Assembly: GCF_011683955.1 (NCBI RefSeq)
Contig: NZ_JAAQPI010000004.1
Coordinates: 62,001 to 126,000 of the forward strand
Direction of reading: 5' to 3'
Origin: Pseudomaricurvus alkylphenolicus
Lineage (GTDB): Bacteria; Pseudomonadota; Gammaproteobacteria; Pseudomonadales; Cellvibrionaceae
Length of the DNA stretch: 64,000 nt
Of this stretch, positions 1 to 64,000 are shown in pieces; position 1 is the first letter of the stretch, and every line of letters starts with the position of its first letter. Position numbers and translations under genes: made by a program. The notes under the pieces were generated by a model. The model did not search any database. It was not told where the DNA came from and was given only the letters and a program-made list of their open reading frames with translations.

Positions 1-407
1 CTCATATGGGCAGAGGCAACCAGCGGGTACTTGCCGCCGGGAATGTAGCAACCCACACTGTTCATGGGCAGGTTCTTATGGCCGAGAATCACGCCTGGAC
101 GGGTTTCCACTTCCACATCGAGCATGGATTCGCGCTGGATGCGGGCGAAGTTCTTTACCTGCTCCTGAGCGAACTTAATGTCGTTCAGGGTTTCTTCGGA
201 GAGGCTGTCGATGCAGGCCTGGATCTGCTCATCGGAAAGACGGAACGACTCAGGTGACCACTTGTCGAATTTTTCCGACAGTTCGCGCACTGCCACATCA
301 CCGCGCTCAGAAATATCCTTAAGGATATTCTCAACGGTTTCTCGCACTTGAGTGCTGGTCTGCAGCGCTACTTCTTCGGAAATACCTTGTTTCAGGATTC
401 TGGCCAT
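1..407 (-). CDS. HisD/HpsN-like dehydrogenase, N-terminal part (runs off left edge)
   Basis: The 135 visible residues are the N-terminus of a histidinol-dehydrogenase-family NAD-dependent alcohol dehydrogenase. The segment GCYIPGGKYPLVASAHM near the edge is the cofactor-binding loop. Its form is closer to the catabolic branch (sulfopropanediol 3-dehydrogenase, HpsN type) than to biosynthetic HisD, which usually reads PGGxAPLPSS; that comparison is from family knowledge. Start at ATG 407 is fixed by GGAGAAG six bases upstream. Two LacI-type operator copies lie 115-255 bp upstream, placing it in the left-hand regulon. No his biosynthesis genes are near, so a catabolic role oxidising a hydroxylated substrate is inferred. 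The zinc ligands are outside the window. Confidence 0.75.
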   Translation of the reverse strand, partial: MARILKQGISEEVALQTSTQVRETVENILKDISERGDVAVRELSEKFDKWSPESFRLSDEQIQACIDSLSEETLNDIKFAQEQVKNFARIQRESMLDVEVETRPGVILGHKNLPMNSVGCYIPGGKYPLVASAHM

Positions 408-520
408 CGATTGCTTCTCCAATATCTCTCGGTTATTCACGTTGTTGGGTAAAAAATCGGGTGCAGACAGGATCTGGGACCCGGAAACAGTTTTGCGTAT
501 AAGATTTTGGTACACACTTA

Positions 521-536
521 TTGAATTCGAATGCAA
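521..536. promoter_or_regulatory. LacI-type operator copy 1
   Basis: TTGAATTCGAATGCAA is a 16-bp near-perfect palindrome (one pair broken) with a central CG, the architecture of LacI/GalR operators. It lies 115 bp upstream of the HisD-like gene. The same motif recurs upstream of most genes up to 15.2 kb. The matching regulator is inferred to be the LacI protein at 5562-6677. Confidence 0.65.
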
Positions 537-644
537 CCTGTCTCGAAAAAAATGCGGCATTCCGAAACTAGCGGAGATGCCGCAAAAAACGATCAAGGAA
601 GATTACAGACAATCACACAACATGGACTAGGAGTTAACCATGAA

Positions 645-660
645 TTGCATTCGGATTCAT
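645..660. promoter_or_regulatory. LacI-type operator copy 2
   Basis: TTGCATTCGGATTCAT matches the inverted form TTGCATTCGAATTCAA at 14 of 16 positions. It is 124 bp from copy 1, in the same 400-bp gene-free stretch (408-807) upstream of the HisD-like gene. Paired operators at this spacing would allow looping; that is inference. Confidence 0.5.
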
Positions 661-750
661 TATTTGTCAAACCAACACGACTGTCAAGCAAAGCGTCTAT
701 TGCCGAACTGCAAAAAAACTAATACACGCCTAAGACCGGCTTATAACAGG

Positions 751-772
751 ATGCCCGGCATACGCCGGGCAT
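751..772 (-). terminator. Hairpin after bicupin gene
   Basis: ATGCCCGGC-atac-GCCGGGCAT is a perfect 9-bp stem with a 4-base loop, 36 bp beyond the bicupin stop codon on the minus strand. The T-tract after it is poor, so it may be a weak or Rho-assisted terminator. Apart from this hairpin and the two operators I see nothing in 408-807. Confidence 0.5.
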
Positions 773-807
773 AACGAGGGTGTACAGTAACCCTGGACTG
801 TCTGACT

Positions 808-1884
808 TCAGACACTCACCCCAAGCGAATCACCAACCTCGGGCGCCCAGCTGATGCCCGCGTGCAGATCACCACTGCTGGCAACATAGAGTACTCCGCG
901 CTCATCGCCGATATTCTCTATACGTCGATACATGCCTGCAGGCACCGAAATGGTGTCTTCCGGGCCCACCTCAAACGATTCTTCCTCGCCATCGGCACCC
1001 ATGGTGATCTTCCACTGACCTTCGCCCACTACCAATACTTGCTTCACATCGTATTTGTGACGCAGGAAGCCGTTGCCGGTTTCAGCAACAATGGCACCAA
1101 GACTGAACGAATGAGGATTAAGCACGCGAGCCTGAATCTCACCCAGCTCGTGACAACCCTCCCCGATCAGCGAATGATAGAGCTTCTTGCCGCCGTCGAG
1201 TGCGACATCGCGGAACGCTTCGGCATGCCCCTGAAACTGATCCACGTTGTAAACGCGAGCCTGCATTTCCGCGAGGCTGGTGCGGTTGTACTTCAGCAGC
1301 TCGGCTTCGCTCAATGGCTGCATCAAGTCCGACGCCTGCGGCATAACATCGCCGTTATTCACGTCCACCAGAGAGCTGTCGTGACGCAAATAAAATCCAA
1401 ATTCCGCAGCACCCTCGATGACATCATTGGCCCAGGTCACAAAACCGGGATCGTCTTCGCCGAGAAACGACAACATAAAATTATCATCGCTGCCGACGCT
1501 CTCAAACGCGCGGAAGGTGCCGGTGGGAATGGAGATCACATCACCGGGCTTAAGGATGGCCTCACCATCCTTGCCATCGTAACCCCAGAAGAAGCGCCAC
1601 TCGCCACGAAAAATAATAAAGACCTCTGCGGTCACGTGAGAGTGCAGCGAATTGATCTTGCCGGTTGGCAGAGAAACACCGCCTACATTAAAACCATGTG
1701 GCTCAACGATGTTAACCACCTGCTTTTCATTCTCAGCAACACCCGGCCCGATGATGCAGTAATTCATTTTGCCTTCGCGGCCAGGCAGGCGGGTATCCAC
1801 AAAGGCCTCCGCGCAGGGGACATAGTCGGCTTTTCGAACCACTCGCTCAGCCAGGGTATGCAGGGTGTTGCTCGCGCTTGTCAT
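808..1884 (-). CDS. Bicupin protein
   Basis: A 358-residue protein with two cupin beta-barrels. Cupin 1 (about residues 65-140) has LHSHVTAEVF, fitting the HxH(x)3E metal motif, and PGDVISIPTG. The later His of the second cupin motif is replaced (FRAFES), so the metal site may have three ligands. Cupin 2 (about 255-340) has RHKYDVKQVL and PEDTISVPAGMY and appears to have lost the metal ligands. Start at ATG 1884 is preceded by GGAG nine bases upstream; the reading frame is open further upstream but without a ribosome site. It is divergent from the SnoaL pair and shares their operators. The general shape recalls gentisate dioxygenase/quercetinase-like dioxygenases or isomerases; the reaction is not known to me. 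Confidence 0.8.
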   Translation of the reverse strand: MTSASNTLHTLAERVVRKADYVPCAEAFVDTRLPGREGKMNYCIIGPGVAENEKQVVNIVEPHGFNVGGVSLPTGKINSLHSHVTAEVFIIFRGEWRFFWGYDGKDGEAILKPGDVISIPTGTFRAFESVGSDDNFMLSFLGEDDPGFVTWANDVIEGAAEFGFYLRHDSSLVDVNNGDVMPQASDLMQPLSEAELLKYNRTSLAEMQARVYNVDQFQGHAEAFRDVALDGGKKLYHSLIGEGCHELGEIQARVLNPHSFSLGAIVAETGNGFLRHKYDVKQVLVVGEGQWKITMGADGEEESFEVGPEDTISVPAGMYRRIENIGDERGVLYVASSGDLHAGISWAPEVGDSLGVSV

Positions 1885-2135
1885 ATGGATAACTCCATTA
1901 ATATCTCTCTCAATCAATACACAGACAGTGCCTGCGGTTTCTAACGAAAACAAATCCCACACAGAAATGCAGCCGAAGTCTCAAATTTGGCAATCAAAGT
2001 GGAAAATGGCCACGAATTGCTCATCTGATTCAGCCTGAATTCATCTCAGTGAAACCGTATGATTATCTAATAAGCAATTGTTTTAGTTGAAATTTATTTT
2101 CAAATCCTGGTCTTGCTGGCGTTTTCTGCGCCAAA

Positions 2136-2151
2136 AAGACTTCGAATGCAA
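2136..2151. promoter_or_regulatory. LacI-type operator copy 3 (in 1885-2387 divergent region)
   Basis: AAGACTTCGAATGCAA keeps the core CTTCGAATGCAA of the operator. It lies between the bicupin gene and the SnoaL pair, 95 bp from copy 4. The rest of this 503-bp divergent region is AT-rich near 2060-2110 and holds no convincing gene. Confidence 0.55.
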
Positions 2152-2230
2152 AACAGTCTATCCCCAGCAACTTGGGTTTGGCAAGCGTTTATTGTCTCCG
2201 GACCAACATTCAAGGTCGCCAAGCGGCTCA

Positions 2231-2246
2231 TTGACTTCGAATGCAA
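2231..2246. promoter_or_regulatory. LacI-type operator copy 4
   Basis: TTGACTTCGAATGCAA is identical to copy 8 at 15163-15178. It lies 142 bp upstream of the first SnoaL-like gene and could serve both divergent genes. Confidence 0.65.
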
Positions 2247-2387
2247 ACAATGACAAAGTCCATCCTGATGCACCCTTCGCGATGGGGCTGCTACGCTGTA
2301 TTACATTCGGTGGAGTTACGAGGCAACCGGCAACCATGAGCTGGAACGCTCATCCACTGAAATCATCAAGAGAGAGTTGAAACGGCT

Positions 2388-3479
2388 ATGACTTCAGAAA
2401 CCAACGTTAAACCCCTGCCCGTCTCGCAGGTACACATGAAAGATATTTCCGAGCTGCTGGCGCCCGGGCCCGGTCGCCGTCAAAGCATGCAAGGGTTTGA
2501 CGACGAGTTTGTGGATATTGTTGACTACATCCTGCGCATCACCCACCGTATCTGGGAAGAAAAGAACGTTGGTCTGGTCTACGACTATTACTCCCACAAC
2601 TGCCCGATTCATACCCTGGCGGGTGAAAGCTATGGCGCTGAAGCGGCCGTGCAGGGCACCATTAAAAGCCTGAATGCGTTTCCCGACCGTATTCTGTACG
2701 GCGACAATGTGGTCTGGGGCGGCAATGACAAAGAGGCGTTCTACTCCTCCCACCGCATTACCAGCACGGTCACCAACACCGGCGACAGTGAGTTTGGATC
2801 AGCCACCGGCAAGAAGGCCACCTTTGTCACCATCGCTGACTGTGTGGTGAAAGAAAATCGTATCGTGGAAGAATGGCTGATGCGGGACAATCTCAGTGTC
2901 GCTCTGCAGCTTGGTTTTAATCCTCACGATGTCGCCCGCGCTCAGGCCGAAGCGGATCGACAAAAAAGTGAACACTTTCACGACTGGCGCCTGGGCGAAA
3001 TGGACAGAGTTCTGGCTCAGACCGCCCCCAAAGCCGTCGCGATTCCAGACAATCCCGCCGCAGATCCACAGGTGTATGCCGAAGCCGTTATGCAGGAAAT
3101 CTGGAACCGCCGAATGTTTGGCAAGGTACGCGACGTTTATGCCCACAACGCCGTTTATAACGGTCCATCCGGACGCCATTTGCAGGGCCACGGCGAAATT
3201 ATCGGCAATGTGGTTAACCTGCTGGCCGCGCTGCCGGATGCACGCATGAGTGTCGATCATGTGTGCGCCATTCCCTGTGGCGATGGAGGGACCGATATTG
3301 CCGTCCGCTGGACCCTGGCGGGCAACCATGAAGGCGGCGGCCTGTACGGAGCACCGACAGGGCGCCGGATTATGATTTTGGGCTCCAGCCACTGGCGTAT
3401 CTTCGACGGCAAGATCCAGGAAGAGTGGACCGTGTTTGATGAACTGGCGGTATTGCGCCAGATTTACGGAGGCGGTTAA
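2388..3479 (+). CDS. Two-domain SnoaL-like protein, paralogue 1
   Basis: A 363-residue soluble protein made of two SnoaL/NTF2-like alpha+beta cone domains. Domain 1 (about 45-190) ends with IVEEWLMRDNLSVALQLGF. Domain 2 (about 220-360) contains YNGPSGR and ends with IQEEWTVFDELAVLRQI. Such domains occur in polyketide cyclases, dehydratases and isomerases with a buried cavity, so the fold is clear but the reaction is not. No signal peptide is visible. ATG 2388 has AGAGAG 12 bases upstream. It is followed after one base by a paralogue, so the two are almost certainly co-transcribed and may form a complex. Two LacI-type operators are upstream. Confidence 0.8.
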   Translation: MTSETNVKPLPVSQVHMKDISELLAPGPGRRQSMQGFDDEFVDIVDYILRITHRIWEEKNVGLVYDYYSHNCPIHTLAGESYGAEAAVQGTIKSLNAFPDRILYGDNVVWGGNDKEAFYSSHRITSTVTNTGDSEFGSATGKKATFVTIADCVVKENRIVEEWLMRDNLSVALQLGFNPHDVARAQAEADRQKSEHFHDWRLGEMDRVLAQTAPKAVAIPDNPAADPQVYAEAVMQEIWNRRMFGKVRDVYAHNAVYNGPSGRHLQGHGEIIGNVVNLLAALPDARMSVDHVCAIPCGDGGTDIAVRWTLAGNHEGGGLYGAPTGRRIMILGSSHWRIFDGKIQEEWTVFDELAVLRQIYGGG

Positions 3480-3480
3480 T

Positions 3481-4446
3481 TTGAAGGCTGATTTGCAGCA
3501 GCCAATGCTGACGCTGGAAACACAGCTGCGAGAACAACAGGCGGTCGGCCGACTCTATGATACGGCCCTGCACAACGTGGTACTCCATCGGGATAGCGAA
3601 ACCTTCTATGGACGCGAAGCGGTGGTCGCCGATTGGCTGACCGAATTGCACAGCTGCGGTGAACAACAGGTGCTGGAGAGCGAGGCGTTTTCCGCTCCAG
3701 CGCCTAACGCCAATGCGCAATTGGTAATGACCCACAGCCGGATTTCGGCGACGCATACTGGCGCAAGCGGTTGGCTGCCAAGGAGCACCGGGAAACCGAT
3801 CAGCTATCGCAGCCAATCACTTTACCTGGTTGCCAATGAACGCATCGTCGAGCAATGGCGCTTTGAGGATCAACTCCATATTGCTCTTCAACTGGGGCTC
3901 GCCCCTGCCGACCTAGCCAAACGACTATCACCACTTAACGGCGGCCGTTGGCAATTGGGTGAAACGGCATCGGCTCAGGGGCAGACCGGCCCCCGAATCG
4001 CCGGCTTGCCCAAAGTTGACCACAGCGATGACATCGTCAGCCAGTGGGTCGATGCTTTCAATACTCATCGCTTGGATAGACTTGGTGAGCTTTATTGTCG
4101 GGATGCCGACTTGTCGGGTCCCGGTGGCCGGGAATTGATTGACCGAGCCGACATCACAAAGTTTTGGTTATCGCTGCAAGCGGCTATTCCGGACGGGCAA
4201 CTGCTGACACAAAACATGGTGCGGGATACGGATAATGGGCGGATCGGATTGCTGTGGAGCCTGAGTGGATTTCATACCGGCCCCGGTTTAACCCCCACGC
4301 CTAGCGGCCAGCGCCTGAGACTTTCAGGGTTAACCCAGTGGCAACTCAATGATGGAGGGATTGCGAAAGAATGGACGCTGTTCAACGAGATTGATCTGTT
4401 GCGACAGATTCACTCCGGTTCCCGACAGACGCCAAACCGTTTATAG
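3481..4446 (+). CDS. Two-domain SnoaL-like protein, paralogue 2
   Basis: A 321-residue paralogue of the preceding gene with the same two-domain build. Domain 1 ends VEQWRFEDQLHIALQLGL; domain 2 has LSGPGGREL and ends IAKEWTLFNEIDLLRQI. Start chosen at TTG 3481, eight bases after a strong GGAGG (3468-3472) that lies inside the end of the upstream gene. An upstream ATG at 3436 in this frame would overlap the neighbour and lacks a ribosome site. It is presumably the second member of a two-gene operon controlled by the operators at 2136-2246. The function is unknown, but tight pairing suggests a heteromeric enzyme or successive steps on one substrate. Confidence 0.75.
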   Translation: MKADLQQPMLTLETQLREQQAVGRLYDTALHNVVLHRDSETFYGREAVVADWLTELHSCGEQQVLESEAFSAPAPNANAQLVMTHSRISATHTGASGWLPRSTGKPISYRSQSLYLVANERIVEQWRFEDQLHIALQLGLAPADLAKRLSPLNGGRWQLGETASAQGQTGPRIAGLPKVDHSDDIVSQWVDAFNTHRLDRLGELYCRDADLSGPGGRELIDRADITKFWLSLQAAIPDGQLLTQNMVRDTDNGRIGLLWSLSGFHTGPGLTPTPSGQRLRLSGLTQWQLNDGGIAKEWTLFNEIDLLRQIHSGSRQTPNRL

Positions 4447-4500
4447 AAACAGCTAACCTCCGTATTCAATACTAGAAACCAAAAAAATACTGCCAACGCT

Positions 4501-4609
4501 TGTCGCCCTCTGAGCGGGCTGCTACAGGACTCCTTTCCCCCGTAGCAGCGCGCTCCGAGCGCGACCGATACGAAGCGCCAAATCCCTATCGCCCTCAAGC
4601 GGCAGCTAC
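4501..4609. repeat. Cluster of three REP units (GTAGCAGC family)
   Basis: Units at 4501-4525 (inverted), 4542-4566 and 4587-4609 (inverted) share the consensus GTAGCAGCSCGCTC-N-GAGSGCGAC, each an imperfect hairpin. They fill the gap between convergent genes. The same family recurs at 45606-45687 and as a half unit at 15442-15459. Confidence 0.75.
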
Positions 4610-4652
4610 CGAGCGCAGTGCCAAATTGGCTTAGGCAAGCACTATCCTGCCT

Positions 4653-5450
4653 TCACCCCTTGGCAAACTCTTCAACCAACCTGTTCGCACCCTGCAGCAT
4701 AAACGAGTGGTCAGAAGCCAGTAAGAATAAATTGGCGCCACGCTCACGCCATTGGGCGCAATCCTCGACGCGCGGCACAAACATGCCGACCGATTTACCC
4801 GCCGCCTTGCCAACAGCGCAAATGCGCTCAACCGCCTCAACCACCACAGCGTCATTAGGCGTCTCTGCGCCCAGCGCCACCGTCAGATCGATGCGGCCCA
4901 CAAACAGGCAATCAATGCCATCTACGGCCGCAATTTCTTCAATGGCATCAACCGCCTCAACATCCTCAATTTGCGCAATCACTGAGGTCGCTGCCGCACT
5001 GTCTGCCAGGTGTGATTTCATCGATTTGGTGGTATACCCCGCGGCCCGTGTCGAGCCGGCGTAACCGCGGCCGCCACGACCAAATCGTGCCGCACGGGAC
5101 AAGGCTTCTGCCTGGTCGGCGCAACACACATGCGGAATCACCACTCCGCTGGCACCGCAGTCCAATGCATTCAGCAATTGCGATTCCTCACTGGACGGCA
5201 CTCTGACCAGGGACGGCTTGCCCGCTGCACGCATCGCCATCAGGCAGGCATCCAACTCCAACCGACCAAAGGGAGCGTGTTCGGCGTCCAGGCAAATGGC
5301 GTCAAGAGGGGTCATTGCCAACACTTCACACACAATTGCTGAGGGGGTTTTCAGAAAGGTGCCGATCAGAGGCTCGCCTTTTAGCAATCGCTGACGGAAT
5401 TGGATGGCAGCGGATGTGGCATCTTGAGTTGGAACCGGGGCATCGGCCAT
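4653..5450 (-). CDS. HpcH/HpaI-family aldolase
   Basis: A 265-residue class II (divalent-metal) pyruvate aldolase with a TIM-barrel fold. It should cleave a 2-oxo-4-hydroxy acid to pyruvate and an aldehyde. Visible motifs: LIGTFLKTPS, DAEHAPFG, LVRVPS with the catalytic Arg, GRGYAGSTRAAGY, and AQIEDVEAVD ... FVGRIDL, which correspond to the Glu and Asp metal ligands of HpcH and KDR-aldolase (family knowledge). ATG 5450 is preferred because AGGAG lies about ten bases upstream; ATG 5459 is almost on top of that site. A LacI-type operator (5493-5508) is 43 bp upstream, tying it to the regulon. It probably performs the carbon-carbon cleavage step of this pathway. The exact substrate cannot be read. 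Confidence 0.85.
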   Translation of the reverse strand: MADAPVPTQDATSAAIQFRQRLLKGEPLIGTFLKTPSAIVCEVLAMTPLDAICLDAEHAPFGRLELDACLMAMRAAGKPSLVRVPSSEESQLLNALDCGASGVVIPHVCCADQAEALSRAARFGRGGRGYAGSTRAAGYTTKSMKSHLADSAAATSVIAQIEDVEAVDAIEEIAAVDGIDCLFVGRIDLTVALGAETPNDAVVVEAVERICAVGKAAGKSVGMFVPRVEDCAQWRERGANLFLLASDHSFMLQGANRLVEEFAKG

Positions 5451-5492
5451 GGCGGGCATTCTCCTGCAGATTCTTAGTGACTCCTATTTGAA

Positions 5493-5508
5493 TGTACTTC
5501 GAATGCAA
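5493..5508. promoter_or_regulatory. LacI-type operator copy 5
   Basis: TGTACTTCGAATGCAA, 43 bp upstream of the aldolase start. Its inverse, TTGCATTCGAAGTACA, matches copy 6 at 15 of 16 bases. Confidence 0.65.
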
Positions 5509-5561
5509 AATCAACCCATAAGACATCGCAGGAGCAGATTCGCCACCCCCGCTGTGATTTT

Positions 5562-6677
5562 CTATAGCTGCGCGGATTCTCCTTCCAGAAACACACCACT
5601 AAAGGTGCGCTTTTCCGGCGGCAATTCGGGGTTCTCCACCCGCTCCATCAGCATATTCACCGCCGCTTCGGCCATAATTTCCAGCGGTTGGTCAATGGTG
5701 GTCAAGCGGTAGCTGGCCCAGGCGCCGGTGGAGGTGCCATCAAAACCCACAACAGAGACATCTTCAGGAATCTTCAGCCCAAATTCGTGACGCGCCGCGT
5801 CCATACAACCAATGGCCATCACATCGTTAGCACAGAGTATCGCGTCGGGCGGCTTTCTTTTGCTCATCAGATGGCGAAATGCGATGCGACCACTGTCGTA
5901 ACCATAGTCGCCCTCTTCCACCGGCACCTTGGTTACACCCAGCTCCTTTAAGCGATTCAGGGCACCTTGGGTTCGCTGATTGCTGACCACGGAATCCGCA
6001 GGGCCGCTGATAACCGCAAAATTACGATGCCCAGCGCCGTGCAGCTTATTCACCAGCAGACGCTCACCCTCTTCCTGATTACAACAGATTGCACTGACGG
6101 GGAAATCCTGGAACGAGCGGTTGTAGAACACCAGGGGAACCCCCCGCTCCTCAAAAAACGACACCTGCTCTTCGGACAGACGGGCCGCCGAGATCACACC
6201 ATCCACCTGGTACTGCCAGACCTGGTCCAGCATTTTGTCCACGTCGCTTTCATGCTCCAGTGTAAACAACAGCACGTGTACATGGCGCTCATCAAAGCGT
6301 CGACTCAGCTGTACCAACAATTCAGGGTAGTTGAGGTTGGTCAGGTTATTGATGATCACCGCCACCATATTGGAGCGGCGGGTAATCAGGCTGCGAGCAA
6401 TGGCATTGGGCTGGAAACCCAACTCTTTGGCCACCGTCATCACCTTGTCACGCATTTTCTTGGAAACGCTGGCGCCCGGCTTAAAACAGCGGGACACCGC
6501 CGACTGGGAAACACCGGCCACTCTAGCGACGTCGTAAGAGGTTACGCGCTTGCCGCTCTCCGTCATGCCCAGCTTGGGGCTTTTGGTGCCGCTTTTGCTG
6601 GCTCTGCCCCCGCGACGGGATTTTGCACTGGTTTTTGCACTGTTTTTAGCAGGCGGCTTGGCGGTGGATTCAGCCAT
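5562..6677 (-). CDS. LacI/GalR-family transcriptional regulator
   Basis: A 371-residue regulator. Residues 1-42 are a Lys/Ser/Ala-rich extension not usual in the family. Residues 46-66 (TSYDVARVAGVSQSAVSRCF) form the helix-turn-helix, and NAIARSL (91-97) is the minor-groove hinge helix with its conserved Leu. From about 105 it is a periplasmic-binding-protein-like sensor domain (MVAVIINNLTN, ILCANDVMAIGCM, VSVVGFDGT). ATG 6677 has AAGGAG six bases upstream. It is divergent from the TonB receptor across operator copy 6, suggesting autoregulation. LacI-type operators carry a central CG, as in the repeated TTCGAA motif here, so this protein is the likely reader of all copies. A sugar-like or organic-acid ligand is expected but unknown. 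Confidence 0.92.
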   Translation of the reverse strand: MAESTAKPPAKNSAKTSAKSRRGGRASKSGTKSPKLGMTESGKRVTSYDVARVAGVSQSAVSRCFKPGASVSKKMRDKVMTVAKELGFQPNAIARSLITRRSNMVAVIINNLTNLNYPELLVQLSRRFDERHVHVLLFTLEHESDVDKMLDQVWQYQVDGVISAARLSEEQVSFFEERGVPLVFYNRSFQDFPVSAICCNQEEGERLLVNKLHGAGHRNFAVISGPADSVVSNQRTQGALNRLKELGVTKVPVEEGDYGYDSGRIAFRHLMSKRKPPDAILCANDVMAIGCMDAARHEFGLKIPEDVSVVGFDGTSTGAWASYRLTTIDQPLEIMAEAAVNMLMERVENPELPPEKRTFSGVFLEGESAQL

Positions 6678-6924
6678 TTTGACTCCTTGAATCAATATCC
6701 ACTGAATCCTAATTCAAGCAACCCGGGTGTGCAAACCCTGTTGGCACCTAAGCCCCAAGCGGCAGATGATTTGTGCTTATTCCAACTCGTTAGAAGTGCT
6801 GGTTAAGCGCCTTGGAATACCTATATATAGACTCCGAAGACATTCACAATTCTTTTTAACTTACTGATATATATAATATTTTCAAACACATATACCACCA
6901 AAAGCTATAAAATTGCATTTTTTA

Positions 6925-6940
6925 TTGCATCCGAAGTACA
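6925..6940. promoter_or_regulatory. LacI-type operator copy 6 (lacI/TonB divergent region)
   Basis: TTGCATCCGAAGTACA lies in the 403-bp region 6678-7080, 141 bp from the TonB receptor start and 248 bp from the regulator start. The surrounding DNA is very AT-rich (6820-6920, with TATATA runs), as expected for promoters, but I cannot assign -10/-35 boxes firmly. No other gene is seen there. Confidence 0.6.
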
Positions 6941-7080
6941 AATACGTCATAGTAATTTCCCGGTACGAGAGAACAAGTTTTCGACCAATGATTCCTGCTC
7001 CACGTCATAACGATCTAAGCTAATCAGTGGGGCGATCGCGGAATCCATCAAGATCCTTGGACAGCCAATTGGAGAGTCAA

Positions 7081-9369
7081 ATGAACGTCACAGCCCTCAA
7101 ACCCTTATGTCGCAGCATCGCCGCTCTGACAGCAGCGGCCGCCCTGATCCCCACCGCCTATGCCGCCGAAAGCAGTGGTTTTGATCTGGAAGAGATCATC
7201 GTTACCGCGCAGAAGCGTGAGCAAAATCTGCAGGATGTGGGAATTTCGGTTACCGCCCTCGACAGCACCGCGATGGAGCGGGCCGGTATTGAAGACATCA
7301 GCCGTATCGAACTGGTTACCCCAGGTGTAAGCTATGGCTACATCGGCTCCGACGCCAAGATTTCTATTCGCGGCGCCAACTCCAACAACACCTTTGCCGA
7401 CAACTCTTCTATCGCCGGCTTTTTCGTTGACGGTGTTTACCGCCCTCGTGCCTCCCAGCAATCCCAGGCCTATTTTGACGTGGAGCGCATTGAAATTCTG
7501 AAGGGTCCTCAAGGTACCCTGTACGGCCGCAATACCTTTGCCGGCGCCATTAATCTGCACACCAATCGCCCCGATTTGGAAGAATTTGGCGGCGGCTTGA
7601 AGGCCAGTTATTCCCGTTTCAGCAAACTGACGACCGAGGGCTATATCAACGCGCCGGTCAGCGATAATTTCGGTTTGCGTTTTGCCTTTAACACCAAAGA
7701 CAGTGACGGCTGGATTGAAAACAAAGGCGACGGCGAAGATCTCGGTCAGGATGAATCGCGCAACTTCCGCGTCTCTGCTCTGTGGGCGCCAAGTGACGCG
7801 GTTGAAGTGATGTTCCGCTATACCTCCATCAAAGAAGAAGGTATTACCGCCGGCATTTTTGCGGCGGAAGGTACTTGCCAGCCCATCAACGAAAGCGGCG
7901 TGACCGATGCCTATGGCTCTCTGGTCAATTGCGTTAACCCCTACCCCGAGACCAGTGGCAACTCCTTCTTTAACGAGCCCTGGGAAGTTTCCGCCGACGT
8001 GGATTCCAAGCGCGACAACGAAGAAGACAACGTCACGCTCGACATCAGCTGGGACATCAATGAAACCCTGAGCCTGCGCTCGATCACCTCTTACACCGAC
8101 TGGGACAGCGCCTTTGATACTGATGGCGACTGGAGCAACCAGACCGGTTACGCCTATTATTGGGATGAGGAAGTTCAGTCCGTCACCCAGGAAATCCAGT
8201 TGATTTCGGACGGCGATGGCGCCCTGACCTGGACCGCAGGTCTCTACTACTCTGTTGACGATATCGGTTTCGGTTTCTCCCAGTTCCGCTCTGCTCCGTA
8301 CAGCAACAGCACCTACGCAGACTGGCAGGACATTGAAACCACCACCGAGGGCGCCTTCTTCCAGGCGGAATACGACATCACCGACACCTTCCGTATTATT
8401 GCCGGCGTGCGCAATAACCAGGAAGAAAAAGATACCCGCACTTACGGCGCCTCTGCGGTTGACGCAGAGGGCAATCCACTGCCCGGTGTAAACGAAGATG
8501 GTACCGATGGTCGCCCGCGCGATATTTACCGCTACACCGTTCGCGAAGATCGCTCAGCCGTGCGTGAGTTTGATCTGGTAACCTGGAAGCTCGGCGGTGA
8601 GTGGGATGTGGCCGATAACGTGATGGCTTACGCCAGCGTGTCCACCGGCTTCTTGTCCGGTGGTGTGAACGCTGATGGCAGTGCCTTCGAACAGCAGGAA
8701 TCCAAAGCCTACGAGATTGGTTTTAAGAGCCGCTGGGCGGACGACACCATCCAGTTGAATGTGTCCGCTTACCGTAACGAGTTTACCAACCTGACCACAC
8801 AGCAGTTAATCCGTTTGGGCACTGGCGATATCACCATTACCGTCAACGGTGGCGAAATTGAAACCACCGGCCTGGAAGCCGAGTTTGTGTGGCTGCCGAC
8901 CGAGAAGTGGCTGATCTCCGCCAACGCGTCCTTTATGGACAACGAGTATGGCAAGTTCGGCGCGGCCAACCCGTTTGTCGAGGCCAACGGCGAACCGCTG
9001 GGCTTTTTGGACCTGAATGGTGAAACCCCTCCCTGGTCACCTGACGTGACGCTGAGCCTCAGCATTGGTTATGACATTGATCTGGGTGATATGGGTCGCC
9101 TGACGCCCTTCCTGCAGACTTACTACAGTGATGAATTCAACACCGACGACGTGGTGACTTACAGCACCCAGGTGCAGGATTCTTACACTAAGACGGACTT
9201 CCGTTTGATCTGGACCTCTGCCGATGAGAACCTCAGTGCCGAGGCTTATGTCGAGAATATGGAAGACGAGGCGGTGCTGGCCAGAACCAACGTGGGCGGT
9301 TTTGATCTGGTGCAAACCAGTTATATGTACCCCCGTAATTACGGTGTCAAAGTTTCCTACAATTTCTGA
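7081..9369 (+). CDS. TonB-dependent outer-membrane receptor 1 (LacI regulon)
   Basis: A 762-residue receptor. A signal peptide covers about residues 1-27 (cleavage near AYA-AES). A TonB-box-like stretch EEIIVTAQKREQ follows, then the plug (about 45-155) with IEILKGPQGTLYGRN, and a 22-strand barrel ending in the aromatic terminus SYNF. ATG 7081 has GGAG seven bases upstream; the upstream in-frame ATG at 7027 would add 18 residues before the signal peptide. Such receptors import large or scarce solutes using TonB energy. With the symporter at 12636 it makes a complete outer- plus inner-membrane route for the unknown substrate of this regulon. The acidic, Asn/Asp-rich loops do not resemble siderophore-receptor loops that I can identify. 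Confidence 0.93.
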   Translation: MNVTALKPLCRSIAALTAAAALIPTAYAAESSGFDLEEIIVTAQKREQNLQDVGISVTALDSTAMERAGIEDISRIELVTPGVSYGYIGSDAKISIRGANSNNTFADNSSIAGFFVDGVYRPRASQQSQAYFDVERIEILKGPQGTLYGRNTFAGAINLHTNRPDLEEFGGGLKASYSRFSKLTTEGYINAPVSDNFGLRFAFNTKDSDGWIENKGDGEDLGQDESRNFRVSALWAPSDAVEVMFRYTSIKEEGITAGIFAAEGTCQPINESGVTDAYGSLVNCVNPYPETSGNSFFNEPWEVSADVDSKRDNEEDNVTLDISWDINETLSLRSITSYTDWDSAFDTDGDWSNQTGYAYYWDEEVQSVTQEIQLISDGDGALTWTAGLYYSVDDIGFGFSQFRSAPYSNSTYADWQDIETTTEGAFFQAEYDITDTFRIIAGVRNNQEEKDTRTYGASAVDAEGNPLPGVNEDGTDGRPRDIYRYTVREDRSAVREFDLVTWKLGGEWDVADNVMAYASVSTGFLSGGVNADGSAFEQQESKAYEIGFKSRWADDTIQLNVSAYRNEFTNLTTQQLIRLGTGDITITVNGGEIETTGLEAEFVWLPTEKWLISANASFMDNEYGKFGAANPFVEANGEPLGFLDLNGETPPWSPDVTLSLSIGYDIDLGDMGRLTPFLQTYYSDEFNTDDVVTYSTQVQDSYTKTDFRLIWTSADENLSAEAYVENMEDEAVLARTNVGGFDLVQTSYMYPRNYGVKVSYNF

Positions 9370-9380
9370 TCTTTCCTCAG

Positions 9381-9411
9381 GGAGTGCCCTAACAGACTAT
9401 CGGGGCACTCC
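9381..9411 (+). terminator. Terminator-like hairpin after TonB receptor 1
   Basis: GGAGTGCCC (9381-9389) pairs with GGGCACTCC (9403-9411) across a 13-base loop, 12 bp after the receptor stop. The U-tract is short (CTGTTAA). Confidence 0.5.
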
Positions 9412-9574
9412 TGTTAAATGGGCGGCCATTGCTTATGGCTGCCCATCTTTTCTTCTTCTGTGGTCAAATACACATGCAGCGATGCATTTTCTCCATGGGA
9501 TCACGACACCAGGCTAAGATAGTCTTATAGCTCACGGATAAGGTGTATCCAAGAATTTAGGGTTGAGTATTTCA

Positions 9575-10594
9575 ATGAGCAAAAGCATCCACAATCTCAA
9601 TAAAGAACGCCTGCAACAACTGCGCAGGGCACTCTACAATTTCGAACCGAGAATGGTACAGCGTGAACTGCAAAAGTGTTTCGCCACCGATGCCAAGGTG
9701 CAGCTGGCCTACCCATTCGAGAATCTGGAAGGCGCCGAGGGTTTGTTTGTGCAGGCCTATGAGCCACTGCATCAGGCGATCCCGGATCTGGAACGCCGCG
9801 ATTATATTGTCATGGCCGGTAGCGCTGGTGACGGCACCGACTGGGTGGGCTGCGGTGGTTATTACACCGGCAGCTTTGAACAGTCCTGGCTGGATATTCC
9901 CGCCACCGGGCATCAGGTGGCGATGCGTTACCATGAGTTCTTTCGTATGGAACAAGGCCAGGTTGTCGAGGTGCAGGCGCTTTGGGATATTCCTGAGGTG
10001 ATGATGCAGGCGGGCGCCTGGCCGATGGTACCCAGTCTGGGCCGTGAGTGGCATGTGCCGGGACCGGCGTCACAGGATGGATTGGTCACCTCGCCCTGGG
10101 ACGCTGGGCAGGCCGATGCAAGCTTGAAGCTGGTCGGAGATATGCTGGCGTCTCTGGGTAACTATAAAGACGGCGGTGTGGAGGCCATGCAGCTGGAAAA
10201 ATATTGGCATCCGCGCAGCAGTTGGTACGGTCCTTCGGGGATTGGCACGGGCCGTGGTATTCAGGGGTTCCGCAATTGGCATCAGATTCCGTTTTTGAAT
10301 GCGATGCCGAATCGTGTTGGTTCTGTGGCCAAGGGGAAGGGGTATTTGTTCGGTGATGGGGATTATGTGGGTTTTACCGCCTGGCCCGGGATGCAGATGA
10401 CGATCAGCGATGGGGGCTGGCTGGGGATTGCGCCGGCTAATCAGGAAGTGACCATGCGCAGTCTGGATTTCTGGCGCTGCGAGAATGGAATGATTCGGGA
10501 GAATTGGGTGTTGGTGGATTTGTTGGACGTGTATCGGCAGATTGGGGTGGATGTGTTTGCACGGATGCGGGAGTTTAATAAGGCTCGCCGCTAG
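9575..10594 (+). CDS. Two-domain SnoaL-like protein, paralogue 3
   Basis: A 339-residue protein of two SnoaL/NTF2-like domains. Domain 1 (about 1-150) contains VQLAYPFENLEG and LDIPATGHQVAMRYHEFF. Domain 2 (about 185-335) contains SSWYGPSGIGTGRG and IRENWVLVDLLDVYRQIG. It is clearly related to the gene at 11508 and more distantly to the 2388/3481 pair. ATG 9575 is preferred over TTG 9563, which sits directly on the AGGG. Its last 20 bases overlap the 3' end of the AraC gene on the other strand. Likely a cyclase, isomerase or hydratase-type cavity enzyme; the substrate is unknown. Confidence 0.8.
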   Translation: MSKSIHNLNKERLQQLRRALYNFEPRMVQRELQKCFATDAKVQLAYPFENLEGAEGLFVQAYEPLHQAIPDLERRDYIVMAGSAGDGTDWVGCGGYYTGSFEQSWLDIPATGHQVAMRYHEFFRMEQGQVVEVQALWDIPEVMMQAGAWPMVPSLGREWHVPGPASQDGLVTSPWDAGQADASLKLVGDMLASLGNYKDGGVEAMQLEKYWHPRSSWYGPSGIGTGRGIQGFRNWHQIPFLNAMPNRVGSVAKGKGYLFGDGDYVGFTAWPGMQMTISDGGWLGIAPANQEVTMRSLDFWRCENGMIRENWVLVDLLDVYRQIGVDVFARMREFNKARR

Positions 10595-11489
10595 CATTTG
10601 TAGGCAGACTTTTTCTAATCGTGCTTCGATATTGAGTGGGGCTGTACCCGGTTTCCGTACGAAAGGTTTTACTGAAGTGGAATTGGTCACAGAACCCCAC
10701 CTGCTCGGCGATGTTAGCAATGGACTGCTCGCCATAGACCAACATGGACATGGCCTGTTCCATGCGTTTGTGATTGATGTATTTCAGCGGCGACTGGCCG
10801 GTAATCTGTTTGAAGAGACGGGAAAATCCGTTGCGGGATAAGGCACAGGCTTCGGCAAGTTCTTCTACTCTAAGGGGTTGATCAAGCTCCGTATCTATAG
10901 CTTTTAGTGCCGGTCCGATGCGGTGCATTTGCAAGAATCGGCGGCCGCTGTCTTCAAGGGGGGGTGACAGGGCCAGAATGTCGAAGCAAAGTTGAAGGGC
11001 GCTGCTTTGTTTGAGTATGAGCCACCGAAGAGTGTCGGCGCCAAACCCGTCAGCTTGGTTGAGCACAGCCAGACTGTCGGTGAGCGTGTCGATGGTGCCG
11101 AAGAGTTGTTGTGACCGTTCGGCAGAAAAACGCATGGGTACCTGGAAGAACGACAGCACGTCCAGGTTGTGAAAAAGGCTGAAGTGTATATGCAGGCCGG
11201 CCGCCACTGTATGCTGGTTGACGAGCAGCCGATGTTTGACCCCGGCGGGTATAAGCAACACTTCCCCTGCGCCGACTTTTTCTGTGTCGGCGTTTTCCAG
11301 CTCGCAGCCGTATTCACCTGTTTGAACATTCAGTATGACCGCGAAGGGCAGTACCCGCCATTCAGTATCAATGCAGTTGTCGCTGTACTGAGTCCACCAG
11401 TGGATGTTGCATTGCAGAGATTGTTGAATGCGTTCCAGCAGCGCCTTATCGGGCGCCGCTGCGGTGAGTGTATTCAGCCTTGACGTCAT
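10575..11489 (-). CDS. AraC-family regulator with cupin-like sensor
   Basis: A 304-residue regulator. The N-terminal half (about 40-110; GAGEVLLIPAGVKHRL) is the cupin-type ligand domain. The C-terminal 100 residues carry the two AraC helix-turn-helices (LRVEELAEACALSRNGFSRLFKQITGQSP and IANIAEQVGFCDQFHFSKTFRTETGYSPTQYR in shortened reading). ATG 11489 is used, with GGTGAG just upstream; GTG 11501 is possible. It starts 18 bp after the SnoaL gene stop and is the last gene of the symporter-SnoaL-AraC operon. It probably adds a second, ligand-specific control layer to the LacI regulon. I did not identify its own binding site. Confidence 0.88.
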   Translation of the reverse strand: MTSRLNTLTAAAPDKALLERIQQSLQCNIHWWTQYSDNCIDTEWRVLPFAVILNVQTGEYGCELENADTEKVGAGEVLLIPAGVKHRLLVNQHTVAAGLHIHFSLFHNLDVLSFFQVPMRFSAERSQQLFGTIDTLTDSLAVLNQADGFGADTLRWLILKQSSALQLCFDILALSPPLEDSGRRFLQMHRIGPALKAIDTELDQPLRVEELAEACALSRNGFSRLFKQITGQSPLKYINHKRMEQAMSMLVYGEQSIANIAEQVGFCDQFHFSKTFRTETGYSPTQYRSTIRKSLPTNASGEPY

Positions 11490-11507
11490 TGCACTCACCA
11501 ACTTTGC

Positions 11508-12596
11508 TCAGGTGGTCCCAAGCGGGTTAACGATTCCAGTCGTACGTTGCAAAATATCCAGCCCCTGTTGCTTCAACCAATAGGGCAAATCGATCAACAC
11601 CCAATTCTCGGCGAGCTTGTCGCCTTCTCTGCGATAGATATCGACGACGCGCATGTCAGCTTTGACGTCGCTGGCCGGAAGCCCCAGGAATCCTCCGGTT
11701 GGCGTATTACTGAGATTGGGCCAGCCGAAGAAGCCGGCGTAGTTGCCTTCGGCAAAGCGGGCGACGTGGCCGTTAAAGGTTTTACCACCCAGCCCGGTAC
11801 GGAAGGGTCGCTGGTGTTGTGCCTGAAAGCCTTCGATACCAAAAGTTGCGCCGATACCTGCCGGGCCGTACCAGAGCATGTCTTCGCGCCAGGTGCGGGC
11901 CAGGTATTGCGGCGGGCAGAAGTCCTGGCCGCTCAAATTGAGTTGGTTTAGATCGTCAATCATGCGGTTAAGCAATTCTTGAGTGGCGACGCCTTCTTCC
12001 GGGTTCTGGTCTACAAACAGCATACCGTCGTGGGTACGGGGGCCGGGATAAACGAATGATGCACCGGTCTGTACGGGCAATGGGTTGATACCCAGTTGGT
12101 GCATCACGTCGATGATGTCGCAGAAGAATCCGCTGCGTACGATCTTGCCGTCCCGCACGCAGTTAAAGTCCGCGTAGCGAAGGAACGTCAATTTTCCGGA
12201 GGCCGGCAGTCCCAGCCAGTCTTGAGACAGAACGCCGGCAAAGTGACCCATACTGACCACCCAGACGTCACCGCTGGCGGTTTGATGAGCCGCCTGATCA
12301 ATGTCCGCCGGCCAGGGTTGCTCTTTGCCATCGACATGTTCGAACACGTCATTGTAACCGGCAAAGAACACGTCTTCACGGCGTTGCATCGGCGACCAAC
12401 TGCGCAACAGTGGTTGCCAAAAGACTTCGGAAACGGCACTGATTGAGTGCTGCTCCTCGAAGGGATAGACGCCATGCCACTGAATTGAGTCGCTGATATA
12501 GCGACCCAGAATATCCTCGACAGTGTCGGGGGTTGCGGATTCCAACTCTCGGTAGAACTCCCGCACCAGTGCCTTGGCGTGTTGAAACTGACTCAT
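11508..12596 (-). CDS. Two-domain SnoaL-like protein, paralogue 4
   Basis: A 362-residue two-domain SnoaL-like protein. Domain 1 has IQWHGVYPFEEQ and LGLPASGKLTFLRYADF; domain 2 has MLWYGPAGIGATFGIEGF, a GLPASDV segment and LAENWVLIDLPYWLKQQG. Domain order and motif spacing match the gene at 9575, so they are paralogues. AGGAGAGG is placed just before ATG 12596. It lies 39 bp downstream of the symporter and 18 bp upstream of the AraC regulator in one operon. His, Asp and Trp residues lining the second domain (WYGP, HQRPF) are candidates for catalysis, but there is no family member of known reaction that I can name. Confidence 0.8.
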   Translation of the reverse strand: MSQFQHAKALVREFYRELESATPDTVEDILGRYISDSIQWHGVYPFEEQHSISAVSEVFWQPLLRSWSPMQRREDVFFAGYNDVFEHVDGKEQPWPADIDQAAHQTASGDVWVVSMGHFAGVLSQDWLGLPASGKLTFLRYADFNCVRDGKIVRSGFFCDIIDVMHQLGINPLPVQTGASFVYPGPRTHDGMLFVDQNPEEGVATQELLNRMIDDLNQLNLSGQDFCPPQYLARTWREDMLWYGPAGIGATFGIEGFQAQHQRPFRTGLGGKTFNGHVARFAEGNYAGFFGWPNLSNTPTGGFLGLPASDVKADMRVVDIYRREGDKLAENWVLIDLPYWLKQQGLDILQRTTGIVNPLGTT

Positions 12597-12635
12597 TACC
12601 TCTCCTATCTAAGATTTTTTACGCTGTTGTGCCAA

Positions 12636-14294
12636 TTAGCCCAAGGTTCCGAACCAGGCCAGGAAACCCAGCGTGCACGCGAACAGCAGCGGCAGTGTCC
12701 AAACGACGGGTTCCACTTTGCCCGGTACCACATACCAGCCTTCTGACATCATGGGCTTGCCTTCGCGTTCAAACGCGAGAATCTGTCCCGGCACGCTGTG
12801 TTCGTGCCAGTCCTGCTGAAAACCGTCCAAAACCACACTGGCGATCCACGCGGCCGCGATATTGATGCCCCCGGCAATCACCACAAACCAGGGCCAGGCA
12901 ATCTCGGGGCGCTCCGCACCCATAGCCAACCAGATTCCGTCAACGGCAGGGGCAATGGGGTCCAGCGGTGCAAAAAACATGAGGCCGACTAATCCCGCCA
13001 CCACGCCAATCAACAAACCCCGCTCAGAGGTGTGTTTGGAGAAAAAGCCCATACCGAACATTGCCAGCTTCGCACCCACCAGATAGGAACCAACCTTGGA
13101 GATGACCTCAAGTATAGACCCGGTACTGCTGGCAAACTCGATCGCGATAGGAATAATGGCCAGCCCCCACAGCACGGTGAATACCCGTGACGCCCCCAGA
13201 TAGTGTTTTTCGTTGGCATCTTTATGAAAGAATTTTTGGTAAAAATCGGTTACCGACACCGTCGACAGCGAGTTAAATGCCGACGATGTGGTGGACATGG
13301 ATGCGGAGAGAATCGCCGCACCAATAATTCCCAGCAAGCCCGGAATCGCCAGCGCGTTGGCGAACACAAGGATAATTTCGTTAGGCTGTTTGAACGGCTT
13401 GCCTTCGTAATAAACGTAGAGCAGGGCACCGATCAGGAAAAATGAAAAATACAAAAAGAACGCAGCGTAACCCATCACCATATAAGACTTTTTCGCCTCA
13501 CCAATATTCTTGGCGGCCAGCGCACGTTGCACCATAAACTGATTCGCGCCGTATACCGTTATGTGATATAGCGTCATGGCGAAAACGCCCGCCCAAATCG
13601 TTGGCGCTATCGATGGGTCCCAGTCCAGATTAATCGGATTGAGCTTTCCGTGTTGGTCCAAAAAGGTCAAAGCCTGCGGCAAGGCACCGATTTCCCCCAG
13701 CAAAGCCACCATGATAATTCCGGCGCCGATAATCAAAATGATGCCTTGCAACACATCCGTCCAGATAACCGCGTTCATACCACCCAGCATGGTGTAAGCC
13801 ACCACAATTGTGGTCATCAACACAATCGCGAAGGTCGTACTCAACCCCGTGACAAACGTCACCACCACCGCGGTGGCAGTCATAATCGACGCCGCCCCCA
13901 GCGCCATGGTCACCATAAACAAAATACCCATCACCGCACGGGAGGCAATACCAAAACGGCGTTCCAGATAATCGTAGATCGACGCAACGCCGCTGTTATA
14001 AAAGAACGGGATAAAAAACACGATACAGGCGAACACCACCAGCGAATAATTGATATGAATCGCCAACGCCGCCATGCCATCGCCATATGCCCACGCAGGT
14101 CCACCCAAAAACGACAAGGCACTCACATAAGTCGCCACCACCGAAATACCGATGGCCCACCAGGGAGAACTGCGATCACCCAGATAATAGTCCTCCGATG
14201 TCGACACCCGGCGGCTCATATACCAACCCAGCCCCAGGTTCGCGATCAAATACGCAAACACCACCGACCAGTTCAGAAGACCAAATTCAGCCAT
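12636..14294 (-). CDS. Sodium:solute symporter (SSS family)
   Basis: A 552-residue inner-membrane transporter with about 13 hydrophobic segments. Diagnostic parts are the N-terminus with YYLGDRSSPWWAIG, AYTMLGGMNAVIWTDVLQG in the middle and AAILSASMSTTSSAFNSLSTVSVTDFY, the sodium-site region of the SSS family. ATG 14294 is preferred: GGGGAGAG lies directly upstream, whereas the ORF can be extended to 14315 without such a site. It is the first gene of an operon with SnoaL paralogue 4 and the AraC regulator, and carries LacI-type operator copy 7 about 104 bp upstream. It should carry the substrate of this regulon across the inner membrane after TonB receptor 1. Family members move sugars, carboxylates, proline or pantothenate; specificity is open. 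Confidence 0.92.
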   Translation of the reverse strand: MAEFGLLNWSVVFAYLIANLGLGWYMSRRVSTSEDYYLGDRSSPWWAIGISVVATYVSALSFLGGPAWAYGDGMAALAIHINYSLVVFACIVFFIPFFYNSGVASIYDYLERRFGIASRAVMGILFMVTMALGAASIMTATAVVVTFVTGLSTTFAIVLMTTIVVAYTMLGGMNAVIWTDVLQGIILIIGAGIIMVALLGEIGALPQALTFLDQHGKLNPINLDWDPSIAPTIWAGVFAMTLYHITVYGANQFMVQRALAAKNIGEAKKSYMVMGYAAFFLYFSFFLIGALLYVYYEGKPFKQPNEIILVFANALAIPGLLGIIGAAILSASMSTTSSAFNSLSTVSVTDFYQKFFHKDANEKHYLGASRVFTVLWGLAIIPIAIEFASSTGSILEVISKVGSYLVGAKLAMFGMGFFSKHTSERGLLIGVVAGLVGLMFFAPLDPIAPAVDGIWLAMGAERPEIAWPWFVVIAGGINIAAAWIASVVLDGFQQDWHEHSVPGQILAFEREGKPMMSEGWYVVPGKVEPVVWTLPLLFACTLGFLAWFGTLG

Positions 14295-14392
14295 CCCACT
14301 CTCCCCTTCTATCATCTTGGCGGCTTACCGCCTTGTCGTTATTACTGTGTAGTAGTGAAAAACTGTGGTGTCGAAAAACACCATAAACAGCA

Positions 14393-15103
14393 TCAACCTG
14401 AATTCGAATGCAGCCAATGGCGCATCGCCTCGGTAACCGCCTCCGGCTTCTCCATGGTCGCAATGTGCCCACAACCTTCCACCACCACCAGAGACGCTCC
14501 CGGTATCAAATCCGCCATTTCCTCATGGCGATCAACCGGACAAATCACATCCTCAGCACCGCACAACACCAGCGTCGGACACCTTACCGACGCCAGTCCC
14601 GGTCGGCTGTCCGGTCGCTGCACCACAGCATCAATCTGATTGCGGAACACCTCCAGACCACCGTCCACGGCCATATCCACAATAGTCTGAATCAAAACCT
14701 GATCATTGCTTTGAGACTGCGCCAGATACAAGGGAATCAACTTCTGCCGCAGCAAAAGCTCCAGACCCTCTGAAGTGGCAATCTGCCATTGCTCCGCCTT
14801 GGCAGCCATGCCCTCCTCGCTATCAGCCCGGGCATTGGTATCCAACAACGCCAAATGGCTGATCCGGTGCGGAGCCCGGCGATACAACTCCAACGCCAGA
14901 ATACCGCCGAAAGACAGCCCCGACAGCGCAAAACAAGGCGGCGCCTCGGCCAGAATCCGCTCCGCCAGAGCCCCCAGACTGGGCTCAGAGCCCACATCCA
15001 CCACCACCGGCTCCGCCACATCCGCCAAATGCTCCACCTGATGAGCCCACAAGCGCTCATCACACAAGGTACCCGGCAACAGCAACAAAGGAATTTTGGC
15101 CAC
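14393..15103 (-). CDS. Alpha/beta-fold hydrolase
   Basis: A 236-residue esterase/lactonase-type hydrolase. The nucleophile elbow is GLSFGG (Ser near residue 64), the acid Asp is in GAEDVICP and the catalytic His in GCGHIATMEKP. The oxyanion loop is LLPGTLCD near the N-terminus. It starts at GTG 15103, with GGAG seven bases upstream. No signal peptide, so cytoplasmic. LacI-type operator copy 8 is 60 bp upstream, and operator copy 7 for the next operon overlaps its last codons. Within the regulon it may open an ester or lactone intermediate. Confidence 0.85.
   Translation of the reverse strand: MAKIPLLLLPGTLCDERLWAHQVEHLADVAEPVVVDVGSEPSLGALAERILAEAPPCFALSGLSFGGILALELYRRAPHRISHLALLDTNARADSEEGMAAKAEQWQIATSEGLELLLRQKLIPLYLAQSQSNDQVLIQTIVDMAVDGGLEVFRNQIDAVVQRPDSRPGLASVRCPTLVLCGAEDVICPVDRHEEMADLIPGASLVVVEGCGHIATMEKPEAVTEAMRHWLHSNSG
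14398..14413. promoter_or_regulatory. LacI-type operator copy 7
   Basis: CTGAATTCGAATGCAG is a near-perfect palindrome. It overlaps the last codons of the hydrolase gene and lies 104 bp upstream of the symporter ATG. Being kept inside coding sequence argues against chance only weakly. Confidence 0.55.
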
Positions 15104-15162
15104 AAATCACTCCACATCAAAAAACGAAAAAATCAACAGCAACCAACTCATGCTGCCATTTT

Positions 15163-15178
15163 TTGACTTCGAATGCAA
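15163..15178. promoter_or_regulatory. LacI-type operator copy 8
   Basis: TTGACTTCGAATGCAA, identical to copy 4, 60 bp upstream of the hydrolase start. It lies in the 369-bp gene-free stretch 15104-15472, which also holds the structured element and a REP half unit. Confidence 0.65.
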
Positions 15179-15292
15179 ACAACAGGCAAATACCTTTTAC
15201 ATATTCATGATTCACAGCGAATTACCTATATCGCCCTTACAGGCAAAACCAACAATGAGGCAACACCCTACAAGAGCAACAGAAGTCAAGCG

Positions 15293-15423
15293 GCTGGGGG
15301 TTTCGCTTTCAGCGCATTAAAGAGCGCGCCGAACGAGTAAAAGAGACCGGCGCAGCCGGGCTCTTTTGGGAGAGAGGGCACCCCGGAGGGGCGCGCGACA
15401 GCGCTGAAAGCGGAACCCCCAGC
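15293..15423. ncRNA. Three-stem structured element, copy A (strand unknown)
   Basis: A 131-bp element with a closing stem (15293-15315 with 15401-15423, about 20 bp) enclosing two inner hairpins. Inner hairpin P2 is AAAAGAG-a-CCGGC ... GCCGG-g-CTCTTTT (15339-15367). Inner hairpin P3 is GCaCCCC-gga-GGGGcGC (15378-15394). Copy B at 63412-63545 keeps the same layout, the outer GCTGGGGGTTTCG/CGGAACCCCCAGC, the A/G mismatch in P2 and the GGA loop of P3, while base pairs in all three stems change in a compensatory way. That indicates selection or copying for structure. It may be an RNA, a bidirectional terminator or a REP-like mobile palindrome. Confidence 0.6.
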
Positions 15424-15441
15424 TGCGGTAGTGGCACCAAA

Positions 15442-15459
15442 CCTGGAGCCCGCTGCTAC
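15442..15459. repeat. Partial REP unit (GTAGCAGC family)
   Basis: CCTGGAGCCCGCTGCTAC is the inverse of a GTAGCAGCGGGCTC half unit of the REP family seen at 4501-4609 and 45606-45687. Confidence 0.5.
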
Positions 15460-15472
15460 AGAGAAAAGGCCA

Positions 15473-15991
15473 CTAACGAATTACCGCACCGGTTCCTTCC
15501 CCCCCCTCAGGCCGCCGCTCCGCCAAAATATCAATCACAAAACTGAACACCAGCTCGCCATACTGATTAAACGCCTCATTGCGGCTGCGAATCACCCCCC
15601 ACTTTCCTCGCACCACCTGATCCGTCTTTTCAACAATCTCATAAGTAAACGTCAACGTATGCCCGGGCCGCACCGGCTTAATCCAGCGCAAATCCTGAAA
15701 ACCCACACCCGCCCCATTACGGCGACCGTCCTTCACCCCAGTGGCATAGCGCTCCATATAAGTGACCATCATCTTCATCCAGATCGCACAAATATGCCAA
15801 CCAGAGGCCACCAACCCCCGAAACGCAGAATCCCTCGCCAACTCCGGATCCACATGAAAAGGCTGGGGGTCATACTTATTGCCGAAATCGATAATCTCTT
15901 TTTCACCAAACGTGTGAGTCCCAAACACGTGAAACTCACCGACCGGAATATCCTCAAACCAACGGGTACGAATATAGGGCGTCTTATTCAT
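15473..15991 (-). CDS. MaoC-like (hot-dog) dehydratase 1
   Basis: A 172-residue single hot-dog-fold protein of the MaoC family of R-specific enoyl-CoA hydratases/dehydratases. The signature is KYDPQPFHVDPELA at about 40-53, where Asp and His act as the catalytic dyad in the family, followed by ASGWHICAIWMKMM. Its ATG overlaps the stop of the upstream MaoC gene as ATGA, so the two are translationally coupled and probably form a heterodimer, as seen for split MaoC pairs. Likely hydrates or dehydrates an acyl-CoA in the pathway of the neighbouring LysR/aldolase locus. Confidence 0.88.
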   Translation of the reverse strand: MNKTPYIRTRWFEDIPVGEFHVFGTHTFGEKEIIDFGNKYDPQPFHVDPELARDSAFRGLVASGWHICAIWMKMMVTYMERYATGVKDGRRNGAGVGFQDLRWIKPVRPGHTLTFTYEIVEKTDQVVRGKWGVIRSRNEAFNQYGELVFSFVIDILAERRPEGGEGTGAVIR

Positions 15992-16428
15992 TTGCGGGCC
16001 ACCATCATCGTCGACGTCATCTCTATCACCGTCTTATCCTCCTGATTGCATACCGCCACCTCCAACTCCATCAAACCCATGGCGGGATTGCTTTTGGATT
16101 CACGGCATTCACTCACCTTGAAGGTGCCCTTGAGCGTATCCTCCGCAAACACCGGTTTGCGCCAACGCAACTCCGGCACACCGGGAGATCCCATCGACGC
16201 CAACCCTTCCCGTTTAAAGGTATCGGCCATCAACCGCATCATCAGCGCGCAGATATGCCAGCCGCTGGCGCACAATCCGCCAAAAATCGAATCATCGGCC
16301 GCCTGGCTGTTCAGATGAAAAGGCTGAGGATCAAACTCAGCGGCAAACTCCAGGATTTCCTCCCGGCTGATGGTAATACTGGCCGTCTCGAACGTCCGGC
16401 CTGGACTGATGTCTTCCCAGTAAATCAT
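15988..16428 (-). CDS. MaoC-like (hot-dog) dehydratase 2
   Basis: A 146-residue MaoC-family protein with EFDPQPFHLNSQAA and ASGWHICALMMRLM, paralogous to its downstream partner. It has Asn where the partner has the Asp after PFH, so the two subunits may not be catalytically equal. ATG 16428 has only a weak AGGG 11 bases upstream. It starts 70 bp after the LysR gene on the same strand and overlaps the next gene by four bases. A heteromeric hydratase is inferred from the coupling. Confidence 0.87.
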   Translation of the reverse strand: MIYWEDISPGRTFETASITISREEILEFAAEFDPQPFHLNSQAADDSIFGGLCASGWHICALMMRLMADTFKREGLASMGSPGVPELRWRKPVFAEDTLKGTFKVSECRESKSNPAMGLMELEVAVCNQEDKTVIEMTSTMMVARK

Positions 16429-16498
16429 AAGCTAAACCCTGCTTGGCGAAGATACAGGCACTTTAAGTAGAGTGCCGTCTCGATTCAACCCACATTAA

Positions 16499-17455
16499 TC
16501 AACGTTTATCCTCAGCCTGCAACCACGCCAGGGCACTGGAACTCATCGTCAGCTCCTCAATTTGACTGAGCGCGGAAACCACCCGCTGGCGAAACCAGCG
16601 ATTGGCCGGATCCCGATCGTGACGCTGATGCCAATACATATGCAACTCCACCTCAGGCACCTCGAAGGGCAACTCCGCCATAGTAATCGGCAAGAAGGGC
16701 AACTGCTGCGCAACATAGCCTCGCGGCATGATCGACAACTTATCCGTTTGCGTCAGCACCTTGAGTGCACTGGCATAACTGCGACAACGCATCACCACAT
16801 TACGCCGCACACCCCGCCCGGCCAGAGCCCGGTCCACCCACTCCATATCATCCTGCAGCGGTGTTACCAGAACCTGCGGCCAGGACAACAATCGCTGCTC
16901 CTCGTTCTGCCCTTGAAAATAGGGGTGGTCCTTGCGGCCCACTACCGCCAGTCGCTCCCGAAACAACTTCAGGTGATGAATCTGCTCAGGCAGCGATTGC
17001 AAAAGCTCGATGCACACATCCACCTCTCCCTGATGCAATTGGTCCAACACCTCCCTGGGAGAAGAACCCACTGACACCACCCCACACAGGGGAGCGGTAT
17101 TTTCCAGTTCCATCATTAAGGGTGCCGACAATACCGTCTCCATGGCGTCACGCTGACTGAGGCGAAAGATCTGCTGATGGTTAGTGGGGTCAAAATGCTG
17201 TGCGGCCTCTACAGAGTGTCGCAGCTCCCGCAGGCCCCGCTTCACCGAAGCAATGATCCTCTCCGTCGTCGGCGTGGGCATCATCGAATGCCCCTGACGG
17301 GTAAACAGCGGGTCGTCATAGATATTCCTTAAACGCCCCAATGCATGACTAACCGCCGATTGGCTCAGAAACAGCGCTTCCGCAGCTCTGGAGGTGTTGC
17401 CCTGATCGTAGATCGCCTCCAGCACCGTCATCAGATTCAGATCCAGCTTACTCAT
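16499..17455 (-). CDS. LysR-family regulator
   Basis: A 318-residue LysR regulator. The N-terminal winged helix (LDLNLMTVLEAIYDQGNTSRAA ... LSQSAVSHALGRLR, about 4-60) is followed by a two-lobed effector domain. The form DLNLMTVLEAIYDQGNTSRAAEALF is that of the NodD/NahR-like branch (family knowledge). ATG 17455 has GGAGGG ten bases upstream; the ORF upstream of it lacks a site. It is divergent from the class II aldolase across 153 bp, and is followed by the MaoC pair. Target promoters are probably both flanks. Confidence 0.9.
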   Translation of the reverse strand: MSKLDLNLMTVLEAIYDQGNTSRAAEALFLSQSAVSHALGRLRNIYDDPLFTRQGHSMMPTPTTERIIASVKRGLRELRHSVEAAQHFDPTNHQQIFRLSQRDAMETVLSAPLMMELENTAPLCGVVSVGSSPREVLDQLHQGEVDVCIELLQSLPEQIHHLKLFRERLAVVGRKDHPYFQGQNEEQRLLSWPQVLVTPLQDDMEWVDRALAGRGVRRNVVMRCRSYASALKVLTQTDKLSIMPRGYVAQQLPFLPITMAELPFEVPEVELHMYWHQRHDRDPANRWFRQRVVSALSQIEELTMSSSALAWLQAEDKR

Positions 17456-17489
17456 CGGGTCACCCTCCGACCTTCCTTCAAACACTAAC

Positions 17490-17506
17490 TATGCACGAAA
17501 TTCATA
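17490..17506. promoter_or_regulatory. Candidate LysR box
   Basis: TATGCACGAAATTCATA is a loose T-N11-A inverted repeat (ATG-N8-CAT) in the 153-bp gap between the divergent LysR and aldolase genes. Location fits; the sequence support is weak. Confidence 0.3.
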
Positions 17507-17608
17507 ATTTACCACGAATATAAATCATTGGAATCATTAATCCGGGCCAATTAGCATATTTTTCAAACAGATGTTCAACCAATCGGCCCCAGAGCGAAAG
17601 GACAACCC

Positions 17609-18430
17609 ATGACCTCCAGCATCCAACAGGACCTGCAGCGCACTACCATCGGTAATCACAACGCCAATAGCACCCCCGGCATGTCACTGCCTCCGCAATC
17701 CTTTGCCTCGGCTACCGAGGAGCGCATCTATATCAAGCAGCGCCTCGCGGGTGCGTTCCGCATCTTTGGGCACCTGCAATTCGATGAGGGTGTTGCCGGC
17801 CATATCAGCGTACGCGACCCGGAACTTAGGGACCACTTCTGGGTTAACCCCGTGGGCATGCACTTCAGCCTGATCAAGGCTTCTGACCTGGTATTGGTTA
17901 ACCATGACGGAGAAATCGTTGAAGGCAATGCACTGGTCAACACCGCTGCCTTTGCCATTCATTCGCGACTGCATGCTCACCGCCAGGACGTGAACGCCGT
18001 GGCCCATTCCCACTCACCCTACGGTCGCGCCTTCAGTGCATTGGGCAAGGAGTTGGCCCCCATTTCACAAGACGCCTGCATGTTCTATGGCAATCAGGCA
18101 GTCTATAAAACCTTCCAGGGCGTGGTGGAAGACACCACTGAAGGCGACGAGATCGCCACAGCCATGGGTGACAAACCCGCTGCCATTCTGCAAAACCACG
18201 GCATCCTCACCGTCGGAGCCTCAGTGGATACCGCCGTTGGATTGTTTATGGCGATGGAAAGCGCCTGTCGCAGTCAACTCTTGGCTGAAGCCGCTGGCAC
18301 CCCCATCGAGGTGGATCTGGACACCGCGCTCAAGACCCGTGAGTACAACGCCACAGAACTGGTGAAGTGGGCCAACTTCCAGCCCATGTACCAGCTGATG
18401 TTGCACCGCGACCCCAGCTTCCTCGACTAA
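17609..18430 (+). CDS. Class II aldolase/adducin-family protein
   Basis: A 273-residue zinc-dependent class II aldolase/adducin-fold protein. The metal ligands are visible as HSRLHAHR and AHSHSPYG (about residues 115-135) and the later QNHGILTVG (about 195). Family members act as fuculose- or ribulose-phosphate aldolases or as decarboxylases; this long form with GHISVRDPE near residue 65 is common near aromatic or acyl catabolic genes. AAGGACA precedes ATG 17609. It is followed after 23 bp by a BASS transporter and then by a TonB receptor, so probably a three-gene operon under the divergent LysR. Confidence 0.87.
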   Translation: MTSSIQQDLQRTTIGNHNANSTPGMSLPPQSFASATEERIYIKQRLAGAFRIFGHLQFDEGVAGHISVRDPELRDHFWVNPVGMHFSLIKASDLVLVNHDGEIVEGNALVNTAAFAIHSRLHAHRQDVNAVAHSHSPYGRAFSALGKELAPISQDACMFYGNQAVYKTFQGVVEDTTEGDEIATAMGDKPAAILQNHGILTVGASVDTAVGLFMAMESACRSQLLAEAAGTPIEVDLDTALKTREYNATELVKWANFQPMYQLMLHRDPSFLD

Positions 18431-18453
18431 GGCATTGGCAGGTCTTAACCATT

Positions 18454-19395
18454 ATGGATCTGGTCACTGATCTCCTGCCCATCATTCTTGCTGTCATCAT
18501 GGCGGGCATGGGCATGACGTTGACGCCAGGCGATTTTGTTCGCCTGGTACAGCAACCCCGGAGTGTTTTAAGCATTCTCACCGCGCAAGTGGTGGGGTTG
18601 CCACTGCTTGGCATTGCCCTGGGAATCTGGCTGGACCTCTCACCGGCTCTGGCGGTGGGCCTGGTATTACTCTGCAGCTGCCCGGGCGGCACCACCTCAA
18701 ATCTGTTTACCTTTCTGGCAAAGGGTAACCTCGCGCTCTCCATCACCTTGACCGCCAGTGCAGGTGTACTGGTCCTGGTATCCATTCCCCTATGGGTACA
18801 CGCGGCCAGTGAGATATTCCAGCTTGATAGCGCCGCAGCCCAATTGCCTATGGGTGCAACCGTGCAGACGCTGTTCTTTATTACTCTGCTGCCCGTGATC
18901 TGCGGCATGTTGCTGCGCATCCACTGGCCTACCCTGGCCTATCGGCTGCAAGCCTACCTCAGCCGTGTCTCGCTGATGTTTATGGTTTGCCTGACCGCCG
19001 GGCTGGTGGCCGCAGAGTTGGAACAATTTAAAAATTACCTGGCACAAATCGGCATCGCGGTTGTGGCCTTAAACGCGCTGGCGGTGTTGCTGGGTCTGGC
19101 AACCGCGCTGCTGTTTCAACTGCCCACCAACCATTCCACCACCGCCATGCTGGAAGTCGGTATACAAAACTCCGCCATGGCCATCGTCATTGCCACCAGC
19201 CTGATCGGCAATACCGAGCTCGCGATTCCCGCCAGTGTTTACTCGTTAACGATGTACGCCTTTGGATTTGCCGTGGTGTTTTGGCGCCGGCGTTTTTCCA
19301 AAGACTCAAAGGCAACCGATAACAAGATCGCACTGCCGTCGCACGAATGCAGCAATTTCAACGCAACAACTTCAACGCAAAGCACCACCAGATAG
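18454..19395 (+). CDS. BASS-family (bile acid:sodium symporter-like) transporter
   Basis: A 313-residue protein with about nine to ten hydrophobic segments. The motifs GMGMTLTPGDF near the start, LCSCPGGTTSNLFTFLAKGN (about 70-90) and EVGIQNSAMAIVIA are those of the sodium:bile-acid symporter superfamily and include its sodium-binding cross-over regions. ATG 18454 is chosen; the longer ORF start overlaps the aldolase. It likely imports an organic anion that the aldolase locus consumes, working with the TonB receptor 12 bp downstream. Confidence 0.88.
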   Translation: MDLVTDLLPIILAVIMAGMGMTLTPGDFVRLVQQPRSVLSILTAQVVGLPLLGIALGIWLDLSPALAVGLVLLCSCPGGTTSNLFTFLAKGNLALSITLTASAGVLVLVSIPLWVHAASEIFQLDSAAAQLPMGATVQTLFFITLLPVICGMLLRIHWPTLAYRLQAYLSRVSLMFMVCLTAGLVAAELEQFKNYLAQIGIAVVALNALAVLLGLATALLFQLPTNHSTTAMLEVGIQNSAMAIVIATSLIGNTELAIPASVYSLTMYAFGFAVVFWRRRFSKDSKATDNKIALPSHECSNFNATTSTQSTTR

Positions 19396-19407
19396 AGAGA
19401 GATAACA

Positions 19408-21816
19408 ATGAAAGCAACAACAATTGATAGCCGTCTGTTCCGCCAAACCCTGTTACCCGCCGCTCTGGTCGCATCAATAGCTGCGCCGGTTTCCGCCCAG
19501 GAGAACCAGGTGTGGGAGCTGGAAGAAATGATCGTCACGGCACAAAAACGCCCGCAGAGCTTACAGGATGTTCCCATCTCCGTCAGTGCCATCTCCGGCG
19601 ACAAAATGGCCGAAGCCGGCTTGAATAATCTGGAAGGCCTGGCCACCTACGTGCCCAACTTCAGCATCAACCAGACCGGCATCAGCACCACCATCAGCAT
19701 TCGCGGCATCAGCTCCGGAATTAACCAGGGTTTTGAACAGTCTGTCGGGATGTACGTGGACGGCATCTACCACGGTCGCGCCCAGCTGGCTCGTGCGCCA
19801 CTGTTCGACCTGGAACGTGTTGAAGTGTTGCGCGGCCCCCAGGGAATCCTGTTCGGTAAGAACAGCATCGCCGGCGCCGTCTCCATGACCACTGCCAAAC
19901 CCACCGACGAATTTGAAGCCTCGTTGACCGCCCTTTACGAACCGGATCACGGCGAAGTCGACTTGCGCGCCGTCGTCTCTGGCCCCTTGGGCAATAACCT
20001 ATACGGTCGCCTCGCGGTGCTGGACCGCAGCATGGACGGCTACATGAGCAACAGCACTACCGGTGACGACGAACCGGATAAAGAAGAACAACTGATACGC
20101 GGTACCCTGGTGTGGGATATCACTCCCGACACCACCGCCACCCTTAAAGTGGAAAAAAGCACCTTTGACGTTAAGGGTCGCAACATCGAAGTCATGCACG
20201 ACACTGCCAGTGAAACCGGTGCGGGATTGAGTACCGTGTACCCCTTCTTCTCGGGTGGCGTAGCGCTTGATGCCGATCAGGACTTCCGTCGCCAGGCCAA
20301 CGGTGACTCCAGTAACAATGACACCGAAAATCTGGTGCTGACCCTGGAAACCCAGTGGGGTGAAAATACCATTACTTCCGTAACCGGCTACTCCGCTTAC
20401 GAATATGACGAGTTATGTGATTGCGAATACACTGGTCTCAATACCTTTACCCTGGGCCTCGACGAAGAGTTCGATCAGTTCAGTCAGGAACTGCGTATCG
20501 TCTCCCCGGAAGGCAACACATTGGACTACATCGCAGGTGTCTTCTACCAACAGGCCGATCTTGAATTCCACGACGAGTTCCAGGTTCCCGAAGGCAGCGC
20601 TCTAACCGCTGTCAGCAGTACCCTGGCGGGCTACAACTCTCAGCGCGAGTTCGAACAAGACAGCGAACTCTGGGCCGCTTTTGCCCAGGTCACCTGGAAC
20701 ATCAACGAAACCCTGCGCCTGACGTTGGGCGGCCGCTACAGCAGCGAAACCAAAGAAGCCTCCCGCGACTTCTTTAGCAGCACCGCTGCCCCCAACCCCG
20801 TGCTGGTGGCCAACGTTACCGCTTTGGACTTCGCCGAAAATATTCTGCGCGCCGAGCCTCACTTTGTTGAAGACGAACGCGACGAGAACTCATTCACCCC
20901 GCTGGTCAATCTCCAGTACGACCTAAACGAAAATACCATGGTCTACGCCACCTGGACCACCGGCTACAAGTCCGGCGGCTTCGACGTGCGCAGCAACGCA
21001 TCACCCGATCCCAGCATTGGCGTACCGGCGGCCATCACCTCCGCCACTGGCCAGCCACCCAGCCCCGTGGGCGTATTCGAATTTGAAGAAGAAGAAGCCT
21101 CCACCTTCGAACTCGGCACCAAAATGACCCTGGCTGACGGAGCCGCCGAACTCAACGTCGCTCTCTACCGCACCGAATTTGACGACCTTCAGGTCAGCAT
21201 CTTCGACGGCGGCCTCGGCTTTAACGTCGGCAATGCCGCGCGCGCCAAAATCGAAGGCATCGAATTTGACGGCCGCTGGCGACTGACCGAAGCCCTGACA
21301 CTCTCCGGCTCACTCGGTTACCTCGACTTCGAATTCGAAGACTACAAAAACGGTGAGTGCTACTTCCGCCAGGGCGAACTGGAACCCTCCACCGTCACCA
21401 ATGCCGCACTCGACATGTGCAGTTTTGACGGTAAACGCCAGGCCTACACCCCCGAGTGGACCGGTAACCTCAGTGCCGACTACGCCACCAACCTGACCGA
21501 CAGCCTTGAATTTCGCGCGGTGGTTGATTTGATCTACAGCGACAGCTATCTGACCTCGCCTTCGCTCGACCCTCGTACCGAGCAGGACAGCTACACCAAG
21601 ATCAATGCACGCCTGTCACTGGGTAGCACCGACGGTAACTGGGAACTGGCACTGATTGGCAAGAACCTGACCGATGAATCCATCCTGACCTACTCGGCTG
21701 AAGTACCCACGTCATCGTTGCTGGTAAGTGCAGCGACCGGCGCGCAGGGTCTGGCTTATTATGGTTTCTATGATCGTCCTCGCAGTGTTGCTTTGCAGGC
21801 AACCCTGAGATTTTAA
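19408..21816 (+). CDS. TonB-dependent receptor 2
   Basis: An 802-residue outer-membrane receptor. Signal peptide about 1-31 (APVSA-QEN), TonB-box-like ELEEMIVTAQKRPQ, plug with VEVLRGPQGILFGKN, then a barrel ending SVALQATLRF. GAGAGAG lies eight bases before ATG. It lies 12 bp after the BASS transporter, so the two should share a transcript and form an outer/inner-membrane import route. Cys pairs (CDCEY, CYFRQG, MCSF) in loops are notable. The substrate is unknown; an anionic, steroid- or aromatic-like compound would fit the transporter class, as inference only. Confidence 0.93.
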   Translation: MKATTIDSRLFRQTLLPAALVASIAAPVSAQENQVWELEEMIVTAQKRPQSLQDVPISVSAISGDKMAEAGLNNLEGLATYVPNFSINQTGISTTISIRGISSGINQGFEQSVGMYVDGIYHGRAQLARAPLFDLERVEVLRGPQGILFGKNSIAGAVSMTTAKPTDEFEASLTALYEPDHGEVDLRAVVSGPLGNNLYGRLAVLDRSMDGYMSNSTTGDDEPDKEEQLIRGTLVWDITPDTTATLKVEKSTFDVKGRNIEVMHDTASETGAGLSTVYPFFSGGVALDADQDFRRQANGDSSNNDTENLVLTLETQWGENTITSVTGYSAYEYDELCDCEYTGLNTFTLGLDEEFDQFSQELRIVSPEGNTLDYIAGVFYQQADLEFHDEFQVPEGSALTAVSSTLAGYNSQREFEQDSELWAAFAQVTWNINETLRLTLGGRYSSETKEASRDFFSSTAAPNPVLVANVTALDFAENILRAEPHFVEDERDENSFTPLVNLQYDLNENTMVYATWTTGYKSGGFDVRSNASPDPSIGVPAAITSATGQPPSPVGVFEFEEEEASTFELGTKMTLADGAAELNVALYRTEFDDLQVSIFDGGLGFNVGNAARAKIEGIEFDGRWRLTEALTLSGSLGYLDFEFEDYKNGECYFRQGELEPSTVTNAALDMCSFDGKRQAYTPEWTGNLSADYATNLTDSLEFRAVVDLIYSDSYLTSPSLDPRTEQDSYTKINARLSLGSTDGNWELALIGKNLTDESILTYSAEVPTSSLLVSAATGAQGLAYYGFYDRPRSVALQATLRF

Positions 21817-21888
21817 ACTTTTGGCTACGATACGACAGGCGGCAAGGTGCCATAAGCTGCCGTTCGAATCGGCAGGGTTTTGCTCTCG

Positions 21889-21930
21889 CGTAGGTTGGAT
21901 TAGCTCCGCTTCGCGGAGCGTAATCCAACG
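21889..21930. repeat. REP unit, GTAGGTTGGATTA family, forward
   Basis: GTAGGTTGGATTAGCTCCGC-ttc-GCGGAGCgTAATCC forms a long hairpin. An inverted relative lies at 22038-22079, making a BIME-like pair. They lie in the 1026-bp gene-poor stretch 21817-22842. Confidence 0.7.
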
Positions 21931-22037
21931 GTTCCACTGGAGCTGTTCGTTGGCTGCGGCCCGATTTTTAACACCCTGGGATGTTGCTGCAACAGGCAGT
22001 TTATAGGCGGCCGCCGCCAATTTAAACCTTCGGCGGA

Positions 22038-22079
22038 TCGCCGGATTACGAAGCGCAAGGCGCTTCTAATCCGGCCTAC
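22038..22079. repeat. REP unit, GTAGG(CC)GGATTA family, inverted
   Basis: Read on the minus strand it is GTAGGCCGGATTAGAAGCGC ... GCGCTTCGTAATCCGGCGA, the same layout as 21889-21930 with compensatory differences in the stem. Confidence 0.7.
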
Positions 22080-22150
22080 ATTCGTGCGGCCGTTGCGGAC
22101 ACTTGCAGTATCCAGCGCCTTTGCAAAAGAAGGCAAAAACGTGAAGCTAA

Positions 22151-22357
22151 GGGCCGCTTCGAAGGGAGCACAGAGGTCCAATTAAGAAACCAATTATCGA
22201 TGACAAAGGGCCGATTCGGGGATAGCCATATGGGAGCATCTTCGCCATGGATGGCGAAGCAGAGCTACAGGGATGTATTCATGCGTCTCCCAGATGGCTA
22301 TCCCCGAAGCGGACCGCAGCGAACTATAAAAGAAAACGGCTCCCTTTGAAGCGGCCC
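22151..22357. repeat. Nested cruciform element
   Basis: Three nested stems. Outer: GGGCCGCTTCGAAGGGAG (22151-22168) with CTCCCTTTGAAGCGGCCC (22340-22357). Middle: 22215-22236 (TTCGGGGATAGCCAT, TGGGAG) with 22287-22308. Inner hairpin: CTTCGCCAT-gg-ATGGCGAAG (22240-22259), followed by GAGCTACAGGGATGTATTC. The inner part resembles a dispersed intergenic repeat that I recall from several gammaproteobacterial genomes; the family name is not certain. Confidence 0.6.
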
Positions 22358-22442
22358 GCCACGATCTATCTAGCGCACGAACAGCACACCAAATCGAACC
22401 TGCGATGAGATCCAGCTTAGCTTAAACCTGAACTTGACGAAT

Positions 22443-22604
22443 ATGGCGTTTTATAATGTCAACCTGCGTTGTTTGAAAATTGCCTCGCAGGGCGGCAATC
22501 AGGACGTCTCCTATAGGGTGAGGCGCCTGACCAAAGACGCGGCCGATCTATTTAACGTTGAGGGCGGCACCATTGATGTTGGCGATGTGGCCGAACCCGC
22601 ATAG
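22443..22604 (+). pseudogene. Possible amidohydrolase C-terminal remnant
   Basis: A 53-codon open frame. Its end, RRLTKDAADLFNVEGGTIDVGD, resembles the C-terminal beta-sandwich segment of D-aminoacylase-type amidohydrolases (LTxxPADLFGxxxGxIxxGxxAD). The catalytic barrel is absent upstream and the frame stops at once afterwards, so it would be a decayed fragment. The match is short and I hold it loosely. Confidence 0.3.
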
Positions 22605-22842
22605 CTTGCCCATTATGGTTGACTAAAGAAATGATGCTGGTCGATCTCCGTCAGCATGACCGGCGTCGAAAAAATTTACACAGTTCGAGCAGCTCTCCTT
22701 ATGATTTCTGCCCAAGCAACTTAACCCTCTGTATCCATTGACTATTTGGTCACAAGAGAATCGCCGGCACATTAATTGCGTGAATTATAAGCAGGATGCA
22801 CTTTATACAGGCAAGGGCCCCATTGGCCGGAGAGGACCAACC

Positions 22843-23739
22843 ATGCAACTTCCCAAACTGCTTATTCAAATGTCTGTACTGTTCACCCTGGTGGCGATGA
22901 GCCTGTCGGTGAATGCTCAAGAACTGGACGCTAAAGTCACGCAGGATCCAGCTGCTGGACTGGCTATTTACGATTTTCATTTTCAGGGACCACCCCGAAA
23001 CAGCCCTTATTTTTTCTTACCGCACATTTCCCCTCCGCCACTGCCAGGGAGCCTCATTCCCTGGACCGGAATCTTTCAGGATCCTGTCGGCGGCAACCCG
23101 ATATTCTCATTTAATTTTCAGCTGCAATCGACATCCATAGGAGAGTTTATCCTGTCCGACGGAGCGCCGCCCCCTACGGGGCAGCCAAACATCGCACCTG
23201 GTGTTACCTGTTTGCTGCCTACTGCCTGCGACCCCATTGCTTTTATGTTGCCCATGAGATTTCAGCCGCTTCCTCTTGAAGACCCTGAGCCGTTTCCGGT
23301 TTTCATTGATGTTGAACTGACCCCTCTGCAGACTAACATAGCGGAATCAGGGGCGGGCATTGGGCTTGGCATTGTTGGCCAGCCACCTCTTCCAATCGAT
23401 CCCTTTGCAGATCCTCTGCTGGTCGATCCATTATTGAACGATCCCGGGCTTTTGCTGCCTCTGCCGCTCGACCCGCTCGGAATTGCCCCCGTGCAGATAC
23501 CCCTGCCACCAGATCCAAACTTACAGGGGATAGAACTGTCCCTGCAGGCGCTGGTTCTGGATCCGTTTCAGGGATTTGCGCCTGTCCTCACGTTCGATAA
23601 TTTGCAGTCAGGACAGAATATTCAAATCGGAAATTCTCTGCATATCGAAACTTCTGCTGTTCCAGTACCGGCGACTCTATCACTTATGATGCTCGCTCTG
23701 GCAGGAATGATTTTTGTGAGAAGAAGACAACTTGAGTAA
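22843..23739 (+). CDS. PEP-CTERM-like secreted protein
   Basis: A 298-residue exported protein. Signal peptide about 1-25 (LVAMSLSVNA-QE). The C-terminus VPVPATLSLMMLALAGMIFVRRR has the proline motif, hydrophobic helix and Arg cluster of PEP-CTERM sorting tags, with VPVP in place of VPEP. Between them is a Pro-rich region (about 165-235) with repeated DP(F/L)xDPLL units. ATG 22843 has GGAG 10 bases upstream; the open frame extends 35 codons further up without a ribosome site. Such proteins are exosortase substrates, usually tied to exopolysaccharide or the cell surface. No exosortase is in this window. Confidence 0.75.
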   Translation: MQLPKLLIQMSVLFTLVAMSLSVNAQELDAKVTQDPAAGLAIYDFHFQGPPRNSPYFFLPHISPPPLPGSLIPWTGIFQDPVGGNPIFSFNFQLQSTSIGEFILSDGAPPPTGQPNIAPGVTCLLPTACDPIAFMLPMRFQPLPLEDPEPFPVFIDVELTPLQTNIAESGAGIGLGIVGQPPLPIDPFADPLLVDPLLNDPGLLLPLPLDPLGIAPVQIPLPPDPNLQGIELSLQALVLDPFQGFAPVLTFDNLQSGQNIQIGNSLHIETSAVPVPATLSLMMLALAGMIFVRRRQLE

Positions 23740-23794
23740 ATGGTTTGGATTTATAGATTGGCTATGGTGGGTTTTCAACCGCAAAATATACATA

Positions 23795-24187
23795 TCAACC
23801 TGGACGATTTCTCACCACAGCTCTGCCTTCGCGACTTGCCAGTCTCGCACTCCAATCACCCTGATGCTGTTGCTCGCAGTCCTCTTCATTATCGAAGAGA
23901 ACCTGCTTCTCCAAGAATTTGAATTTAACCCCGATCTTTAACAACTTCGCCTGAATCAATTTCTTCATATCAGCAGCCTGTCCACCCGACACCGCTAGCT
24001 GCTCACTCGCGCGCTTATCAAACACACAAGTCACCAATAAACTGGCAGGAAAATTTGTATAATCCGCCTGGTGAGTCAGCCACTGAAATCCGGCAACCTT
24101 ATCCAGCATCTCATCGCAGGCTTCCGTTAAGGCTACACGAAGACTATTCTCCAACCTCTTTTGAGTCTTGCTCTTTGGCCTGCCCAT
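23795..24187 (-). CDS. Small conserved protein (sometimes labelled Fis-family)
   Basis: A 130-residue basic protein beginning MGRPKSKTQKR, with GFQWLTHQADYTNFPASL and a C-terminal FDNEEDCEQQHQGDW(S)ARL motif. I recognise this layout from a conserved gammaproteobacterial family of about 130 residues that automatic annotation often calls Fis-family regulator, without a visible Fis helix-turn-helix. It stands alone, convergent with the PEP-CTERM gene. The function is unknown. The 252 bp beyond its start (24188-24439) show only a short open frame near 24300-24430 that I cannot assign. Confidence 0.65.
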   Translation of the reverse strand: MGRPKSKTQKRLENSLRVALTEACDEMLDKVAGFQWLTHQADYTNFPASLLVTCVFDKRASEQLAVSGGQAADMKKLIQAKLLKIGVKFKFLEKQVLFDNEEDCEQQHQGDWSARLASREGRAVVRNRPG

Positions 24188-24439
24188 GCCCCAAACTCCT
24201 CTTCAAGATCCATATTCTCCTACGCACGCTAGCGGATTCTATACCAACCCGGCAGCCCCACAAAACCAGCCAGCTACCTTTATCGGCATATAAATTGCTA
24301 TTGATTTCCGCTTGCTATTGCCGTTCAATGAGGAAACCGGTATCGGCAAGCAGGAGATTCAGTTAGAGCTTGCATGGCCGCTGGACGATTCCAGCAATAG
24401 GTTACCGCATCAACTGGTCAAATCGGAGTAAGCCTCCTT

Positions 24440-25549
24440 TTGCACAACGAAAGTAAATTCAGGACGTACATACTTCTACTCTTTGTCGTGTTAATTCCCT
24501 TGGAACTCATGGCGGCAAAACCCATGCGGGTGGTGTTTATCAATCCCGGCCACGCAGACATGAATAACCCCACTGGCCAGTTCTGGCCCGAGGCCAGTCG
24601 CTTTGCGAGTGCCGTCGCCGGCAACCTGAATATCAACCTGGAAATACTGCACGCCAATCGCGACCATATTCGCATGCGCAATATGGTCAGAGAGGTATTG
24701 GAGAGGGACACCAAACCTCACTACCTGTTATTGGTCAATGAGCGCTTTGCTCTCTCGCCCTTGTTTGAGGAAATTGACAAGGCGGAGATTCCCTTCTTTC
24801 TAGCTTTTAACCATTACAGCAAGCAACTGTCGAGAGCCCAACCACAACCCCGAGTGCAACACCGCTATTGGTTGGGCGCGCTGGTTCCCGACAATGTCTA
24901 TGCTGGCTACCGACTCGCACAGATCCTGATCGAGAATTCGAATCGAACGCCGGCGCATATACTCGCCTACAGTGGCGATACTGTCACTTCTGCCTCACTG
25001 CTGCGGATTCGCGGTTTGCATCGGGCGCTGAGCGAATATCCGGATGCCCGACTGACTCGACTGGTCCCCGGCGAGTGGCGTTATGATATTCCCGAAAAAC
25101 GCACCGGCGAATTTTTAAAGCGCTATCCAGACATTAATCGGATCTGGGCCGCCAACGGTGCCATGGGGCTCGGTGCGATAATGAGCACGGAAAAAAGCAA
25201 TGCTATGTCACGGGTAAGAATTGCCAGTATTAACTGGGATGCCGAAGAAATCACCGCGCTGGAACAACGACGCTTGTATGCGTCGGTGGGTGGACACTTT
25301 ATGACGGCGGGATGGAGTTTGATTATGCTGTATGACTATCATCACGGACGTGATTTCATCAATGATGGCGGCGCTTACCAGCAACGCAAGATCTTTGAAG
25401 CTCTGACCCGGGACACGATCAAAGACTATTTGCCGGTTGTTCGCACTCGGGATTGGGCGTCGCAGAGCTTTAAGTCTCTCACCAAAACGCACAACCCCGA
25501 ACGGACAAAGTATCAGTTTAATCTAAGCACCTTGCTTGCGAATCAATAG
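24440..25549 (+). CDS. Periplasmic substrate-binding protein (sugar-type fold)
   Basis: A 369-residue exported protein. A hydrophobic stretch at 10-24 (YILLLFVVLIPLELMAA) acts as signal peptide. The remainder is a type I periplasmic-binding fold: MRVVFINPGHADMNNPTGQFW, a ligand-pocket segment AHILAYSGDTVTSASLLRIRG, NRIWAANGAMGLGA and IASINWDAEE. It begins at TTG 24440 with GGAG about 12 bases upstream; no ATG precedes the signal peptide. No ABC permease is near, so it may be a sensor partner rather than a transporter part. Convergent with the citrate-synthase homologue, 11 bp apart. Confidence 0.75.
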   Translation: MHNESKFRTYILLLFVVLIPLELMAAKPMRVVFINPGHADMNNPTGQFWPEASRFASAVAGNLNINLEILHANRDHIRMRNMVREVLERDTKPHYLLLVNERFALSPLFEEIDKAEIPFFLAFNHYSKQLSRAQPQPRVQHRYWLGALVPDNVYAGYRLAQILIENSNRTPAHILAYSGDTVTSASLLRIRGLHRALSEYPDARLTRLVPGEWRYDIPEKRTGEFLKRYPDINRIWAANGAMGLGAIMSTEKSNAMSRVRIASINWDAEEITALEQRRLYASVGGHFMTAGWSLIMLYDYHHGRDFINDGGAYQQRKIFEALTRDTIKDYLPVVRTRDWASQSFKSLTKTHNPERTKYQFNLSTLLANQ

Positions 25550-25560
25550 CAAGCAGGGGT

Positions 25561-26682
25561 CTAAGCGCCGACATACTCTGCCTTGGGTCTGATCAGACGA
25601 GGCGCCTGCTGGAATTCCAGAAAGTGGGCAACGTATCCATACACTCTGGCCATTGCAAACAGCGCGGTAAAGAAGTCAGAAGGAACGCCCAGAGAATAAA
25701 ACACAGCACCCTTGTAGAATTCCACATTGGCCCAGATCTCTTTGTCCTTTTTGGCGAATTCCTGCTGGCAGACCGCTTCCACTTCGCAGAGCACATCCAC
25801 AAGTTGTTTCGCCTCACCGCTTTTGCACTGCTGTTGAGCCAGCGGCTTCAATACTTTCGCACGCGGGTCTACCGTGCGGTATTCGCGATGGCCCATGCCC
25901 ATGATTTTGGTTTTCGATTGCAGACAGTCTTGAACATAGGCCTCCACATTATCGACGCTGCCGATGGAGTGTGCCATCTCCAGCGCCGCCTGGTCGGCAC
26001 CGCCATGAAGGCTGCCGTAAAGCGCCCCTATGGAGGCCGCAATAACGGATTGCACCGGTGACTGAGTACTGGACACCACGCGACCGGCAAAGGTACCGGC
26101 ATTAAAACCATGTTCCAACTGCAGGATCTGAGTCACCTCCAACAGGCGAATCTGGTCTGCGCTGGGAGCCTCGCCGCTGAACATCTGCAGAAAATTGCCA
26201 TGTAGAGACTGGCCGTGAGGGTAGCTGATGACAGAACCTTGAGTTCTGAGTTGATGCCAATTGGCAATCAGGCTGGGAATTTTGGCTGCGATAATCAAAC
26301 CGGCCACGGCCTGGGGATTGTCGCTGGGCAATTCGATGTTTTGGACAGTTGTCGCTGCCTGGGGCTCAAGAGAAAGTGCCGGCACCATGCTTTGCAACAT
26401 CAGCATGGGATGAAGGTCACGAGGTAATTGCTGCAGTATTGCCAGCTCCGCTGGGTTGAGCTGCCCCTGTGTTACCAGCCAGGGCTCCAATTGCTGCCAG
26501 CGTGTGTCTGAGTCGTCGCTCTCTCCAAACAATACCCACCAGGCTACCTTTGCAAACGGCCAGTCCGTCAAGGTGGCTATATCCACACCCCGGTAGCTGA
26601 GTTCACCCTGCTCGCCATTGACGTGGGAGACCCGGGTCTCACCTACCACTACCCCTTCTAAGCCGATATTGATCGAGGTCAT
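25561..26682 (-). CDS. Citrate synthase / 2-methylcitrate synthase family enzyme
   Basis: A 373-residue short-form citrate synthase. Condenses acetyl-CoA or propionyl-CoA with oxaloacetate. Active-site regions: LYGSLHGGADQAA (first His), GMGHREYRTVDPRA (second His) and GVPSDFFTALFAMAR with the Asp, plus C-terminal RLIRPKAEYVG. LEHGFNAGTF corresponds to the usual HxFNASTF segment with Gly for Ser. AGGAGAAG precedes ATG 26682. It is isolated from TCA or prp genes and divergent from its own LysR regulator, suggesting conditional use, e.g. clearing acetyl- or propionyl-CoA from catabolism. Sequence by eye cannot separate the two activities. Confidence 0.87.
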   Translation of the reverse strand: MTSINIGLEGVVVGETRVSHVNGEQGELSYRGVDIATLTDWPFAKVAWWVLFGESDDSDTRWQQLEPWLVTQGQLNPAELAILQQLPRDLHPMLMLQSMVPALSLEPQAATTVQNIELPSDNPQAVAGLIIAAKIPSLIANWHQLRTQGSVISYPHGQSLHGNFLQMFSGEAPSADQIRLLEVTQILQLEHGFNAGTFAGRVVSSTQSPVQSVIAASIGALYGSLHGGADQAALEMAHSIGSVDNVEAYVQDCLQSKTKIMGMGHREYRTVDPRAKVLKPLAQQQCKSGEAKQLVDVLCEVEAVCQQEFAKKDKEIWANVEFYKGAVFYSLGVPSDFFTALFAMARVYGYVAHFLEFQQAPRLIRPKAEYVGA

Positions 26683-26831
26683 CTATTCTTCTCCTGCTGT
26701 CATTCGCGGGCCAGTCTAGCTGGCAATCTTCTATCACTATAGTTAAACTTTCTCATTGTTTGATTAGCTGTACTTATCGCCCCCGCAGGCGCCGAGTGAC
26801 GGGGGTTTGACGAAATCAAGGGGGTGAATCC

Positions 26832-27716
26832 ATGAGACTGGAGAACGCAGAAGTCCGAATTTTTCGAACTGTGGTGGAATCCGGCGGCTTCCGACGAGCC
26901 GCCGAAGTACTGAACTTGACCCAATCTGCGGTCAGCCAATCCGTCAAACAGTTGGAAAACAAGCTGGATGTGGAGCTTATACAGCGGGGGCCACCGGTAA
27001 CGGTTACCGATGCCGGACGGCGACTTTTAAAATACGCTCACGACGCCCATCGGGAAGAGCAGAGCGTGCTGGAAGATATCGAACGGATACGCGAAGGTGA
27101 AGAAGAGCTGCTGTCCCTGGCTATGGACAGCCTGATCAATCGACTCTATGCGCCAGAGCTGTTTCCGCAATTTTGTCGGCGCTGGCCGAGGGTCAAGTTG
27201 AAAGTAGCGGAGATGCCGAGCCGAACTATTATCTATTCGGTATTGTCAGGTCAGTTCGAGTTGGGCCTCGGCCCCTTTCAGACCCGCATGGAGACCTTCG
27301 AGACTGTTCCCCTGTTTGAAGAAAAACGGGTGTTAGTGGTCAGCCCCAACTGCCCTTTGTTTGATGATATCCGCAGAGATCCGCAGAACGCGCTCAAGCG
27401 ATTACCCATGATTGTTTCCTCTCTCGACGAACCGCAGCAACGCCCTGCCAGTTCCAAATTGCGCGACCGTTTTTCTACCGTTTGGGAAATATCCAGTCTG
27501 AATTTGCGGCTGAGTTTACTGGGACGGGGACTGGGAACCGGATATATCAGCGAAACGGCGCTGACTCAACTGCCCCAGTGTCGGGACCTGGTCTCATTGG
27601 AAGAGTTGAGTGGCGGCAGTATTTATCGTCAGGTGGGGATTTATTACAAAAAAGGCCGGGACTTGAGCCATACCGCCAGAGATATAGTGGAACTGTGTCG
27701 AGGGTATCGATTCTAG
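26832..27716 (+). CDS. LysR-family regulator
   Basis: A 294-residue LysR regulator: winged helix at about 1-65 (FRTVVESGGFRRAAEVLNLTQSAVSQSVKQLE) and an effector domain from about 90. GGGGGTGA precedes ATG 26832. Divergent from the citrate-synthase homologue across 149 bp, so it most likely controls that gene. No clear T-N11-A box stands out to me. Confidence 0.9.
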   Translation: MRLENAEVRIFRTVVESGGFRRAAEVLNLTQSAVSQSVKQLENKLDVELIQRGPPVTVTDAGRRLLKYAHDAHREEQSVLEDIERIREGEEELLSLAMDSLINRLYAPELFPQFCRRWPRVKLKVAEMPSRTIIYSVLSGQFELGLGPFQTRMETFETVPLFEEKRVLVVSPNCPLFDDIRRDPQNALKRLPMIVSSLDEPQQRPASSKLRDRFSTVWEISSLNLRLSLLGRGLGTGYISETALTQLPQCRDLVSLEELSGGSIYRQVGIYYKKGRDLSHTARDIVELCRGYRF

Positions 27717-27818
27717 AATTTACCGAACAAGGACACCCAAGCTTGTCTTGAATCCCAGGTGAGCTTTTCTATACTGAAAGCCACACGCAACGAATATCCT
27801 CTTATTCGGTAAATGAAC

Positions 27819-27850
27819 GAGGGAGGTGTTATAAATCGAGCCTCCCTTAT
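27819..27850 (+). terminator. Terminator-like hairpin after LysR
   Basis: GGGAGG (27821-27826) pairs with CCTCCC (27841-27846), followed by TTATTTCAATTTT. It lies 105 bp after the LysR stop and 80 bp before the sensor gene. Confidence 0.4.
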
Positions 27851-27925
27851 TTCAATTTTGGTTATCAGGCGCTCAGGCGGCGAAATGGACATCCATCCCG
27901 GGAGCTGATCTACGCCGGAGAGTGC

Positions 27926-30900
27926 ATGAGCCAAGGTAACTGTCCTCAACCCAGCTTTGCAGGACTGGCTCAAGTTCTGATACTCCTGCTACTATTTCGC
28001 ATCCCTCTCAGCACTGCCGCGATTCCCACCGAGTTGCGCTTTGATCACCTGTCCATTGAGGACGGTCTTTCCCAAATTTCCATTACCAGCATTCTGCAGG
28101 ACCAATATGGTTTTATGTGGTTCGGCACCCAGAATGGGCTCAATCGTTACGACGGCTATGAATTTCAGGTGTTCAAGCGGGACCGCCAACGCCCCGATGA
28201 AACGCTTACGGGTAATTTCATCCAGTGCCTCAGTGAAGACCCCTATGACGGCAACATCTGGATCGGCACATTTACAGGGGGTGTCAGTCGATTTAACCCC
28301 AAGGACGAGAGTTTCCGGAATTATCGACACGATCCGGATGATCAACACAGCCTCTCCAACAATATTGTGCGCTCAATTTATGTGGATCCATTGCACCAGG
28401 TTTGGGTGGGCGGTCGTGGCGGTCTCGATCGATTGGATCGAAGCAGTGATCGTTTTGAGCGCATTCAAATCTCAGAAGCTCAGAATATACATGTCAGAGA
28501 TATCACGGGGGCGGATGACGGATCTATATGGATCGCCACCAACCTTGGCGTATTTTTCAAGGCACCGGGTACCGATGAATTCCTCCCGCTATCTCTCGGC
28601 ACCCTGCCGCAGACTACCGAGATCAACACCCTATTGCGTGACCGTGATAATAATCTGTGGGTTGGCACAGAACGCAAAGGCTTGCTGAGAGTCAGTGCAA
28701 ACGGGCAGGATGTCCGCCACTTCCGTCACAGGGAGGAGCGTCCGAACAGTCTGTCTCACAGCTCCATTATCGATCTGATGGAAGACCGGGATGGAAAGAT
28801 CTGGGTGGGAACCAACGGTGGCCTGAACCTGTTGATGGAGGTCGACAGCGGCAGCTTCCTTCACTATAAGGTGGACAGCAGCAATCCTTTCAGTTTGTCT
28901 GAAAACCTGATCTCGTACCTGCATGAAGATCGGGCGGGCATTGTCTGGGTCGGAACCTGGGCAGCCGGCATTAACTATTTTGATTCGAGTAAAGTCCAGT
29001 TTGCCACTATCACCGCAGACGACGAACGGGGATCCACCGGACTTATTGCCGGTGAAGACGGGCGTATCTGGTTCGGCAGTTTCAGTGGCCTGCATTACCT
29101 CACTCAAGATTTCACGGCCGCCGCTGCCATCAAACATAACCCTGAAGTGGAGAACGCCGCTCTGCGCGACCGCCTTGGGGGAATTGACTATAGCGCCTAT
29201 GAACCACTGATATGGGTTGCCACCCGACAAGGGCTCAGTCGCTACCGCATCGACGCCCCCTGGATTGAACCCGTTGCTCTGGAAAACACTCGGGTTTACT
29301 GGGTACTGGAGGATATGGATGGCAGTGTCTGGGCAGGCACCTATAGCAAGGGGCTTTATCGCCTGGACCGCGATAGCTTTGAAATTCTGCAGCACTACCC
29401 CATGTCTCATGTTGCCTATCTTTGGCAGGACACGCCCGGGGAGTTATGGGTGGCCACCACCAGTGGTCTCTACTGGCTCCAGACCCAATCCGGTGAAAAA
29501 GCCCATTATCAGCACCAGCAAGGTGTCGAGGATGGACTCAGTTACCGCACAGCCACCTGGATCTCCCGCGACAAACAGAAGCGCTACTGGGTAGGAACCC
29601 AGGGCGGAGGCTTCAGTCAGATGATTCTGGAAGACGATGATCCCCGCAAAGCACGCTTTCTTACTTACAATACGGCTAACGGACTGGAGGCCGATGCGGT
29701 CGGAGCTATTGTCGACGATGAACGCAACAATCTCTGGATCAGTACCACAGCCGGGGTCAGCAAGTTCAACGTCGCTGACCGAGAGTTCAGTAACTTCGGA
29801 TACCCGGAGGGTGCCCTGCAAGGGGGATATTTTGTTGGCTCCGCAGCCAAAGACCGCTCCGGCAATATTTACTTTGGCGGCCCTGCGGGACTCACCGCGT
29901 TTGAACCGGCGTCCATCCAACTGAGTGATTACGCGCCGCCAGTCAGAATCACAGCCTTCAGAATGTTTAATCAGGAAGTGAACCTGACTCAAACCACGGG
30001 CTACTCGCTGCTGAATCGACCCATCTTTATGCAGGACAAGCTCCACCTGAACTATGAACAGTCTTTCTTTTCCTTTGATTTTGCAGCGCTGCACTTTTCG
30101 GCACCGGACAAAAACCGCTATGCCTATAAGCTCGAAGGATTTGATCGTGATTGGAACTATGTTAACGCTGACCGGCGCTTTGCCAGCTACACCAACCTCG
30201 ACCCGGGTCATTATCGCTTTGCGGTAAGAGGGACCAACAAGGACGGCGTATGGAGTGATCACCAAGCCAGCCTGGAAATCATTGTCCATCCCCCCTGGTG
30301 GCAAACCTACTGGGCCAGAGGCATCGGAATAACTGCCGCTGTCATAGGGCTATATGCCCTTTATTACTGGCGTGTGCGAATGCTCAAGTATCGCTCGCTG
30401 GAACTGGCCAGGAAAGTATCCCTGCAAACCCGGGAATTGCGGGAGGCAAACCGAAGGTTGGAGGTGCTGTCCAATACCGACGACCTCACCGGGCTGTTCA
30501 ATCGAAGGGCATTTCTGGAACAGGCTGAGCGGGAGTACGAACGCTTTCAACGCCACAACACGGTATTCAGCATTGTGCTGCTGGATGTGGACCACTTTAA
30601 AACCCTCAATGACACCCATGGCCACGCCTGTGGTGATTCAGTACTGGTTCATCTTGCCAACCTATTGCAAAGTGCACTGCGTACGGGAGATGTTCTGGCA
30701 CGTTGGGGTGGTGAAGAGTTTATCGTGCTGCTGCCAAATACAGAACTGGAAGGCGGACGCAAGGCGGCAGAAAAAATGCGTGAGCTGCTGAACACCAACC
30801 CGTTTGCGTACGGCAATTTAACACTACCGGTTACTCTGACTGCTGGCGTAGCCTGCATACATCGCCAGGAGGATATCAATAATTGCATTCACCGTTCCGA

Positions 30901-30976
30901 CAACGCCCTCTACCGAGGCAAGGCAAGCGGACGCGATCAAGTCTGCATTGAGCCGAATCCGACAGAAATCAGCTGA
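27926..30976 (+). CDS. Beta-propeller sensor diguanylate cyclase (Reg_prop-Y_Y_Y-TM-GGDEF)
   Basis: A 1016-residue one-piece sensor. Signal/anchor at about 12-32. From about 40 to 665, some 14 Reg_prop blades with W(V/I)GTxxGLxR(Y/F) cores (GFMWFGTQNGLNRYDG, KIWVGTNGGLNLL and others), enough for two seven-bladed periplasmic propellers. A Y_Y_Y domain (about 700-790; YAYKLEGFDRDW), one membrane helix (about 795-815), a coiled-coil linker and a GGDEF domain from about 850. The signature is WGGEEF with RTGD five residues before it, i.e. intact active and inhibitory sites for c-di-GMP synthesis. ATG 27926 has GGAG five bases upstream. It is convergent with TonB receptor 3. It would couple a periplasmic, perhaps glycan, signal to c-di-GMP. 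Confidence 0.93.
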   Translation: MSQGNCPQPSFAGLAQVLILLLLFRIPLSTAAIPTELRFDHLSIEDGLSQISITSILQDQYGFMWFGTQNGLNRYDGYEFQVFKRDRQRPDETLTGNFIQCLSEDPYDGNIWIGTFTGGVSRFNPKDESFRNYRHDPDDQHSLSNNIVRSIYVDPLHQVWVGGRGGLDRLDRSSDRFERIQISEAQNIHVRDITGADDGSIWIATNLGVFFKAPGTDEFLPLSLGTLPQTTEINTLLRDRDNNLWVGTERKGLLRVSANGQDVRHFRHREERPNSLSHSSIIDLMEDRDGKIWVGTNGGLNLLMEVDSGSFLHYKVDSSNPFSLSENLISYLHEDRAGIVWVGTWAAGINYFDSSKVQFATITADDERGSTGLIAGEDGRIWFGSFSGLHYLTQDFTAAAAIKHNPEVENAALRDRLGGIDYSAYEPLIWVATRQGLSRYRIDAPWIEPVALENTRVYWVLEDMDGSVWAGTYSKGLYRLDRDSFEILQHYPMSHVAYLWQDTPGELWVATTSGLYWLQTQSGEKAHYQHQQGVEDGLSYRTATWISRDKQKRYWVGTQGGGFSQMILEDDDPRKARFLTYNTANGLEADAVGAIVDDERNNLWISTTAGVSKFNVADREFSNFGYPEGALQGGYFVGSAAKDRSGNIYFGGPAGLTAFEPASIQLSDYAPPVRITAFRMFNQEVNLTQTTGYSLLNRPIFMQDKLHLNYEQSFFSFDFAALHFSAPDKNRYAYKLEGFDRDWNYVNADRRFASYTNLDPGHYRFAVRGTNKDGVWSDHQASLEIIVHPPWWQTYWARGIGITAAVIGLYALYYWRVRMLKYRSLELARKVSLQTRELREANRRLEVLSNTDDLTGLFNRRAFLEQAEREYERFQRHNTVFSIVLLDVDHFKTLNDTHGHACGDSVLVHLANLLQSALRTGDVLARWGGEEFIVLLPNTELEGGRKAAEKMRELLNTNPFAYGNLTLPVTLTAGVACIHRQEDINNCIHRSDNALYRGKASGRDQVCIEPNPTEIS

Positions 30977-31003
30977 GGGGTAGCGAGTGAGTCAGTCCCG
31001 TCA

Positions 31004-33211
31004 TCATCGTTCGTAGGCAAGTGAAAACATCACGCGTCGACCATGGGCCGGATAGTCCTCAGGAATACTACCGTTGCTCGGAAACTCATAAGTTTCGTCC
31101 AGGATGTTCTTCAGGTGAACGTTGAAGCGCCAAGGAGACAGACTGCGGTTCTGGAGTGTAAGATCCAGTGTTTGGTAATTGTCCAGTACCGGACGTGGAT
31201 CACCCTCACTTCGATGGCGATCAATCACCGTTTGATACTGCGCATTCAGACCCCATTTCGGCTTAAAGCTCCAGCGAAAGCCCGCATCGATTTTGTGCCT
31301 GGGTACGAAGGGCTGCTGCACACCGCTGTTGCGCTCTACGGTATCCTGGTAACTATAACTCAGTGACAGTTTCATCTCGCTGACGGGCAAATAGCTCAGT
31401 TCCAATTCCAGTCCTTTGCCCTCCAGTTCAAGCGCATTCTGCGCCACACTGCCTCGGGTTTCAGGGTCGATGACGAATTCGATCATGTCATCAGCGAAAA
31501 AATGGTATAGGCTGAGACGGTAAAACTGCTGCTCCCCTTTTTGATAGCTAAAGGACAGTTCGGTCGTGTCTATAGTCTCCGCGTCAAGCGAGGGATTACC
31601 CACAGCCACTGGATTGTTCTTGGCTTCTAACTCACTGAATGCCGGTGCTCTAAAGGCTCTGGCATAGAGTAGCTTGGAGGTCAGTTCAGGGGTCATCTGC
31701 CAAACCAGACTGATTCTCGGATTAAGAGTACTTCCGAAATCTGAGAAGTGGTCGTACCGAAGACCGGTAGTCAGGGTCCAATGTCGCGAGACATTCCAGA
31801 TATCCTGTACCAGGGCATAGCCCGCACGCCGGCGAACGTCATCAATATAAATATATTCTGTTCCTTCCACATCAGTCAGTGCACCATCGACTGAAAAGGG
31901 ATTAGGTGCGTCGCCAAGTGTTGCTCGGTCGAGAATCCCTGGGCCGAAATTTTTGGTTTCAACGCTCTCCAGCTCTTCGGTGCGCCAGCCCAGCGCAACA
32001 CGCCATTGATGGTCGACCATATGATCATAACTTATCGACAAATCGACACTGGTGGAGCGGTCATCAGAGCCGGGATTGCCAATGACTCCTTCAGGAAAAG
32101 ATGTGACGCAGCCTTGCTGTGGAATATTGACGGATATACAGCCTTCTCCGTTGTGAGGTCGAAACAGATTGCCGTCATCCCCTATCGGTATCAGAGCTCC
32201 GGGCGGAAACAGACTGAATTTCGTGCGATCTCTGGTAAAGTATTGACTCACACTGAGTTGCAGCGGCCAGCCGGGTATCAGTGTTTCACTCTGGTAAGTC
32301 AAGCTGGCCGAAAGGCGGTCGTAATCGTCTTCTCCTTGCGGATCAATGACTTGAGCAGCACCCGCACCCACTCCCTTGTCACGAAAATGATAGCCGTCAA
32401 TCTCCAGTGCCCAATGGGGGCTGTCAATATAAAAACCGTACGCCAGCGATTCCAGACGGTCTTCAAGAATTGCGGGAGTCCTGCTGGCCGTCGTCGAGAA
32501 CGCTTGATCCAGTGTGGACTGCAAGTCGTGATTGATCACCCGCTCATCATCAGAATCGCGCTTGAAGTACTCCAGATATCCTCTGTATTCAACAGTCTGA
32601 TGCAAGCTCGACCAGTTTCCCCAGATGCCTCTGGACTGATTGCTGCCCAATATAACGCCTGCGCCGGCTCCGGGGTCTGCACCAGGGGAGTGAGTGATAA
32701 TATTGACCACTCCTGCAAAGGCATCGGCACCGTGAAGCGCCGAACCGGGGCCACGAATAATTTCGATTCGCTCTACACCCTTGAGAGTCAGGTGCGACAA
32801 TTTATTCAGAGACATGGTATACAAAGACGACTGCAGGCGCCGTCCGTTCAGCATAAACAGCACCTGCGCGTTCTGGCCTGTATATATGCCACGAATGGCA
32901 AAAACAGGATTCATTCGATTCAGAGTTGAGGGCAGAACGTTGAATCCGGGAACCGTTTGCAGAACCTCCGGCAGGGTAATAGCACCCATTGCCTCTATAT
33001 CCGCCGCCGTTATCACCGAAACCACCGAGGGGGCCTGTATAACGGTAACCGGGGTGACTGAGGCCACCTTGACCTCCAGCAACTCACCCAGTGACAGGGC
33101 AAACAGGTCCCGCCTGGCCGTTGCGTTTTCAGAGCTCACAGCTTCTACAGCACCCAAAGTGCCAAAACCACCTAGGATCAGCAGACCGGGAACCAGCACG
33201 GATTTAACCAT
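31004..33211 (-). CDS. TonB-dependent receptor 3
   Basis: A 735-residue outer-membrane receptor. Signal peptide about 1-22, then SLGELLEVKVASVTPV, an N-terminal motif of a receptor subgroup whose TonB box is replaced by an S-L-x-E-L-L stretch. Plug with IEIIRGPGSALHGADAFAG and barrel with RISLVWQMTPELTSKLLYARAFRAP. The last residues are SLAYER, i.e. not the usual terminal aromatic, so barrel assembly signals may lie one strand earlier. Convergent with the propeller-GGDEF gene (27 bp gap) and followed upstream by the methyltransferase, 54 bp away. The ligand is unknown. Confidence 0.9.
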   Translation of the reverse strand: MVKSVLVPGLLILGGFGTLGAVEAVSSENATARRDLFALSLGELLEVKVASVTPVTVIQAPSVVSVITAADIEAMGAITLPEVLQTVPGFNVLPSTLNRMNPVFAIRGIYTGQNAQVLFMLNGRRLQSSLYTMSLNKLSHLTLKGVERIEIIRGPGSALHGADAFAGVVNIITHSPGADPGAGAGVILGSNQSRGIWGNWSSLHQTVEYRGYLEYFKRDSDDERVINHDLQSTLDQAFSTTASRTPAILEDRLESLAYGFYIDSPHWALEIDGYHFRDKGVGAGAAQVIDPQGEDDYDRLSASLTYQSETLIPGWPLQLSVSQYFTRDRTKFSLFPPGALIPIGDDGNLFRPHNGEGCISVNIPQQGCVTSFPEGVIGNPGSDDRSTSVDLSISYDHMVDHQWRVALGWRTEELESVETKNFGPGILDRATLGDAPNPFSVDGALTDVEGTEYIYIDDVRRRAGYALVQDIWNVSRHWTLTTGLRYDHFSDFGSTLNPRISLVWQMTPELTSKLLYARAFRAPAFSELEAKNNPVAVGNPSLDAETIDTTELSFSYQKGEQQFYRLSLYHFFADDMIEFVIDPETRGSVAQNALELEGKGLELELSYLPVSEMKLSLSYSYQDTVERNSGVQQPFVPRHKIDAGFRWSFKPKWGLNAQYQTVIDRHRSEGDPRPVLDNYQTLDLTLQNRSLSPWRFNVHLKNILDETYEFPSNGSIPEDYPAHGRRVMFSLAYER

Positions 33212-33265
33212 GGGGATTCTCTACGCAAACATATATGGAAAAGGTAGCACCAAAATGTGCCGACG

Positions 33266-34051
33266 TCAGGTAGACGGGAGTCGGACCATCCGTTGCAGGA
33301 GAAGCTCCAGATTCAACCCAAGAGAGCGGACGGCAAAAGATCGCCTTTCCAGCTCCTGGTCAGGAGGAGGGGGTTGTCGTAATGCGTAAACCACGATGTT
33401 TTGGTTGCTGGGAATATCCGTTAAAATGGTATGTGAAAATGCACTGCGCACAGCCTGCAGCACCTTTAACATATCCTTTTCGCTGCCGGGGACCAGATTG
33501 ATCGCCATTGCTCCCCTGGGGCTCAGGCTGCGATGGCAATGTCGATAAAAGTCTTCGTCGTAGAGACAATCAGGGTGTCTCCAGCCCTCGAAAATATCGC
33601 AGAAGATCAAGTCGTAATTCTGGTTGCTATGACGGATAAGATCAGCCGCATTCTCTACTACTACCGGCCAGCCCTTGGGCAGATGGAAGTATTGCCTGGC
33701 CACGGTCAATACATTGGTATCAGACTCCACCGAAGTACAGATGGCGGCTGGTAAATGTGTGTTAATAAAACGCTCATGTGTACCCCCACCAAGACCAAGA
33801 TTAAGTATCCTCTGAGGTGTCGGATTAAAAATCAATGCCGCAAGCAAGGTTTGGGTAGAAGGCAGTAACGGCCGGGACGGATCTTCCAGATCCATCAGGC
33901 TCTGAAATGAACCGCCAACGGACTGCAACCAGCGGTAGCGCTGGAATTGGAAAACCGACAACTCGCCAATCTGGTGAATCGGCGACAGCTGGAGATCCCT
34001 GCGCTTTCGCAGGAAGGTATCCAGATCCCACATGCCCTCCTGGACGGTCAC
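33266..34051 (-). CDS. Spermidine-synthase-like methyltransferase-fold protein
   Basis: A 261-residue Rossmann-fold protein of the SpeE-like group. [15 protein letters not shown] (about 85-99) is the SAM/dcSAM loop, [15 protein letters not shown] the acidic strand-2 motif, and [11 protein letters not shown] the active-site Asp segment. The polyamine-binding residues are not all evident, so a non-polyamine function is possible. GTG 34051 overlaps the stop of the amidohydrolase gene by four bases; ATG 34033 has AGGAGG only two bases ahead and is less likely. Co-transcribed with the amidohydrolase. Confidence 0.75.
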
Positions 34052-35358
34052 GGCTGCTTATACACCTTGCCATCCTTCATGACAAAGGAGACTTTGTTCA
34101 TCAGCGAGATATCCTGCAACGGGTCACCGGGTACGGCCACCAGATCTGCCAGCAGACCAGCTTTTACTCTTCCCAATTGATTATCGATGCGCAGGACCTT
34201 TGCCGCTACCGAGGTCGCGGACTGGATCGCCTCCATCGCCGGCATGCCGGCCTCTGTCATATACTCGAATTCTTTGGCATTGAGACCGTGAGGAAAGACT
34301 CCGGCATCGGTCCCAAAGGCAATCTTGACACCTGCCTTGTACGCCTTGGCAAACGTAGATTGAATCTGCGGGCCGACTTTGCGGGCTTTGGGTTGTACCA
34401 CCGCCGGATAGGAGTCCGCCTTTTCCGCCACCCACTTGCCGGCGGAGATGGTGGGAACATAGTAGGTGCCCTTGCGTTTCATCAACTTCATGATGTCTTT
34501 GGTCATGTAAGTGCCGTGCTCAACCGTATGCACACCGGCCTCGACCGCTCGCTTCATACCCTCGGCGCCGTGAGCGTGAACACCAACCACAAAGCTGTAA
34601 TCCCGGGCGGCTTCCATAATGCCTTCTAACTCGTCCACCATAAATTGAGGATTGTCACCGCTTTTACCCAAGCTGAGCACGCCACCGGTAACCGTTAACT
34701 TGATCACGTCAGAACCGGCTTTATAGCGCTGGCGAATGGCCTTGCGCGCTTCTACCGGACCGTTGATAACGCCTTGAACGGGGCCAGGGTCGCCCAACAG
34801 ATGGGAAAAGCGTTCACTGTAGCCATTAGTGCGGTCGGCATGTCCCCCGGTGGTGGCGATACTGTCACCGGCGGCGTACACCCTTGGCCCGTCAATGTAG
34901 CCGGCATTGATGGCGTCACGCAGATTTAAACCCACTGCTTGCCGGCTGCCCAGGTTACGCACCGTGGTAAAACCCGCCATCAGAGTCTTGCGGGCATAGC
35001 CTGTGGCGCGCAACGCGCGATCGGCTTTGTCAATAAACAGGGACTCTGTATAGGTCTTGGGGCCATATTGGGTATCAATATGGGTATGCAGATCCATCAG
35101 CCCGGGCATGAGTGTTTGGTCGCGAAGATCGATAAGTATTTGACCCGGAGCCGGGTCAATGTAGCCCTTTTCGATCTTGGTGATCGTATTGTTCTCGACG
35201 CTGACGGACAATTCTCTGCGCGCCTCGTCGGACTCGCCGTCAATCAGCATCCCGGCGTGAATCAGATATTTATCCGCTTGGGCGGCAGTGGCTGTCGAAA
35301 AGATAAAGCCAGGGGAACACAGAACTGTACAAACGATCAACAAATAGCGGCGTATCAT
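34048..35358 (-). CDS. Secreted metal-dependent amidohydrolase
   Basis: A 436-residue exported amidohydrolase of the imidazolonepropionase/prolidase-like branch. Signal peptide about 1-26 (TATA-AQADK). Metal site: DLHTHID (about 92), VIKLTVTGG carrying the bridging Lys, GVHAHG, VEHGTY and GTDAGVF (about 360). Such secreted members cleave Xaa-Pro dipeptides, acyl-amino acids or related amides. ATG 35358 follows GAGAGGG by eight bases. Coupled to the SpeE-like gene downstream. Divergent partners are absent; a LuxR regulator follows 100 bp upstream on the same strand. Confidence 0.88.
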
Positions 35359-35457
35359 GGTGCGACCCTCTCGAGGTTCATGCACCTAACATAGCCTATT
35401 TACGGACATCAGTCTTTAATAACTTCGCCCCAGCATGACAGCAAAATCTGCGTCAGG

Positions 35458-36240
35458 CTATTGACTGATCAAACTCGCCAATGCCGAACGGCTATGCACG
35501 CCGAGCTTTTGATAAATATTTTTGAGATGGGTACGAACCGTCGAAAAGGAGATACAGCACGCCAAGGCAATCTCTTTGTCAGAGCGGCCGTGAGCAATTT
35601 CCAAGGCAATTTCCGCCTCACGGCGTGTCAGTTGATGGCGCTCCATCAATAAAGACAACTTGTTGGAATTGTCTTCGGCCAATTCGATCCCCGCGGTGAT
35701 CCCCGAGGCATCTTCCCTGGCGATCAGCCGCATATTTTTCATGGCGTTGCGAAAGTGGGGTTTGATCATCTCCAAAAGTTGCAGGTCTTCACGGCTGAAG
35801 TTCTCACGATGGCGTCCCCGCCACACACGGATGTCGCCGATATTGGTGTCGCCGTCATAGACATACAGATTAACCCCATAGTGCAGACCATCGCGCTGCA
35901 GGAAATCATTGTAGAACTCCGTCTGCATCAAGTCGCCTTGCGTCATAACTTCATTGACGGCCACCGGCCGACGGAAGCGCTGCAAACTGCCGGTAATGGG
36001 ATCATGGAATTGATAATAAGAATCGTAGCGATCGAGATTTTCCGGATCCATGCCCACGAATACCCGGTCACAGAACCGACGTTGTTCGCTGCTCCAGACA
36101 TAGGAGGCGAAGTAGTCGGCCTGCATCAGGTCAAGTATGCTCACCCCGGCCCGCTCACGCACTTCGACGCTATCCAGCCCGCCACTCAGGCTTTCGATAA
36201 TACGCAGAATTTGTTGGTACTGCTTTTCCGATATGCTCAT
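35458..36240 (-). CDS. LuxR-family regulator
   Basis: A 260-residue regulator. The C-terminal GerE helix-turn-helix (LTRREAEIALEIAHGRSDKEIA, FSTVRTHLKNIYQKLGVHSRS) occupies about 200-258. The N-terminal 180 residues are a GAF-like sensor with Trp/Tyr-rich sequence (YFASYVWS, YDSYYQFHDP) but without the conserved autoinducer-binding residues that I would expect of LuxR proper. It lies between the amidohydrolase and TonB receptor 4, so it may control either. Confidence 0.88.
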   Translation of the reverse strand: MSISEKQYQQILRIIESLSGGLDSVEVRERAGVSILDLMQADYFASYVWSSEQRRFCDRVFVGMDPENLDRYDSYYQFHDPITGSLQRFRRPVAVNEVMTQGDLMQTEFYNDFLQRDGLHYGVNLYVYDGDTNIGDIRVWRGRHRENFSREDLQLLEMIKPHFRNAMKNMRLIAREDASGITAGIELAEDNSNKLSLLMERHQLTRREAEIALEIAHGRSDKEIALACCISFSTVRTHLKNIYQKLGVHSRSALASLISQ

Positions 36241-36364
36241 GGGTAATGCCTTTGTAGGCCAACCGCTACGGCCAGTCTAGTACTCTCGCTCCAAGCTGAC
36301 AATGTTTGATTGAAGCCCGCCAATCCATAACGGCATGGTAAACGGCCCCGAATAAGCCAGAACG

Positions 36365-38536
36365 CTAGAAACGCCAATCGAGTGAAGCACCATAGGTCCG
36401 GGGGTCGCCGTAAACCGCCACCACACTGCTGGCGATGGTGTACATATGGGTAATGTATTCTTCGTCCGCCAGGTTTTTACCCCATAAAGACAGGCTCAAT
36501 GAGTCCCCCGGCAGGTTCCAAGTCACGCGAGCATTGACGGTGTCAAATTCCGGCCGAACCGCCCAGGGTTCCAGCTCTTCGCGCTGCTCGTCGGTGTAGC
36601 TGTAATCGACACTCATGGAAAGATCACCACGATTTTGCAAGGACAGAATATATTCAACGCTGAGGCTGTACTTGTTTTCCGGCGTGCGAATCATGTCTTC
36701 ACCAGACTGATTGGGGAAGGAGGCGTTAGGTACCGTCAGGTCGGTAAACTCGCTGTCCATGTAACCGTAGAAACCACTCACCATCAGGTTATCCATTGGT
36801 GCCCAGGTAAATTCAACCTCGAAACCGTTGACTTCCGCATCTCCGGCATTGAATGTCTGGAAGGTACCGAAACTGGCACCAGCGTCACGGGGTCCAAAGG
36901 ATTGAATTTGCAGATCCTCATATTCAGTACGGAACAGAGCGGCGTTCAGGCGCAATACACCGCCAATTTCCGTCTTTAAACCGAGTTCATAAGAGAGGGC
37001 CTCTTCCTGGTCCAGTGGCTGGGTATCAGCTTGTGTTGTAGGTGCTGCGGCAAAGCCACCACTTTTAAACCCGGACGCCACAGAAAAATACACTTGACCA
37101 CTTTCTCCGAATTCATAGGCCAGAGACGCCTTAGGTGTGAACGCGCTCCAACTCTCACTGACCTCGTTGTCGAACGTCTCATTGATCACTACAAAATTTC
37201 CGGCCGTGGAGTGGTTCTCAATTTCCTTCTCTTCGTAGGAATAACGTGCGCCCAGAGTTAACCTGAGGCTTTCAGACAGTGACCAGTTTAGCTGACCAAA
37301 AGCGGCATAACCGGTGGTTTCGTTCACCTGCCGATAGAGATCACTGCCGTCGAGACCGTCGGTGCAATCACTGCCCGGCGAAAGATCGAAACACTCAGTA
37401 CGATCCGTTTCCTCGTTGAGAAACCAGAGACCCGCTACCGTGTTAAGCCCATCGCTCCAGTCCGCGACCCAGCGCAGCTCCTGAGAGAATTGTTGGGTTT
37501 CGTCAAGAATATCGTCAATCAGCGGCAATGCGCGGCTACCCGTAGAGTCCATATTCCAGTCCGACTCACTGTCACGATAACCGGTGATTGAGACCAACTC
37601 ACCGTTTTCCAGACTCCAACTCAAACGGGCACTGACACCCCAGGCCTTTTGTTTGGCATAACCTTCTGTAGGACCTGCTACACAATCCGGATCGGCTCCC
37701 GGGCAATCTTCGAGATAAGGGCCGACCCAAACAGCTGGGTCCACATTGACACCGTCATCGTAGCCTGTGTCCACCGGAACGCGCCCCATATCCGCCACAT
37801 CCAGGCGGTTGTAATCTGCCGACAGCAGCGCTTCGAACCCATCATCGCTATACAGTAACTGCCCTCGCACAGCAACGCGATCGTCGTCCTTTAGCTCCTG
37901 CCCGGTGATGACATTGTCTGCCCAGCCGTCGCGTTTACGATAGGAAACCGCGGCCTTTGCCGCCCAGTTGTCGCTGAGTGGACCGGTAACATAGCCCGCC
38001 AAAGTGGAAGCACTGTAGTTGCCGACCCCCGCATGCAGCTTCCCTTCAACTTCCTGGAGATTGGGTTTTTTGGAGACAACATTGATGGCACCGCCAATGG
38101 TGTTTTTGCCGTAGAGCGTTCCCTGGGGGCCACGCAACACTTCAATCCGCTCCAGGTCGAACATTTCGGGGTTGATATTGGAAACCCGCCCCAAATAAAT
38201 ATCATCCACGAAAACCGCGACAGAGTTGTCAGTACCCGCGCCATCATCGTTGGATGACGCCCCGCGCAGGCTGATCACGTTTTGCCCCGGTGAAAACGGT
38301 GCGAAGCTCAGTCCCGGCACATTGCTCGCGATACCGTCGATATTGTGCACGTCTTTTCGTTCGATCATGGCCGATGACATGGCAGAAACCGCGACGGGAA
38401 TGTCCTGCAAATTTTCGGCGCGCCTCTGTGCTGTAACGACAATTTCCTCAAGCGAGAAACCTGCATCGTCGTTCGCCAACAACTGCGGGCTGGAAAGGCT
38501 TAACAACGCCATGGGAATCATTATTTTGGTTTTCAT
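36365..38536 (-). CDS. TonB-dependent receptor 4
   Basis: A 723-residue receptor. Signal peptide about 1-22 (SSPQLLA-NDD), TonB-box-like LEEIVVTAQRRAE, plug with IEVLRGPQGTLYGKN, barrel ending ASLDWRF. AGGAAGAG precedes ATG 38536. Paired Cys in CPGADPDC (about 285) and CFDLSPGSDC (about 385) suggest disulfide-stabilised loops. The amidase gene ends 17 bp upstream, so they are likely co-transcribed; the imported compound may carry an amide. Confidence 0.93.
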   Translation of the reverse strand: MKTKIMIPMALLSLSSPQLLANDDAGFSLEEIVVTAQRRAENLQDIPVAVSAMSSAMIERKDVHNIDGIASNVPGLSFAPFSPGQNVISLRGASSNDDGAGTDNSVAVFVDDIYLGRVSNINPEMFDLERIEVLRGPQGTLYGKNTIGGAINVVSKKPNLQEVEGKLHAGVGNYSASTLAGYVTGPLSDNWAAKAAVSYRKRDGWADNVITGQELKDDDRVAVRGQLLYSDDGFEALLSADYNRLDVADMGRVPVDTGYDDGVNVDPAVWVGPYLEDCPGADPDCVAGPTEGYAKQKAWGVSARLSWSLENGELVSITGYRDSESDWNMDSTGSRALPLIDDILDETQQFSQELRWVADWSDGLNTVAGLWFLNEETDRTECFDLSPGSDCTDGLDGSDLYRQVNETTGYAAFGQLNWSLSESLRLTLGARYSYEEKEIENHSTAGNFVVINETFDNEVSESWSAFTPKASLAYEFGESGQVYFSVASGFKSGGFAAAPTTQADTQPLDQEEALSYELGLKTEIGGVLRLNAALFRTEYEDLQIQSFGPRDAGASFGTFQTFNAGDAEVNGFEVEFTWAPMDNLMVSGFYGYMDSEFTDLTVPNASFPNQSGEDMIRTPENKYSLSVEYILSLQNRGDLSMSVDYSYTDEQREELEPWAVRPEFDTVNARVTWNLPGDSLSLSLWGKNLADEEYITHMYTIASSVVAVYGDPRTYGASLDWRF

Positions 38537-38553
38537 GGTCTCTTCCTCAAGAG

Positions 38554-39948
38554 TTATGGTTGCTGTAATAGTTCTTCGATTTTCAATCCAATCGCCAACA
38601 GACGGCGGTCTTGATGTTCTGCTCCGTCAATCTCCAACCCCACCGACAACCCCGCTTGGGTTTGACCACAGGGAATAGACAGACTGGGCGATCCCACCAA
38701 TGAACTCAGCTCGGTGTTGCGAATATATGTGGGAAAGGTAGGTTGCTGTTGACCGCAGAACTCTACCGTTTCACCGCAGCTGGAAATGTCTGCAGCGGGC
38801 AGCGCAGTGGTGGGAAGTAATAAACCATCCAATCGATGTTCCCGCAGCAGAGTGCGATAGGTGTCGATAAGTTGCGTTCGACTGTTTAGCGCTGCCTGGT
38901 AAGTTTCTGTATTCACCAACTCGGGGTTATCCAACTCTTGCAGTACCGCTTTCACATCAGGGCTGGCCACTGTTGCTAACAAATATTCGAGCTCAATCCC
39001 GGTCTCAAACGATTGAAGATAATTATTCAACGCCGGTGCCAACTCGTTAAACACAATGGCAAAGCCACTGGCGGCCACCAACGATGGCAGTTCAGGAGCA
39101 TCCAACTCCACCAGTGCCACGCCTGCGTTGCTCAGACGTTCACTTGCCTGTTCCATCACTGTTTGCAGGGAAGGATCCAGGGGTTGCCAAAACGCTTCTC
39201 TCACCACCCCCAATCGCAACTGCGACAGACGAACGTCCGGAAGGGAATGATCTTCACTGATAACCGCATCCATACGACTCAGATCCTCGACGCACATCCC
39301 CATGGGCCCCACAGTGTCCCGAGTCGGAGATACCGGAGTGACACCCTGTTGGGAGTAACGACCACTGCTGGGTCTGAATCCACAAATGCCATTTAATGCT
39401 GCCGGTATACGGACGGAACCTCCAGTGTCCGTCCCCAACCCGGCCATGGCGACACCGGCGGCAATGGCCGCAGCGGTACCACCGCTACTGCCTCCCGCAA
39501 TCCTGCCTTCGTGACGACCATTCACCACAGCACCGTAAAATCCGTTCTTGCTGGTGATCCCCATGGCCAATTCGTGGAGGTTGGCTTTTCCTAGAATAAT
39601 GGCACCCGCGTCGCGCAATCGTGCCACACAGTGCTGATCCTGGGCCGGAGCAAAATTCTTCAGGGCGGGCGTGCCGGCAGTATTGGTAAACCCCTGCACA
39701 TGGATATTGTCTTTGACGACGATGGGCACGCCAAACAAAGGGTAGCGTTCAAAGTCGATCAAATGGTTGTGTTGGGCAAGCTCCTGATCCATTGCCCGAG
39801 CCTGCGCACGAGCGGCATCGAGATCCCATTGAATCAGGGTATTGGAGGCCTGCGCCCAGGGAAAATTAGCGGCCAGAGTGTCCAGACGCCTTGCGACCGT
39901 GGTTGAACCCTCGGTCAGGCGCTGGTGGTAATAACGGATGGATTCCAT
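38554..39948 (-). CDS. Amidase-signature hydrolase
   Basis: A 464-residue amidase with the Ser-cisSer-Lys triad: Lys in VVKDNIHVQG (about 75), GGSSGGTAAAIAAG and GLGTDTGGSVRIPAA (about 150-180). Members include indoleacetamide hydrolase, AtzF-like and GatA-like enzymes; a GatCAB role is unlikely as no gatB/gatC are present. ATG 39948 has AAGGTGA nine bases upstream; GTG 39960 is the alternative. First gene of an operon with TonB receptor 4, suggesting uptake followed by amide cleavage. Confidence 0.88.
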   Translation of the reverse strand: MESIRYYHQRLTEGSTTVARRLDTLAANFPWAQASNTLIQWDLDAARAQARAMDQELAQHNHLIDFERYPLFGVPIVVKDNIHVQGFTNTAGTPALKNFAPAQDQHCVARLRDAGAIILGKANLHELAMGITSKNGFYGAVVNGRHEGRIAGGSSGGTAAAIAAGVAMAGLGTDTGGSVRIPAALNGICGFRPSSGRYSQQGVTPVSPTRDTVGPMGMCVEDLSRMDAVISEDHSLPDVRLSQLRLGVVREAFWQPLDPSLQTVMEQASERLSNAGVALVELDAPELPSLVAASGFAIVFNELAPALNNYLQSFETGIELEYLLATVASPDVKAVLQELDNPELVNTETYQAALNSRTQLIDTYRTLLREHRLDGLLLPTTALPAADISSCGETVEFCGQQQPTFPTYIRNTELSSLVGSPSLSIPCGQTQAGLSVGLEIDGAEHQDRRLLAIGLKIEELLQQP

Positions 39949-40032
39949 AACGGACTTCACCTTCGCAACTGCACATGAACACGCTGTTGATCAGCGTAGG
40001 GATCATGTTAGTGAGCGGGTGAGAATCCGGTA

Positions 40033-40061
40033 ATCCCCAAAATTGTGGATATTTTGGGGAT
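40033..40061 (-). terminator. Hairpin terminator after thioesterase
   Basis: ATCCCCAAAA (40033-40042) pairs perfectly with TTTTGGGGAT (40052-40061), loop nine bases. It begins nine bases past the thioesterase stop, reading the minus strand. Confidence 0.6.
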
Positions 40062-40069
40062 GAGGAGGA

Positions 40070-40870
40070 CTAGCGGTAGAAACCCATTTGGTTGGTCACT
40101 GCCAACAGTTGTCCCTCGGGCGACCAGAGCAAACCACGCTGGTCGAAGACGCCGGACCGTACAATGCTGCCATCACCTTGCAACAGGAGAGGGCGACCGC
40201 TGACTTTGGCCAGATCTTCTGTGGTGGCAAACACATACAGGGAATAAGTAACGGTGGAACCACCTTTTGGCTCGGGACCCAACAACAGCGAACGGGGAGG
40301 GAAAACATCAGACAATGCCGCCAGCCCCTTGGCATCGAGGGGGCGTTGATCCCGTTCGCAGACCCAGCTGAGCGATTTGGGCGTTTCGTTGGGCATCATG
40401 GGTTTACCTTGGAGCGGACGCATGGCATAGCGATCAAACCATTTGGGAAATCCTTTGGTATCCAGTATCTCCAGCGCCTCCGGAGAACTCACTTCAGGAA
40501 AACTGACCGCATAATCCATCTCCGATTCCTTCCGGGACCCCCAGACCATTTCCACACTGCAAAGCACAGCGGCGTCGGCACCCTGTCCGGAGCGAACCTC
40601 AACACGCCAAAAGTCCGTACGCGCCCTTGCCCGCAGCAAACTCGCTTGGACGTACACATCTTTTAGCTGCACTCCCTCCGCAAAGTTGGCACTGATACTG
40701 ATCAATTCGCCCCGCTGCTTGGGGTGATGACTGACCGCCTCCACGGCAACAGCCAGAACCCAGCCGCCAAACATGCTCATGACGTTGTAATAGTCATCGG
40801 CGGGCGGGCGGTGATAGAGGCCTTCTGCCAGCGGCGTAAGCTCTGTGGCGGCGTCAAGACTGAAAGACAT
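40070..40870 (-). CDS. Acyl-CoA thioesterase (double hot-dog)
   Basis: A 266-residue TesB/TE-II-like thioesterase of two hot-dog domains. N-terminal SMFGGWVLAVAVEAV (about 32-46) with helix, SISANFAEGVQLKDVYVQASLLR, and C-terminal LLLQGDGSIVRSGVFDQRGLLWSPEG, which contains the family's Asp and Gln region. Hydrolyses acyl-CoA esters. Stands alone between a hairpin terminator and the Lrp gene. The ribosome site is weak. Confidence 0.85.
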   Translation of the reverse strand: MSFSLDAATELTPLAEGLYHRPPADDYYNVMSMFGGWVLAVAVEAVSHHPKQRGELISISANFAEGVQLKDVYVQASLLRARARTDFWRVEVRSGQGADAAVLCSVEMVWGSRKESEMDYAVSFPEVSSPEALEILDTKGFPKWFDRYAMRPLQGKPMMPNETPKSLSWVCERDQRPLDAKGLAALSDVFPPRSLLLGPEPKGGSTVTYSLYVFATTEDLAKVSGRPLLLQGDGSIVRSGVFDQRGLLWSPEGQLLAVTNQMGFYR

Positions 40871-40988
40871 AGATACAACTCATCGTTTTGGGTAGCAGGC
40901 ACTGATTATCAGCGGCTTGTGGTCTCCTGCCTATGCCCAAATCAGCCAATATTCGAGCCATAGCTGACACAGGTGTCACAATTTGCCA

Positions 40989-41471
40989 CTAACGGGGAAT
41001 GGGTAAGCGGCTGCGGCTCATCACCTGGTTGAGGATGATGGTGGTATCGATCTTTGCCACCTGGGGAATGCCGGCGAGCTTTTCTTTGACGAACTTTTCG
41101 TAGCTGCTCAGATCTTCAGAAACCACCCTCAACAAATAATCATGTTCACCGGTAAGTACAAAACAGTCCATCACCTCCTCCAGCTCCTTCACCGCCTGCT
41201 CAAAAGCCGCCCCGTTCTCCAGGCTGTTGCGCTCCAGCTGGATAAACACAAAGGCAGAGATATGCAGACCGATCTTTTCCCGGTCCAATTCGGCCACGTA
41301 CTGCTTGATAACCCCCTGCTCCTCCAAACGTCTGACCCGGCGCAGGCAGGGGGTTGGAGACAAATTCACCTGTTCCGCCAGGTCCGCGTTGCTGATACGG
41401 GCATTTGCCTGCAACAATTCGAGGATGCGGCGGTCAGTCTTGTCGGTCACTCTTGAGTCGCCATATGACAT
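40989..41471 (-). CDS. Lrp/AsnC-family regulator
   Basis: A 160-residue Lrp-type regulator: helix-turn-helix at about 10-55 (TDKTDRRILELLQANARISNADLAE, LSPTPCLRRVRRLEEQG) and RAM ligand domain (about 65-155; VMDCFVLTGEHDYLLRV). ATG 41471 has GGTGAG eight bases upstream, with 19 open codons further upstream that lack a site. Divergent from the IDO/PrnB-like and kynureninase-like genes across 141 bp. Lrp relatives of this type often sense aromatic amino acids or kynurenine (KynR), which suits the neighbours. Confidence 0.92.
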   Translation of the reverse strand: MSYGDSRVTDKTDRRILELLQANARISNADLAEQVNLSPTPCLRRVRRLEEQGVIKQYVAELDREKIGLHISAFVFIQLERNSLENGAAFEQAVKELEEVMDCFVLTGEHDYLLRVVSEDLSSYEKFVKEKLAGIPQVAKIDTTIILNQVMSRSRLPIPR

Positions 41472-41612
41472 ATTATGCTCACCAAATACAAAAATCGTTA
41501 AGAAAGCTCCAATATAAGACGCCAACATAGCAATATTTGACCAATTCGGCTAGCGAAAAACTCCTACAATAACCTCACAACATCAACAGCAACCCACCAG
41601 AGGTAAGAGGAT

Positions 41613-42788
41613 ATGAGCACCCCCCTGGCCCAGACGTTTGACCACTGGATTCGCACCGACTTCAAGGCCATGAATACCGAGCTGGACGAAATGTATTTCG
41701 CCCAGGAGGCTCGAGAGAACGTCGAAGGCGTTGGCGACAACATCAAGCAACAGCTGGTGGAGGAAGGTAAGTCCTACATCGCTCAATTGTTGAAAGAAGG
41801 CAATACAGACGAAGGCTTTGACAGCGGCTTTGAACTGCTCGGCAATGTCGGCTTCTATATGGCCGCCTGTCGCCGCCACGAGATCACCGAACCCTCTCGC
41901 GAAGCCAAGTCTCCGCTTGAAGAAGCCTCGGCACTGGCTATGCAACTGGGGGCCTCACTTGGCATGATTCCACGTTTTGCCTCTGCCCACCTGGAAACCC
42001 ACAATCGCGCCCAGGACGGTCTCTACAAAACCTTTACCAGCCTGGAAGACGAAAAAATCTTTCTGGATTACAACACCCGCAGTGTATTCGCCTACATCCG
42101 CGCCTCTGAGGCTCTGTTGCACACCCTGCCCCTGGGTGTGTCACACCCGGTGACTTACGATCTGTTAAAAGCTGCCAAAAGCGCCTTACAGGATGTGGTC
42201 GACAACAACGCCATTCTGTTCGAGAAACTCGATATCGACCGCTTCTTTTACTGCGTACGCCCCTACTACAAACCCCATCGGGTTGGATTACACGAATACC
42301 GCGGTGCCAACGCCGGAGACTTTGCCGGCATCAACGTCATCGATCTGTTGTTAGGCGTCTGTCGTGCCGACGACCCCTACTACTCGCAATTGCTGGTCGA
42401 CAAATTCCTGTTTATGCGCCCAGAAGACCAGCTGGTCCTGCGCGATTGCATGCGCCGCAAGAGCCTGCTCGATAGCTTTTTGGAAGTTTCTGACAGTGAC
42501 GGCCAAAAACAATGGTTCCAGCAAAACGTTAAGCTGTTCCTGGAAGTCTGCGAAGCCCATGGCGAAACCGCCATTCAACATCACGAGCAACTGGTGGCCA
42601 AATTTATCGAGAAACCCGCAGACAGCAACGACCTGACCAACCGACCCGGCCTGACCGCCAGTGGTCCCCCGCTGCCCGTATTGCTGAAAGGCCTGCGCAA
42701 GCTATGCGACCTGCGCTCTGCAGCCGACCGGGACGATATCCCTACTCGCTACGCCGATATGCAAAAGCTGCGTAACTCGGTGCTGTGA
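41613..42788 (+). CDS. IDO/PrnB-like (DUF1864-type) haem-fold protein
   Basis: A 391-residue all-alpha protein resembling the indoleamine 2,3-dioxygenase/PrnB superfamily. CVRPYYKPHRVGLHEYRGAN, then INVIDLLLGV and KFLFMRPEDQ align by eye with the RPFL ... GGSAxQSS ... DVLLGI ... YMPxxHR block of IDO. In IDO the last element carries the proximal haem His; here it reads PEDQ, so the iron ligand is missing at that spot or lies elsewhere. IDO opens the indole ring of tryptophan; PrnB rearranges chlorotryptophan. The next gene is kynureninase-like and the divergent regulator is Lrp-type, which supports a tryptophan-related role. ATG 41613 follows AGAGG. Confidence 0.65.
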   Translation: MSTPLAQTFDHWIRTDFKAMNTELDEMYFAQEARENVEGVGDNIKQQLVEEGKSYIAQLLKEGNTDEGFDSGFELLGNVGFYMAACRRHEITEPSREAKSPLEEASALAMQLGASLGMIPRFASAHLETHNRAQDGLYKTFTSLEDEKIFLDYNTRSVFAYIRASEALLHTLPLGVSHPVTYDLLKAAKSALQDVVDNNAILFEKLDIDRFFYCVRPYYKPHRVGLHEYRGANAGDFAGINVIDLLLGVCRADDPYYSQLLVDKFLFMRPEDQLVLRDCMRRKSLLDSFLEVSDSDGQKQWFQQNVKLFLEVCEAHGETAIQHHEQLVAKFIEKPADSNDLTNRPGLTASGPPLPVLLKGLRKLCDLRSAADRDDIPTRYADMQKLRNSVL

Positions 42789-42810
42789 CTAATAATTAAA
42801 ACTATCATTA

Positions 42811-42846
42811 CAAAAGTGCGGCCCTGAACCGCACTTTTGTGCTTTT
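42811..42846 (+). terminator. Strong terminator between IDO-like and kynureninase-like genes
   Basis: CAAAAGTGCGG (42811-42821) pairs with CCGCACTTTTG (42829-42839), followed by TGCTTTTT. It sits 22 bp after the first gene and 30 bp before the second, so the downstream gene is either partly attenuated or has its own promoter. Confidence 0.75.
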
Positions 42847-42876
42847 TGCCAAAGACACCCACTGACGGGACCAAAG

Positions 42877-43980
42877 ATGACAGCAAACCTGTTTGTTCCA
42901 GCCGAAGGCATCTACCTGCTGAACCACTCCGTCGGCCGCATGCCGACCAGCGCCCGAGACCATGTCGGTGCACAATTCTTCGATGCCTGGGAAAACGGCA
43001 CCCCCGATCCCTGGCCACTGTGGATGAACGCCCTGGGCGAATTTAACCAGGCCCTGGCTGAGTTATTTAATACTAACGCCGAACAGTTCTGTCCACAGAC
43101 CAATATTTCCAGTGCCATCTCAAAAACACTGACAGCGCTGCCAAAACGGGATGGCAAAAACGTTATTCTGATGACAGAAAACGACTTCCCCTCTGTAGGC
43201 TTTACCCTCAAGCAAGCGGAGCGCCTGGGCTTTAGCGTGCGTTTTCTGCCAACCGAAGCTGACCCACAATTCGTAGATACCTGGGCCGATGCCTTACAGG
43301 ACGACGTTGCCTGCGCGCTCGTCACTCATGTCCACTTCAATACCAGTCGTCAGATTCCGGTAACGGAGATTACACGCCTGACTCGTGATCGTGGCATTTT
43401 TTCGATTGTTGACATTGCTCAGTCCAGCGGCGCTGTACCCATTGATTTTCAACAATGGCAAGCCGATGTCGTCGTGGGTTCCTGCGTAAAATGGCTCTGC
43501 GGTGGCCCCGGCGCCGGCTTTATGTGGGTGGACGCCGATGTAGTCACCTGCCTGGAGCCTGCCGATGTCGGCTGGTTCTCTCACAAAGACCCATTTGAAT
43601 TTGACATCCACAACTTTGAGTACGCAGACAACGCCTCTCGTTTTTGGGGAGGAACACCTTCGGTATTGCCCTACGTAGTCGCCACTAACAGCATTCGCCA
43701 AATGCACAGTATTGGCATCGCCAAAGTGCGTGAGCACAACCTGCGATTGACCCAGAAGGTGCTGGACAGTATTGAGCCGGAGTATTCCGTAACACCCGTT
43801 AAACCGGAGCTGCGCGGCGGCACTCTGGTGTTAAAGTTCCCGCGACAGGATCAGGTCAAGGCGGCGCTAGATGAAGCCGGGGTACTGTTTGATGTGAGGC
43901 CGTTGGGATTGCGGATGTCGCCGCATATCTATAACACTGAACAGGAAATCGATCGCGTTATTGAGTGCTTAAAGGCGTGA
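42877..43980 (+). CDS. Kynureninase-like PLP enzyme (class V aminotransferase fold)
   Basis: A 367-residue PLP-dependent enzyme of the class V fold. LLNHSVGRMPTSARDHV starts the domain, SIVDIAQSSGAVPIDF holds the Asp that pairs with the pyridine nitrogen, and VVGSCVKWLCGGPGAGF contains the Schiff-base Lys (about residue 207). The layout is that of kynureninase or related cysteine desulfurase-like lyases, with ASRFWGGTPSVLPYV typical of kynureninase. It would cleave kynurenine-type amino acids to alanine and an anthranilate-type product. Downstream of an IDO-like gene. No kynurenine formamidase is in the window. Confidence 0.8.
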   Translation: MTANLFVPAEGIYLLNHSVGRMPTSARDHVGAQFFDAWENGTPDPWPLWMNALGEFNQALAELFNTNAEQFCPQTNISSAISKTLTALPKRDGKNVILMTENDFPSVGFTLKQAERLGFSVRFLPTEADPQFVDTWADALQDDVACALVTHVHFNTSRQIPVTEITRLTRDRGIFSIVDIAQSSGAVPIDFQQWQADVVVGSCVKWLCGGPGAGFMWVDADVVTCLEPADVGWFSHKDPFEFDIHNFEYADNASRFWGGTPSVLPYVVATNSIRQMHSIGIAKVREHNLRLTQKVLDSIEPEYSVTPVKPELRGGTLVLKFPRQDQVKAALDEAGVLFDVRPLGLRMSPHIYNTEQEIDRVIECLKA

Positions 43981-44091
43981 CACCAGGATTGGAAAACTGA
44001 CAGGTCCCCGCTCATTCACTTCACGTAGCGACATACGTATACATCGACTATGCTAAAAAGCCATTGACTGAACTTTTGGCAGGATAAAACC

Positions 44092-44682
44092 ATGAGCGAT
44101 GCCACTGACTTTTCACTGCGAGACCCCTTATCAGGCGTAGACCCACAGTTTCCAACCCGATGGTCACCGCGGGCATTCAAGAAGACACCGGTACCTGACA
44201 ATGTACTGGCAAGGCTGATTGACGCCGCCCGGTTTGCGCCCTCGTGTTTCAATGAACAGCCTTGGCGTTTCTACACCTCTAATCAGCAGAACTTTGAGGA
44301 ATTCCTGCACTTGCTGCTCGAAGGCAATCAATTATGGGCGAAAAACGCCGCTGTCATCGGCTTTTTGGTCGTCGAGCGACATTTCGCCCGCAATAATACC
44401 GAGAATCAACACGCACGATTCGATGCCGGTGCCGCCTGGATGAGCCTGTGCCTGCAGGCCCAAAGGGAGGGTCTCTGCAGCCATGGCATGGGGGGTATAA
44501 AGTACGATGAGATCGCCACCTATTTGCAACTGGATAACAATAGCCATGACGTTGTGATGGGTTTTGCTATCGGAGAAATTGGGGATAAAACGGATTTGCC
44601 TGAAGCCCTCGCTGAAAAGGAACAGCCCTCGCCCCGCAAGCCCCTTGACGAAATCTGGCCGAACCGGCACTCGGCGGGCTGA
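44092..44682 (+). CDS. Nitroreductase-family flavoprotein
   Basis: A 196-residue FMN enzyme of the nitroreductase/oxidoreductase family. FPTRWSPRAFKKTPVP holds the N-terminal SxRxF FMN motif; APSCFNEQPWRFY is the second FMN segment, and GLCSHGMGGIKYDEI with VVMGFAIGEIGD forms the C-terminal flavin contact. Likely an NAD(P)H-dependent reductase of nitro, quinone or enone compounds. AGGA precedes ATG 44092. A pirin gene follows 45 bp downstream on the same strand. Confidence 0.88.
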   Translation: MSDATDFSLRDPLSGVDPQFPTRWSPRAFKKTPVPDNVLARLIDAARFAPSCFNEQPWRFYTSNQQNFEEFLHLLLEGNQLWAKNAAVIGFLVVERHFARNNTENQHARFDAGAAWMSLCLQAQREGLCSHGMGGIKYDEIATYLQLDNNSHDVVMGFAIGEIGDKTDLPEALAEKEQPSPRKPLDEIWPNRHSAG

Positions 44683-44727
44683 CCGGGACCAAGGGTGCGA
44701 AATCTGGAACAAGATGAGGTGTGAAAC

Positions 44728-45582
44728 ATGGCTTACGCAATCAGCTCTGCCCGAAAGGACCTTGGCGGGTTTTCAGTTTCTCGAATTATCCCCAATCAGA
44801 ATCAGTGCCGGGTCGGTCCGTTTGTATTTGTCGATCACATGGGGCCGGCTGAATTCCCGGCCGGCCGGGGCATAAACGTAAGGCCTCATCCCCACATCGG
44901 TCTTGCCACCATCAGCTACCTGATGGAGGGGAATATGTTACACCGCGACAGCCTTGGAACCATCCAGGAGATCAGCCCAGGCGATGTCAACTGGATGACG
45001 GCGGGAAAAGGCATCGTCCATTCGGAACGGGAAACCATCGAAACCCGTGGCAAGGATCACGTGCTCAACGGCCTGCAATGCTGGATCGCGCTGCCAGAAG
45101 ACAAGAGCGATATGGAACCGAGTTTTTTGCACGTAAACCGCGCGCAGCTGCCTTATATCCATCGGGAAAAAGTCCTTATGCGTTTGATCGCGGGTGAGGC
45201 TTATAACTATACCTCGCCGGTCAAAACCTACTCCTCTATGTTCTATCTGGACGCGATTACCGAAGCCGGCGCCGTTGTCGAAAGACCTTGCGGTTTGTCG
45301 GAAACCGCCTGCTATGTCATTTCAGGCGAGGTAAAGATCGATTCCGAGAACTTTAAAGCAGGTCAATTTGTCATCTTGGAAGATGAGGAGACCATCGAAA
45401 CTGTCAGCAACAGTCGTTACTTTCTCCTGGGTGGTAAGAAGCTGGAGAAGGAGCCGATTCTGCGTTGGAACTTCGTGGCTTATTCAATGGACAAGATACG
45501 GGAAGCGGAAGAACGCTGGCGCACTGGACAGTTTCCCAGAATTCCAGGGGACGACGTCGAGTTTATCCCGCTGCCTGAGTAG
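44728..45582 (+). CDS. Pirin-family protein
   Basis: A 284-residue bicupin of the pirin family. The metal site is visible as RPHPHIGLAT (two His, about 52-54), and GKGIVHSE (His and Glu, about 96-98), with FVDHMGPAEF before them. Some bacterial pirins have quercetinase activity; others are regulators. GAGGTG precedes the ATG. It is probably in an operon with the nitroreductase; the two may act on quinones or redox-active aromatics, which is inference from the neighbouring hydroquinone operon. Confidence 0.9.
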   Translation: MAYAISSARKDLGGFSVSRIIPNQNQCRVGPFVFVDHMGPAEFPAGRGINVRPHPHIGLATISYLMEGNMLHRDSLGTIQEISPGDVNWMTAGKGIVHSERETIETRGKDHVLNGLQCWIALPEDKSDMEPSFLHVNRAQLPYIHREKVLMRLIAGEAYNYTSPVKTYSSMFYLDAITEAGAVVERPCGLSETACYVISGEVKIDSENFKAGQFVILEDEETIETVSNSRYFLLGGKKLEKEPILRWNFVAYSMDKIREAEERWRTGQFPRIPGDDVEFIPLPE

Positions 45583-45605
45583 ATCCCCAGTGCTACTGTT
45601 CGTGC

Positions 45606-45687
45606 GTAGCAGCGCGCTCTGAGCGCGACCGGACGCGGCACTTCATAAGTTAGTGCAAGCCCCGTCGCGGTCAGAGCGCGCTGCTAC
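45606..45687. repeat. BIME-like inverted pair of REP units (GTAGCAGC family)
   Basis: GTAGCAGCGCGCTCTGAGC (45606 onwards) is repeated inverted as GAGCGCGCTGCTAC ending at 45687, giving a long stem over a 40-bp loop. The right unit contains the stop codon of the CoA-transferase gene. Same family as 4501-4609. Confidence 0.8.
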
Positions 45688-47030
45688 ATCAGATCCAGAT
45701 CAAATTCCGCTTCGGTGCATTCACGCACCTGTTCAACGCTGACACCTGGTAATAATCTAACCAACGTCATGCGCCCCCGCCGGAAGTGAAACACCGCCAG
45801 ATCGGTAATCAACACATCCACCACGCCTTTCGCAGTCAACGGAAGATCACAACGACGTTTCACCTTGGTGTTACCCTGTTTGTCGGTGTGCAGCATGGTC
45901 ACCACCAGTTTGTCGGCGCCCGAGGCCAGATCCATGGCGCCGCCGACACCGAGCAGCGGCTTTCCGGGCACCGCCCAGTTGGCAAGATTACCCTCCGCAT
46001 CCACCTGCAAGCCACCCATGATGGCCACGTCCACGTGCCCGCCACGAATCATGGCAAACGAGGTGGTACTGTCAAAATAGCTGGCGCCCGGCAGCGCCGT
46101 CACCGGAATCTTGCCGGCGTTGACGGGATAGTCCATGGCGCCGCCACTTTCCGGTTCGGGGCCAACGCCGAGCATGCCGTTTTCCGTATGCATCACAATG
46201 CCCGTTTCCGGCCCGATAAGGTCGGCCACCAGGGTGGGTATGCCGATCCCCAGGTTGACCACGTCGCCGGGATTGAGCTCCTGCAAGGCCGCCCTGGCCA
46301 TATGCATGCGTGTGCTGTCGACCTTTTTCAGACTGCTGGAGACCGAGGCCGAAGAGCCCAGATCTTCCTCGCGGGTGTGCGCCTGCACCAGGTAATCCAC
46401 AAAACAGCCGGGGGTGTGAATGGCATTGGGATCCAGCTCACCCACCGCGACGATTTCCTCCACTTCCGCAATCACCAGGTCGGAAGCGGTGGCCGCGGCC
46501 TGGTTGAAATTGCTCTCGGTCATGCGGTATTGGAGATTGCCGGCGGTGTCGGCCTTCCAGGCGCGAACCAGTGATACCTGGCCTCGCAGCGGTGGGATAA
46601 AAACCATCTCCCTGCCATCGATAACACGGCTCTCGCGACCTTGCGCCAGTGCAGTACCGGCGGACGTTGGGGTAAAAAAGCCACCCAGCCCGGCGCCGCC
46701 CGCACGAATGGCCTCACCCAGTGTGCCCTGGGGCAGCAGTTCGACCTCAAGTTCGTTGCACTGAGCCGCCCTGACCGCTTCCGGATTGCTGGTAAAGTAA
46801 GAACCCACCGCCTTGCGCAGCTGGCCATTGCGCAGCAGTCGACCGCCGCCAAGGCCCGGCTCGCCCACATTGTTGCCAACGTAAGTCAGATCCCGGGTTT
46901 CGGTTTCCGCCAGCGCATGCAGCAGATGAACGGGATTACCGGTCATTCCGAAGCCGCCGGCAATGATGGTGTCTCCGTTGTTAATTAAAGCCGCAGCCTG
47001 TTCGAGACTGATCTGAGGAACACTTTTCAT
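45684..47030 (-). CDS. Fused 3-oxoacid (3-oxoadipate-type) CoA transferase
   Basis: A 448-residue protein joining the two subunits that are usually separate (PcaI/ScoA type at about 1-220 with [13 protein letters not shown] and [10 protein letters not shown]; PcaJ/ScoB type at about 240-445 with [13 protein letters not shown] and the catalytic Glu in [11 protein letters not shown]). Transfers CoA from succinyl-CoA to a 3-oxoacid. Position after maleylacetate reductase makes 3-oxoadipate the obvious substrate. It is the last gene of the hydroquinone operon, 17 bp after the reductase. No thiolase for the final cleavage is in the window. Confidence 0.9.
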
Positions 47031-47047
47031 GGTTTTGACCCTGGCTG

Positions 47048-48130
47048 TCAGTGGTTGAATTGGGCGTATGGGGCACGGGGTTCAATACCCTCGTAGGCGT
47101 GCTCCAACAGATGGCGGATTTTGTCCCGCGTTACCGGTTCGGCATTGTCGAGCGGTTTTTCCGTGGCAATGGCGGCGGCTCGATCGAGATCCTGTTGGCG
47201 GAAGCCAATGGCCTTGAGCGAGGTCGGCGCACCCACCCGCCGAGCCAGCTGGAACAATGCCGCTGCCGCGTCCTCCGACTCCAGTGCTTGCGCTAGCTGT
47301 CGAGTGCCCCCGGGCACGGCGCGGGCGTTAAACGCGACTGAATAGGGCAATAGAATGGTGTGGGTTTCGGCGTGAGGCGTATTGAAACTGCCGCCGAAGG
47401 TGTGACACAAACGGTGATGCAGACTCGTCACTCCAGTGCCCAGAGACGCGCCGGCGAGCATGGCCCCGTACAGCGCTTCTGATCGAGCCTCCAGGTTCTG
47501 CGGCTGCTCCACCACCAGCGGCAAGCTGCGATTGAGCATTCGCACCGCCTCCAGAGCCATCATCGATACCATCGGGTTGGGATTGGTCGCCGTCACATTG
47601 ACCACCGCCTGAGCCATGGCGTTGATGCCACTGGGACCGGCCACCCGCGCGGGCAACCCCAGCGTCAGGCGCGGATCGTAGAGCGTCAAACTGGGCACCA
47701 CATTGTCGTCCCTGCCCGTGACTTTGCGCTCGTTTTCCGTAATGCCCCAGATATTGGTCATCTCCGATCCGGCGTAGGTGGTGGGTATGGCAATATTGGG
47801 CAGCTGATTTTTTAACGCCAGCGCCTTGCCCAGTCCCGTGGTGGAGCCGCCACCCAAAGACACACTGCAGTCGGCCTGCAGTTCATCGACGACCTGCTGC
47901 GCCTGAGCAACGGTCGTCGCCGGCACGTGCATCACCGCTTCACTGAACAGGCCCGCCGCTCGATTACCCAGCAGCTCGGCAATGGCCTGCCCCTGTTGCG
48001 CCTGTTGCGGTGTCGTCAGTACCAGGGCCCGGCGCAGCCCCAGCTGGTCCAGCTGTTGCGGCAGACGTTGCAGCGCATCAACCCCAAAGAGAATGTTCCA
48101 TGGCAAAGCGTGATAATCAAAGTTCAGCAT
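47048..48130 (-). CDS. Maleylacetate reductase
   Basis: A 360-residue iron-containing-alcohol-dehydrogenase-fold enzyme. [16 protein letters not shown] is the NAD(P)H loop (about 92-107). [17 protein letters not shown], the [10 protein letters not shown] segment and [15 protein letters not shown] carry the His residues typical of maleylacetate reductases (TfdF, LinF, PnpE-type). Reduces maleylacetate to 3-oxoadipate. Located directly before the CoA transferase and in one operon with both ring-cleavage enzymes that yield maleylacetate, so the assignment is firm by context. Confidence 0.93.
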
Positions 48131-48145
48131 GATGTCAGGTTCTTA

Positions 48146-48523
48146 TTAAGTGGGTTCAGCAGCAATCAGGATATCGCCGCGTTCATCGATTTGTATCTCG
48201 ATTGGTGTCAAGGTATCGCCTTTGACCGGCCCGTCTTCACAGTGTCCATCGTCTATGCGGAAAACGGCGCAGTGAAACGCGCACATAATCTTGCGTTCTG
48301 GCAGCAGCACAAAGCGGTTGGGCTCGTTATTGAGCGGAATACCGAAATGGGGGCAGCGATTGAGCCAGACGCGGACAGCGTCTCCCTCGCGCATCAGCAG
48401 CAGCCGGAAAGCATCCTTGCCGCTGCCGAACATGGCTTCGCGCACCCTGCCCTCCTGTAACTCGGCAAGATTGGCCAGTCGCGTACCCGCGGCGGGCGCA
48501 AAACACATCTCTCTCCAGTTCAT
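48146..48523 (-). CDS. Rieske-type [2Fe-2S] ferredoxin
   Basis: A 125-residue soluble Rieske protein. Cluster ligands are CPHFGIPL (Cys, His; about 57-59) and CAFHCAVF (Cys, His; about 80-83) with 20 residues between, the spacing of bacterial Rieske ferredoxins. Normally passes electrons to a ring-hydroxylating oxygenase, but no oxygenase alpha subunit or reductase is nearby. Its ATG overlaps the stop of the membrane-protein gene as ATGA, so those two are translationally coupled and may work together. The electron acceptor is unknown. Confidence 0.88.
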   Translation of the reverse strand: MNWREMCFAPAAGTRLANLAELQEGRVREAMFGSGKDAFRLLLMREGDAVRVWLNRCPHFGIPLNNEPNRFVLLPERKIMCAFHCAVFRIDDGHCEDGPVKGDTLTPIEIQIDERGDILIAAEPT

Positions 48524-49629
48524 GATTCAGCCTGCTCCTCGGCGCTGGCAAAGGGCCAGAAGCCAAGAAAGTCCGCGTGCAAAACCAGCAGCGGAAAGGT
48601 CACCGCCAGCATCGCCGAGGCCAGCCACAGATCCAGCTGATACTCCGGCGCGCCACTGGCCAGCGGACCCACCACAAAGTCGCTGGCCCAGCCGTAGAAG
48701 TGATACAGACAGACGGACAGCAGCAGTGAAAGCGACAACAGCGTCAATCCTTTTAGCGGCTGCAGCAATGTCTGCACCGGAGCCGTCTGCATCATGATCA
48801 GCATCACAAACTGGCCGAAAATAATCGACGCGGGAACGCGCACCATATACACCACAGGATCCATCCCCTGTACCTGCACAAACCAAAACCAGGGCAGATA
48901 ACTCAACCACAACACTAGCAGGGTGGTGAATGTGCCAAACAGCGGTTGTTTTAACGTCACCGATGTGAAACTCAGTAAACTCGTCAGCGGCCAGAAATCC
49001 AGCAGCACCAAGGCCAGCATCACCACCAGGGCCGTCAGGGCAAAGGACAACACATGCCAGGCATTAAACCAGCCCTGCGGATCCAGCGCTGGAGCGTAGA
49101 ACGGCGCCGCCTGCAGAAATCCGAAGTCGAACAGCAACAGATACAAGCCGTAAGACAAACCGTAGGTGAGCAACCAGACGCCGATGCCAATCGCCCCCTT
49201 GGATTCGGTGAACGCCGTCAGCGGCCAGCACTGCATAACAATCACCAGCCAAAAGGCGATAACCACACTGAAGATGGTAAACATCACGGCAAACGGCGTC
49301 GGTGGCATGCTGCCGCCACCGACCACAGCGATAATCAGGGGCGAAATCAGCAGCCCCGCCAGCACCATCAAACCCAGCAATGCCAGGCCTTTGAAGGGTT
49401 GCGACAGGCGGCCGATAAACGCCGGGTAGCGGGTCTCCCACACCAGCCCCAACACAATCTGCGCCGGCACCATGGCCACCAGTATCAAGGTCACCCAGGT
49501 ACCAAAGGTTGCCGCGTCAAACTGGGCGCAGATGGCCAGCGCCAGCAGCATACAGACCGTGCTGGCAAGTATGCCCAGCCAGGGCTGTTTCAATGTCATG
49601 GATTGTTTCAACGTCAAGGGTTGGGTCAT
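48520..49629 (-). CDS. Polytopic membrane protein with internal duplication, unknown function
   Basis: A 369-residue inner-membrane protein with about ten hydrophobic segments. Two halves repeat: TLKQPWLG (about 12) / TLKQPLFG (about 224), SQPFKGLALLGL (about 74) / LQPLKGLTLLSL (about 286), and QCWPLTAF (about 132) / FLGFWPFA (about 358), with a further LDFWPLTS at about 213. I recognise no family. It overlaps both neighbours by four bases (ATGA): the dioxygenase before and the Rieske ferredoxin after. This argues for a role tied to the pathway, either transport of an aromatic or a membrane electron-transfer or oxidase component with the ferredoxin. Confidence 0.8.
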   Translation of the reverse strand: MTQPLTLKQSMTLKQPWLGILASTVCMLLALAICAQFDAATFGTWVTLILVAMVPAQIVLGLVWETRYPAFIGRLSQPFKGLALLGLMVLAGLLISPLIIAVVGGGSMPPTPFAVMFTIFSVVIAFWLVIVMQCWPLTAFTESKGAIGIGVWLLTYGLSYGLYLLLFDFGFLQAAPFYAPALDPQGWFNAWHVLSFALTALVVMLALVLLDFWPLTSLLSFTSVTLKQPLFGTFTTLLVLWLSYLPWFWFVQVQGMDPVVYMVRVPASIIFGQFVMLIMMQTAPVQTLLQPLKGLTLLSLSLLLSVCLYHFYGWASDFVVGPLASGAPEYQLDLWLASAMLAVTFPLLVLHADFLGFWPFASAEEQAES

Positions 49630-50474
49630 GATTGATCTCCCCGGGTTTGCGGCACCAGCACAAAATCGTGATCGACTCGGTAGCGCTCGTTGCCGGTGGA
49701 GGGCCGGTACTCCACCACCAGGGAGTCCTTGACCCCGAACACGGCGTCGGATTGCAGGTACTCGTCCCCTTCGGTAAACAACTGGGTAACCAGGGGCTGG
49801 TAGCCCTGTGCTGACACGATAAAGTGAATGTGCGCCGGCCTGTAGGGGTGCACCGCGGTGGCATTCAACAGTTTTCCCACCGGTCCGTCGGTGGGTATGG
49901 GATAGGAAACCGGCGCCACCGTGCGCAGTTCAAAGTTGCCTCGCTCATCGGTGTAGAAGCGCCCGCGCAAATTGAACTCGGGCTGCGTTTCATCCTGCAC
50001 TTCGTAAAGTCCGTTGGGGGCCGTCTGCCAGACATCGAGACAGGCACCTGCCAGGGGTTCGCCCCAAAGATTCAACACCTGCCCGCGCAGCAGCACCGAA
50101 TCGCCTTCGGTATCACCGCTGATGTCGCCGCTGTGCTCAAACTCCGGCGCTCCCTGACGATAGAAAGGCCCCAACACCGTCGACTCCGAAGCCCCCTCGG
50201 GGCGGCGGTGGTTGATGGCTTCCACCAGGATGGAGGCCCCCATGGTATCGGACCAGAGAATGGCTTCCTGGCGAACATCCGAGCAGGACTGTCCGATGTC
50301 CGTCAGAAACTGAATCGCTTCGAACCACTCCTCTTCGGTCGGTTCCAGCTCACGGATAAAACCGTGCAGGTGACGAATCAGCGCCGACATCACCTGTCGC
50401 AGGCGTGGATCGGGGGTATCGGCAAAGCGCGCGAGCGTGGCTTCGGTGATATTGCTTTCGGTCAAATTGCGCAT
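49626..50474 (-). CDS. Intradiol ring-cleavage dioxygenase, hydroxyquinol 1,2-dioxygenase-like
   Basis: A 282-residue non-haem Fe(III) dioxygenase. Ligands are visible in order: Tyr in APNGLYEVQ (about 158), Tyr in RGRFYTDERG (about 172), and His-x-His in HPYRPAHIHF (about 220-226; the His pair in AHIH). The N-terminal helical dimer domain (about 1-95) is present. Cleaves 1,2,4-trihydroxybenzene or catechols between the hydroxyls; with maleylacetate reductase in the operon, hydroxyquinol is the likely substrate. ATG 50474 has AGGAG eight bases upstream; the ORF extends 20 codons further without a site. Stop overlaps the membrane-protein start. Confidence 0.9.
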   Translation of the reverse strand: MRNLTESNITEATLARFADTPDPRLRQVMSALIRHLHGFIRELEPTEEEWFEAIQFLTDIGQSCSDVRQEAILWSDTMGASILVEAINHRRPEGASESTVLGPFYRQGAPEFEHSGDISGDTEGDSVLLRGQVLNLWGEPLAGACLDVWQTAPNGLYEVQDETQPEFNLRGRFYTDERGNFELRTVAPVSYPIPTDGPVGKLLNATAVHPYRPAHIHFIVSAQGYQPLVTQLFTEGDEYLQSDAVFGVKDSLVVEYRPSTGNERYRVDHDFVLVPQTRGDQS

Positions 50475-50502
50475 GGCGCGACTCCTCTCGGGACAAGGTG
50501 GC

Positions 50503-51972
50503 TCAGCGGGGATAAAACGGCGGAATCTGTGCATCCACGTTGATCCACACGGACTTGGCTTCGGTGTAATCGTGCATGGCTTCGAAACCCATTTCGCGAC
50601 CGTAGCCGGAACTGCCCACGCCCCCGAAGGGAGAACCCGGATTGACGCGCTTGTAGCAGTTCACCCACACCATGCCGTTGCGCATCTGGTCGGCAAAGCG
50701 GTGGGCGCGGGACAGATTCTGGGTCCAGAGACCGCCGCCAAGGCCATACTGGGTGCCGTTGGCGATGGCCAGAGCCTCCTCTTCATCCTTAAAGGTGGTC
50801 ACCGCCACAAAGGGGCCGAACACCTCCTCCTGACAGACGCGATCTGAGGATTGAGCCCGCACCACCGTGGGCTCCACATAGCAGCCCCCACTGAGTGCTA
50901 CATCGTCCGGCACCTTGCCGCCGAGCAGAATCTCACCGCCCTCCTGCCGGGCAATATCGCAATAGTTCAGTACCCGCTGCTGGTGTTGCTTTGATGTCAG
51001 CGGCCCCATCTCAGTGCTGGGGTCCGAGGGATCGCCCAGGCGAATGGACTGGGCCAGCGTCAGGAATCCGTCGAGAAATTCGTCGGCAATCGACTCCTGC
51101 AGAATCAGGCGTGACCCGGCAATGCAGGCTTGCCCCTGGTTGTGGAAGATGGCAAAGGCGCTGCCGCCGACCGCCGCCTTGATGTTGGCATCGTCGAACA
51201 CGATATTGGCACCCTTGCCACCCAGTTCCAGTTGCACCCGTTTGAGATTGCCCGCCGATGCGCCGACGATTTTGCGACCCACGTCCGTCGACCCGGTAAA
51301 CGCGATCTTTGCCACCTGGGGATGTTCGGCAAGATACTGACCGGCGGTATGCCCGTAGCCGGGCACGATATTGACCACACCGGGAGGAAAACCCACCTGC
51401 GCCATCAACTCGGCAATTTTCAACGTCGACAGGGGAGTCAGCTCCGCCGGTTTCAGTACCACGGTATTGCCCGCCGCCAGCGCCGGTCCCATCTTCCAAC
51501 TGGTGAACATCAGCGGGAAATTCCAGGGCACCACCTGCCCCACCACGCCCAGGGGCTCGCGCTTGACGTAGTTAAGAAAGCCGGGTTCGACCGGAATTTC
51601 ACTACCCTGGACCTTGTCCGCCATACCGCCAAAATAACGGAAGGTAAACGCCGTGCGGGGAACATCCAGATTGCGGCAGTCGCGCACAGGATGGCCCGTA
51701 TCGCGGGATTCAATCTCCACCAGTTCATCGATATTGGCTTCAATGGCATCGGCGAGTTTCATCAGCAAATGCCCACGCTCGGCCGCCTGCATCCGGCTCC
51801 AGGCCGGAAAAGCGGCCTGGGCGGCGGCGACGGCCCGGTCAATATCGTTTTGTCGCGCCTCGGCAATCGACGTGATCAGACTGTTGTCGTGCGGGTTGAG
51901 TACATCGATGCGGCCACCGTCAATGGCATCGACAAACTCGCCGTTGATAAATAATTGATTCTGCACTGTCAT
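50503..51972 (-). CDS. Aldehyde dehydrogenase (4-hydroxymuconic semialdehyde DH-like)
   Basis: A 489-residue NAD(P)-dependent aldehyde dehydrogenase. VVPWNFPLMF with the catalytic Asn, ELGGKGANIVF with the general-base Glu (about 255) and NQGQACIAGSR with the nucleophile Cys (about 289) are intact. In hydroquinone pathways such an enzyme oxidises 4-hydroxymuconic semialdehyde, the product of hydroquinone dioxygenase, to maleylacetate. It lies 81 bp after the dioxygenase large subunit and 28 bp before the intradiol dioxygenase. Confidence 0.92.
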   Translation of the reverse strand: MTVQNQLFINGEFVDAIDGGRIDVLNPHDNSLITSIAEARQNDIDRAVAAAQAAFPAWSRMQAAERGHLLMKLADAIEANIDELVEIESRDTGHPVRDCRNLDVPRTAFTFRYFGGMADKVQGSEIPVEPGFLNYVKREPLGVVGQVVPWNFPLMFTSWKMGPALAAGNTVVLKPAELTPLSTLKIAELMAQVGFPPGVVNIVPGYGHTAGQYLAEHPQVAKIAFTGSTDVGRKIVGASAGNLKRVQLELGGKGANIVFDDANIKAAVGGSAFAIFHNQGQACIAGSRLILQESIADEFLDGFLTLAQSIRLGDPSDPSTEMGPLTSKQHQQRVLNYCDIARQEGGEILLGGKVPDDVALSGGCYVEPTVVRAQSSDRVCQEEVFGPFVAVTTFKDEEEALAIANGTQYGLGGGLWTQNLSRAHRFADQMRNGMVWVNCYKRVNPGSPFGGVGSSGYGREMGFEAMHDYTEAKSVWINVDAQIPPFYPR

Positions 51973-52053
51973 GTTCTGCTCTCGGATTGATTTTCGGTTA
52001 TCGCTTAAGTCCGGCTGCCAGCTGGGTCACAACTGGCAGCCGCGCAGGCAGGA

Positions 52054-53085
52054 TTAAAACTCCACCGGATAAGGCGGCAGTTCGCCCCGGGCGTGCATAT
52101 TGGGCAGCTCCGTGTTGGCGTTTTCCCACACCAGCAACATGGAGCGTTTTTTGGAAAAACCCTGGTGACGAATATCCGCCGGCATGGCCGCCACATCGCC
52201 GGCTTTCATATTCACCTTGGCTCGCATCTTGCCGCTCTCTTTGTCTTCCACCTCCCAATAGATTTCATCGCTGATCTGGATAAACCATTCCACCCGGTCA
52301 TTGCCGTGTTTGATGGGCAGAATGTATTCCTCCGTAGTGGGGCAGTAGAGACTGTTCTTGCATATCGACGTCACCGACGGATTCCAGGTGACATCGGAGC
52401 GGGACAGATAGGCGAACATATTCAGCGCCGAAACCTCGTTTTCAAAGCCCGGTTCGGCGTGCACCTCGGGCTGCTCCTGGGTGACGTCCGCAAACGCGCG
52501 ATTGATGGGGTAGCCGTTGTCATCGGAACGGATGGCGATGTCGCCGGGCAGTCCGGGATGGCGTTTGGCCACTTCCCGCTCCCGCTCAATGGCCGCCATA
52601 TTGTTGCCGCGTTTGCCCCCGGCCCAGCTCTGGCCGGTTTCCTCCGGTGCCGCAAACGGATCAAAGCCCTCGTTGGTCCAGTCCGCCAGCATGGCCTTGA
52701 AGGTTTCCATCAACACCGGTGAGTCAAAGGTTTCCAGCAGATCCAGACCCTTCTCCCTGAATGCCGGGTTGAAACTGCCGGCGTACATTTCCACCCGGCC
52801 GTAGAGATTGTTTGTGCCAAAAACATGATCAAAATTAACCTGGGAGTAGAAAAATCCCCAGGCCACATCGCGCATCAGCGCCCGCAAAAAAGCATCCGCG
52901 GACATCTTGTGACTCATGGGCTGGCTGTTCGGCGCCTGCCATTCGATGGTGGTGAAATACTCATCGCGGGTAAAACGAAAACTGCCGATGGAAAAACTGC
53001 GATAGCCTGTATCCGGATGAGGCTCGGATGCGTTCACGCTGATATCCAGAACCTGCTCGCTGTTGTTGTCTTCGATCATCGCCAT
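52054..53085 (-). CDS. Hydroquinone 1,2-dioxygenase, large subunit (HapD/PnpD-like)
   Basis: A 343-residue cupin-type Fe(II) subunit of two-component hydroquinone dioxygenase. KHGNDRVEWF carries His260, Asn262 and Glu266, and DIRHQGF carries the later His. This matches the His-Asn-Glu-His iron site described for PnpCD (family knowledge, close in numbering). GGAGATAA precedes ATG 53085. It cleaves hydroquinone to 4-hydroxymuconic semialdehyde with its small subunit, encoded 40 bp upstream. The about 38-kDa size fits the known large subunit. Confidence 0.92.
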   Translation of the reverse strand: MAMIEDNNSEQVLDISVNASEPHPDTGYRSFSIGSFRFTRDEYFTTIEWQAPNSQPMSHKMSADAFLRALMRDVAWGFFYSQVNFDHVFGTNNLYGRVEMYAGSFNPAFREKGLDLLETFDSPVLMETFKAMLADWTNEGFDPFAAPEETGQSWAGGKRGNNMAAIEREREVAKRHPGLPGDIAIRSDDNGYPINRAFADVTQEQPEVHAEPGFENEVSALNMFAYLSRSDVTWNPSVTSICKNSLYCPTTEEYILPIKHGNDRVEWFIQISDEIYWEVEDKESGKMRAKVNMKAGDVAAMPADIRHQGFSKKRSMLLVWENANTELPNMHARGELPPYPVEF

Positions 53086-53125
53086 TGTGTTATCTCCTGT
53101 TATTTGGTTTGCAAAAGGCCCGTGT

Positions 53126-53626
53126 TCAGCACTCGCAGATTTGCGCCCACTTTTCGACCGTGAGCGATCCCTGAATAGTCTGTTGCATCATCACCCCGAC
53201 GCCGCTGGCGCTGAAGCGGTAGGCCGACCCCTTGGGCAGCAGTGCCTGATGCCCCTTGCCCAGTTTGATCCAGCCCATGGTCTTGCCTGTGGGTTCCCCT
53301 TCCAGTTTCACCGTCCCCTCAATATCGACGGGAGCAAAGTTTTCGGCGTCGTCCAGTTTGATCAGATCGATCTTGACCTCACCGTCCATCAACCACACGT
53401 ATTCATCGTGGGAGCAGGTGTACCAGGGCGACTGACCCTCGCTGCGAATGGCCTCAATCACGTATTCCTGGTTTTTGGCCACCACCACCTTTTCATAGGG
53501 CGCGGACTGGTGAGCCACGTCGAAAATATTGGAAAAGGTGTAGTACTTGGGATTGTCGTTAATGATCTCCAGATCGCCCTTTTCATAGCTGTCCATGGAG
53601 CCAAAGACTGTTTTGTATTCACTCAT
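53126..53626 (-). CDS. Hydroquinone 1,2-dioxygenase, small subunit (HapC/PnpC-like)
   Basis: A 166-residue cupin protein. AKNQEYVIEAIRSEGQSPWYTCSHDEYVWLM contains the cupin core, and QALLPKGSAYRFSASGVG the second half. It matches the small subunit of hydroquinone dioxygenase (about 17-19 kDa) in size, composition and position before the large subunit. It lacks a full metal motif, in line with iron being held by the large subunit. AGAGGAA precedes the ATG. The TonB receptor gene ends upstream of it by 16 bp, so transcription probably starts before the receptor. Confidence 0.88.
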   Translation of the reverse strand: MSEYKTVFGSMDSYEKGDLEIINDNPKYYTFSNIFDVAHQSAPYEKVVVAKNQEYVIEAIRSEGQSPWYTCSHDEYVWLMDGEVKIDLIKLDDAENFAPVDIEGTVKLEGEPTGKTMGWIKLGKGHQALLPKGSAYRFSASGVGVMMQQTIQGSLTVEKWAQICEC

Positions 53627-53642
53627 CGTTAATTCCTCTTAT

Positions 53643-56117
53643 TTACAGGGAGTATCTGAAAGACGCGTACCACTGACTGCCGCGGCTGTAGGTACCACTC
53701 AAGATGCCCGTGGCCGGTTGGGCGAATCCGGTTTGCAGATAGCGCTCATCCAGCAGGTTGGTGGCGCCGAGCGTGACCTGCCACTGCTCGCTGGCTGGCG
53801 CAAAGATCAGGCTCATATTCAGGTTTTCCACCGAATCGCGTTTGAGTAGATAGGTGCGCTCCGTGTCGTTCCAGAGTTCATCGGTCCAGGTGTAATCGGC
53901 AAGCAGTACCACACTGGCGCCGCTGTTCAGGGACCACTCATAGCGTGGACTCAGGTTGAACTGCCACTCGGGCGTCTTCGGCAACTCACTGCCTTTGTAG
54001 ACACCGGCCTGCAACTCGCTGGGCGCCAGAAAGGCCTCGGGCAGAATTTCAGAAAAGGTGGCGTCGAGATAACTGACGTTGGCGTTGACACTGAACGACT
54101 CGCTCAACATGGCCAGCAGCTCGATTTCCACCCCTTTGATTTCCGCGTCGCCCTGGTTATCGATGGTGGGACTGACGCCGACCTGCTGGTTGAGCTGGAT
54201 ATTTTCATAGTCGGTGGCGAACACCGCCGCATTCAACTGCACGCTGTTATCCAGCAATTGGGACTTGATGCCCAGCTCTACCGTGGTCGCCTCTTCTTCA
54301 TCGAACGGCTCCACCGATTCGGTGGGTACCGTAAAGCGGGTGGTCCAACCGCCGGTTTTGTAACCTTCGGACCAGGAGGCGTATACCATGATGTCTTCAG
54401 TGGGATAGAGTTGTACGCCCAGCTTGGCGGAGAAGTTTTTGAATTCCTCGGACTGCTCGTCGACAAAGCCGTACAGCAGAGGCTCTGACGCCACCAGGAA
54501 AGGCACCGTGTCGGCAATCGCCGCCAGTTCTTCCACCGGCGTCTGGGCGTTGGCCGCGTTCAGCGGCAGTTTGTAGACCAGGCCATTAAGTTCCTCCTGG
54601 CCAATGTCGATGTTTTTGTCTTCCACGGTATAGCGACCACCGATGGTGATGCCCACCAGGTCGTTGATACGCCAGTCCACCTGGCCGAACACCGCTGTGT
54701 TCTCTGTTTCGATATCGTTTGGACCGTAGATCTGCAACAGGCCCTGACCAAAAGAGGGGTGATCCACCAGTACGCCGTCTTCCTGGAAATAATAGGCACC
54801 CACCACAAAGTTCAGGGACTCGTCGAGCGCGCTGCCGGTCAACTGGAATTCCTGGGACAGCTGGTCCTGCACGGTGGAAAAGGAATTATCGGCGATCACC
54901 AGGGGCGAACCGTCCATATCCTGGGCGGCGGCCCAGTCGAGATCGCGATAGGAGGTGATGCTCTTGAGCGTCAGGTTGTCATTGATGTCCCAGTCGATAA
55001 TGGCGCTGGCGCTGAAGGAGCGCAGCTTGGAAAAGTTGGCGCCGGTGGAATAGGTTTTGTCTTTGCTGCCAGTCAGAAACTGGTCGTTGTACAACAGCCG
55101 GTCATTGTTGGGATCCGCGTCCACATTGGCGCTGGCGAAACTGGGCAGGATCATGTCCGGATTTACCTGGGTACCGCGATCCCCACAGATGTTAGTCAGC
55201 CCGGCACCGGCCAGCTGCTCTGTGGTAAGACTGACACAGGTATTGTACAGACCACTGAGTCCACCCAGGGTGGCCAGCAGCGTACTGTTCTGACCCTGTT
55301 GATCCTGCTCCATATAATCACTGGACAAGGTCACATTGACACTGTCGGAGGCATCCCAGAACAACTTGGCTCGCAGGGTCCATTCATCCTGGTCGCCTTC
55401 CTCGGACGCTGCGTCATAGCCGGCGGAGCGGAAAACCGTAATGTCCTCGAATACATAGCCATCGGCGCCAGGGAAGGCGATACGCTCGCCGATACCATCG
55501 CGGTTCTTGCTGGCAAACGCCAGCGAGCCGCTGAGACCGTCGGCAATGGGCACCGCCACATAACCCCGAAAATCCTGTCGACCGTCCTCGCCGATGGTCA
55601 GACCGGCTTCAAACTCAAACATGTCGCCCGGGGTTCGGGTCACCACGCTGACCGCGCCACCGATGGTGTTGCGCCCAAACAGTGTCCCCTGGGGGCCCTT
55701 GAGAACTTCAATACGCTCAACATCCGGCAGATCCAGATTGGCTCCCACCGAACGGGCAAGATAAACGCCGTCCAGATAGACCCCGACGCCGGGGTCGATA
55801 TTCATGGCAAAGTCATTGGAACCAATACCCCGAATAAATGCCCCGAGTACTGCGGTGGAGCCGGAGAAAGGCGTGCCCGCGTCCAGTGTTACGCTGGGTG
55901 CCACGTTGGACAGGTTGGAAATGTCGGTGACGCCGCGCTCTTTCAGGGCGTCGCCCTGAAAGGCGGAGATGGCAATGGGAACGTCCTGTACATTCTCGGC
56001 CCGCTTTTGCGCGGTCACCACCACCTCTTCGATCTGCATGGCAAGGGTTGTGTGATTAAACAGCAGAGCCGCACCAGCGGCCGCCAACAGGTTCTTGCAG
56101 AGATATTGCGTTTTCAT
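53643..56117 (-). CDS. TonB-dependent receptor 5 (first gene of hydroquinone operon)
   Basis: An 824-residue receptor. Signal peptide about 1-26 (TTLA-MQIEE), TonB-box-like IEEVVVTAQKRAE, plug with IEVLKGPQGTLFGRN, barrel ending WYASFRYSL, with a terminal Leu instead of Phe. GAGG six bases before ATG 56117. First gene of the long minus-strand operon and divergent from the MalT-like regulator with two palindromic operators between. It suggests that the aromatic precursor of hydroquinone is large or glycosylated enough to need active outer-membrane uptake; that is inference. Confidence 0.93.
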   Translation of the reverse strand: MKTQYLCKNLLAAAGAALLFNHTTLAMQIEEVVVTAQKRAENVQDVPIAISAFQGDALKERGVTDISNLSNVAPSVTLDAGTPFSGSTAVLGAFIRGIGSNDFAMNIDPGVGVYLDGVYLARSVGANLDLPDVERIEVLKGPQGTLFGRNTIGGAVSVVTRTPGDMFEFEAGLTIGEDGRQDFRGYVAVPIADGLSGSLAFASKNRDGIGERIAFPGADGYVFEDITVFRSAGYDAASEEGDQDEWTLRAKLFWDASDSVNVTLSSDYMEQDQQGQNSTLLATLGGLSGLYNTCVSLTTEQLAGAGLTNICGDRGTQVNPDMILPSFASANVDADPNNDRLLYNDQFLTGSKDKTYSTGANFSKLRSFSASAIIDWDINDNLTLKSITSYRDLDWAAAQDMDGSPLVIADNSFSTVQDQLSQEFQLTGSALDESLNFVVGAYYFQEDGVLVDHPSFGQGLLQIYGPNDIETENTAVFGQVDWRINDLVGITIGGRYTVEDKNIDIGQEELNGLVYKLPLNAANAQTPVEELAAIADTVPFLVASEPLLYGFVDEQSEEFKNFSAKLGVQLYPTEDIMVYASWSEGYKTGGWTTRFTVPTESVEPFDEEEATTVELGIKSQLLDNSVQLNAAVFATDYENIQLNQQVGVSPTIDNQGDAEIKGVEIELLAMLSESFSVNANVSYLDATFSEILPEAFLAPSELQAGVYKGSELPKTPEWQFNLSPRYEWSLNSGASVVLLADYTWTDELWNDTERTYLLKRDSVENLNMSLIFAPASEQWQVTLGATNLLDERYLQTGFAQPATGILSGTYSRGSQWYASFRYSL

Positions 56118-56193
56118 TGTTCGCCTCTTTGTATCGTTATTGGTTGAGTAGGATCGACGAGGTAAAAGGTTAGGCCGGGGAGGGGTTGGTTCT

Positions 56194-56213
56194 CACCTAC
56201 CTTTGGATAGGTC
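56194..56213. promoter_or_regulatory. Palindromic operator 1 for MalT-like regulator
   Basis: CACCTACCTTTGGATAGGTC: arms CACCTACCT and GGATAGGTC around TT. It lies 77 bp upstream of the TonB receptor start. Same design as 56304-56323. Confidence 0.6.
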
Positions 56214-56303
56214 ATCGATCGGGGATCCTGATGCGGCCACCAGGATACGGAATAAATGTTTAAATATCAGAGACTTACAGAAAAAAGAAGGCATCCTCAC
56301 CCA

Positions 56304-56323
56304 CACCTATCTAAAGATAGGTG
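56304..56323. promoter_or_regulatory. Palindromic operator 2 for MalT-like regulator
   Basis: CACCTATCT-AA-AGATAGGTG, a perfect 9+9 inverted repeat, 64 bp upstream of the regulator start. Centres of the two operators are 110 bp apart, near an integral number of helical turns (10.5 x 10.5). Confidence 0.65.
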
Positions 56324-56386
56324 CCGGACTATAATAGGTAGGCTAGGCTGGAACATGCACTGACCGCTGGAGGGAGCAACGCGTTG

Positions 56387-59113
56387 ATGTCGGAACAGGG
56401 TTTTCTGTTTGTTAAAACAAGATTCACGCCGCCGGACATTCAATCCAGCAGCGTGCGGCGGGAATCCATCCTCGATACCATGGCAAACGCCAGACAGAAA
56501 AAACTGACTTTGGTGTGCGCCCCGGCCGGCTATGGCAAGTCCTCAGTCCTGGCCCAACACTTCCAGAGCCTGGACGCAGCCGGGCTGGACGTGACCTGGC
56601 TGAGCCTGGACAAGTATGACGCTGATCTGGGCAAGTTCCTTCGCAACACCATTCACGCCATCCGCCAGCGTCAACCGGAGTTCGCCGAATCACTGCTGTC
56701 ACTGTTACAGGCGGGTTTCACCGATTCCACGGAACTGATCTCCCTGAATTTTATCGACGCCATCGCCACGCTGCCGCGGCCGATGACATTGTTTATCGAT
56801 GACTACTACCTGGCCGAGACCCGGGAAATCAGTGCGGTATTGAAGGAGATATTGCTCGGTTCTGATCAGTTGCGCTGCGTGGTGGCCACTCGCAACACCC
56901 CCCGCTGGCTGCCCCTGTCGCGCCTGCGCATGCTGGATGAAGTGTGTGAAATTGAGCAGGAGGCACTGCGCTTTTCCCACTCTGAAAGCCAGCACTTTTT
57001 TGCCGACACGCTCAACCTGGCCATCAACACCCAGCAGATCGACCTGCTGTCGGACAAGGCGGAGGGCTGGGCGGCCGGCATGCAATTGGCGTCGATCAGC
57101 CTGCGTAACTGCGACAATCCCGAGCACTTTATCCGTGAGTTTACGGGCGAAAATCGCAGCATCAGCGAATTTCTCGGTGATGAGATATTGAGCCGGCTGA
57201 GCGAAGAACAACACCAGTTTCTGTTGCGATGCTCGCTGTTACCCAGATTTAATTTCCAGCTTTGTAACCAGGTTTTCAATATCAGCAACGCCGCCGATAT
57301 CCTTGAGCAACTGCGGGAACACCACCTGTTTATTATTGCGTTGGATGATGTCGATTACTGGTTTCGATTTCACCACCTGTTTTCCCAGTACTTGCGCAAA
57401 AAAATGCACCAGTGCCATGGCGATCAAGTGGCCGGCATTCACACACGGGCCAGCCACTGGCATGAACAGCGGCGGGAATTTACCGACGCCATCGAGCACG
57501 CACTGGAATCCGGCAACCACAATCACGCCGCCGCCATTCTCGATAAAATCAGCGCGGAATTGTTCTACCAAGGCAAAATTTCTGTACTGGAAAGTTACGC
57601 AGAAGCCCTGTCTGACGAAGCCACCCGCAACCACCCCAGCCAGCAGATGGATCGCATTTGGCAGTGGATTGTTACCTGGCGCTTTGACAAGGCTCGTATC
57701 GCCCTGAGCCAGGTGCGACACGTGCTGGACGAATACCAGCAGAGAACCGATCTGCCCACTGAGGAGCTGGAGTTCCTGGAAAGCAAATACGCGCATCGGG
57801 AAATGTCCTACGCGTTTTTCTCCGACGCCACCCAAGACGCGCAAAAGCTGGCGGAACACTGGCTACTGCACCACATCAACGAAGACCTGTCCATGGTATC
57901 CTCGGCCAAGACCATGTTGATGGTATCGGAGCGGGATCAATTTGTGCTCCATGATGTGACCGCCAAAGTCGATGCGTTGCACGAACTGCACGTCGAGGCC
58001 AACTTTCCTTACGGCGTGGTCAAGGGAGATTGTCTGTGTGGGGCCACCCTGTTAATGCAGGGGCAACTCGACAAGGCGCGAGACTTTTTTGAACGGGCAG
58101 AGGTAACAGCCAGTCAACTGCACGGCCGCTTTGCCCCGCTGACGGCCATGCCCTGTCTGCATCTCGCCGCCATCGCCTACGAACGTAACGATCTCGCCCG
58201 GGCCGAAGAGCTGGTACGCAAGTACCTGCCCCTGTCGCAGGGTTTTGGCTTTGCGGAAAATATCATCTGCGGTTACCTGACCCGAGCCAGACTTGAATTT
58301 TCACAATGCCCCAACAGCCCGACGGAAAGTATTCTGGAGCAGGGCCGCAAGGCGGCCCTGAGCACCGGCTTTGAGCGCCTGCGCTGCGCCATGGCCACGG
58401 AGCATATCCGCCAGTTGCTGATTCTGGGCGACAAGAGTGCCGCCTTTTCCCTGGCCCGTGCCCTGGGTATCAGCGGCGGCGCCAGTCAGTACCAGCCCGG
58501 AGAAAACAGCGATCGGATCCACCTGCTACAGACCCTGGCATGGGTACGCATCAGCGTTGCCATGGGCAACCCCAGTAACGCCATCCGGGTATTGAGCCAC
58601 TGGCATAACCACCTCAAGGAACATCACTGCTATTTCGAGGCCGTGCGCTGCGCGGTTGTGTTGGCCGACATCCACTATACCCACGAAGATCCCCTGTCGG
58701 GCAGACAGTACCTGTCTTTTGCCCTGGACGAGGCCGTTGCCCATGGCTATTGCCGCGTGTTTGCCGACGAGGGCCCCGCCCTTGCGCCTTATCTACAGCA
58801 GTACGCCCCCGGCGCGCAAGAAGCCGGAGTCAGGGAAACCATTGAGCGGATTCTGCCGACCTATGGCAAACCTGCAAAAACCACGGCCGCCGACGCTCAC
58901 GCCAATATGGACATTGCCGACGTCAATCTGACGGAGCGGGAAAAGGAAATTCTCAACCTGTGCCGCAGCGACAAGAGTAACGCTGAAATTGCCCATGCCC
59001 TGTCCATTACCGAAGGTACCGTTAAATGGTACTGGCAGAGCATATTCAGTAAGCTGGGCGTGCGCCGCCGTCGTCAGGCGGCCATGATCGCCGCCGACCT
59101 TGGGCTGTTGTAA
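56387..59113 (+). CDS. MalT-like LuxR-family regulator (LAL/STAND type)
   Basis: A 908-residue signal-transduction ATPase. Walker A is APAGYGKSS (about 44-52), and LFIDDYY (about 135) is Walker B. A long helical/TPR-like sensor region fills about 320-830. The C-terminal GerE helix-turn-helix (LTEREKEILNLCRSDKSNAEIA, ITEGTVKWYWQSIFSKLGV) fills about 845-908. ATG 56387 follows GGAGGGAG by ten bases; TTG 56384 is possible. Such activators need ATP and an inducer to oligomerise on paired sites. It is divergent from the hydroquinone operon, so it is the probable activator through the two palindromes between them. Confidence 0.93.
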   Translation: MSEQGFLFVKTRFTPPDIQSSSVRRESILDTMANARQKKLTLVCAPAGYGKSSVLAQHFQSLDAAGLDVTWLSLDKYDADLGKFLRNTIHAIRQRQPEFAESLLSLLQAGFTDSTELISLNFIDAIATLPRPMTLFIDDYYLAETREISAVLKEILLGSDQLRCVVATRNTPRWLPLSRLRMLDEVCEIEQEALRFSHSESQHFFADTLNLAINTQQIDLLSDKAEGWAAGMQLASISLRNCDNPEHFIREFTGENRSISEFLGDEILSRLSEEQHQFLLRCSLLPRFNFQLCNQVFNISNAADILEQLREHHLFIIALDDVDYWFRFHHLFSQYLRKKMHQCHGDQVAGIHTRASHWHEQRREFTDAIEHALESGNHNHAAAILDKISAELFYQGKISVLESYAEALSDEATRNHPSQQMDRIWQWIVTWRFDKARIALSQVRHVLDEYQQRTDLPTEELEFLESKYAHREMSYAFFSDATQDAQKLAEHWLLHHINEDLSMVSSAKTMLMVSERDQFVLHDVTAKVDALHELHVEANFPYGVVKGDCLCGATLLMQGQLDKARDFFERAEVTASQLHGRFAPLTAMPCLHLAAIAYERNDLARAEELVRKYLPLSQGFGFAENIICGYLTRARLEFSQCPNSPTESILEQGRKAALSTGFERLRCAMATEHIRQLLILGDKSAAFSLARALGISGGASQYQPGENSDRIHLLQTLAWVRISVAMGNPSNAIRVLSHWHNHLKEHHCYFEAVRCAVVLADIHYTHEDPLSGRQYLSFALDEAVAHGYCRVFADEGPALAPYLQQYAPGAQEAGVRETIERILPTYGKPAKTTAADAHANMDIADVNLTEREKEILNLCRSDKSNAEIAHALSITEGTVKWYWQSIFSKLGVRRRRQAAMIAADLGLL

Positions 59114-59130
59114 AGGAACGGCTGTAAGCG

Positions 59131-60342
59131 TCAGGCGGCCTGCCAGAGTTTTTCCACGTCGACGGCATTGGGTTGCACAAACCAGGGATAGTAATCCCGC
59201 GGATCGTCAAAGCCGTTCGCCATCCGCTGTGCCAGTGCCTCATCCTGGGCACACTGCGCCAGCATCTTCAGTGTGTGCTCTTCGGGCGGCAGTAACAGCA
59301 TATTGGTCCAGGCCACCACCCACTGGGCGTAGCTCCAATATTTATCAAACGTCTTGTTCATCCACTTCTCGTCGAAGGGCTGGTCGCCATGACTGACGAT
59401 GCTGTCCAGGTGCAGGGCAACGCATTTACTGGCGTTGTTGGAACCCTGGCCGGTAATCGGATCGTTCAGGCAAACCGAATCCGCAATGCCATAGGCAATA
59501 CCACCCGAAGGCAAACGGCCAATCGGGTTGCGAATGGTGGGAGGGAAGCGACCGGCCAGTACCCCAAGATCATCGGTTAACTCAATGTCCGTAATACGGT
59601 CCGCCTCTTCCGGCACAAATTTGCGAATAATGTCTTTGCTTACCTCCAGGTGCTGGTCGGGCGAATCCACGCCGCCCCAACAATCCATCTCACCGCCGGG
59701 AATCCCCTCAAACACCAGAATGTCACAGGCACCGTTGGTGGTCAGCGCCGGAAAACTGAAATACTCACCGACACCCGGAATCAGATTAAACTGCACCGCG
59801 CTGTACTCATCGCGAGGTTTCATGTTTTTCACATAGGTCAAACCCAGCGCGCGCATAGGCTTATCGAACGCCGACTTAACGGCATCGCGCTCAAACATCT
59901 TACCGATTTCGCCCTTACCGGAAGCCACCAACAACAGATCACACTGCTTCTCCATGCGATCCAGGTCTGCCAACGAAACCTCCTGAATCTGGAGATCTCC
60001 ACCGAGTTCCTCAAACGTATTCATCCATACAGGCATTTTTACCCGCTGGTCCACAGACTGCGCCGGCTTATCCAGACGATGCGACCAGGAGATATCCGTC
60101 CCCATAATGGAAAAACCAATACCGTCGACCCATGGGCAGTCATTGTCCCAGAAGTTAATCCCCAGGTCCCGCTCATGTTGCAGTGCCATATCAAACATAC
60201 ATTGACTGGAGGTGATGCGTCCCCGCTCCACTTCTTCTGCGGTTTTATTAGTGACAATAGTCACCTCGTAGCCCTTTTTGAGAAGTCCAATCCCCAGTTG
60301 CAGGCCACTTTGGCCGGCGCCGATAATCGTTATTTTTCGCAT
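59131..60342 (-). CDS. StyA-like FAD-dependent monooxygenase
   Basis: A 403-residue single-component oxygenase subunit related to styrene/indole monooxygenase StyA (group E). Motifs: ITIIGAGQSGLQLG (FAD loop, about 4-17), CDLLLVASGKGEIGKMFE matching StyA's LLVVCTGKxxLGKVFE, and DPITGQGSNNASK in the C-terminal FAD-binding part. These enzymes epoxidise styrenes or oxygenate indole using FADH2 from a reductase (StyB), which is not in the window. ATG 60342 has GAGG nine bases ahead; an upstream start adds 15 residues before the Rossmann strand. Divergent from a CrtI-like gene and convergent with the MalT-like regulator. Confidence 0.87.
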   Translation of the reverse strand: MRKITIIGAGQSGLQLGIGLLKKGYEVTIVTNKTAEEVERGRITSSQCMFDMALQHERDLGINFWDNDCPWVDGIGFSIMGTDISWSHRLDKPAQSVDQRVKMPVWMNTFEELGGDLQIQEVSLADLDRMEKQCDLLLVASGKGEIGKMFERDAVKSAFDKPMRALGLTYVKNMKPRDEYSAVQFNLIPGVGEYFSFPALTTNGACDILVFEGIPGGEMDCWGGVDSPDQHLEVSKDIIRKFVPEEADRITDIELTDDLGVLAGRFPPTIRNPIGRLPSGGIAYGIADSVCLNDPITGQGSNNASKCVALHLDSIVSHGDQPFDEKWMNKTFDKYWSYAQWVVAWTNMLLLPPEEHTLKMLAQCAQDEALAQRMANGFDDPRDYYPWFVQPNAVDVEKLWQAA

Positions 60343-60411
60343 GTTCTGATCCTCACATTGAATATCTGCCACTGCATTGATGGTCATTTAAGCGGTCCCA
60401 CCCATCGAAAA

Positions 60412-60429
60412 CTATGCGCCTTACGCACA
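60412..60429. promoter_or_regulatory. Possible AraC site in styA-like/crtI-like divergent region
   Basis: CTATGCGCCTTACGCACA agrees at 14 of 18 bases with the direct repeat CTATGCCGATTGCGCACA at 62241-62258 upstream of the AraC gene. It lies between the divergent StyA-like and CrtI-like genes, which makes control by that regulator plausible. Confidence 0.4.
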
Positions 60430-60550
60430 ACCTGTTCAGAGACGGCAGGAATCGTTTTTGGACCCGCGTTTTCACTTGTCAGGAAAATTGAGACAGGTAT
60501 TTTTGAGATCAGCCGAACCAGAAATCAATAACGATAGCGCGAGCATCACT

Positions 60551-62128
60551 ATGAAAAATTGGGATTACATCATTGTAGGCAGTGGCATGAACTCACTCGT
60601 CTGCGCGGCACTGCTAGCCAAAAAAGGTCACAAAGTCTGCGTACTCGAACGCAACCCACTAGCTGGCGGCTGTATTCGCACCGAAGAAATCACCCTGCCG
60701 GGCTTCAAGCACGAAGTGTTTTCCGCCGTGCACCCGCTGGTGGTCTCCTCCCCTGCCTACGCCGAATTGGGAGACGACCTGCACCGCCACGGCATGGAAT
60801 ATTGCAATAACGACACCCCAACGGGCGTCGTCACCGAAGACAACCGCTCGCTGATACTCAGTCGCGACCGCCAGCGCAACATCGACGCCATGAACGCGCT
60901 CTCACCGGGCGACGGCGACAACTATCAACAGGCCATGCAAGACCTGGAACGCAAAGCCGAACTGGTGTTTGGCCTGCTGGGCAGCTCACTCTGGAGTTTT
61001 GCTACCGTCAAACTGCTGGCCCGCTATACCTGGAACCTCGGCATTCAGGGCATGCTGGACTTTGCCGCCCAGGCCATGTTCAACGCCCGCGACTGGCTCA
61101 ACAACACCTTCAATTCAGATGTCAGCAAGGCCATGCTGGCACCCTGGGTACTGCACGCCGGCCTGGGCCCAGACTCCACCTTCTCCGGCCTTATGAATCA
61201 GGTTATGGCCTTCAGCATCGAACAAACCGGCAACCCGGTGGTTAAAGGCGGCAACCAGAAGATCGTCGAATGCTACCAGGCCATCATCGAAGAAAACGGC
61301 GGGCAGATTGTCTGCGGCCAACAGGTGGACCAAGTGCTGGTGGAAAATGGCATCGCCCACGGCGTCAAGACCGCCGACGGCGAAACCTGGTGGGCCAGTA
61401 AAGCCGTCATCTGCAACACCACCCCGACACAGCTCTACCACAAACTGCTGCCGAGCCGGTGGATACCGGACGACGTCGCCACCCAGGCCAAAGAATACCG
61501 CTATGGCCGCGGCATGATGATGATTCACATCGCCATGGATCAACCGCCCCAGTGGCAAGACCCGGCCATGCAAGACGTGGTCATGCTGCACGTCACCGGC
61601 GGCCTCAACAGCGTCTCCACCGCCGTCAACCAGGCCGACAACGGCCTGCTGCCCGACAAAGCCACCATCGTCGTCTGCCAACCCACCGCTCTTGACCCCA
61701 GCAGGGCACCGCACGGCAAATGGATTCTGTGGCTGCAACTGCAGGAAATTCCTCGCCAGATCCTTGGCGACGCACGTGCTGAAATCGACATCCCCACCGA
61801 TGGCGAATGGAACCAACACATTCGCGAACACTACGCCGACCGCATTGTTGACCAACTCAGCAACAATATTCCCAATCTGAAAACCGATCTGCTCGCGCGC
61901 AAGGTCTACTCCCCCAAAGACCTGGAAGCCATGAACATCAATCTCGAACAGGGCGACGCCTACTCCGGCGTCTGCTCCCTCGACCAATTCCTGTTCTGGC
62001 GCCCCTTGAGAGCCCTTAAGAACCACACCACACCGGTCAAAGGCCTCTACCACATTGGCGCCTCCACCCATCCGGGGCCCGGCCTGGGCGGTGGCTCTGG
62101 CTATCTGGTGGCAAAGGCTATCGGATGA
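60551..62128 (+). CDS. CrtI-like NAD(P)/FAD oxidoreductase
   Basis: A 525-residue flavoprotein of the phytoene-desaturase/PYROXD2-like family. YIIVGSGMNSLVCAALLAKKG (shortened motif GSGMNSLVCA) is the FAD loop, VLERNPLAGGCIRTEE the second dinucleotide motif, and the C-terminal GLYHIGASTHPGPGLGGGSG the FAD-binding signature. No carotenoid genes are near, so another desaturation or isomerisation is likely. ATG 60551 is chosen by the Rossmann start; the ORF could extend 31 codons up. It shares a promoter region with the StyA-like gene; the pair probably acts on one aromatic or polycyclic compound. Confidence 0.85.
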   Translation: MKNWDYIIVGSGMNSLVCAALLAKKGHKVCVLERNPLAGGCIRTEEITLPGFKHEVFSAVHPLVVSSPAYAELGDDLHRHGMEYCNNDTPTGVVTEDNRSLILSRDRQRNIDAMNALSPGDGDNYQQAMQDLERKAELVFGLLGSSLWSFATVKLLARYTWNLGIQGMLDFAAQAMFNARDWLNNTFNSDVSKAMLAPWVLHAGLGPDSTFSGLMNQVMAFSIEQTGNPVVKGGNQKIVECYQAIIEENGGQIVCGQQVDQVLVENGIAHGVKTADGETWWASKAVICNTTPTQLYHKLLPSRWIPDDVATQAKEYRYGRGMMMIHIAMDQPPQWQDPAMQDVVMLHVTGGLNSVSTAVNQADNGLLPDKATIVVCQPTALDPSRAPHGKWILWLQLQEIPRQILGDARAEIDIPTDGEWNQHIREHYADRIVDQLSNNIPNLKTDLLARKVYSPKDLEAMNINLEQGDAYSGVCSLDQFLFWRPLRALKNHTTPVKGLYHIGASTHPGPGLGGGSGYLVAKAIG

Positions 62129-62219
62129 CCCGAGCGGCACCATGAGTCACAACCGAAAATTGCATTACATGTAAAGTATTTCTATACTGGCTTCGTGATA
62201 TAACCTCCGTCACTATATG

Positions 62220-62256
62220 GCTATACCGATTGCGCAGTCGCTATGCCGATTGCGCA
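62220..62256. promoter_or_regulatory. AraC-type direct repeats, 20-bp period
   Basis: GCTATACCGATTGCGCA (62220-62236) and GCTATGCCGATTGCGCA (62240-62256) differ at one base and are 20 bp apart. Read inverted, TGCGCAATCGGTA resembles the TGCA-N6-GGNTA half-site of the XylS/AraC group. It lies 129 bp upstream of the AraC start. The palindrome TTACATGTAA lies just before, at 62165-62174. The 256-bp gap 62129-62384 holds nothing else I can name. Confidence 0.6.
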
Positions 62257-62384
62257 CATTGGTGCGGGCCCGGGCTTGTTTTAGTAGTCGACATACCCAA
62301 TCGGGAGTATATTCGAAGTATCCAAAGCGTCACCCGTCTGCCGGACGGGACTAATAATAATGGGAAAGCCGAGGAGAAACCGAG

Positions 62385-63350
62385 ATGGATTTGCTGACAA
62401 ATCACGAACTGTTTCACTCCGATGACGTGGACTTTGTCCGCGCGGAAGTCGCCAAAGTCTACTGCGACCACAAACTGACACCGGTCAAGGGCAACAGCTT
62501 AAGAGCCCGCCACCACCGTGCCAAAATCGCCGACGTCTCACTCAACTACATGCAGTACGGCGCCGAAGTGGACATCACCCCGGGTGAACTCAACGATTTC
62601 TTCCTGATCCAGCTTCCTCTCGCCGGCTTTGCGGAAATCAACAGCGGCAACCAAACCGTAATCTCCGATGAATCCGCCGCCTCCATTCCCGCACCCGACG
62701 AACACCTGTCCATGCGCTGGAGCGAAGACTGTGAACAACTGCTCGTACAAATTTCCCGTAACGCCATAGAAAAACGCCTTAGCTCACTGATTGCCCAGCC
62801 GCTCAATGCCCCCCTGGCGTTTGATCTGTTGATGTTCAGTGAAGACCAGAAAATCAAAGCCTGGTGGCGACTAATCGACTACATGCTGACGGAGTTCCAG
62901 AACGACCAACCGGTAACCGCAGGTGGCGGTGCCGAACATATGGAACAGTTGATTATGACCAACCTGCTCTACGCACAACCACACAACTACACCGACACAC
63001 TGCTGTCAAAGTCGCACTCTATTGCACCGGCGCACGTTAAAAAAGCCGAAGAATACATCCGCGCCAACATCGCCTCCCACATCTCCATCGACGACCTCGT
63101 CGCCGTCACCGGCGTCAGCCCCCGCTCACTGCACGAAGGATTTCGAAAATTCCGCGGCCAAAGCCCCCTCAACTACCTGAGATCACTGCGCTTTGAAAAC
63201 GCCCGCAAAGACCTCATGGCATCCAACGGCGACAGCGTCACCGCCATTGCCAGCAAATGGGGATTTACCCAGCTGGGACGCTTCTCAGTCACCTACAAAG
63301 AAGTCTATGGCGAATCCCCGTCGGAAACGATGAAGCGTTCGAAGTTCTAA
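62385..63350 (+). CDS. AraC/XylS-family regulator
   Basis: A 321-residue regulator. N-terminal AraC-binding-like domain (about 45-200; LNYMQYGAEVDITPGELNDFFLIQLPLAG in part) of the kind often found with aromatic catabolism. C-terminal helix-turn-helices at about 230-315 (ISIDDLVAVTGVSPRSLHEGFRKFRGQSP; VTAIASKWGFTQLGRFSVTYKEVYGESPS). GAGGAG lies ahead of ATG 62385. The direct repeats upstream and a related site between the StyA-like and CrtI-like genes suggest self-control and control of that pair. Confidence 0.92.
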   Translation: MDLLTNHELFHSDDVDFVRAEVAKVYCDHKLTPVKGNSLRARHHRAKIADVSLNYMQYGAEVDITPGELNDFFLIQLPLAGFAEINSGNQTVISDESAASIPAPDEHLSMRWSEDCEQLLVQISRNAIEKRLSSLIAQPLNAPLAFDLLMFSEDQKIKAWWRLIDYMLTEFQNDQPVTAGGGAEHMEQLIMTNLLYAQPHNYTDTLLSKSHSIAPAHVKKAEEYIRANIASHISIDDLVAVTGVSPRSLHEGFRKFRGQSPLNYLRSLRFENARKDLMASNGDSVTAIASKWGFTQLGRFSVTYKEVYGESPSETMKRSKF

Positions 63351-63411
63351 CTGCTCCTGTTGCCTATTAACGATGAGGCACAAATCTACGAGAACTGCAG
63401 TGCAAAAGGTG

Positions 63412-63545
63412 GCTGGGGGTTTCGTTTTGGAGCATCAAAAGCCAGCGCTGAAGGAGCAAAAAAGACCAACGTTTTCTGTTGGGCTTTTTTGTAACTGAAG
63501 GCACCCTGGAAGGGCGCGGCTTAGCTCCAAAACGGAACCCCCAGC
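63412..63545. ncRNA. Three-stem structured element, copy B (strand unknown)
   Basis: The closing stem GCTGGGGGTTTCGTTTTGGAGC pairs with GCTCCAAAACGGAACCCCCAGC (63412-63433 with 63524-63545). P2 is AAAAAAG-a-CCAAC ... GTTGG-g-CTTTTTT (63458-63490). P3 is GCaCCCT-gga-AGGGcGC (63501-63517). Compared with copy A, stem bases differ pairwise while the loops, mismatches and outer arms stay. P2 looks like a bidirectional intrinsic terminator. The element lies between the convergent AraC and SDR genes; 63351-63697 contains it, a terminator and nothing else. Confidence 0.6.
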
Positions 63546-63643
63546 CGCCGCTTGAGGCACCCAACCAAAAGCCACTTTCCACAAAGCCTGCGAACTCCAT
63601 GATAGTTTCGGTCGGAGCTCATCCTTCAAGAACAGCGTCTAAT

Positions 63644-63668
63644 AAAAAAACCCGCACAAAGGCGGGCA
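63644..63668 (-). terminator. Terminator of the SDR gene
   Basis: On the minus strand, CCCGC-ctttgt-GCGGG followed by seven T, 30 bp after the SDR stop: a standard intrinsic terminator. Confidence 0.8.
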
Positions 63669-63697
63669 TAAACGAGTGCAGGAAAAACCTGCCAGGG

Positions 63698-64000
63698 TCA
63701 ACTAACCTTCGATTCCTCAACAGCCCGCATCATCGCCACCATACAAGACTCCGTCGCCTCAGGCCCAAGCGCCGAATAGCCCCCATCCACAGGAATCTCC
63801 GCCCCGGTAATAAACCGGGCGTGATCCGAACACAAAAACAACACCGCATCAGCCACCTCCTCAGCCTCAACCACACGCCCCAAAGGCTGATAATTCGACA
63901 CCACCTCATCGGCAATCTGACGATTATTCTCCGTCAAACCCGCCACAGGCACACTCCAGGTAATCCCCGCCAAAATCGTATTCACCGTCACCCGATCCTT
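63698..64000 (-). CDS. Short-chain dehydrogenase/reductase, C-terminal part (runs off right edge)
   Basis: The visible 100 residues are the C-terminal end of a classical SDR: VTVNTILAGIT corresponds to the VNxxxPG segment (Ala for Pro), followed by PLGRVVEAEEVADAVLFLCSDHARFITGAEIPVDGGYSALG, split here by the usual helix. The Rossmann loop and the Ser-Tyr-Lys triad lie outside the window. The last 25 residues after VDGGYSAL are longer than usual. An NAD(P)-dependent alcohol/ketone oxidoreductase; the substrate is unknown. Confidence 0.88.
   Translation of the reverse strand, partial: KDRVTVNTILAGITWSVPVAGLTENNRQIADEVVSNYQPLGRVVEAEEVADAVLFLCSDHARFITGAEIPVDGGYSALGPEATESCMVAMMRAVEESKVS

Follow-up and report, generated by a model that had tools for sequence, protein, structure and literature searches.

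A predicted LacI-type operator joins catabolic genes around a HisD-like dehydrogenase in Pseudomaricurvus alkylphenolicus and recurs in distant bacteria

What kind of switch lies behind a near-palindrome that is repeated among genes for a dehydrogenase, a bicupin, SnoaL proteins, an aldolase and uptake systems, and what do these genes achieve together? The window analysed here, a stretch of 64,000 nucleotides from Pseudomaricurvus alkylphenolicus, carries eight copies of a near-palindromic 16-mer with the consensus TTGAMTTCGAATGCAA, which an earlier note had taken for LacI-type operators that bind the neighbouring genes into one unit. To judge from the sequence, the eight 16-mers very probably serve as operators for the LacI-family regulator whose gene lies at 5562-6695 (minus strand), forming a LacI-family regulon. 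Since distant bacteria have it next to matching genes too, the switch looks like part of a shared control system for consuming a compound. Among the matches listed in a search of the open-licence PMC literature (supplements, preprints and subscription papers lay outside its scope), there was no recognisable paper on the cluster, and none of six operator variants occurs in the open-licence PMC texts searched.

Operator copies and target genes

The proposed repeats, with starts from 521 to 15163, are all present, and each lies 5' of a gene. The HisD-like dehydrogenase gene (5' part at 1-407, minus strand, continuing to C45:61130 left of the window) has its likely ATG at 407 and two copies upstream. 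Copy 1 (521-536, plus strand, TTGAATTCGAATGCAA) lies 114 bp from this ATG, and copy 2 (645-660, minus strand, ATGAATCCGAATGCAA) overlaps, in the region's top-scoring promoter-like site (659-687, minus strand, TTGACA-17-AATAAT, 11/12), both the final two -10 bases and the position where transcription would be expected to begin. Copy 3 (2136-2151, plus strand, AAGACTTCGAATGCAA) likewise sits where transcription would be expected to start from a promoter-like site (2155-2184, minus strand, TTGCCA-18-TAGACT, 9/12) 5' of the bicupin gene (808-1884, minus strand); promoter-like matches in the region as a whole are not above shuffles (7 versus a mean of 10.0). Copy 4 (2231-2246, plus strand, TTGACTTCGAATGCAA) is found 142 bp 5' of the gene for SnoaL1, a tandem SnoaL/NTF2-like protein (2388-3479, plus strand), which is followed by tandem SnoaL2 (3436-4446, plus strand, start codon uncertain). 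Copy 5 (5493-5508, plus strand, TGTACTTCGAATGCAA) precedes the gene of an HpcH/HpaI-type aldolase (4653-5459, minus strand) by 34 bp, while copy 6 (6925-6940, minus strand, TGTACTTCGGATGCAA) occupies the intergenic region between the divergent genes for LacI and a TonB-dependent receptor (7081-9369, plus strand). Copy 7 (14398-14413, plus strand, CTGAATTCGAATGCAG) lies 83 bp 5' of the gene for an SSS-family sodium:solute symporter (12636-14315, minus strand), overlapping the 3' end of the alpha/beta hydrolase gene (14393-15103, minus strand), a detail to be added to the earlier note. The hydrolase gene itself has copy 8 (15163-15178, plus strand, again TTGACTTCGAATGCAA) 60 bp upstream.

The idea of one regulon unit stands as far as LacI control is concerned, with two amendments. 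SnoaL3 (9563-10594, plus strand) lacks its own operator in this genome, a terminator-like hairpin lying between its gene and that of the receptor, and the AraC-type regulator (10575-11501, minus strand) joins only as the final gene of the symporter run, in which SnoaL4 (11508-12596, minus strand) lies 3' of the symporter. In the other direction, the regulon is bigger than first stated and extends beyond the window: behind the HisD-like gene, on the same strand, follow genes for an SDR, a LuxR-type regulator and a single-domain SnoaL protein.

The asymmetry of the operator had a candidate explanation in an overlapping -35 box, which was dropped, as site orientation towards the target gene shows the contrary bias: among 89 collected sites, 30 are opposite and 14 the same (p 0.02), with 39 intergenic between two genes and 6 near none.

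Distribution of the motif in the genome and in relatives

Is the repeat more than a chance or dispersed sequence family? Short or loose descriptions of it leave some room for this reading. The 11-mer TTCGAATGCAA with up to two mismatches gives 28 matches against a shuffle mean of 21.4 (sd 4.9), and 12 of 100 shuffles reach 28; the looser 13-mer pattern AMTYCGRATGCAR does not discriminate by presence, with one or more occurrences in 105 of 145 genomes. In its own genome of 8.88 Mb, however, AMTYCGRATGCAR has 11 exact matches (backward control 3), eight of which are the window copies; random scatter was thus looked for and not seen, the chance of 8 out of 11 falling within these 14.7 kb under uniform scatter being about 1e-20. 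Since the pattern was built from the window copies themselves, the independent test is that in relatives, where absence of the motif was likewise looked for and not seen. The three further matches differ in setting. C45:452857 is unlinked, has a TonB receptor gene on one side and a SnoaL gene on the other, and is a plausible regulon member, C35:10319 falls within a 961-aa ORF, and C3:218065 has no matrix score above 9 in the surrounding 12 kb. With a matrix derived from the eight window sites, these sites score 22.8-28.7; across the window and the 12 kb on its left (C45:50001-126000), no other position exceeds 11.1, which bears out the earlier statement that there are no copies upstream of genes after 15.2 kb. 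Operators are also absent from two HisD-SDR paralogue pairs on C11 of the same genome.

The same matrix, based on the eight window sites only, found 67 sites in 18 held-out LacI-bearing loci of other genomes at a score threshold of 17 that was chosen after the sites had been listed. Each of 20 permuted matrices gave 0-1 sites, and the reversed matrix gave none. Only 2 of the 67 fall in coding interiors, though these make up 82% of bases. The 18-locus set leaves out loci from the same records as others (L043 and L044, those of G047 and G050), close relatives (L049, 99% identical to L050; L052, a relative of L051), loci with more distant LacI proteins (L054-L056 at 26-28%; G047_C49, G047_C375 and G332 at or below about 40%) and the unlinked G130 and G098 stretches; the retained loci are themselves interrelated (L045 and L046 share 84% DNA identity over 2 kb), and two on short contigs, L045 and L047, have no site scoring at least 17.

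Presence of the exact 13-mer ACTTCGAATGCAA follows that of the LacI orthologue (Fisher p 2e-9), with 37 copies in 10 genomes with an orthologue, our own included, and 9 in 135 without, whereas the backward-read control gives 2 and 23. One genome with an orthologue, G030, lacks the exact 13-mer and has variants as its sites. Eight of the nine matches in LacI-free genomes were inspected (G001, G015, two in G090, G117, one of two in G027, G048, G099), and six of these are internal to called ORFs of 150 aa or more; the match in G117 falls in a 120-aa ORF, and that in G027 straddles an ORF 5' end. These counts and the held-out matrix test, together with genome-wide clustering and resampling at plasmid loci, rule out chance or a dispersed repeat as an explanation of any weight, leaving it a negligible probability.

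Related operators are also present at all nine examined plasmid loci with more distant LacI relatives, one of them in Deinococcus: TTGMATWCGWATKCAA with at most one mismatch occurs at eight (15 matches versus 0 in 20 resamples), and at the ninth, L095, three near-palindromes share the core. Beyond these, G332, with a LacI of 38%, shows a single weak variant, and in G130 unlinked operators accompany receptor and SnoaL genes. Some hits may be non-functional, as a match between the genes for isocitrate dehydrogenase and a tRNA synthetase (G098:C1:549447) illustrates. The operator offers a sequence handle for the genes of one pathway in unannotated genomes, unlinked receptors included.

The LacI-family regulator

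The regulator consists of an N-terminal LacI HTH (PF00356, 46.5 bits, cut-off 27) and a Peripla_BP sensor (PF13377, 103 bits, cut-off 26.5), and its recognition helix, GVSQSAVSR, is found in 23 of 25 aligned rows shown, conserved together with the operator. In the main text of Ravcheev et al. (2014, PMC4052901), operators of the LacI family are even palindromes of 16-22 bases with a central CG, and the window motif, a 16-base even palindrome centred on CG, has this form. The LacI regulons of carbohydrate catabolism described there share with ours the combination of LacI HTH and periplasmic-binding-type sensor, the 16-base even palindrome with central CG, the local nature of the regulon and the position of operators 5' of transporter and catabolic genes, while histidinol, SnoaL, aldolase and Novosphingobium are absent from that main text. 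CG forms the centre of 89 of 89 collected sites, which were picked by a matrix that itself contains CG. In form and in its co-occurrence with the orthologue, the motif thus fits what had been proposed, a LacI-type operator, and the regulon is presumably repressed by LacI.

But could a different regulator bind the palindromes? Candidates would include the AraC-type protein (10575-11501) and the LuxR-type protein encoded to the left of the window. AraC- and LuxR-type proteins often control catabolic genes, and both genes lie within the cluster. We nevertheless regard this as very improbable: among the relatives' loci compared, a good AraC match exists in G047 only (52%), yet the motif is in other loci too; in this genome, an AraC relative (50%) is encoded in a SnoaL/AraC cluster on C31 that has no operator; the motif tracks LacI over 145 genomes; and its LacI-type form, centred on CG, is one that AraC sites are not known to have.

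That one operator is common to several LacI paralogues, making this a network rather than the regulon of one regulator, is unlikely but has a precedent in G047, where three LacI proteins (84%, 41% and 41%) agree in helix and operator type and are each encoded next to genes of this kind. The window's genome holds just one LacI passing E 1e-60, which argues for a single regulator here.

Identity of the HisD-like dehydrogenase

Around LacI, a recurrent gene set is found in 23 loci, and its kernel is a HisD-like dehydrogenase, an SDR, a pyruvate-type aldolase, a bicupin, tandem SnoaL proteins, a hydrolase and lineage-specific transporters. The full HisD-like protein passes the NCBI TIGR00069 hisD cut-off (465.9 versus 243.8 bits; a 181-residue part alone reaches 93 bits), which accounts for the automatic name histidinol dehydrogenase in annotated relatives. 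It is far under the narrower PRK13770 cut-off (264.6/647), and among solved structures it is nearer to sulfopropanediol 3-dehydrogenase, HpsN (390 bits), than to histidinol dehydrogenase (269 bits). The operator flags proteins auto-named histidinol dehydrogenase, ester cyclase or cupin as likely parts of a catabolic route.

Does the likeness to HpsN make this a regulon for dihydroxypropanesulfonate or another sulfonate? The catalytic Glu318-His319 and Asp352-Lys353 positions of HpsN (PMC11382572) are retained, and a DHPS pathway described in that paper likewise pairs HpsN with further DHPS oxidoreductases; an alkanesulfonate monooxygenase gene also lies about 9 kb from lacI in one distant plasmid locus (Azospirillum), a locus with LacI, operator and ABC transporter and with no kernel enzymes within 10 kb. 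However, the diagnostic motif that the same text gives for HpsN, GRY[AS]H ending in the sulfonate-binding His126, reads GKYPL in our protein and [KR]YP[LM] in 19 of 19 rows shown (some being the same gene twice), so that Leu or Met replaces His126, and no sulfolactate-lyase-type domain was found among the Pfam-scanned proteins, which cover part of our genome. With the HpsN motif test failed, a sulfonate regulon is improbable. The HisD motif, GSAPL in the same source, is not matched either, and the HisD-like gene here belongs to a catabolic regulon, unlike that of histidinol dehydrogenase HisD; a separate, more distant HisD-like gene of this genome (C69:92591, 36%) could be the biosynthetic copy.

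A candidate catabolic route

The bicupin shares its two cupin domains with oxalate-decarboxylase-type bicupins, but its structure model matches the top oxalate decarboxylases in Foldseek at 14-17% identity and a TM of about 0.54. Its N-terminal HxHxxxE is invariant in 16 of 16 rows. Arg126, in whose place cupins usually have His, is also invariant. For SnoaL1, the model yields mostly single-domain NTF2-like matches; the top, double-domain match, lasalocid epoxide hydrolase (3rga), superposes poorly (rmsd 17.4) and was rejected. The single domains resemble SnoaL2, AclR, ChaU and similar folds among SnoaL-like cyclases, whereas the proteins here are tandem and belong to a catabolic, not a polyketide-building, cluster. 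The aldolase is of the HpcH/HpaI family (PF03328, 102.6 bits, cut-off 25) and stays under the equivalog cut-offs for GarL (146.9/406.8), HpaI (119.4/368.8) and KDR (93.6/441 bits).

From these families we infer a pathway in which a sugar-like diol is oxidized and the product cleaved to pyruvate. Without inducer, a LacI dimer would sit on the operators, two of them at expected start points of promoter-like sites, and keep down the TonB receptor for outer-membrane uptake, the sodium symporter for inner-membrane uptake and the catabolic enzyme set, until an intermediate of the incoming compound releases it. The hydrolase and SnoaL steps may then open or rearrange the substrate, the HisD-like enzyme would oxidize a terminal CHOH-CH2OH group to a 2-hydroxy acid, the SDR would convert this to a 2-oxo acid, and the HpcH-type aldolase would split the latter into pyruvate (or hydroxypyruvate) and an aldehyde; this order of steps is put forward tentatively.

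The broadest reading, to which we give about even credence, is that a LacI subfamily defined by GVSQSAVSR and the operator TTGCATWCGWATGCAA, with the drifted form TTGACTTCGAATGCAA, governs one undescribed pathway across Proteobacteria and Deinococcota. It would act on a sugar-like diol through a third HisD-like clade ([KR]YP[LM]), draw on an atypical bicupin and on tandem SnoaL proteins for new lyase or isomerase reactions, end in pyruvate and have its transporters swapped by lineage (TonB plus SSS, sugar ABC, MFS, TRAP, TTT).

And what about the substrate? None was named by sequence searches against Pfam, NCBIfam and PDB, by Foldseek comparison of two structure models or by the plasmid neighbourhoods. 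The presence of a related LacI with such operators in named Novosphingobium, Ensifer, Pantoea and Deinococcus strains makes the question tractable, and Exilibacterium tricleocarpae R142 has an orthologous locus with a LacI of 84%. There are hints of a sugar-acid-like compound: the Ensifer locus encodes a 3-oxo-tetronate kinase, there are sugar ABC transporters, and relatives have an amidohydrolase that resembles 4dlf, with L-fucono-1,5-lactonase as its best NCBIfam model (106.4/400 bits).

Putative LacI operators in a catabolic gene cluster

The earlier note had described a near-palindrome around TTCGAATGCAA, repeated seven to eight times within 521-15178, as the LacI-type operator of a catabolic regulon. 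All eight copies are present: those at 521, 645, 2136, 2231, 5493, 6925, 14398 and 15163 read, in one orientation, TTGAATTCGAATGCAA, ATGAATCCGAATGCAA, AAGACTTCGAATGCAA, TTGACTTCGAATGCAA, TGTACTTCGAATGCAA, TGTACTTCGGATGCAA, CTGAATTCGAATGCAG and again TTGACTTCGAATGCAA. With two mismatches, the bare 11-mer shows no excess (28 matches; shuffles 21.4, sd 4.9). The pattern AMTYCGRATGCAR has 11 matches in the 8.88 Mb genome, eight of them the window copies, and six of the eight matches to AMTTCGAATKCA in this genome also lie in the window.

The sites stand in front of genes: at 521, 114 bp upstream of the HisD-like gene (start probably ATG 407, preceded by GGAGAAG); at 2231, 142 bp upstream of SnoaL1; at 5493, 34 bp upstream of the aldolase; at 6925, 141 bp upstream of the receptor gene; at 14398, 83 bp upstream of the symporter; and at 15163, 60 bp upstream of the hydrolase. 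The operator at 645-660 reaches into the -10 hexamer of the top-scoring promoter-like site (TTGACA-17-AATAAT) and spans the expected start point, and that at 2136-2151 coincides with the start point expected downstream of TTGCCA-18-TAGACT; promoter-like sites as such show no excess in the region (7 against 10.0 in shuffles). A repressor bound at either operator would block transcription initiation. Four copies are paired, 521-536 with 645-660 (124 bp apart) and 2136-2151 with 2231-2246 (95 bp apart), making DNA looping possible if the repressor is tetrameric. The genes for the symporter, SnoaL4 and AraC form a run on a single strand, separated by 39 and 6 bases. SnoaL3 has no operator of its own in this genome and is set apart by a strong terminator-like hairpin (9418-9446, 12 pairs) 3' of the TonB receptor gene; its relative in comparison genome G130 (G130_C1b, 63%) does have one.

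The operator follows the regulator across genomes

As an independent test, a scoring matrix was derived solely from the eight window sites and applied to 18 held-out loci (466,220 bases) around LacI orthologues in other genomes and records, chosen by the LacI protein independently of the motif. At a threshold of 17, fixed after an earlier listing of scores, it gave 67 matches; on the same loci, 20 column-permuted matrices gave 0 or 1 and the reversed matrix none. Coding interiors, 82% of the bases, hold only two of the 67, and two of the 18 loci have no match at this threshold. The search with the LacI protein matched 10 of 145 genomes at E 1e-60 or better and, at E 1e-70, 4 of 369 in a class-drawn sample, own genome included in both; in genome contigs it gave 14 loci, 11 at 51-84% identity and three at 26-28%. 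The exact core ACTTCGAATGCAA occurs 37 times in the 10 orthologue-bearing genomes versus 9 times in the other 135 (backward-read control: 2 versus 23), and its presence is associated with that of the orthologue (Fisher p 2e-9), even if one orthologue-bearing genome, G030, has no exact copy. Since the looser AMTYCGRATGCAR is found at least once in 105 of the 145 genomes, discrimination comes from the exact core and from clustering. Together, the held-out matches and the tracking of LacI by the exact core bear out the proposed operator and regulon.

The regulator combines a LacI helix-turn-helix with a periplasmic-binding sensor domain. In 23 of the 25 rows displayed, the recognition helix reads GVSQSAVSR; of the remaining two, the regular expression did not display the G011 helix, and one row of locus L052 is a different LacI (30%). 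Genome G047 has two additional LacI proteins (about 40%) with an identical helix and the same operator, one (C49) adjoining symporter, receptor and hydrolase genes and the other (C375) bicupin and SnoaL genes. On plasmids, 41 records carry a relative at E 1e-60. Of nine loci fetched, one from Deinococcus, eight match TTGMATWCGWATKCAA when a single mismatch is allowed (15 sites; none in 20 first-order resamples), a consensus composed with these sites already in view; the ninth, from Ensifer, has GTGCATTCGAATGCAC, CTGCATTCGAATGCAG and ATGCATTCGAATGCAC. The regular expression matched the helix in seven of the nine, as GVSQSAVSR in six and GVSQSTVSR in Ensifer.

Extent of the proposed regulon

The extent given in the earlier note was somewhat too narrow. 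To the left of the window, an SDR gene comes immediately after the HisD-like gene, and beyond it are genes for a LuxR-type protein and a single-domain SnoaL. An unlinked operator at C45:452857 stands upstream of a gene for a TonB receptor (44% against that of the window), which adjoins a SnoaL gene. In G130, too, operators occur away from the cluster, upstream of two receptor genes and one SnoaL gene.

When ORFs from 23 loci (a LacI gene is present in 22) were clustered and domains assigned on representatives, the commonest groups were two of SnoaL proteins (17 and 16 loci), the SDR and HpcH aldolase (16 each), HisD-like (15), bicupin and small alpha/beta hydrolase (14 each), symporter (13) and TonB receptor (12). 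Less frequent were Amidohydro_2 (11) and MetE-like (10) groups, one of about 486 aa with sub-threshold alpha/beta-hydrolase matches only (5), a TPR-sulfotransferase (4) and a 537-aa group with one member a GMC oxidoreductase by Pfam (4). At L060, L062, L066, L070 and L074, proteins that combine TPRs with a sulfotransferase domain at the C terminus are encoded beside TonB receptors, several of them close enough for the same operator to reach. A full-strength operator, ATGACTTCGAATGCAA, also lies at G098:C1:549447 (L087) between a gene for a monomeric isocitrate dehydrogenase and one for a tRNA synthetase of class II (threonyl-type), with no regulon genes seen nearby.

Some related genes in this genome lack the operator. 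This genome has three HisD-like/SDR pairs; the two at C11:541680 and C11:361856 (L110, L111), with HisD-like proteins 85% and 73% identical to that of the window, have no site scoring above 11. Neither does a cluster at C31:12580-15988 (L108) encoding a SnoaL4-like protein (78%), a single SnoaL (90%) and an AraC (50%), which adjoins a GMC-type protein (42%) and has the SnoaL-AraC-SnoaL order of the G047 LacI locus. These operator-free copies speak against full coverage by the regulon.

Inferred chemistry

Annotators' use of the name histidinol dehydrogenase is explained by the HisD-like protein passing the NCBI hisD model (465.9 bits; cut-off 243.8). Its nearest solved structure is sulfopropanediol 3-dehydrogenase (HpsN), whose catalytic Glu-His and Asp-Lys it retains. 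PMC11382572 gives GRY[AS]H as the diagnostic motif of HpsN and GSAPL as that of HisD; all 19 rows displayed here, some showing the same gene from two loci, have [KR]YP[LM]. We read these proteins as a third clade, which should still catalyse a four-electron oxidation next to a hydroxyl or amino group bound to zinc. Such HisD-like genes are also present at places with no LacI gene beside them.

The aldolase is of HpcH/HpaI type and scores under every equivalog cut-off listed; other loci carry RraA proteins, 4-hydroxy-2-oxovalerate aldolase or 3-oxo-tetronate kinase. The bicupin has HxHxxxE in 16 of 16 rows and Arg126 where cupins usually have His, and the nearest folds to its model (pLDDT 84.6) are oxalate decarboxylases. 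SnoaL1 is predicted to be one chain with two NTF2-like domains (pLDDT 88.1). Transporters vary by lineage (TonB with sodium symporter, sugar ABC, MFS, TTT), with TRAP or MFS at two further loci reached via HisD rather than operators. From enzyme families, motifs and models, we infer an order of steps in which a terminal diol would be oxidised to a hydroxy acid and then a 2-oxo acid, followed by aldol cleavage to pyruvate; SnoaL proteins and the bicupin could act before it as lyases or isomerases.

LacI regulons are an already known kind of system. Searches of the open-access PMC literature listed no recognisable description of this cluster, and six operator variants, searched as text words, are absent from the open-access PMC texts covered; subscription papers and supplements lay beyond that scope, and a database or supplement may already contain a prediction of the regulon. 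Among the records, the contig L049 (JASJYH010000087.1) bears the title Anaerolineae and L050 (JADFPU010000039.1) the title Proteobacteria; the two share 99.3% identity across 11.5 kb, and one of them is probably mis-binned.
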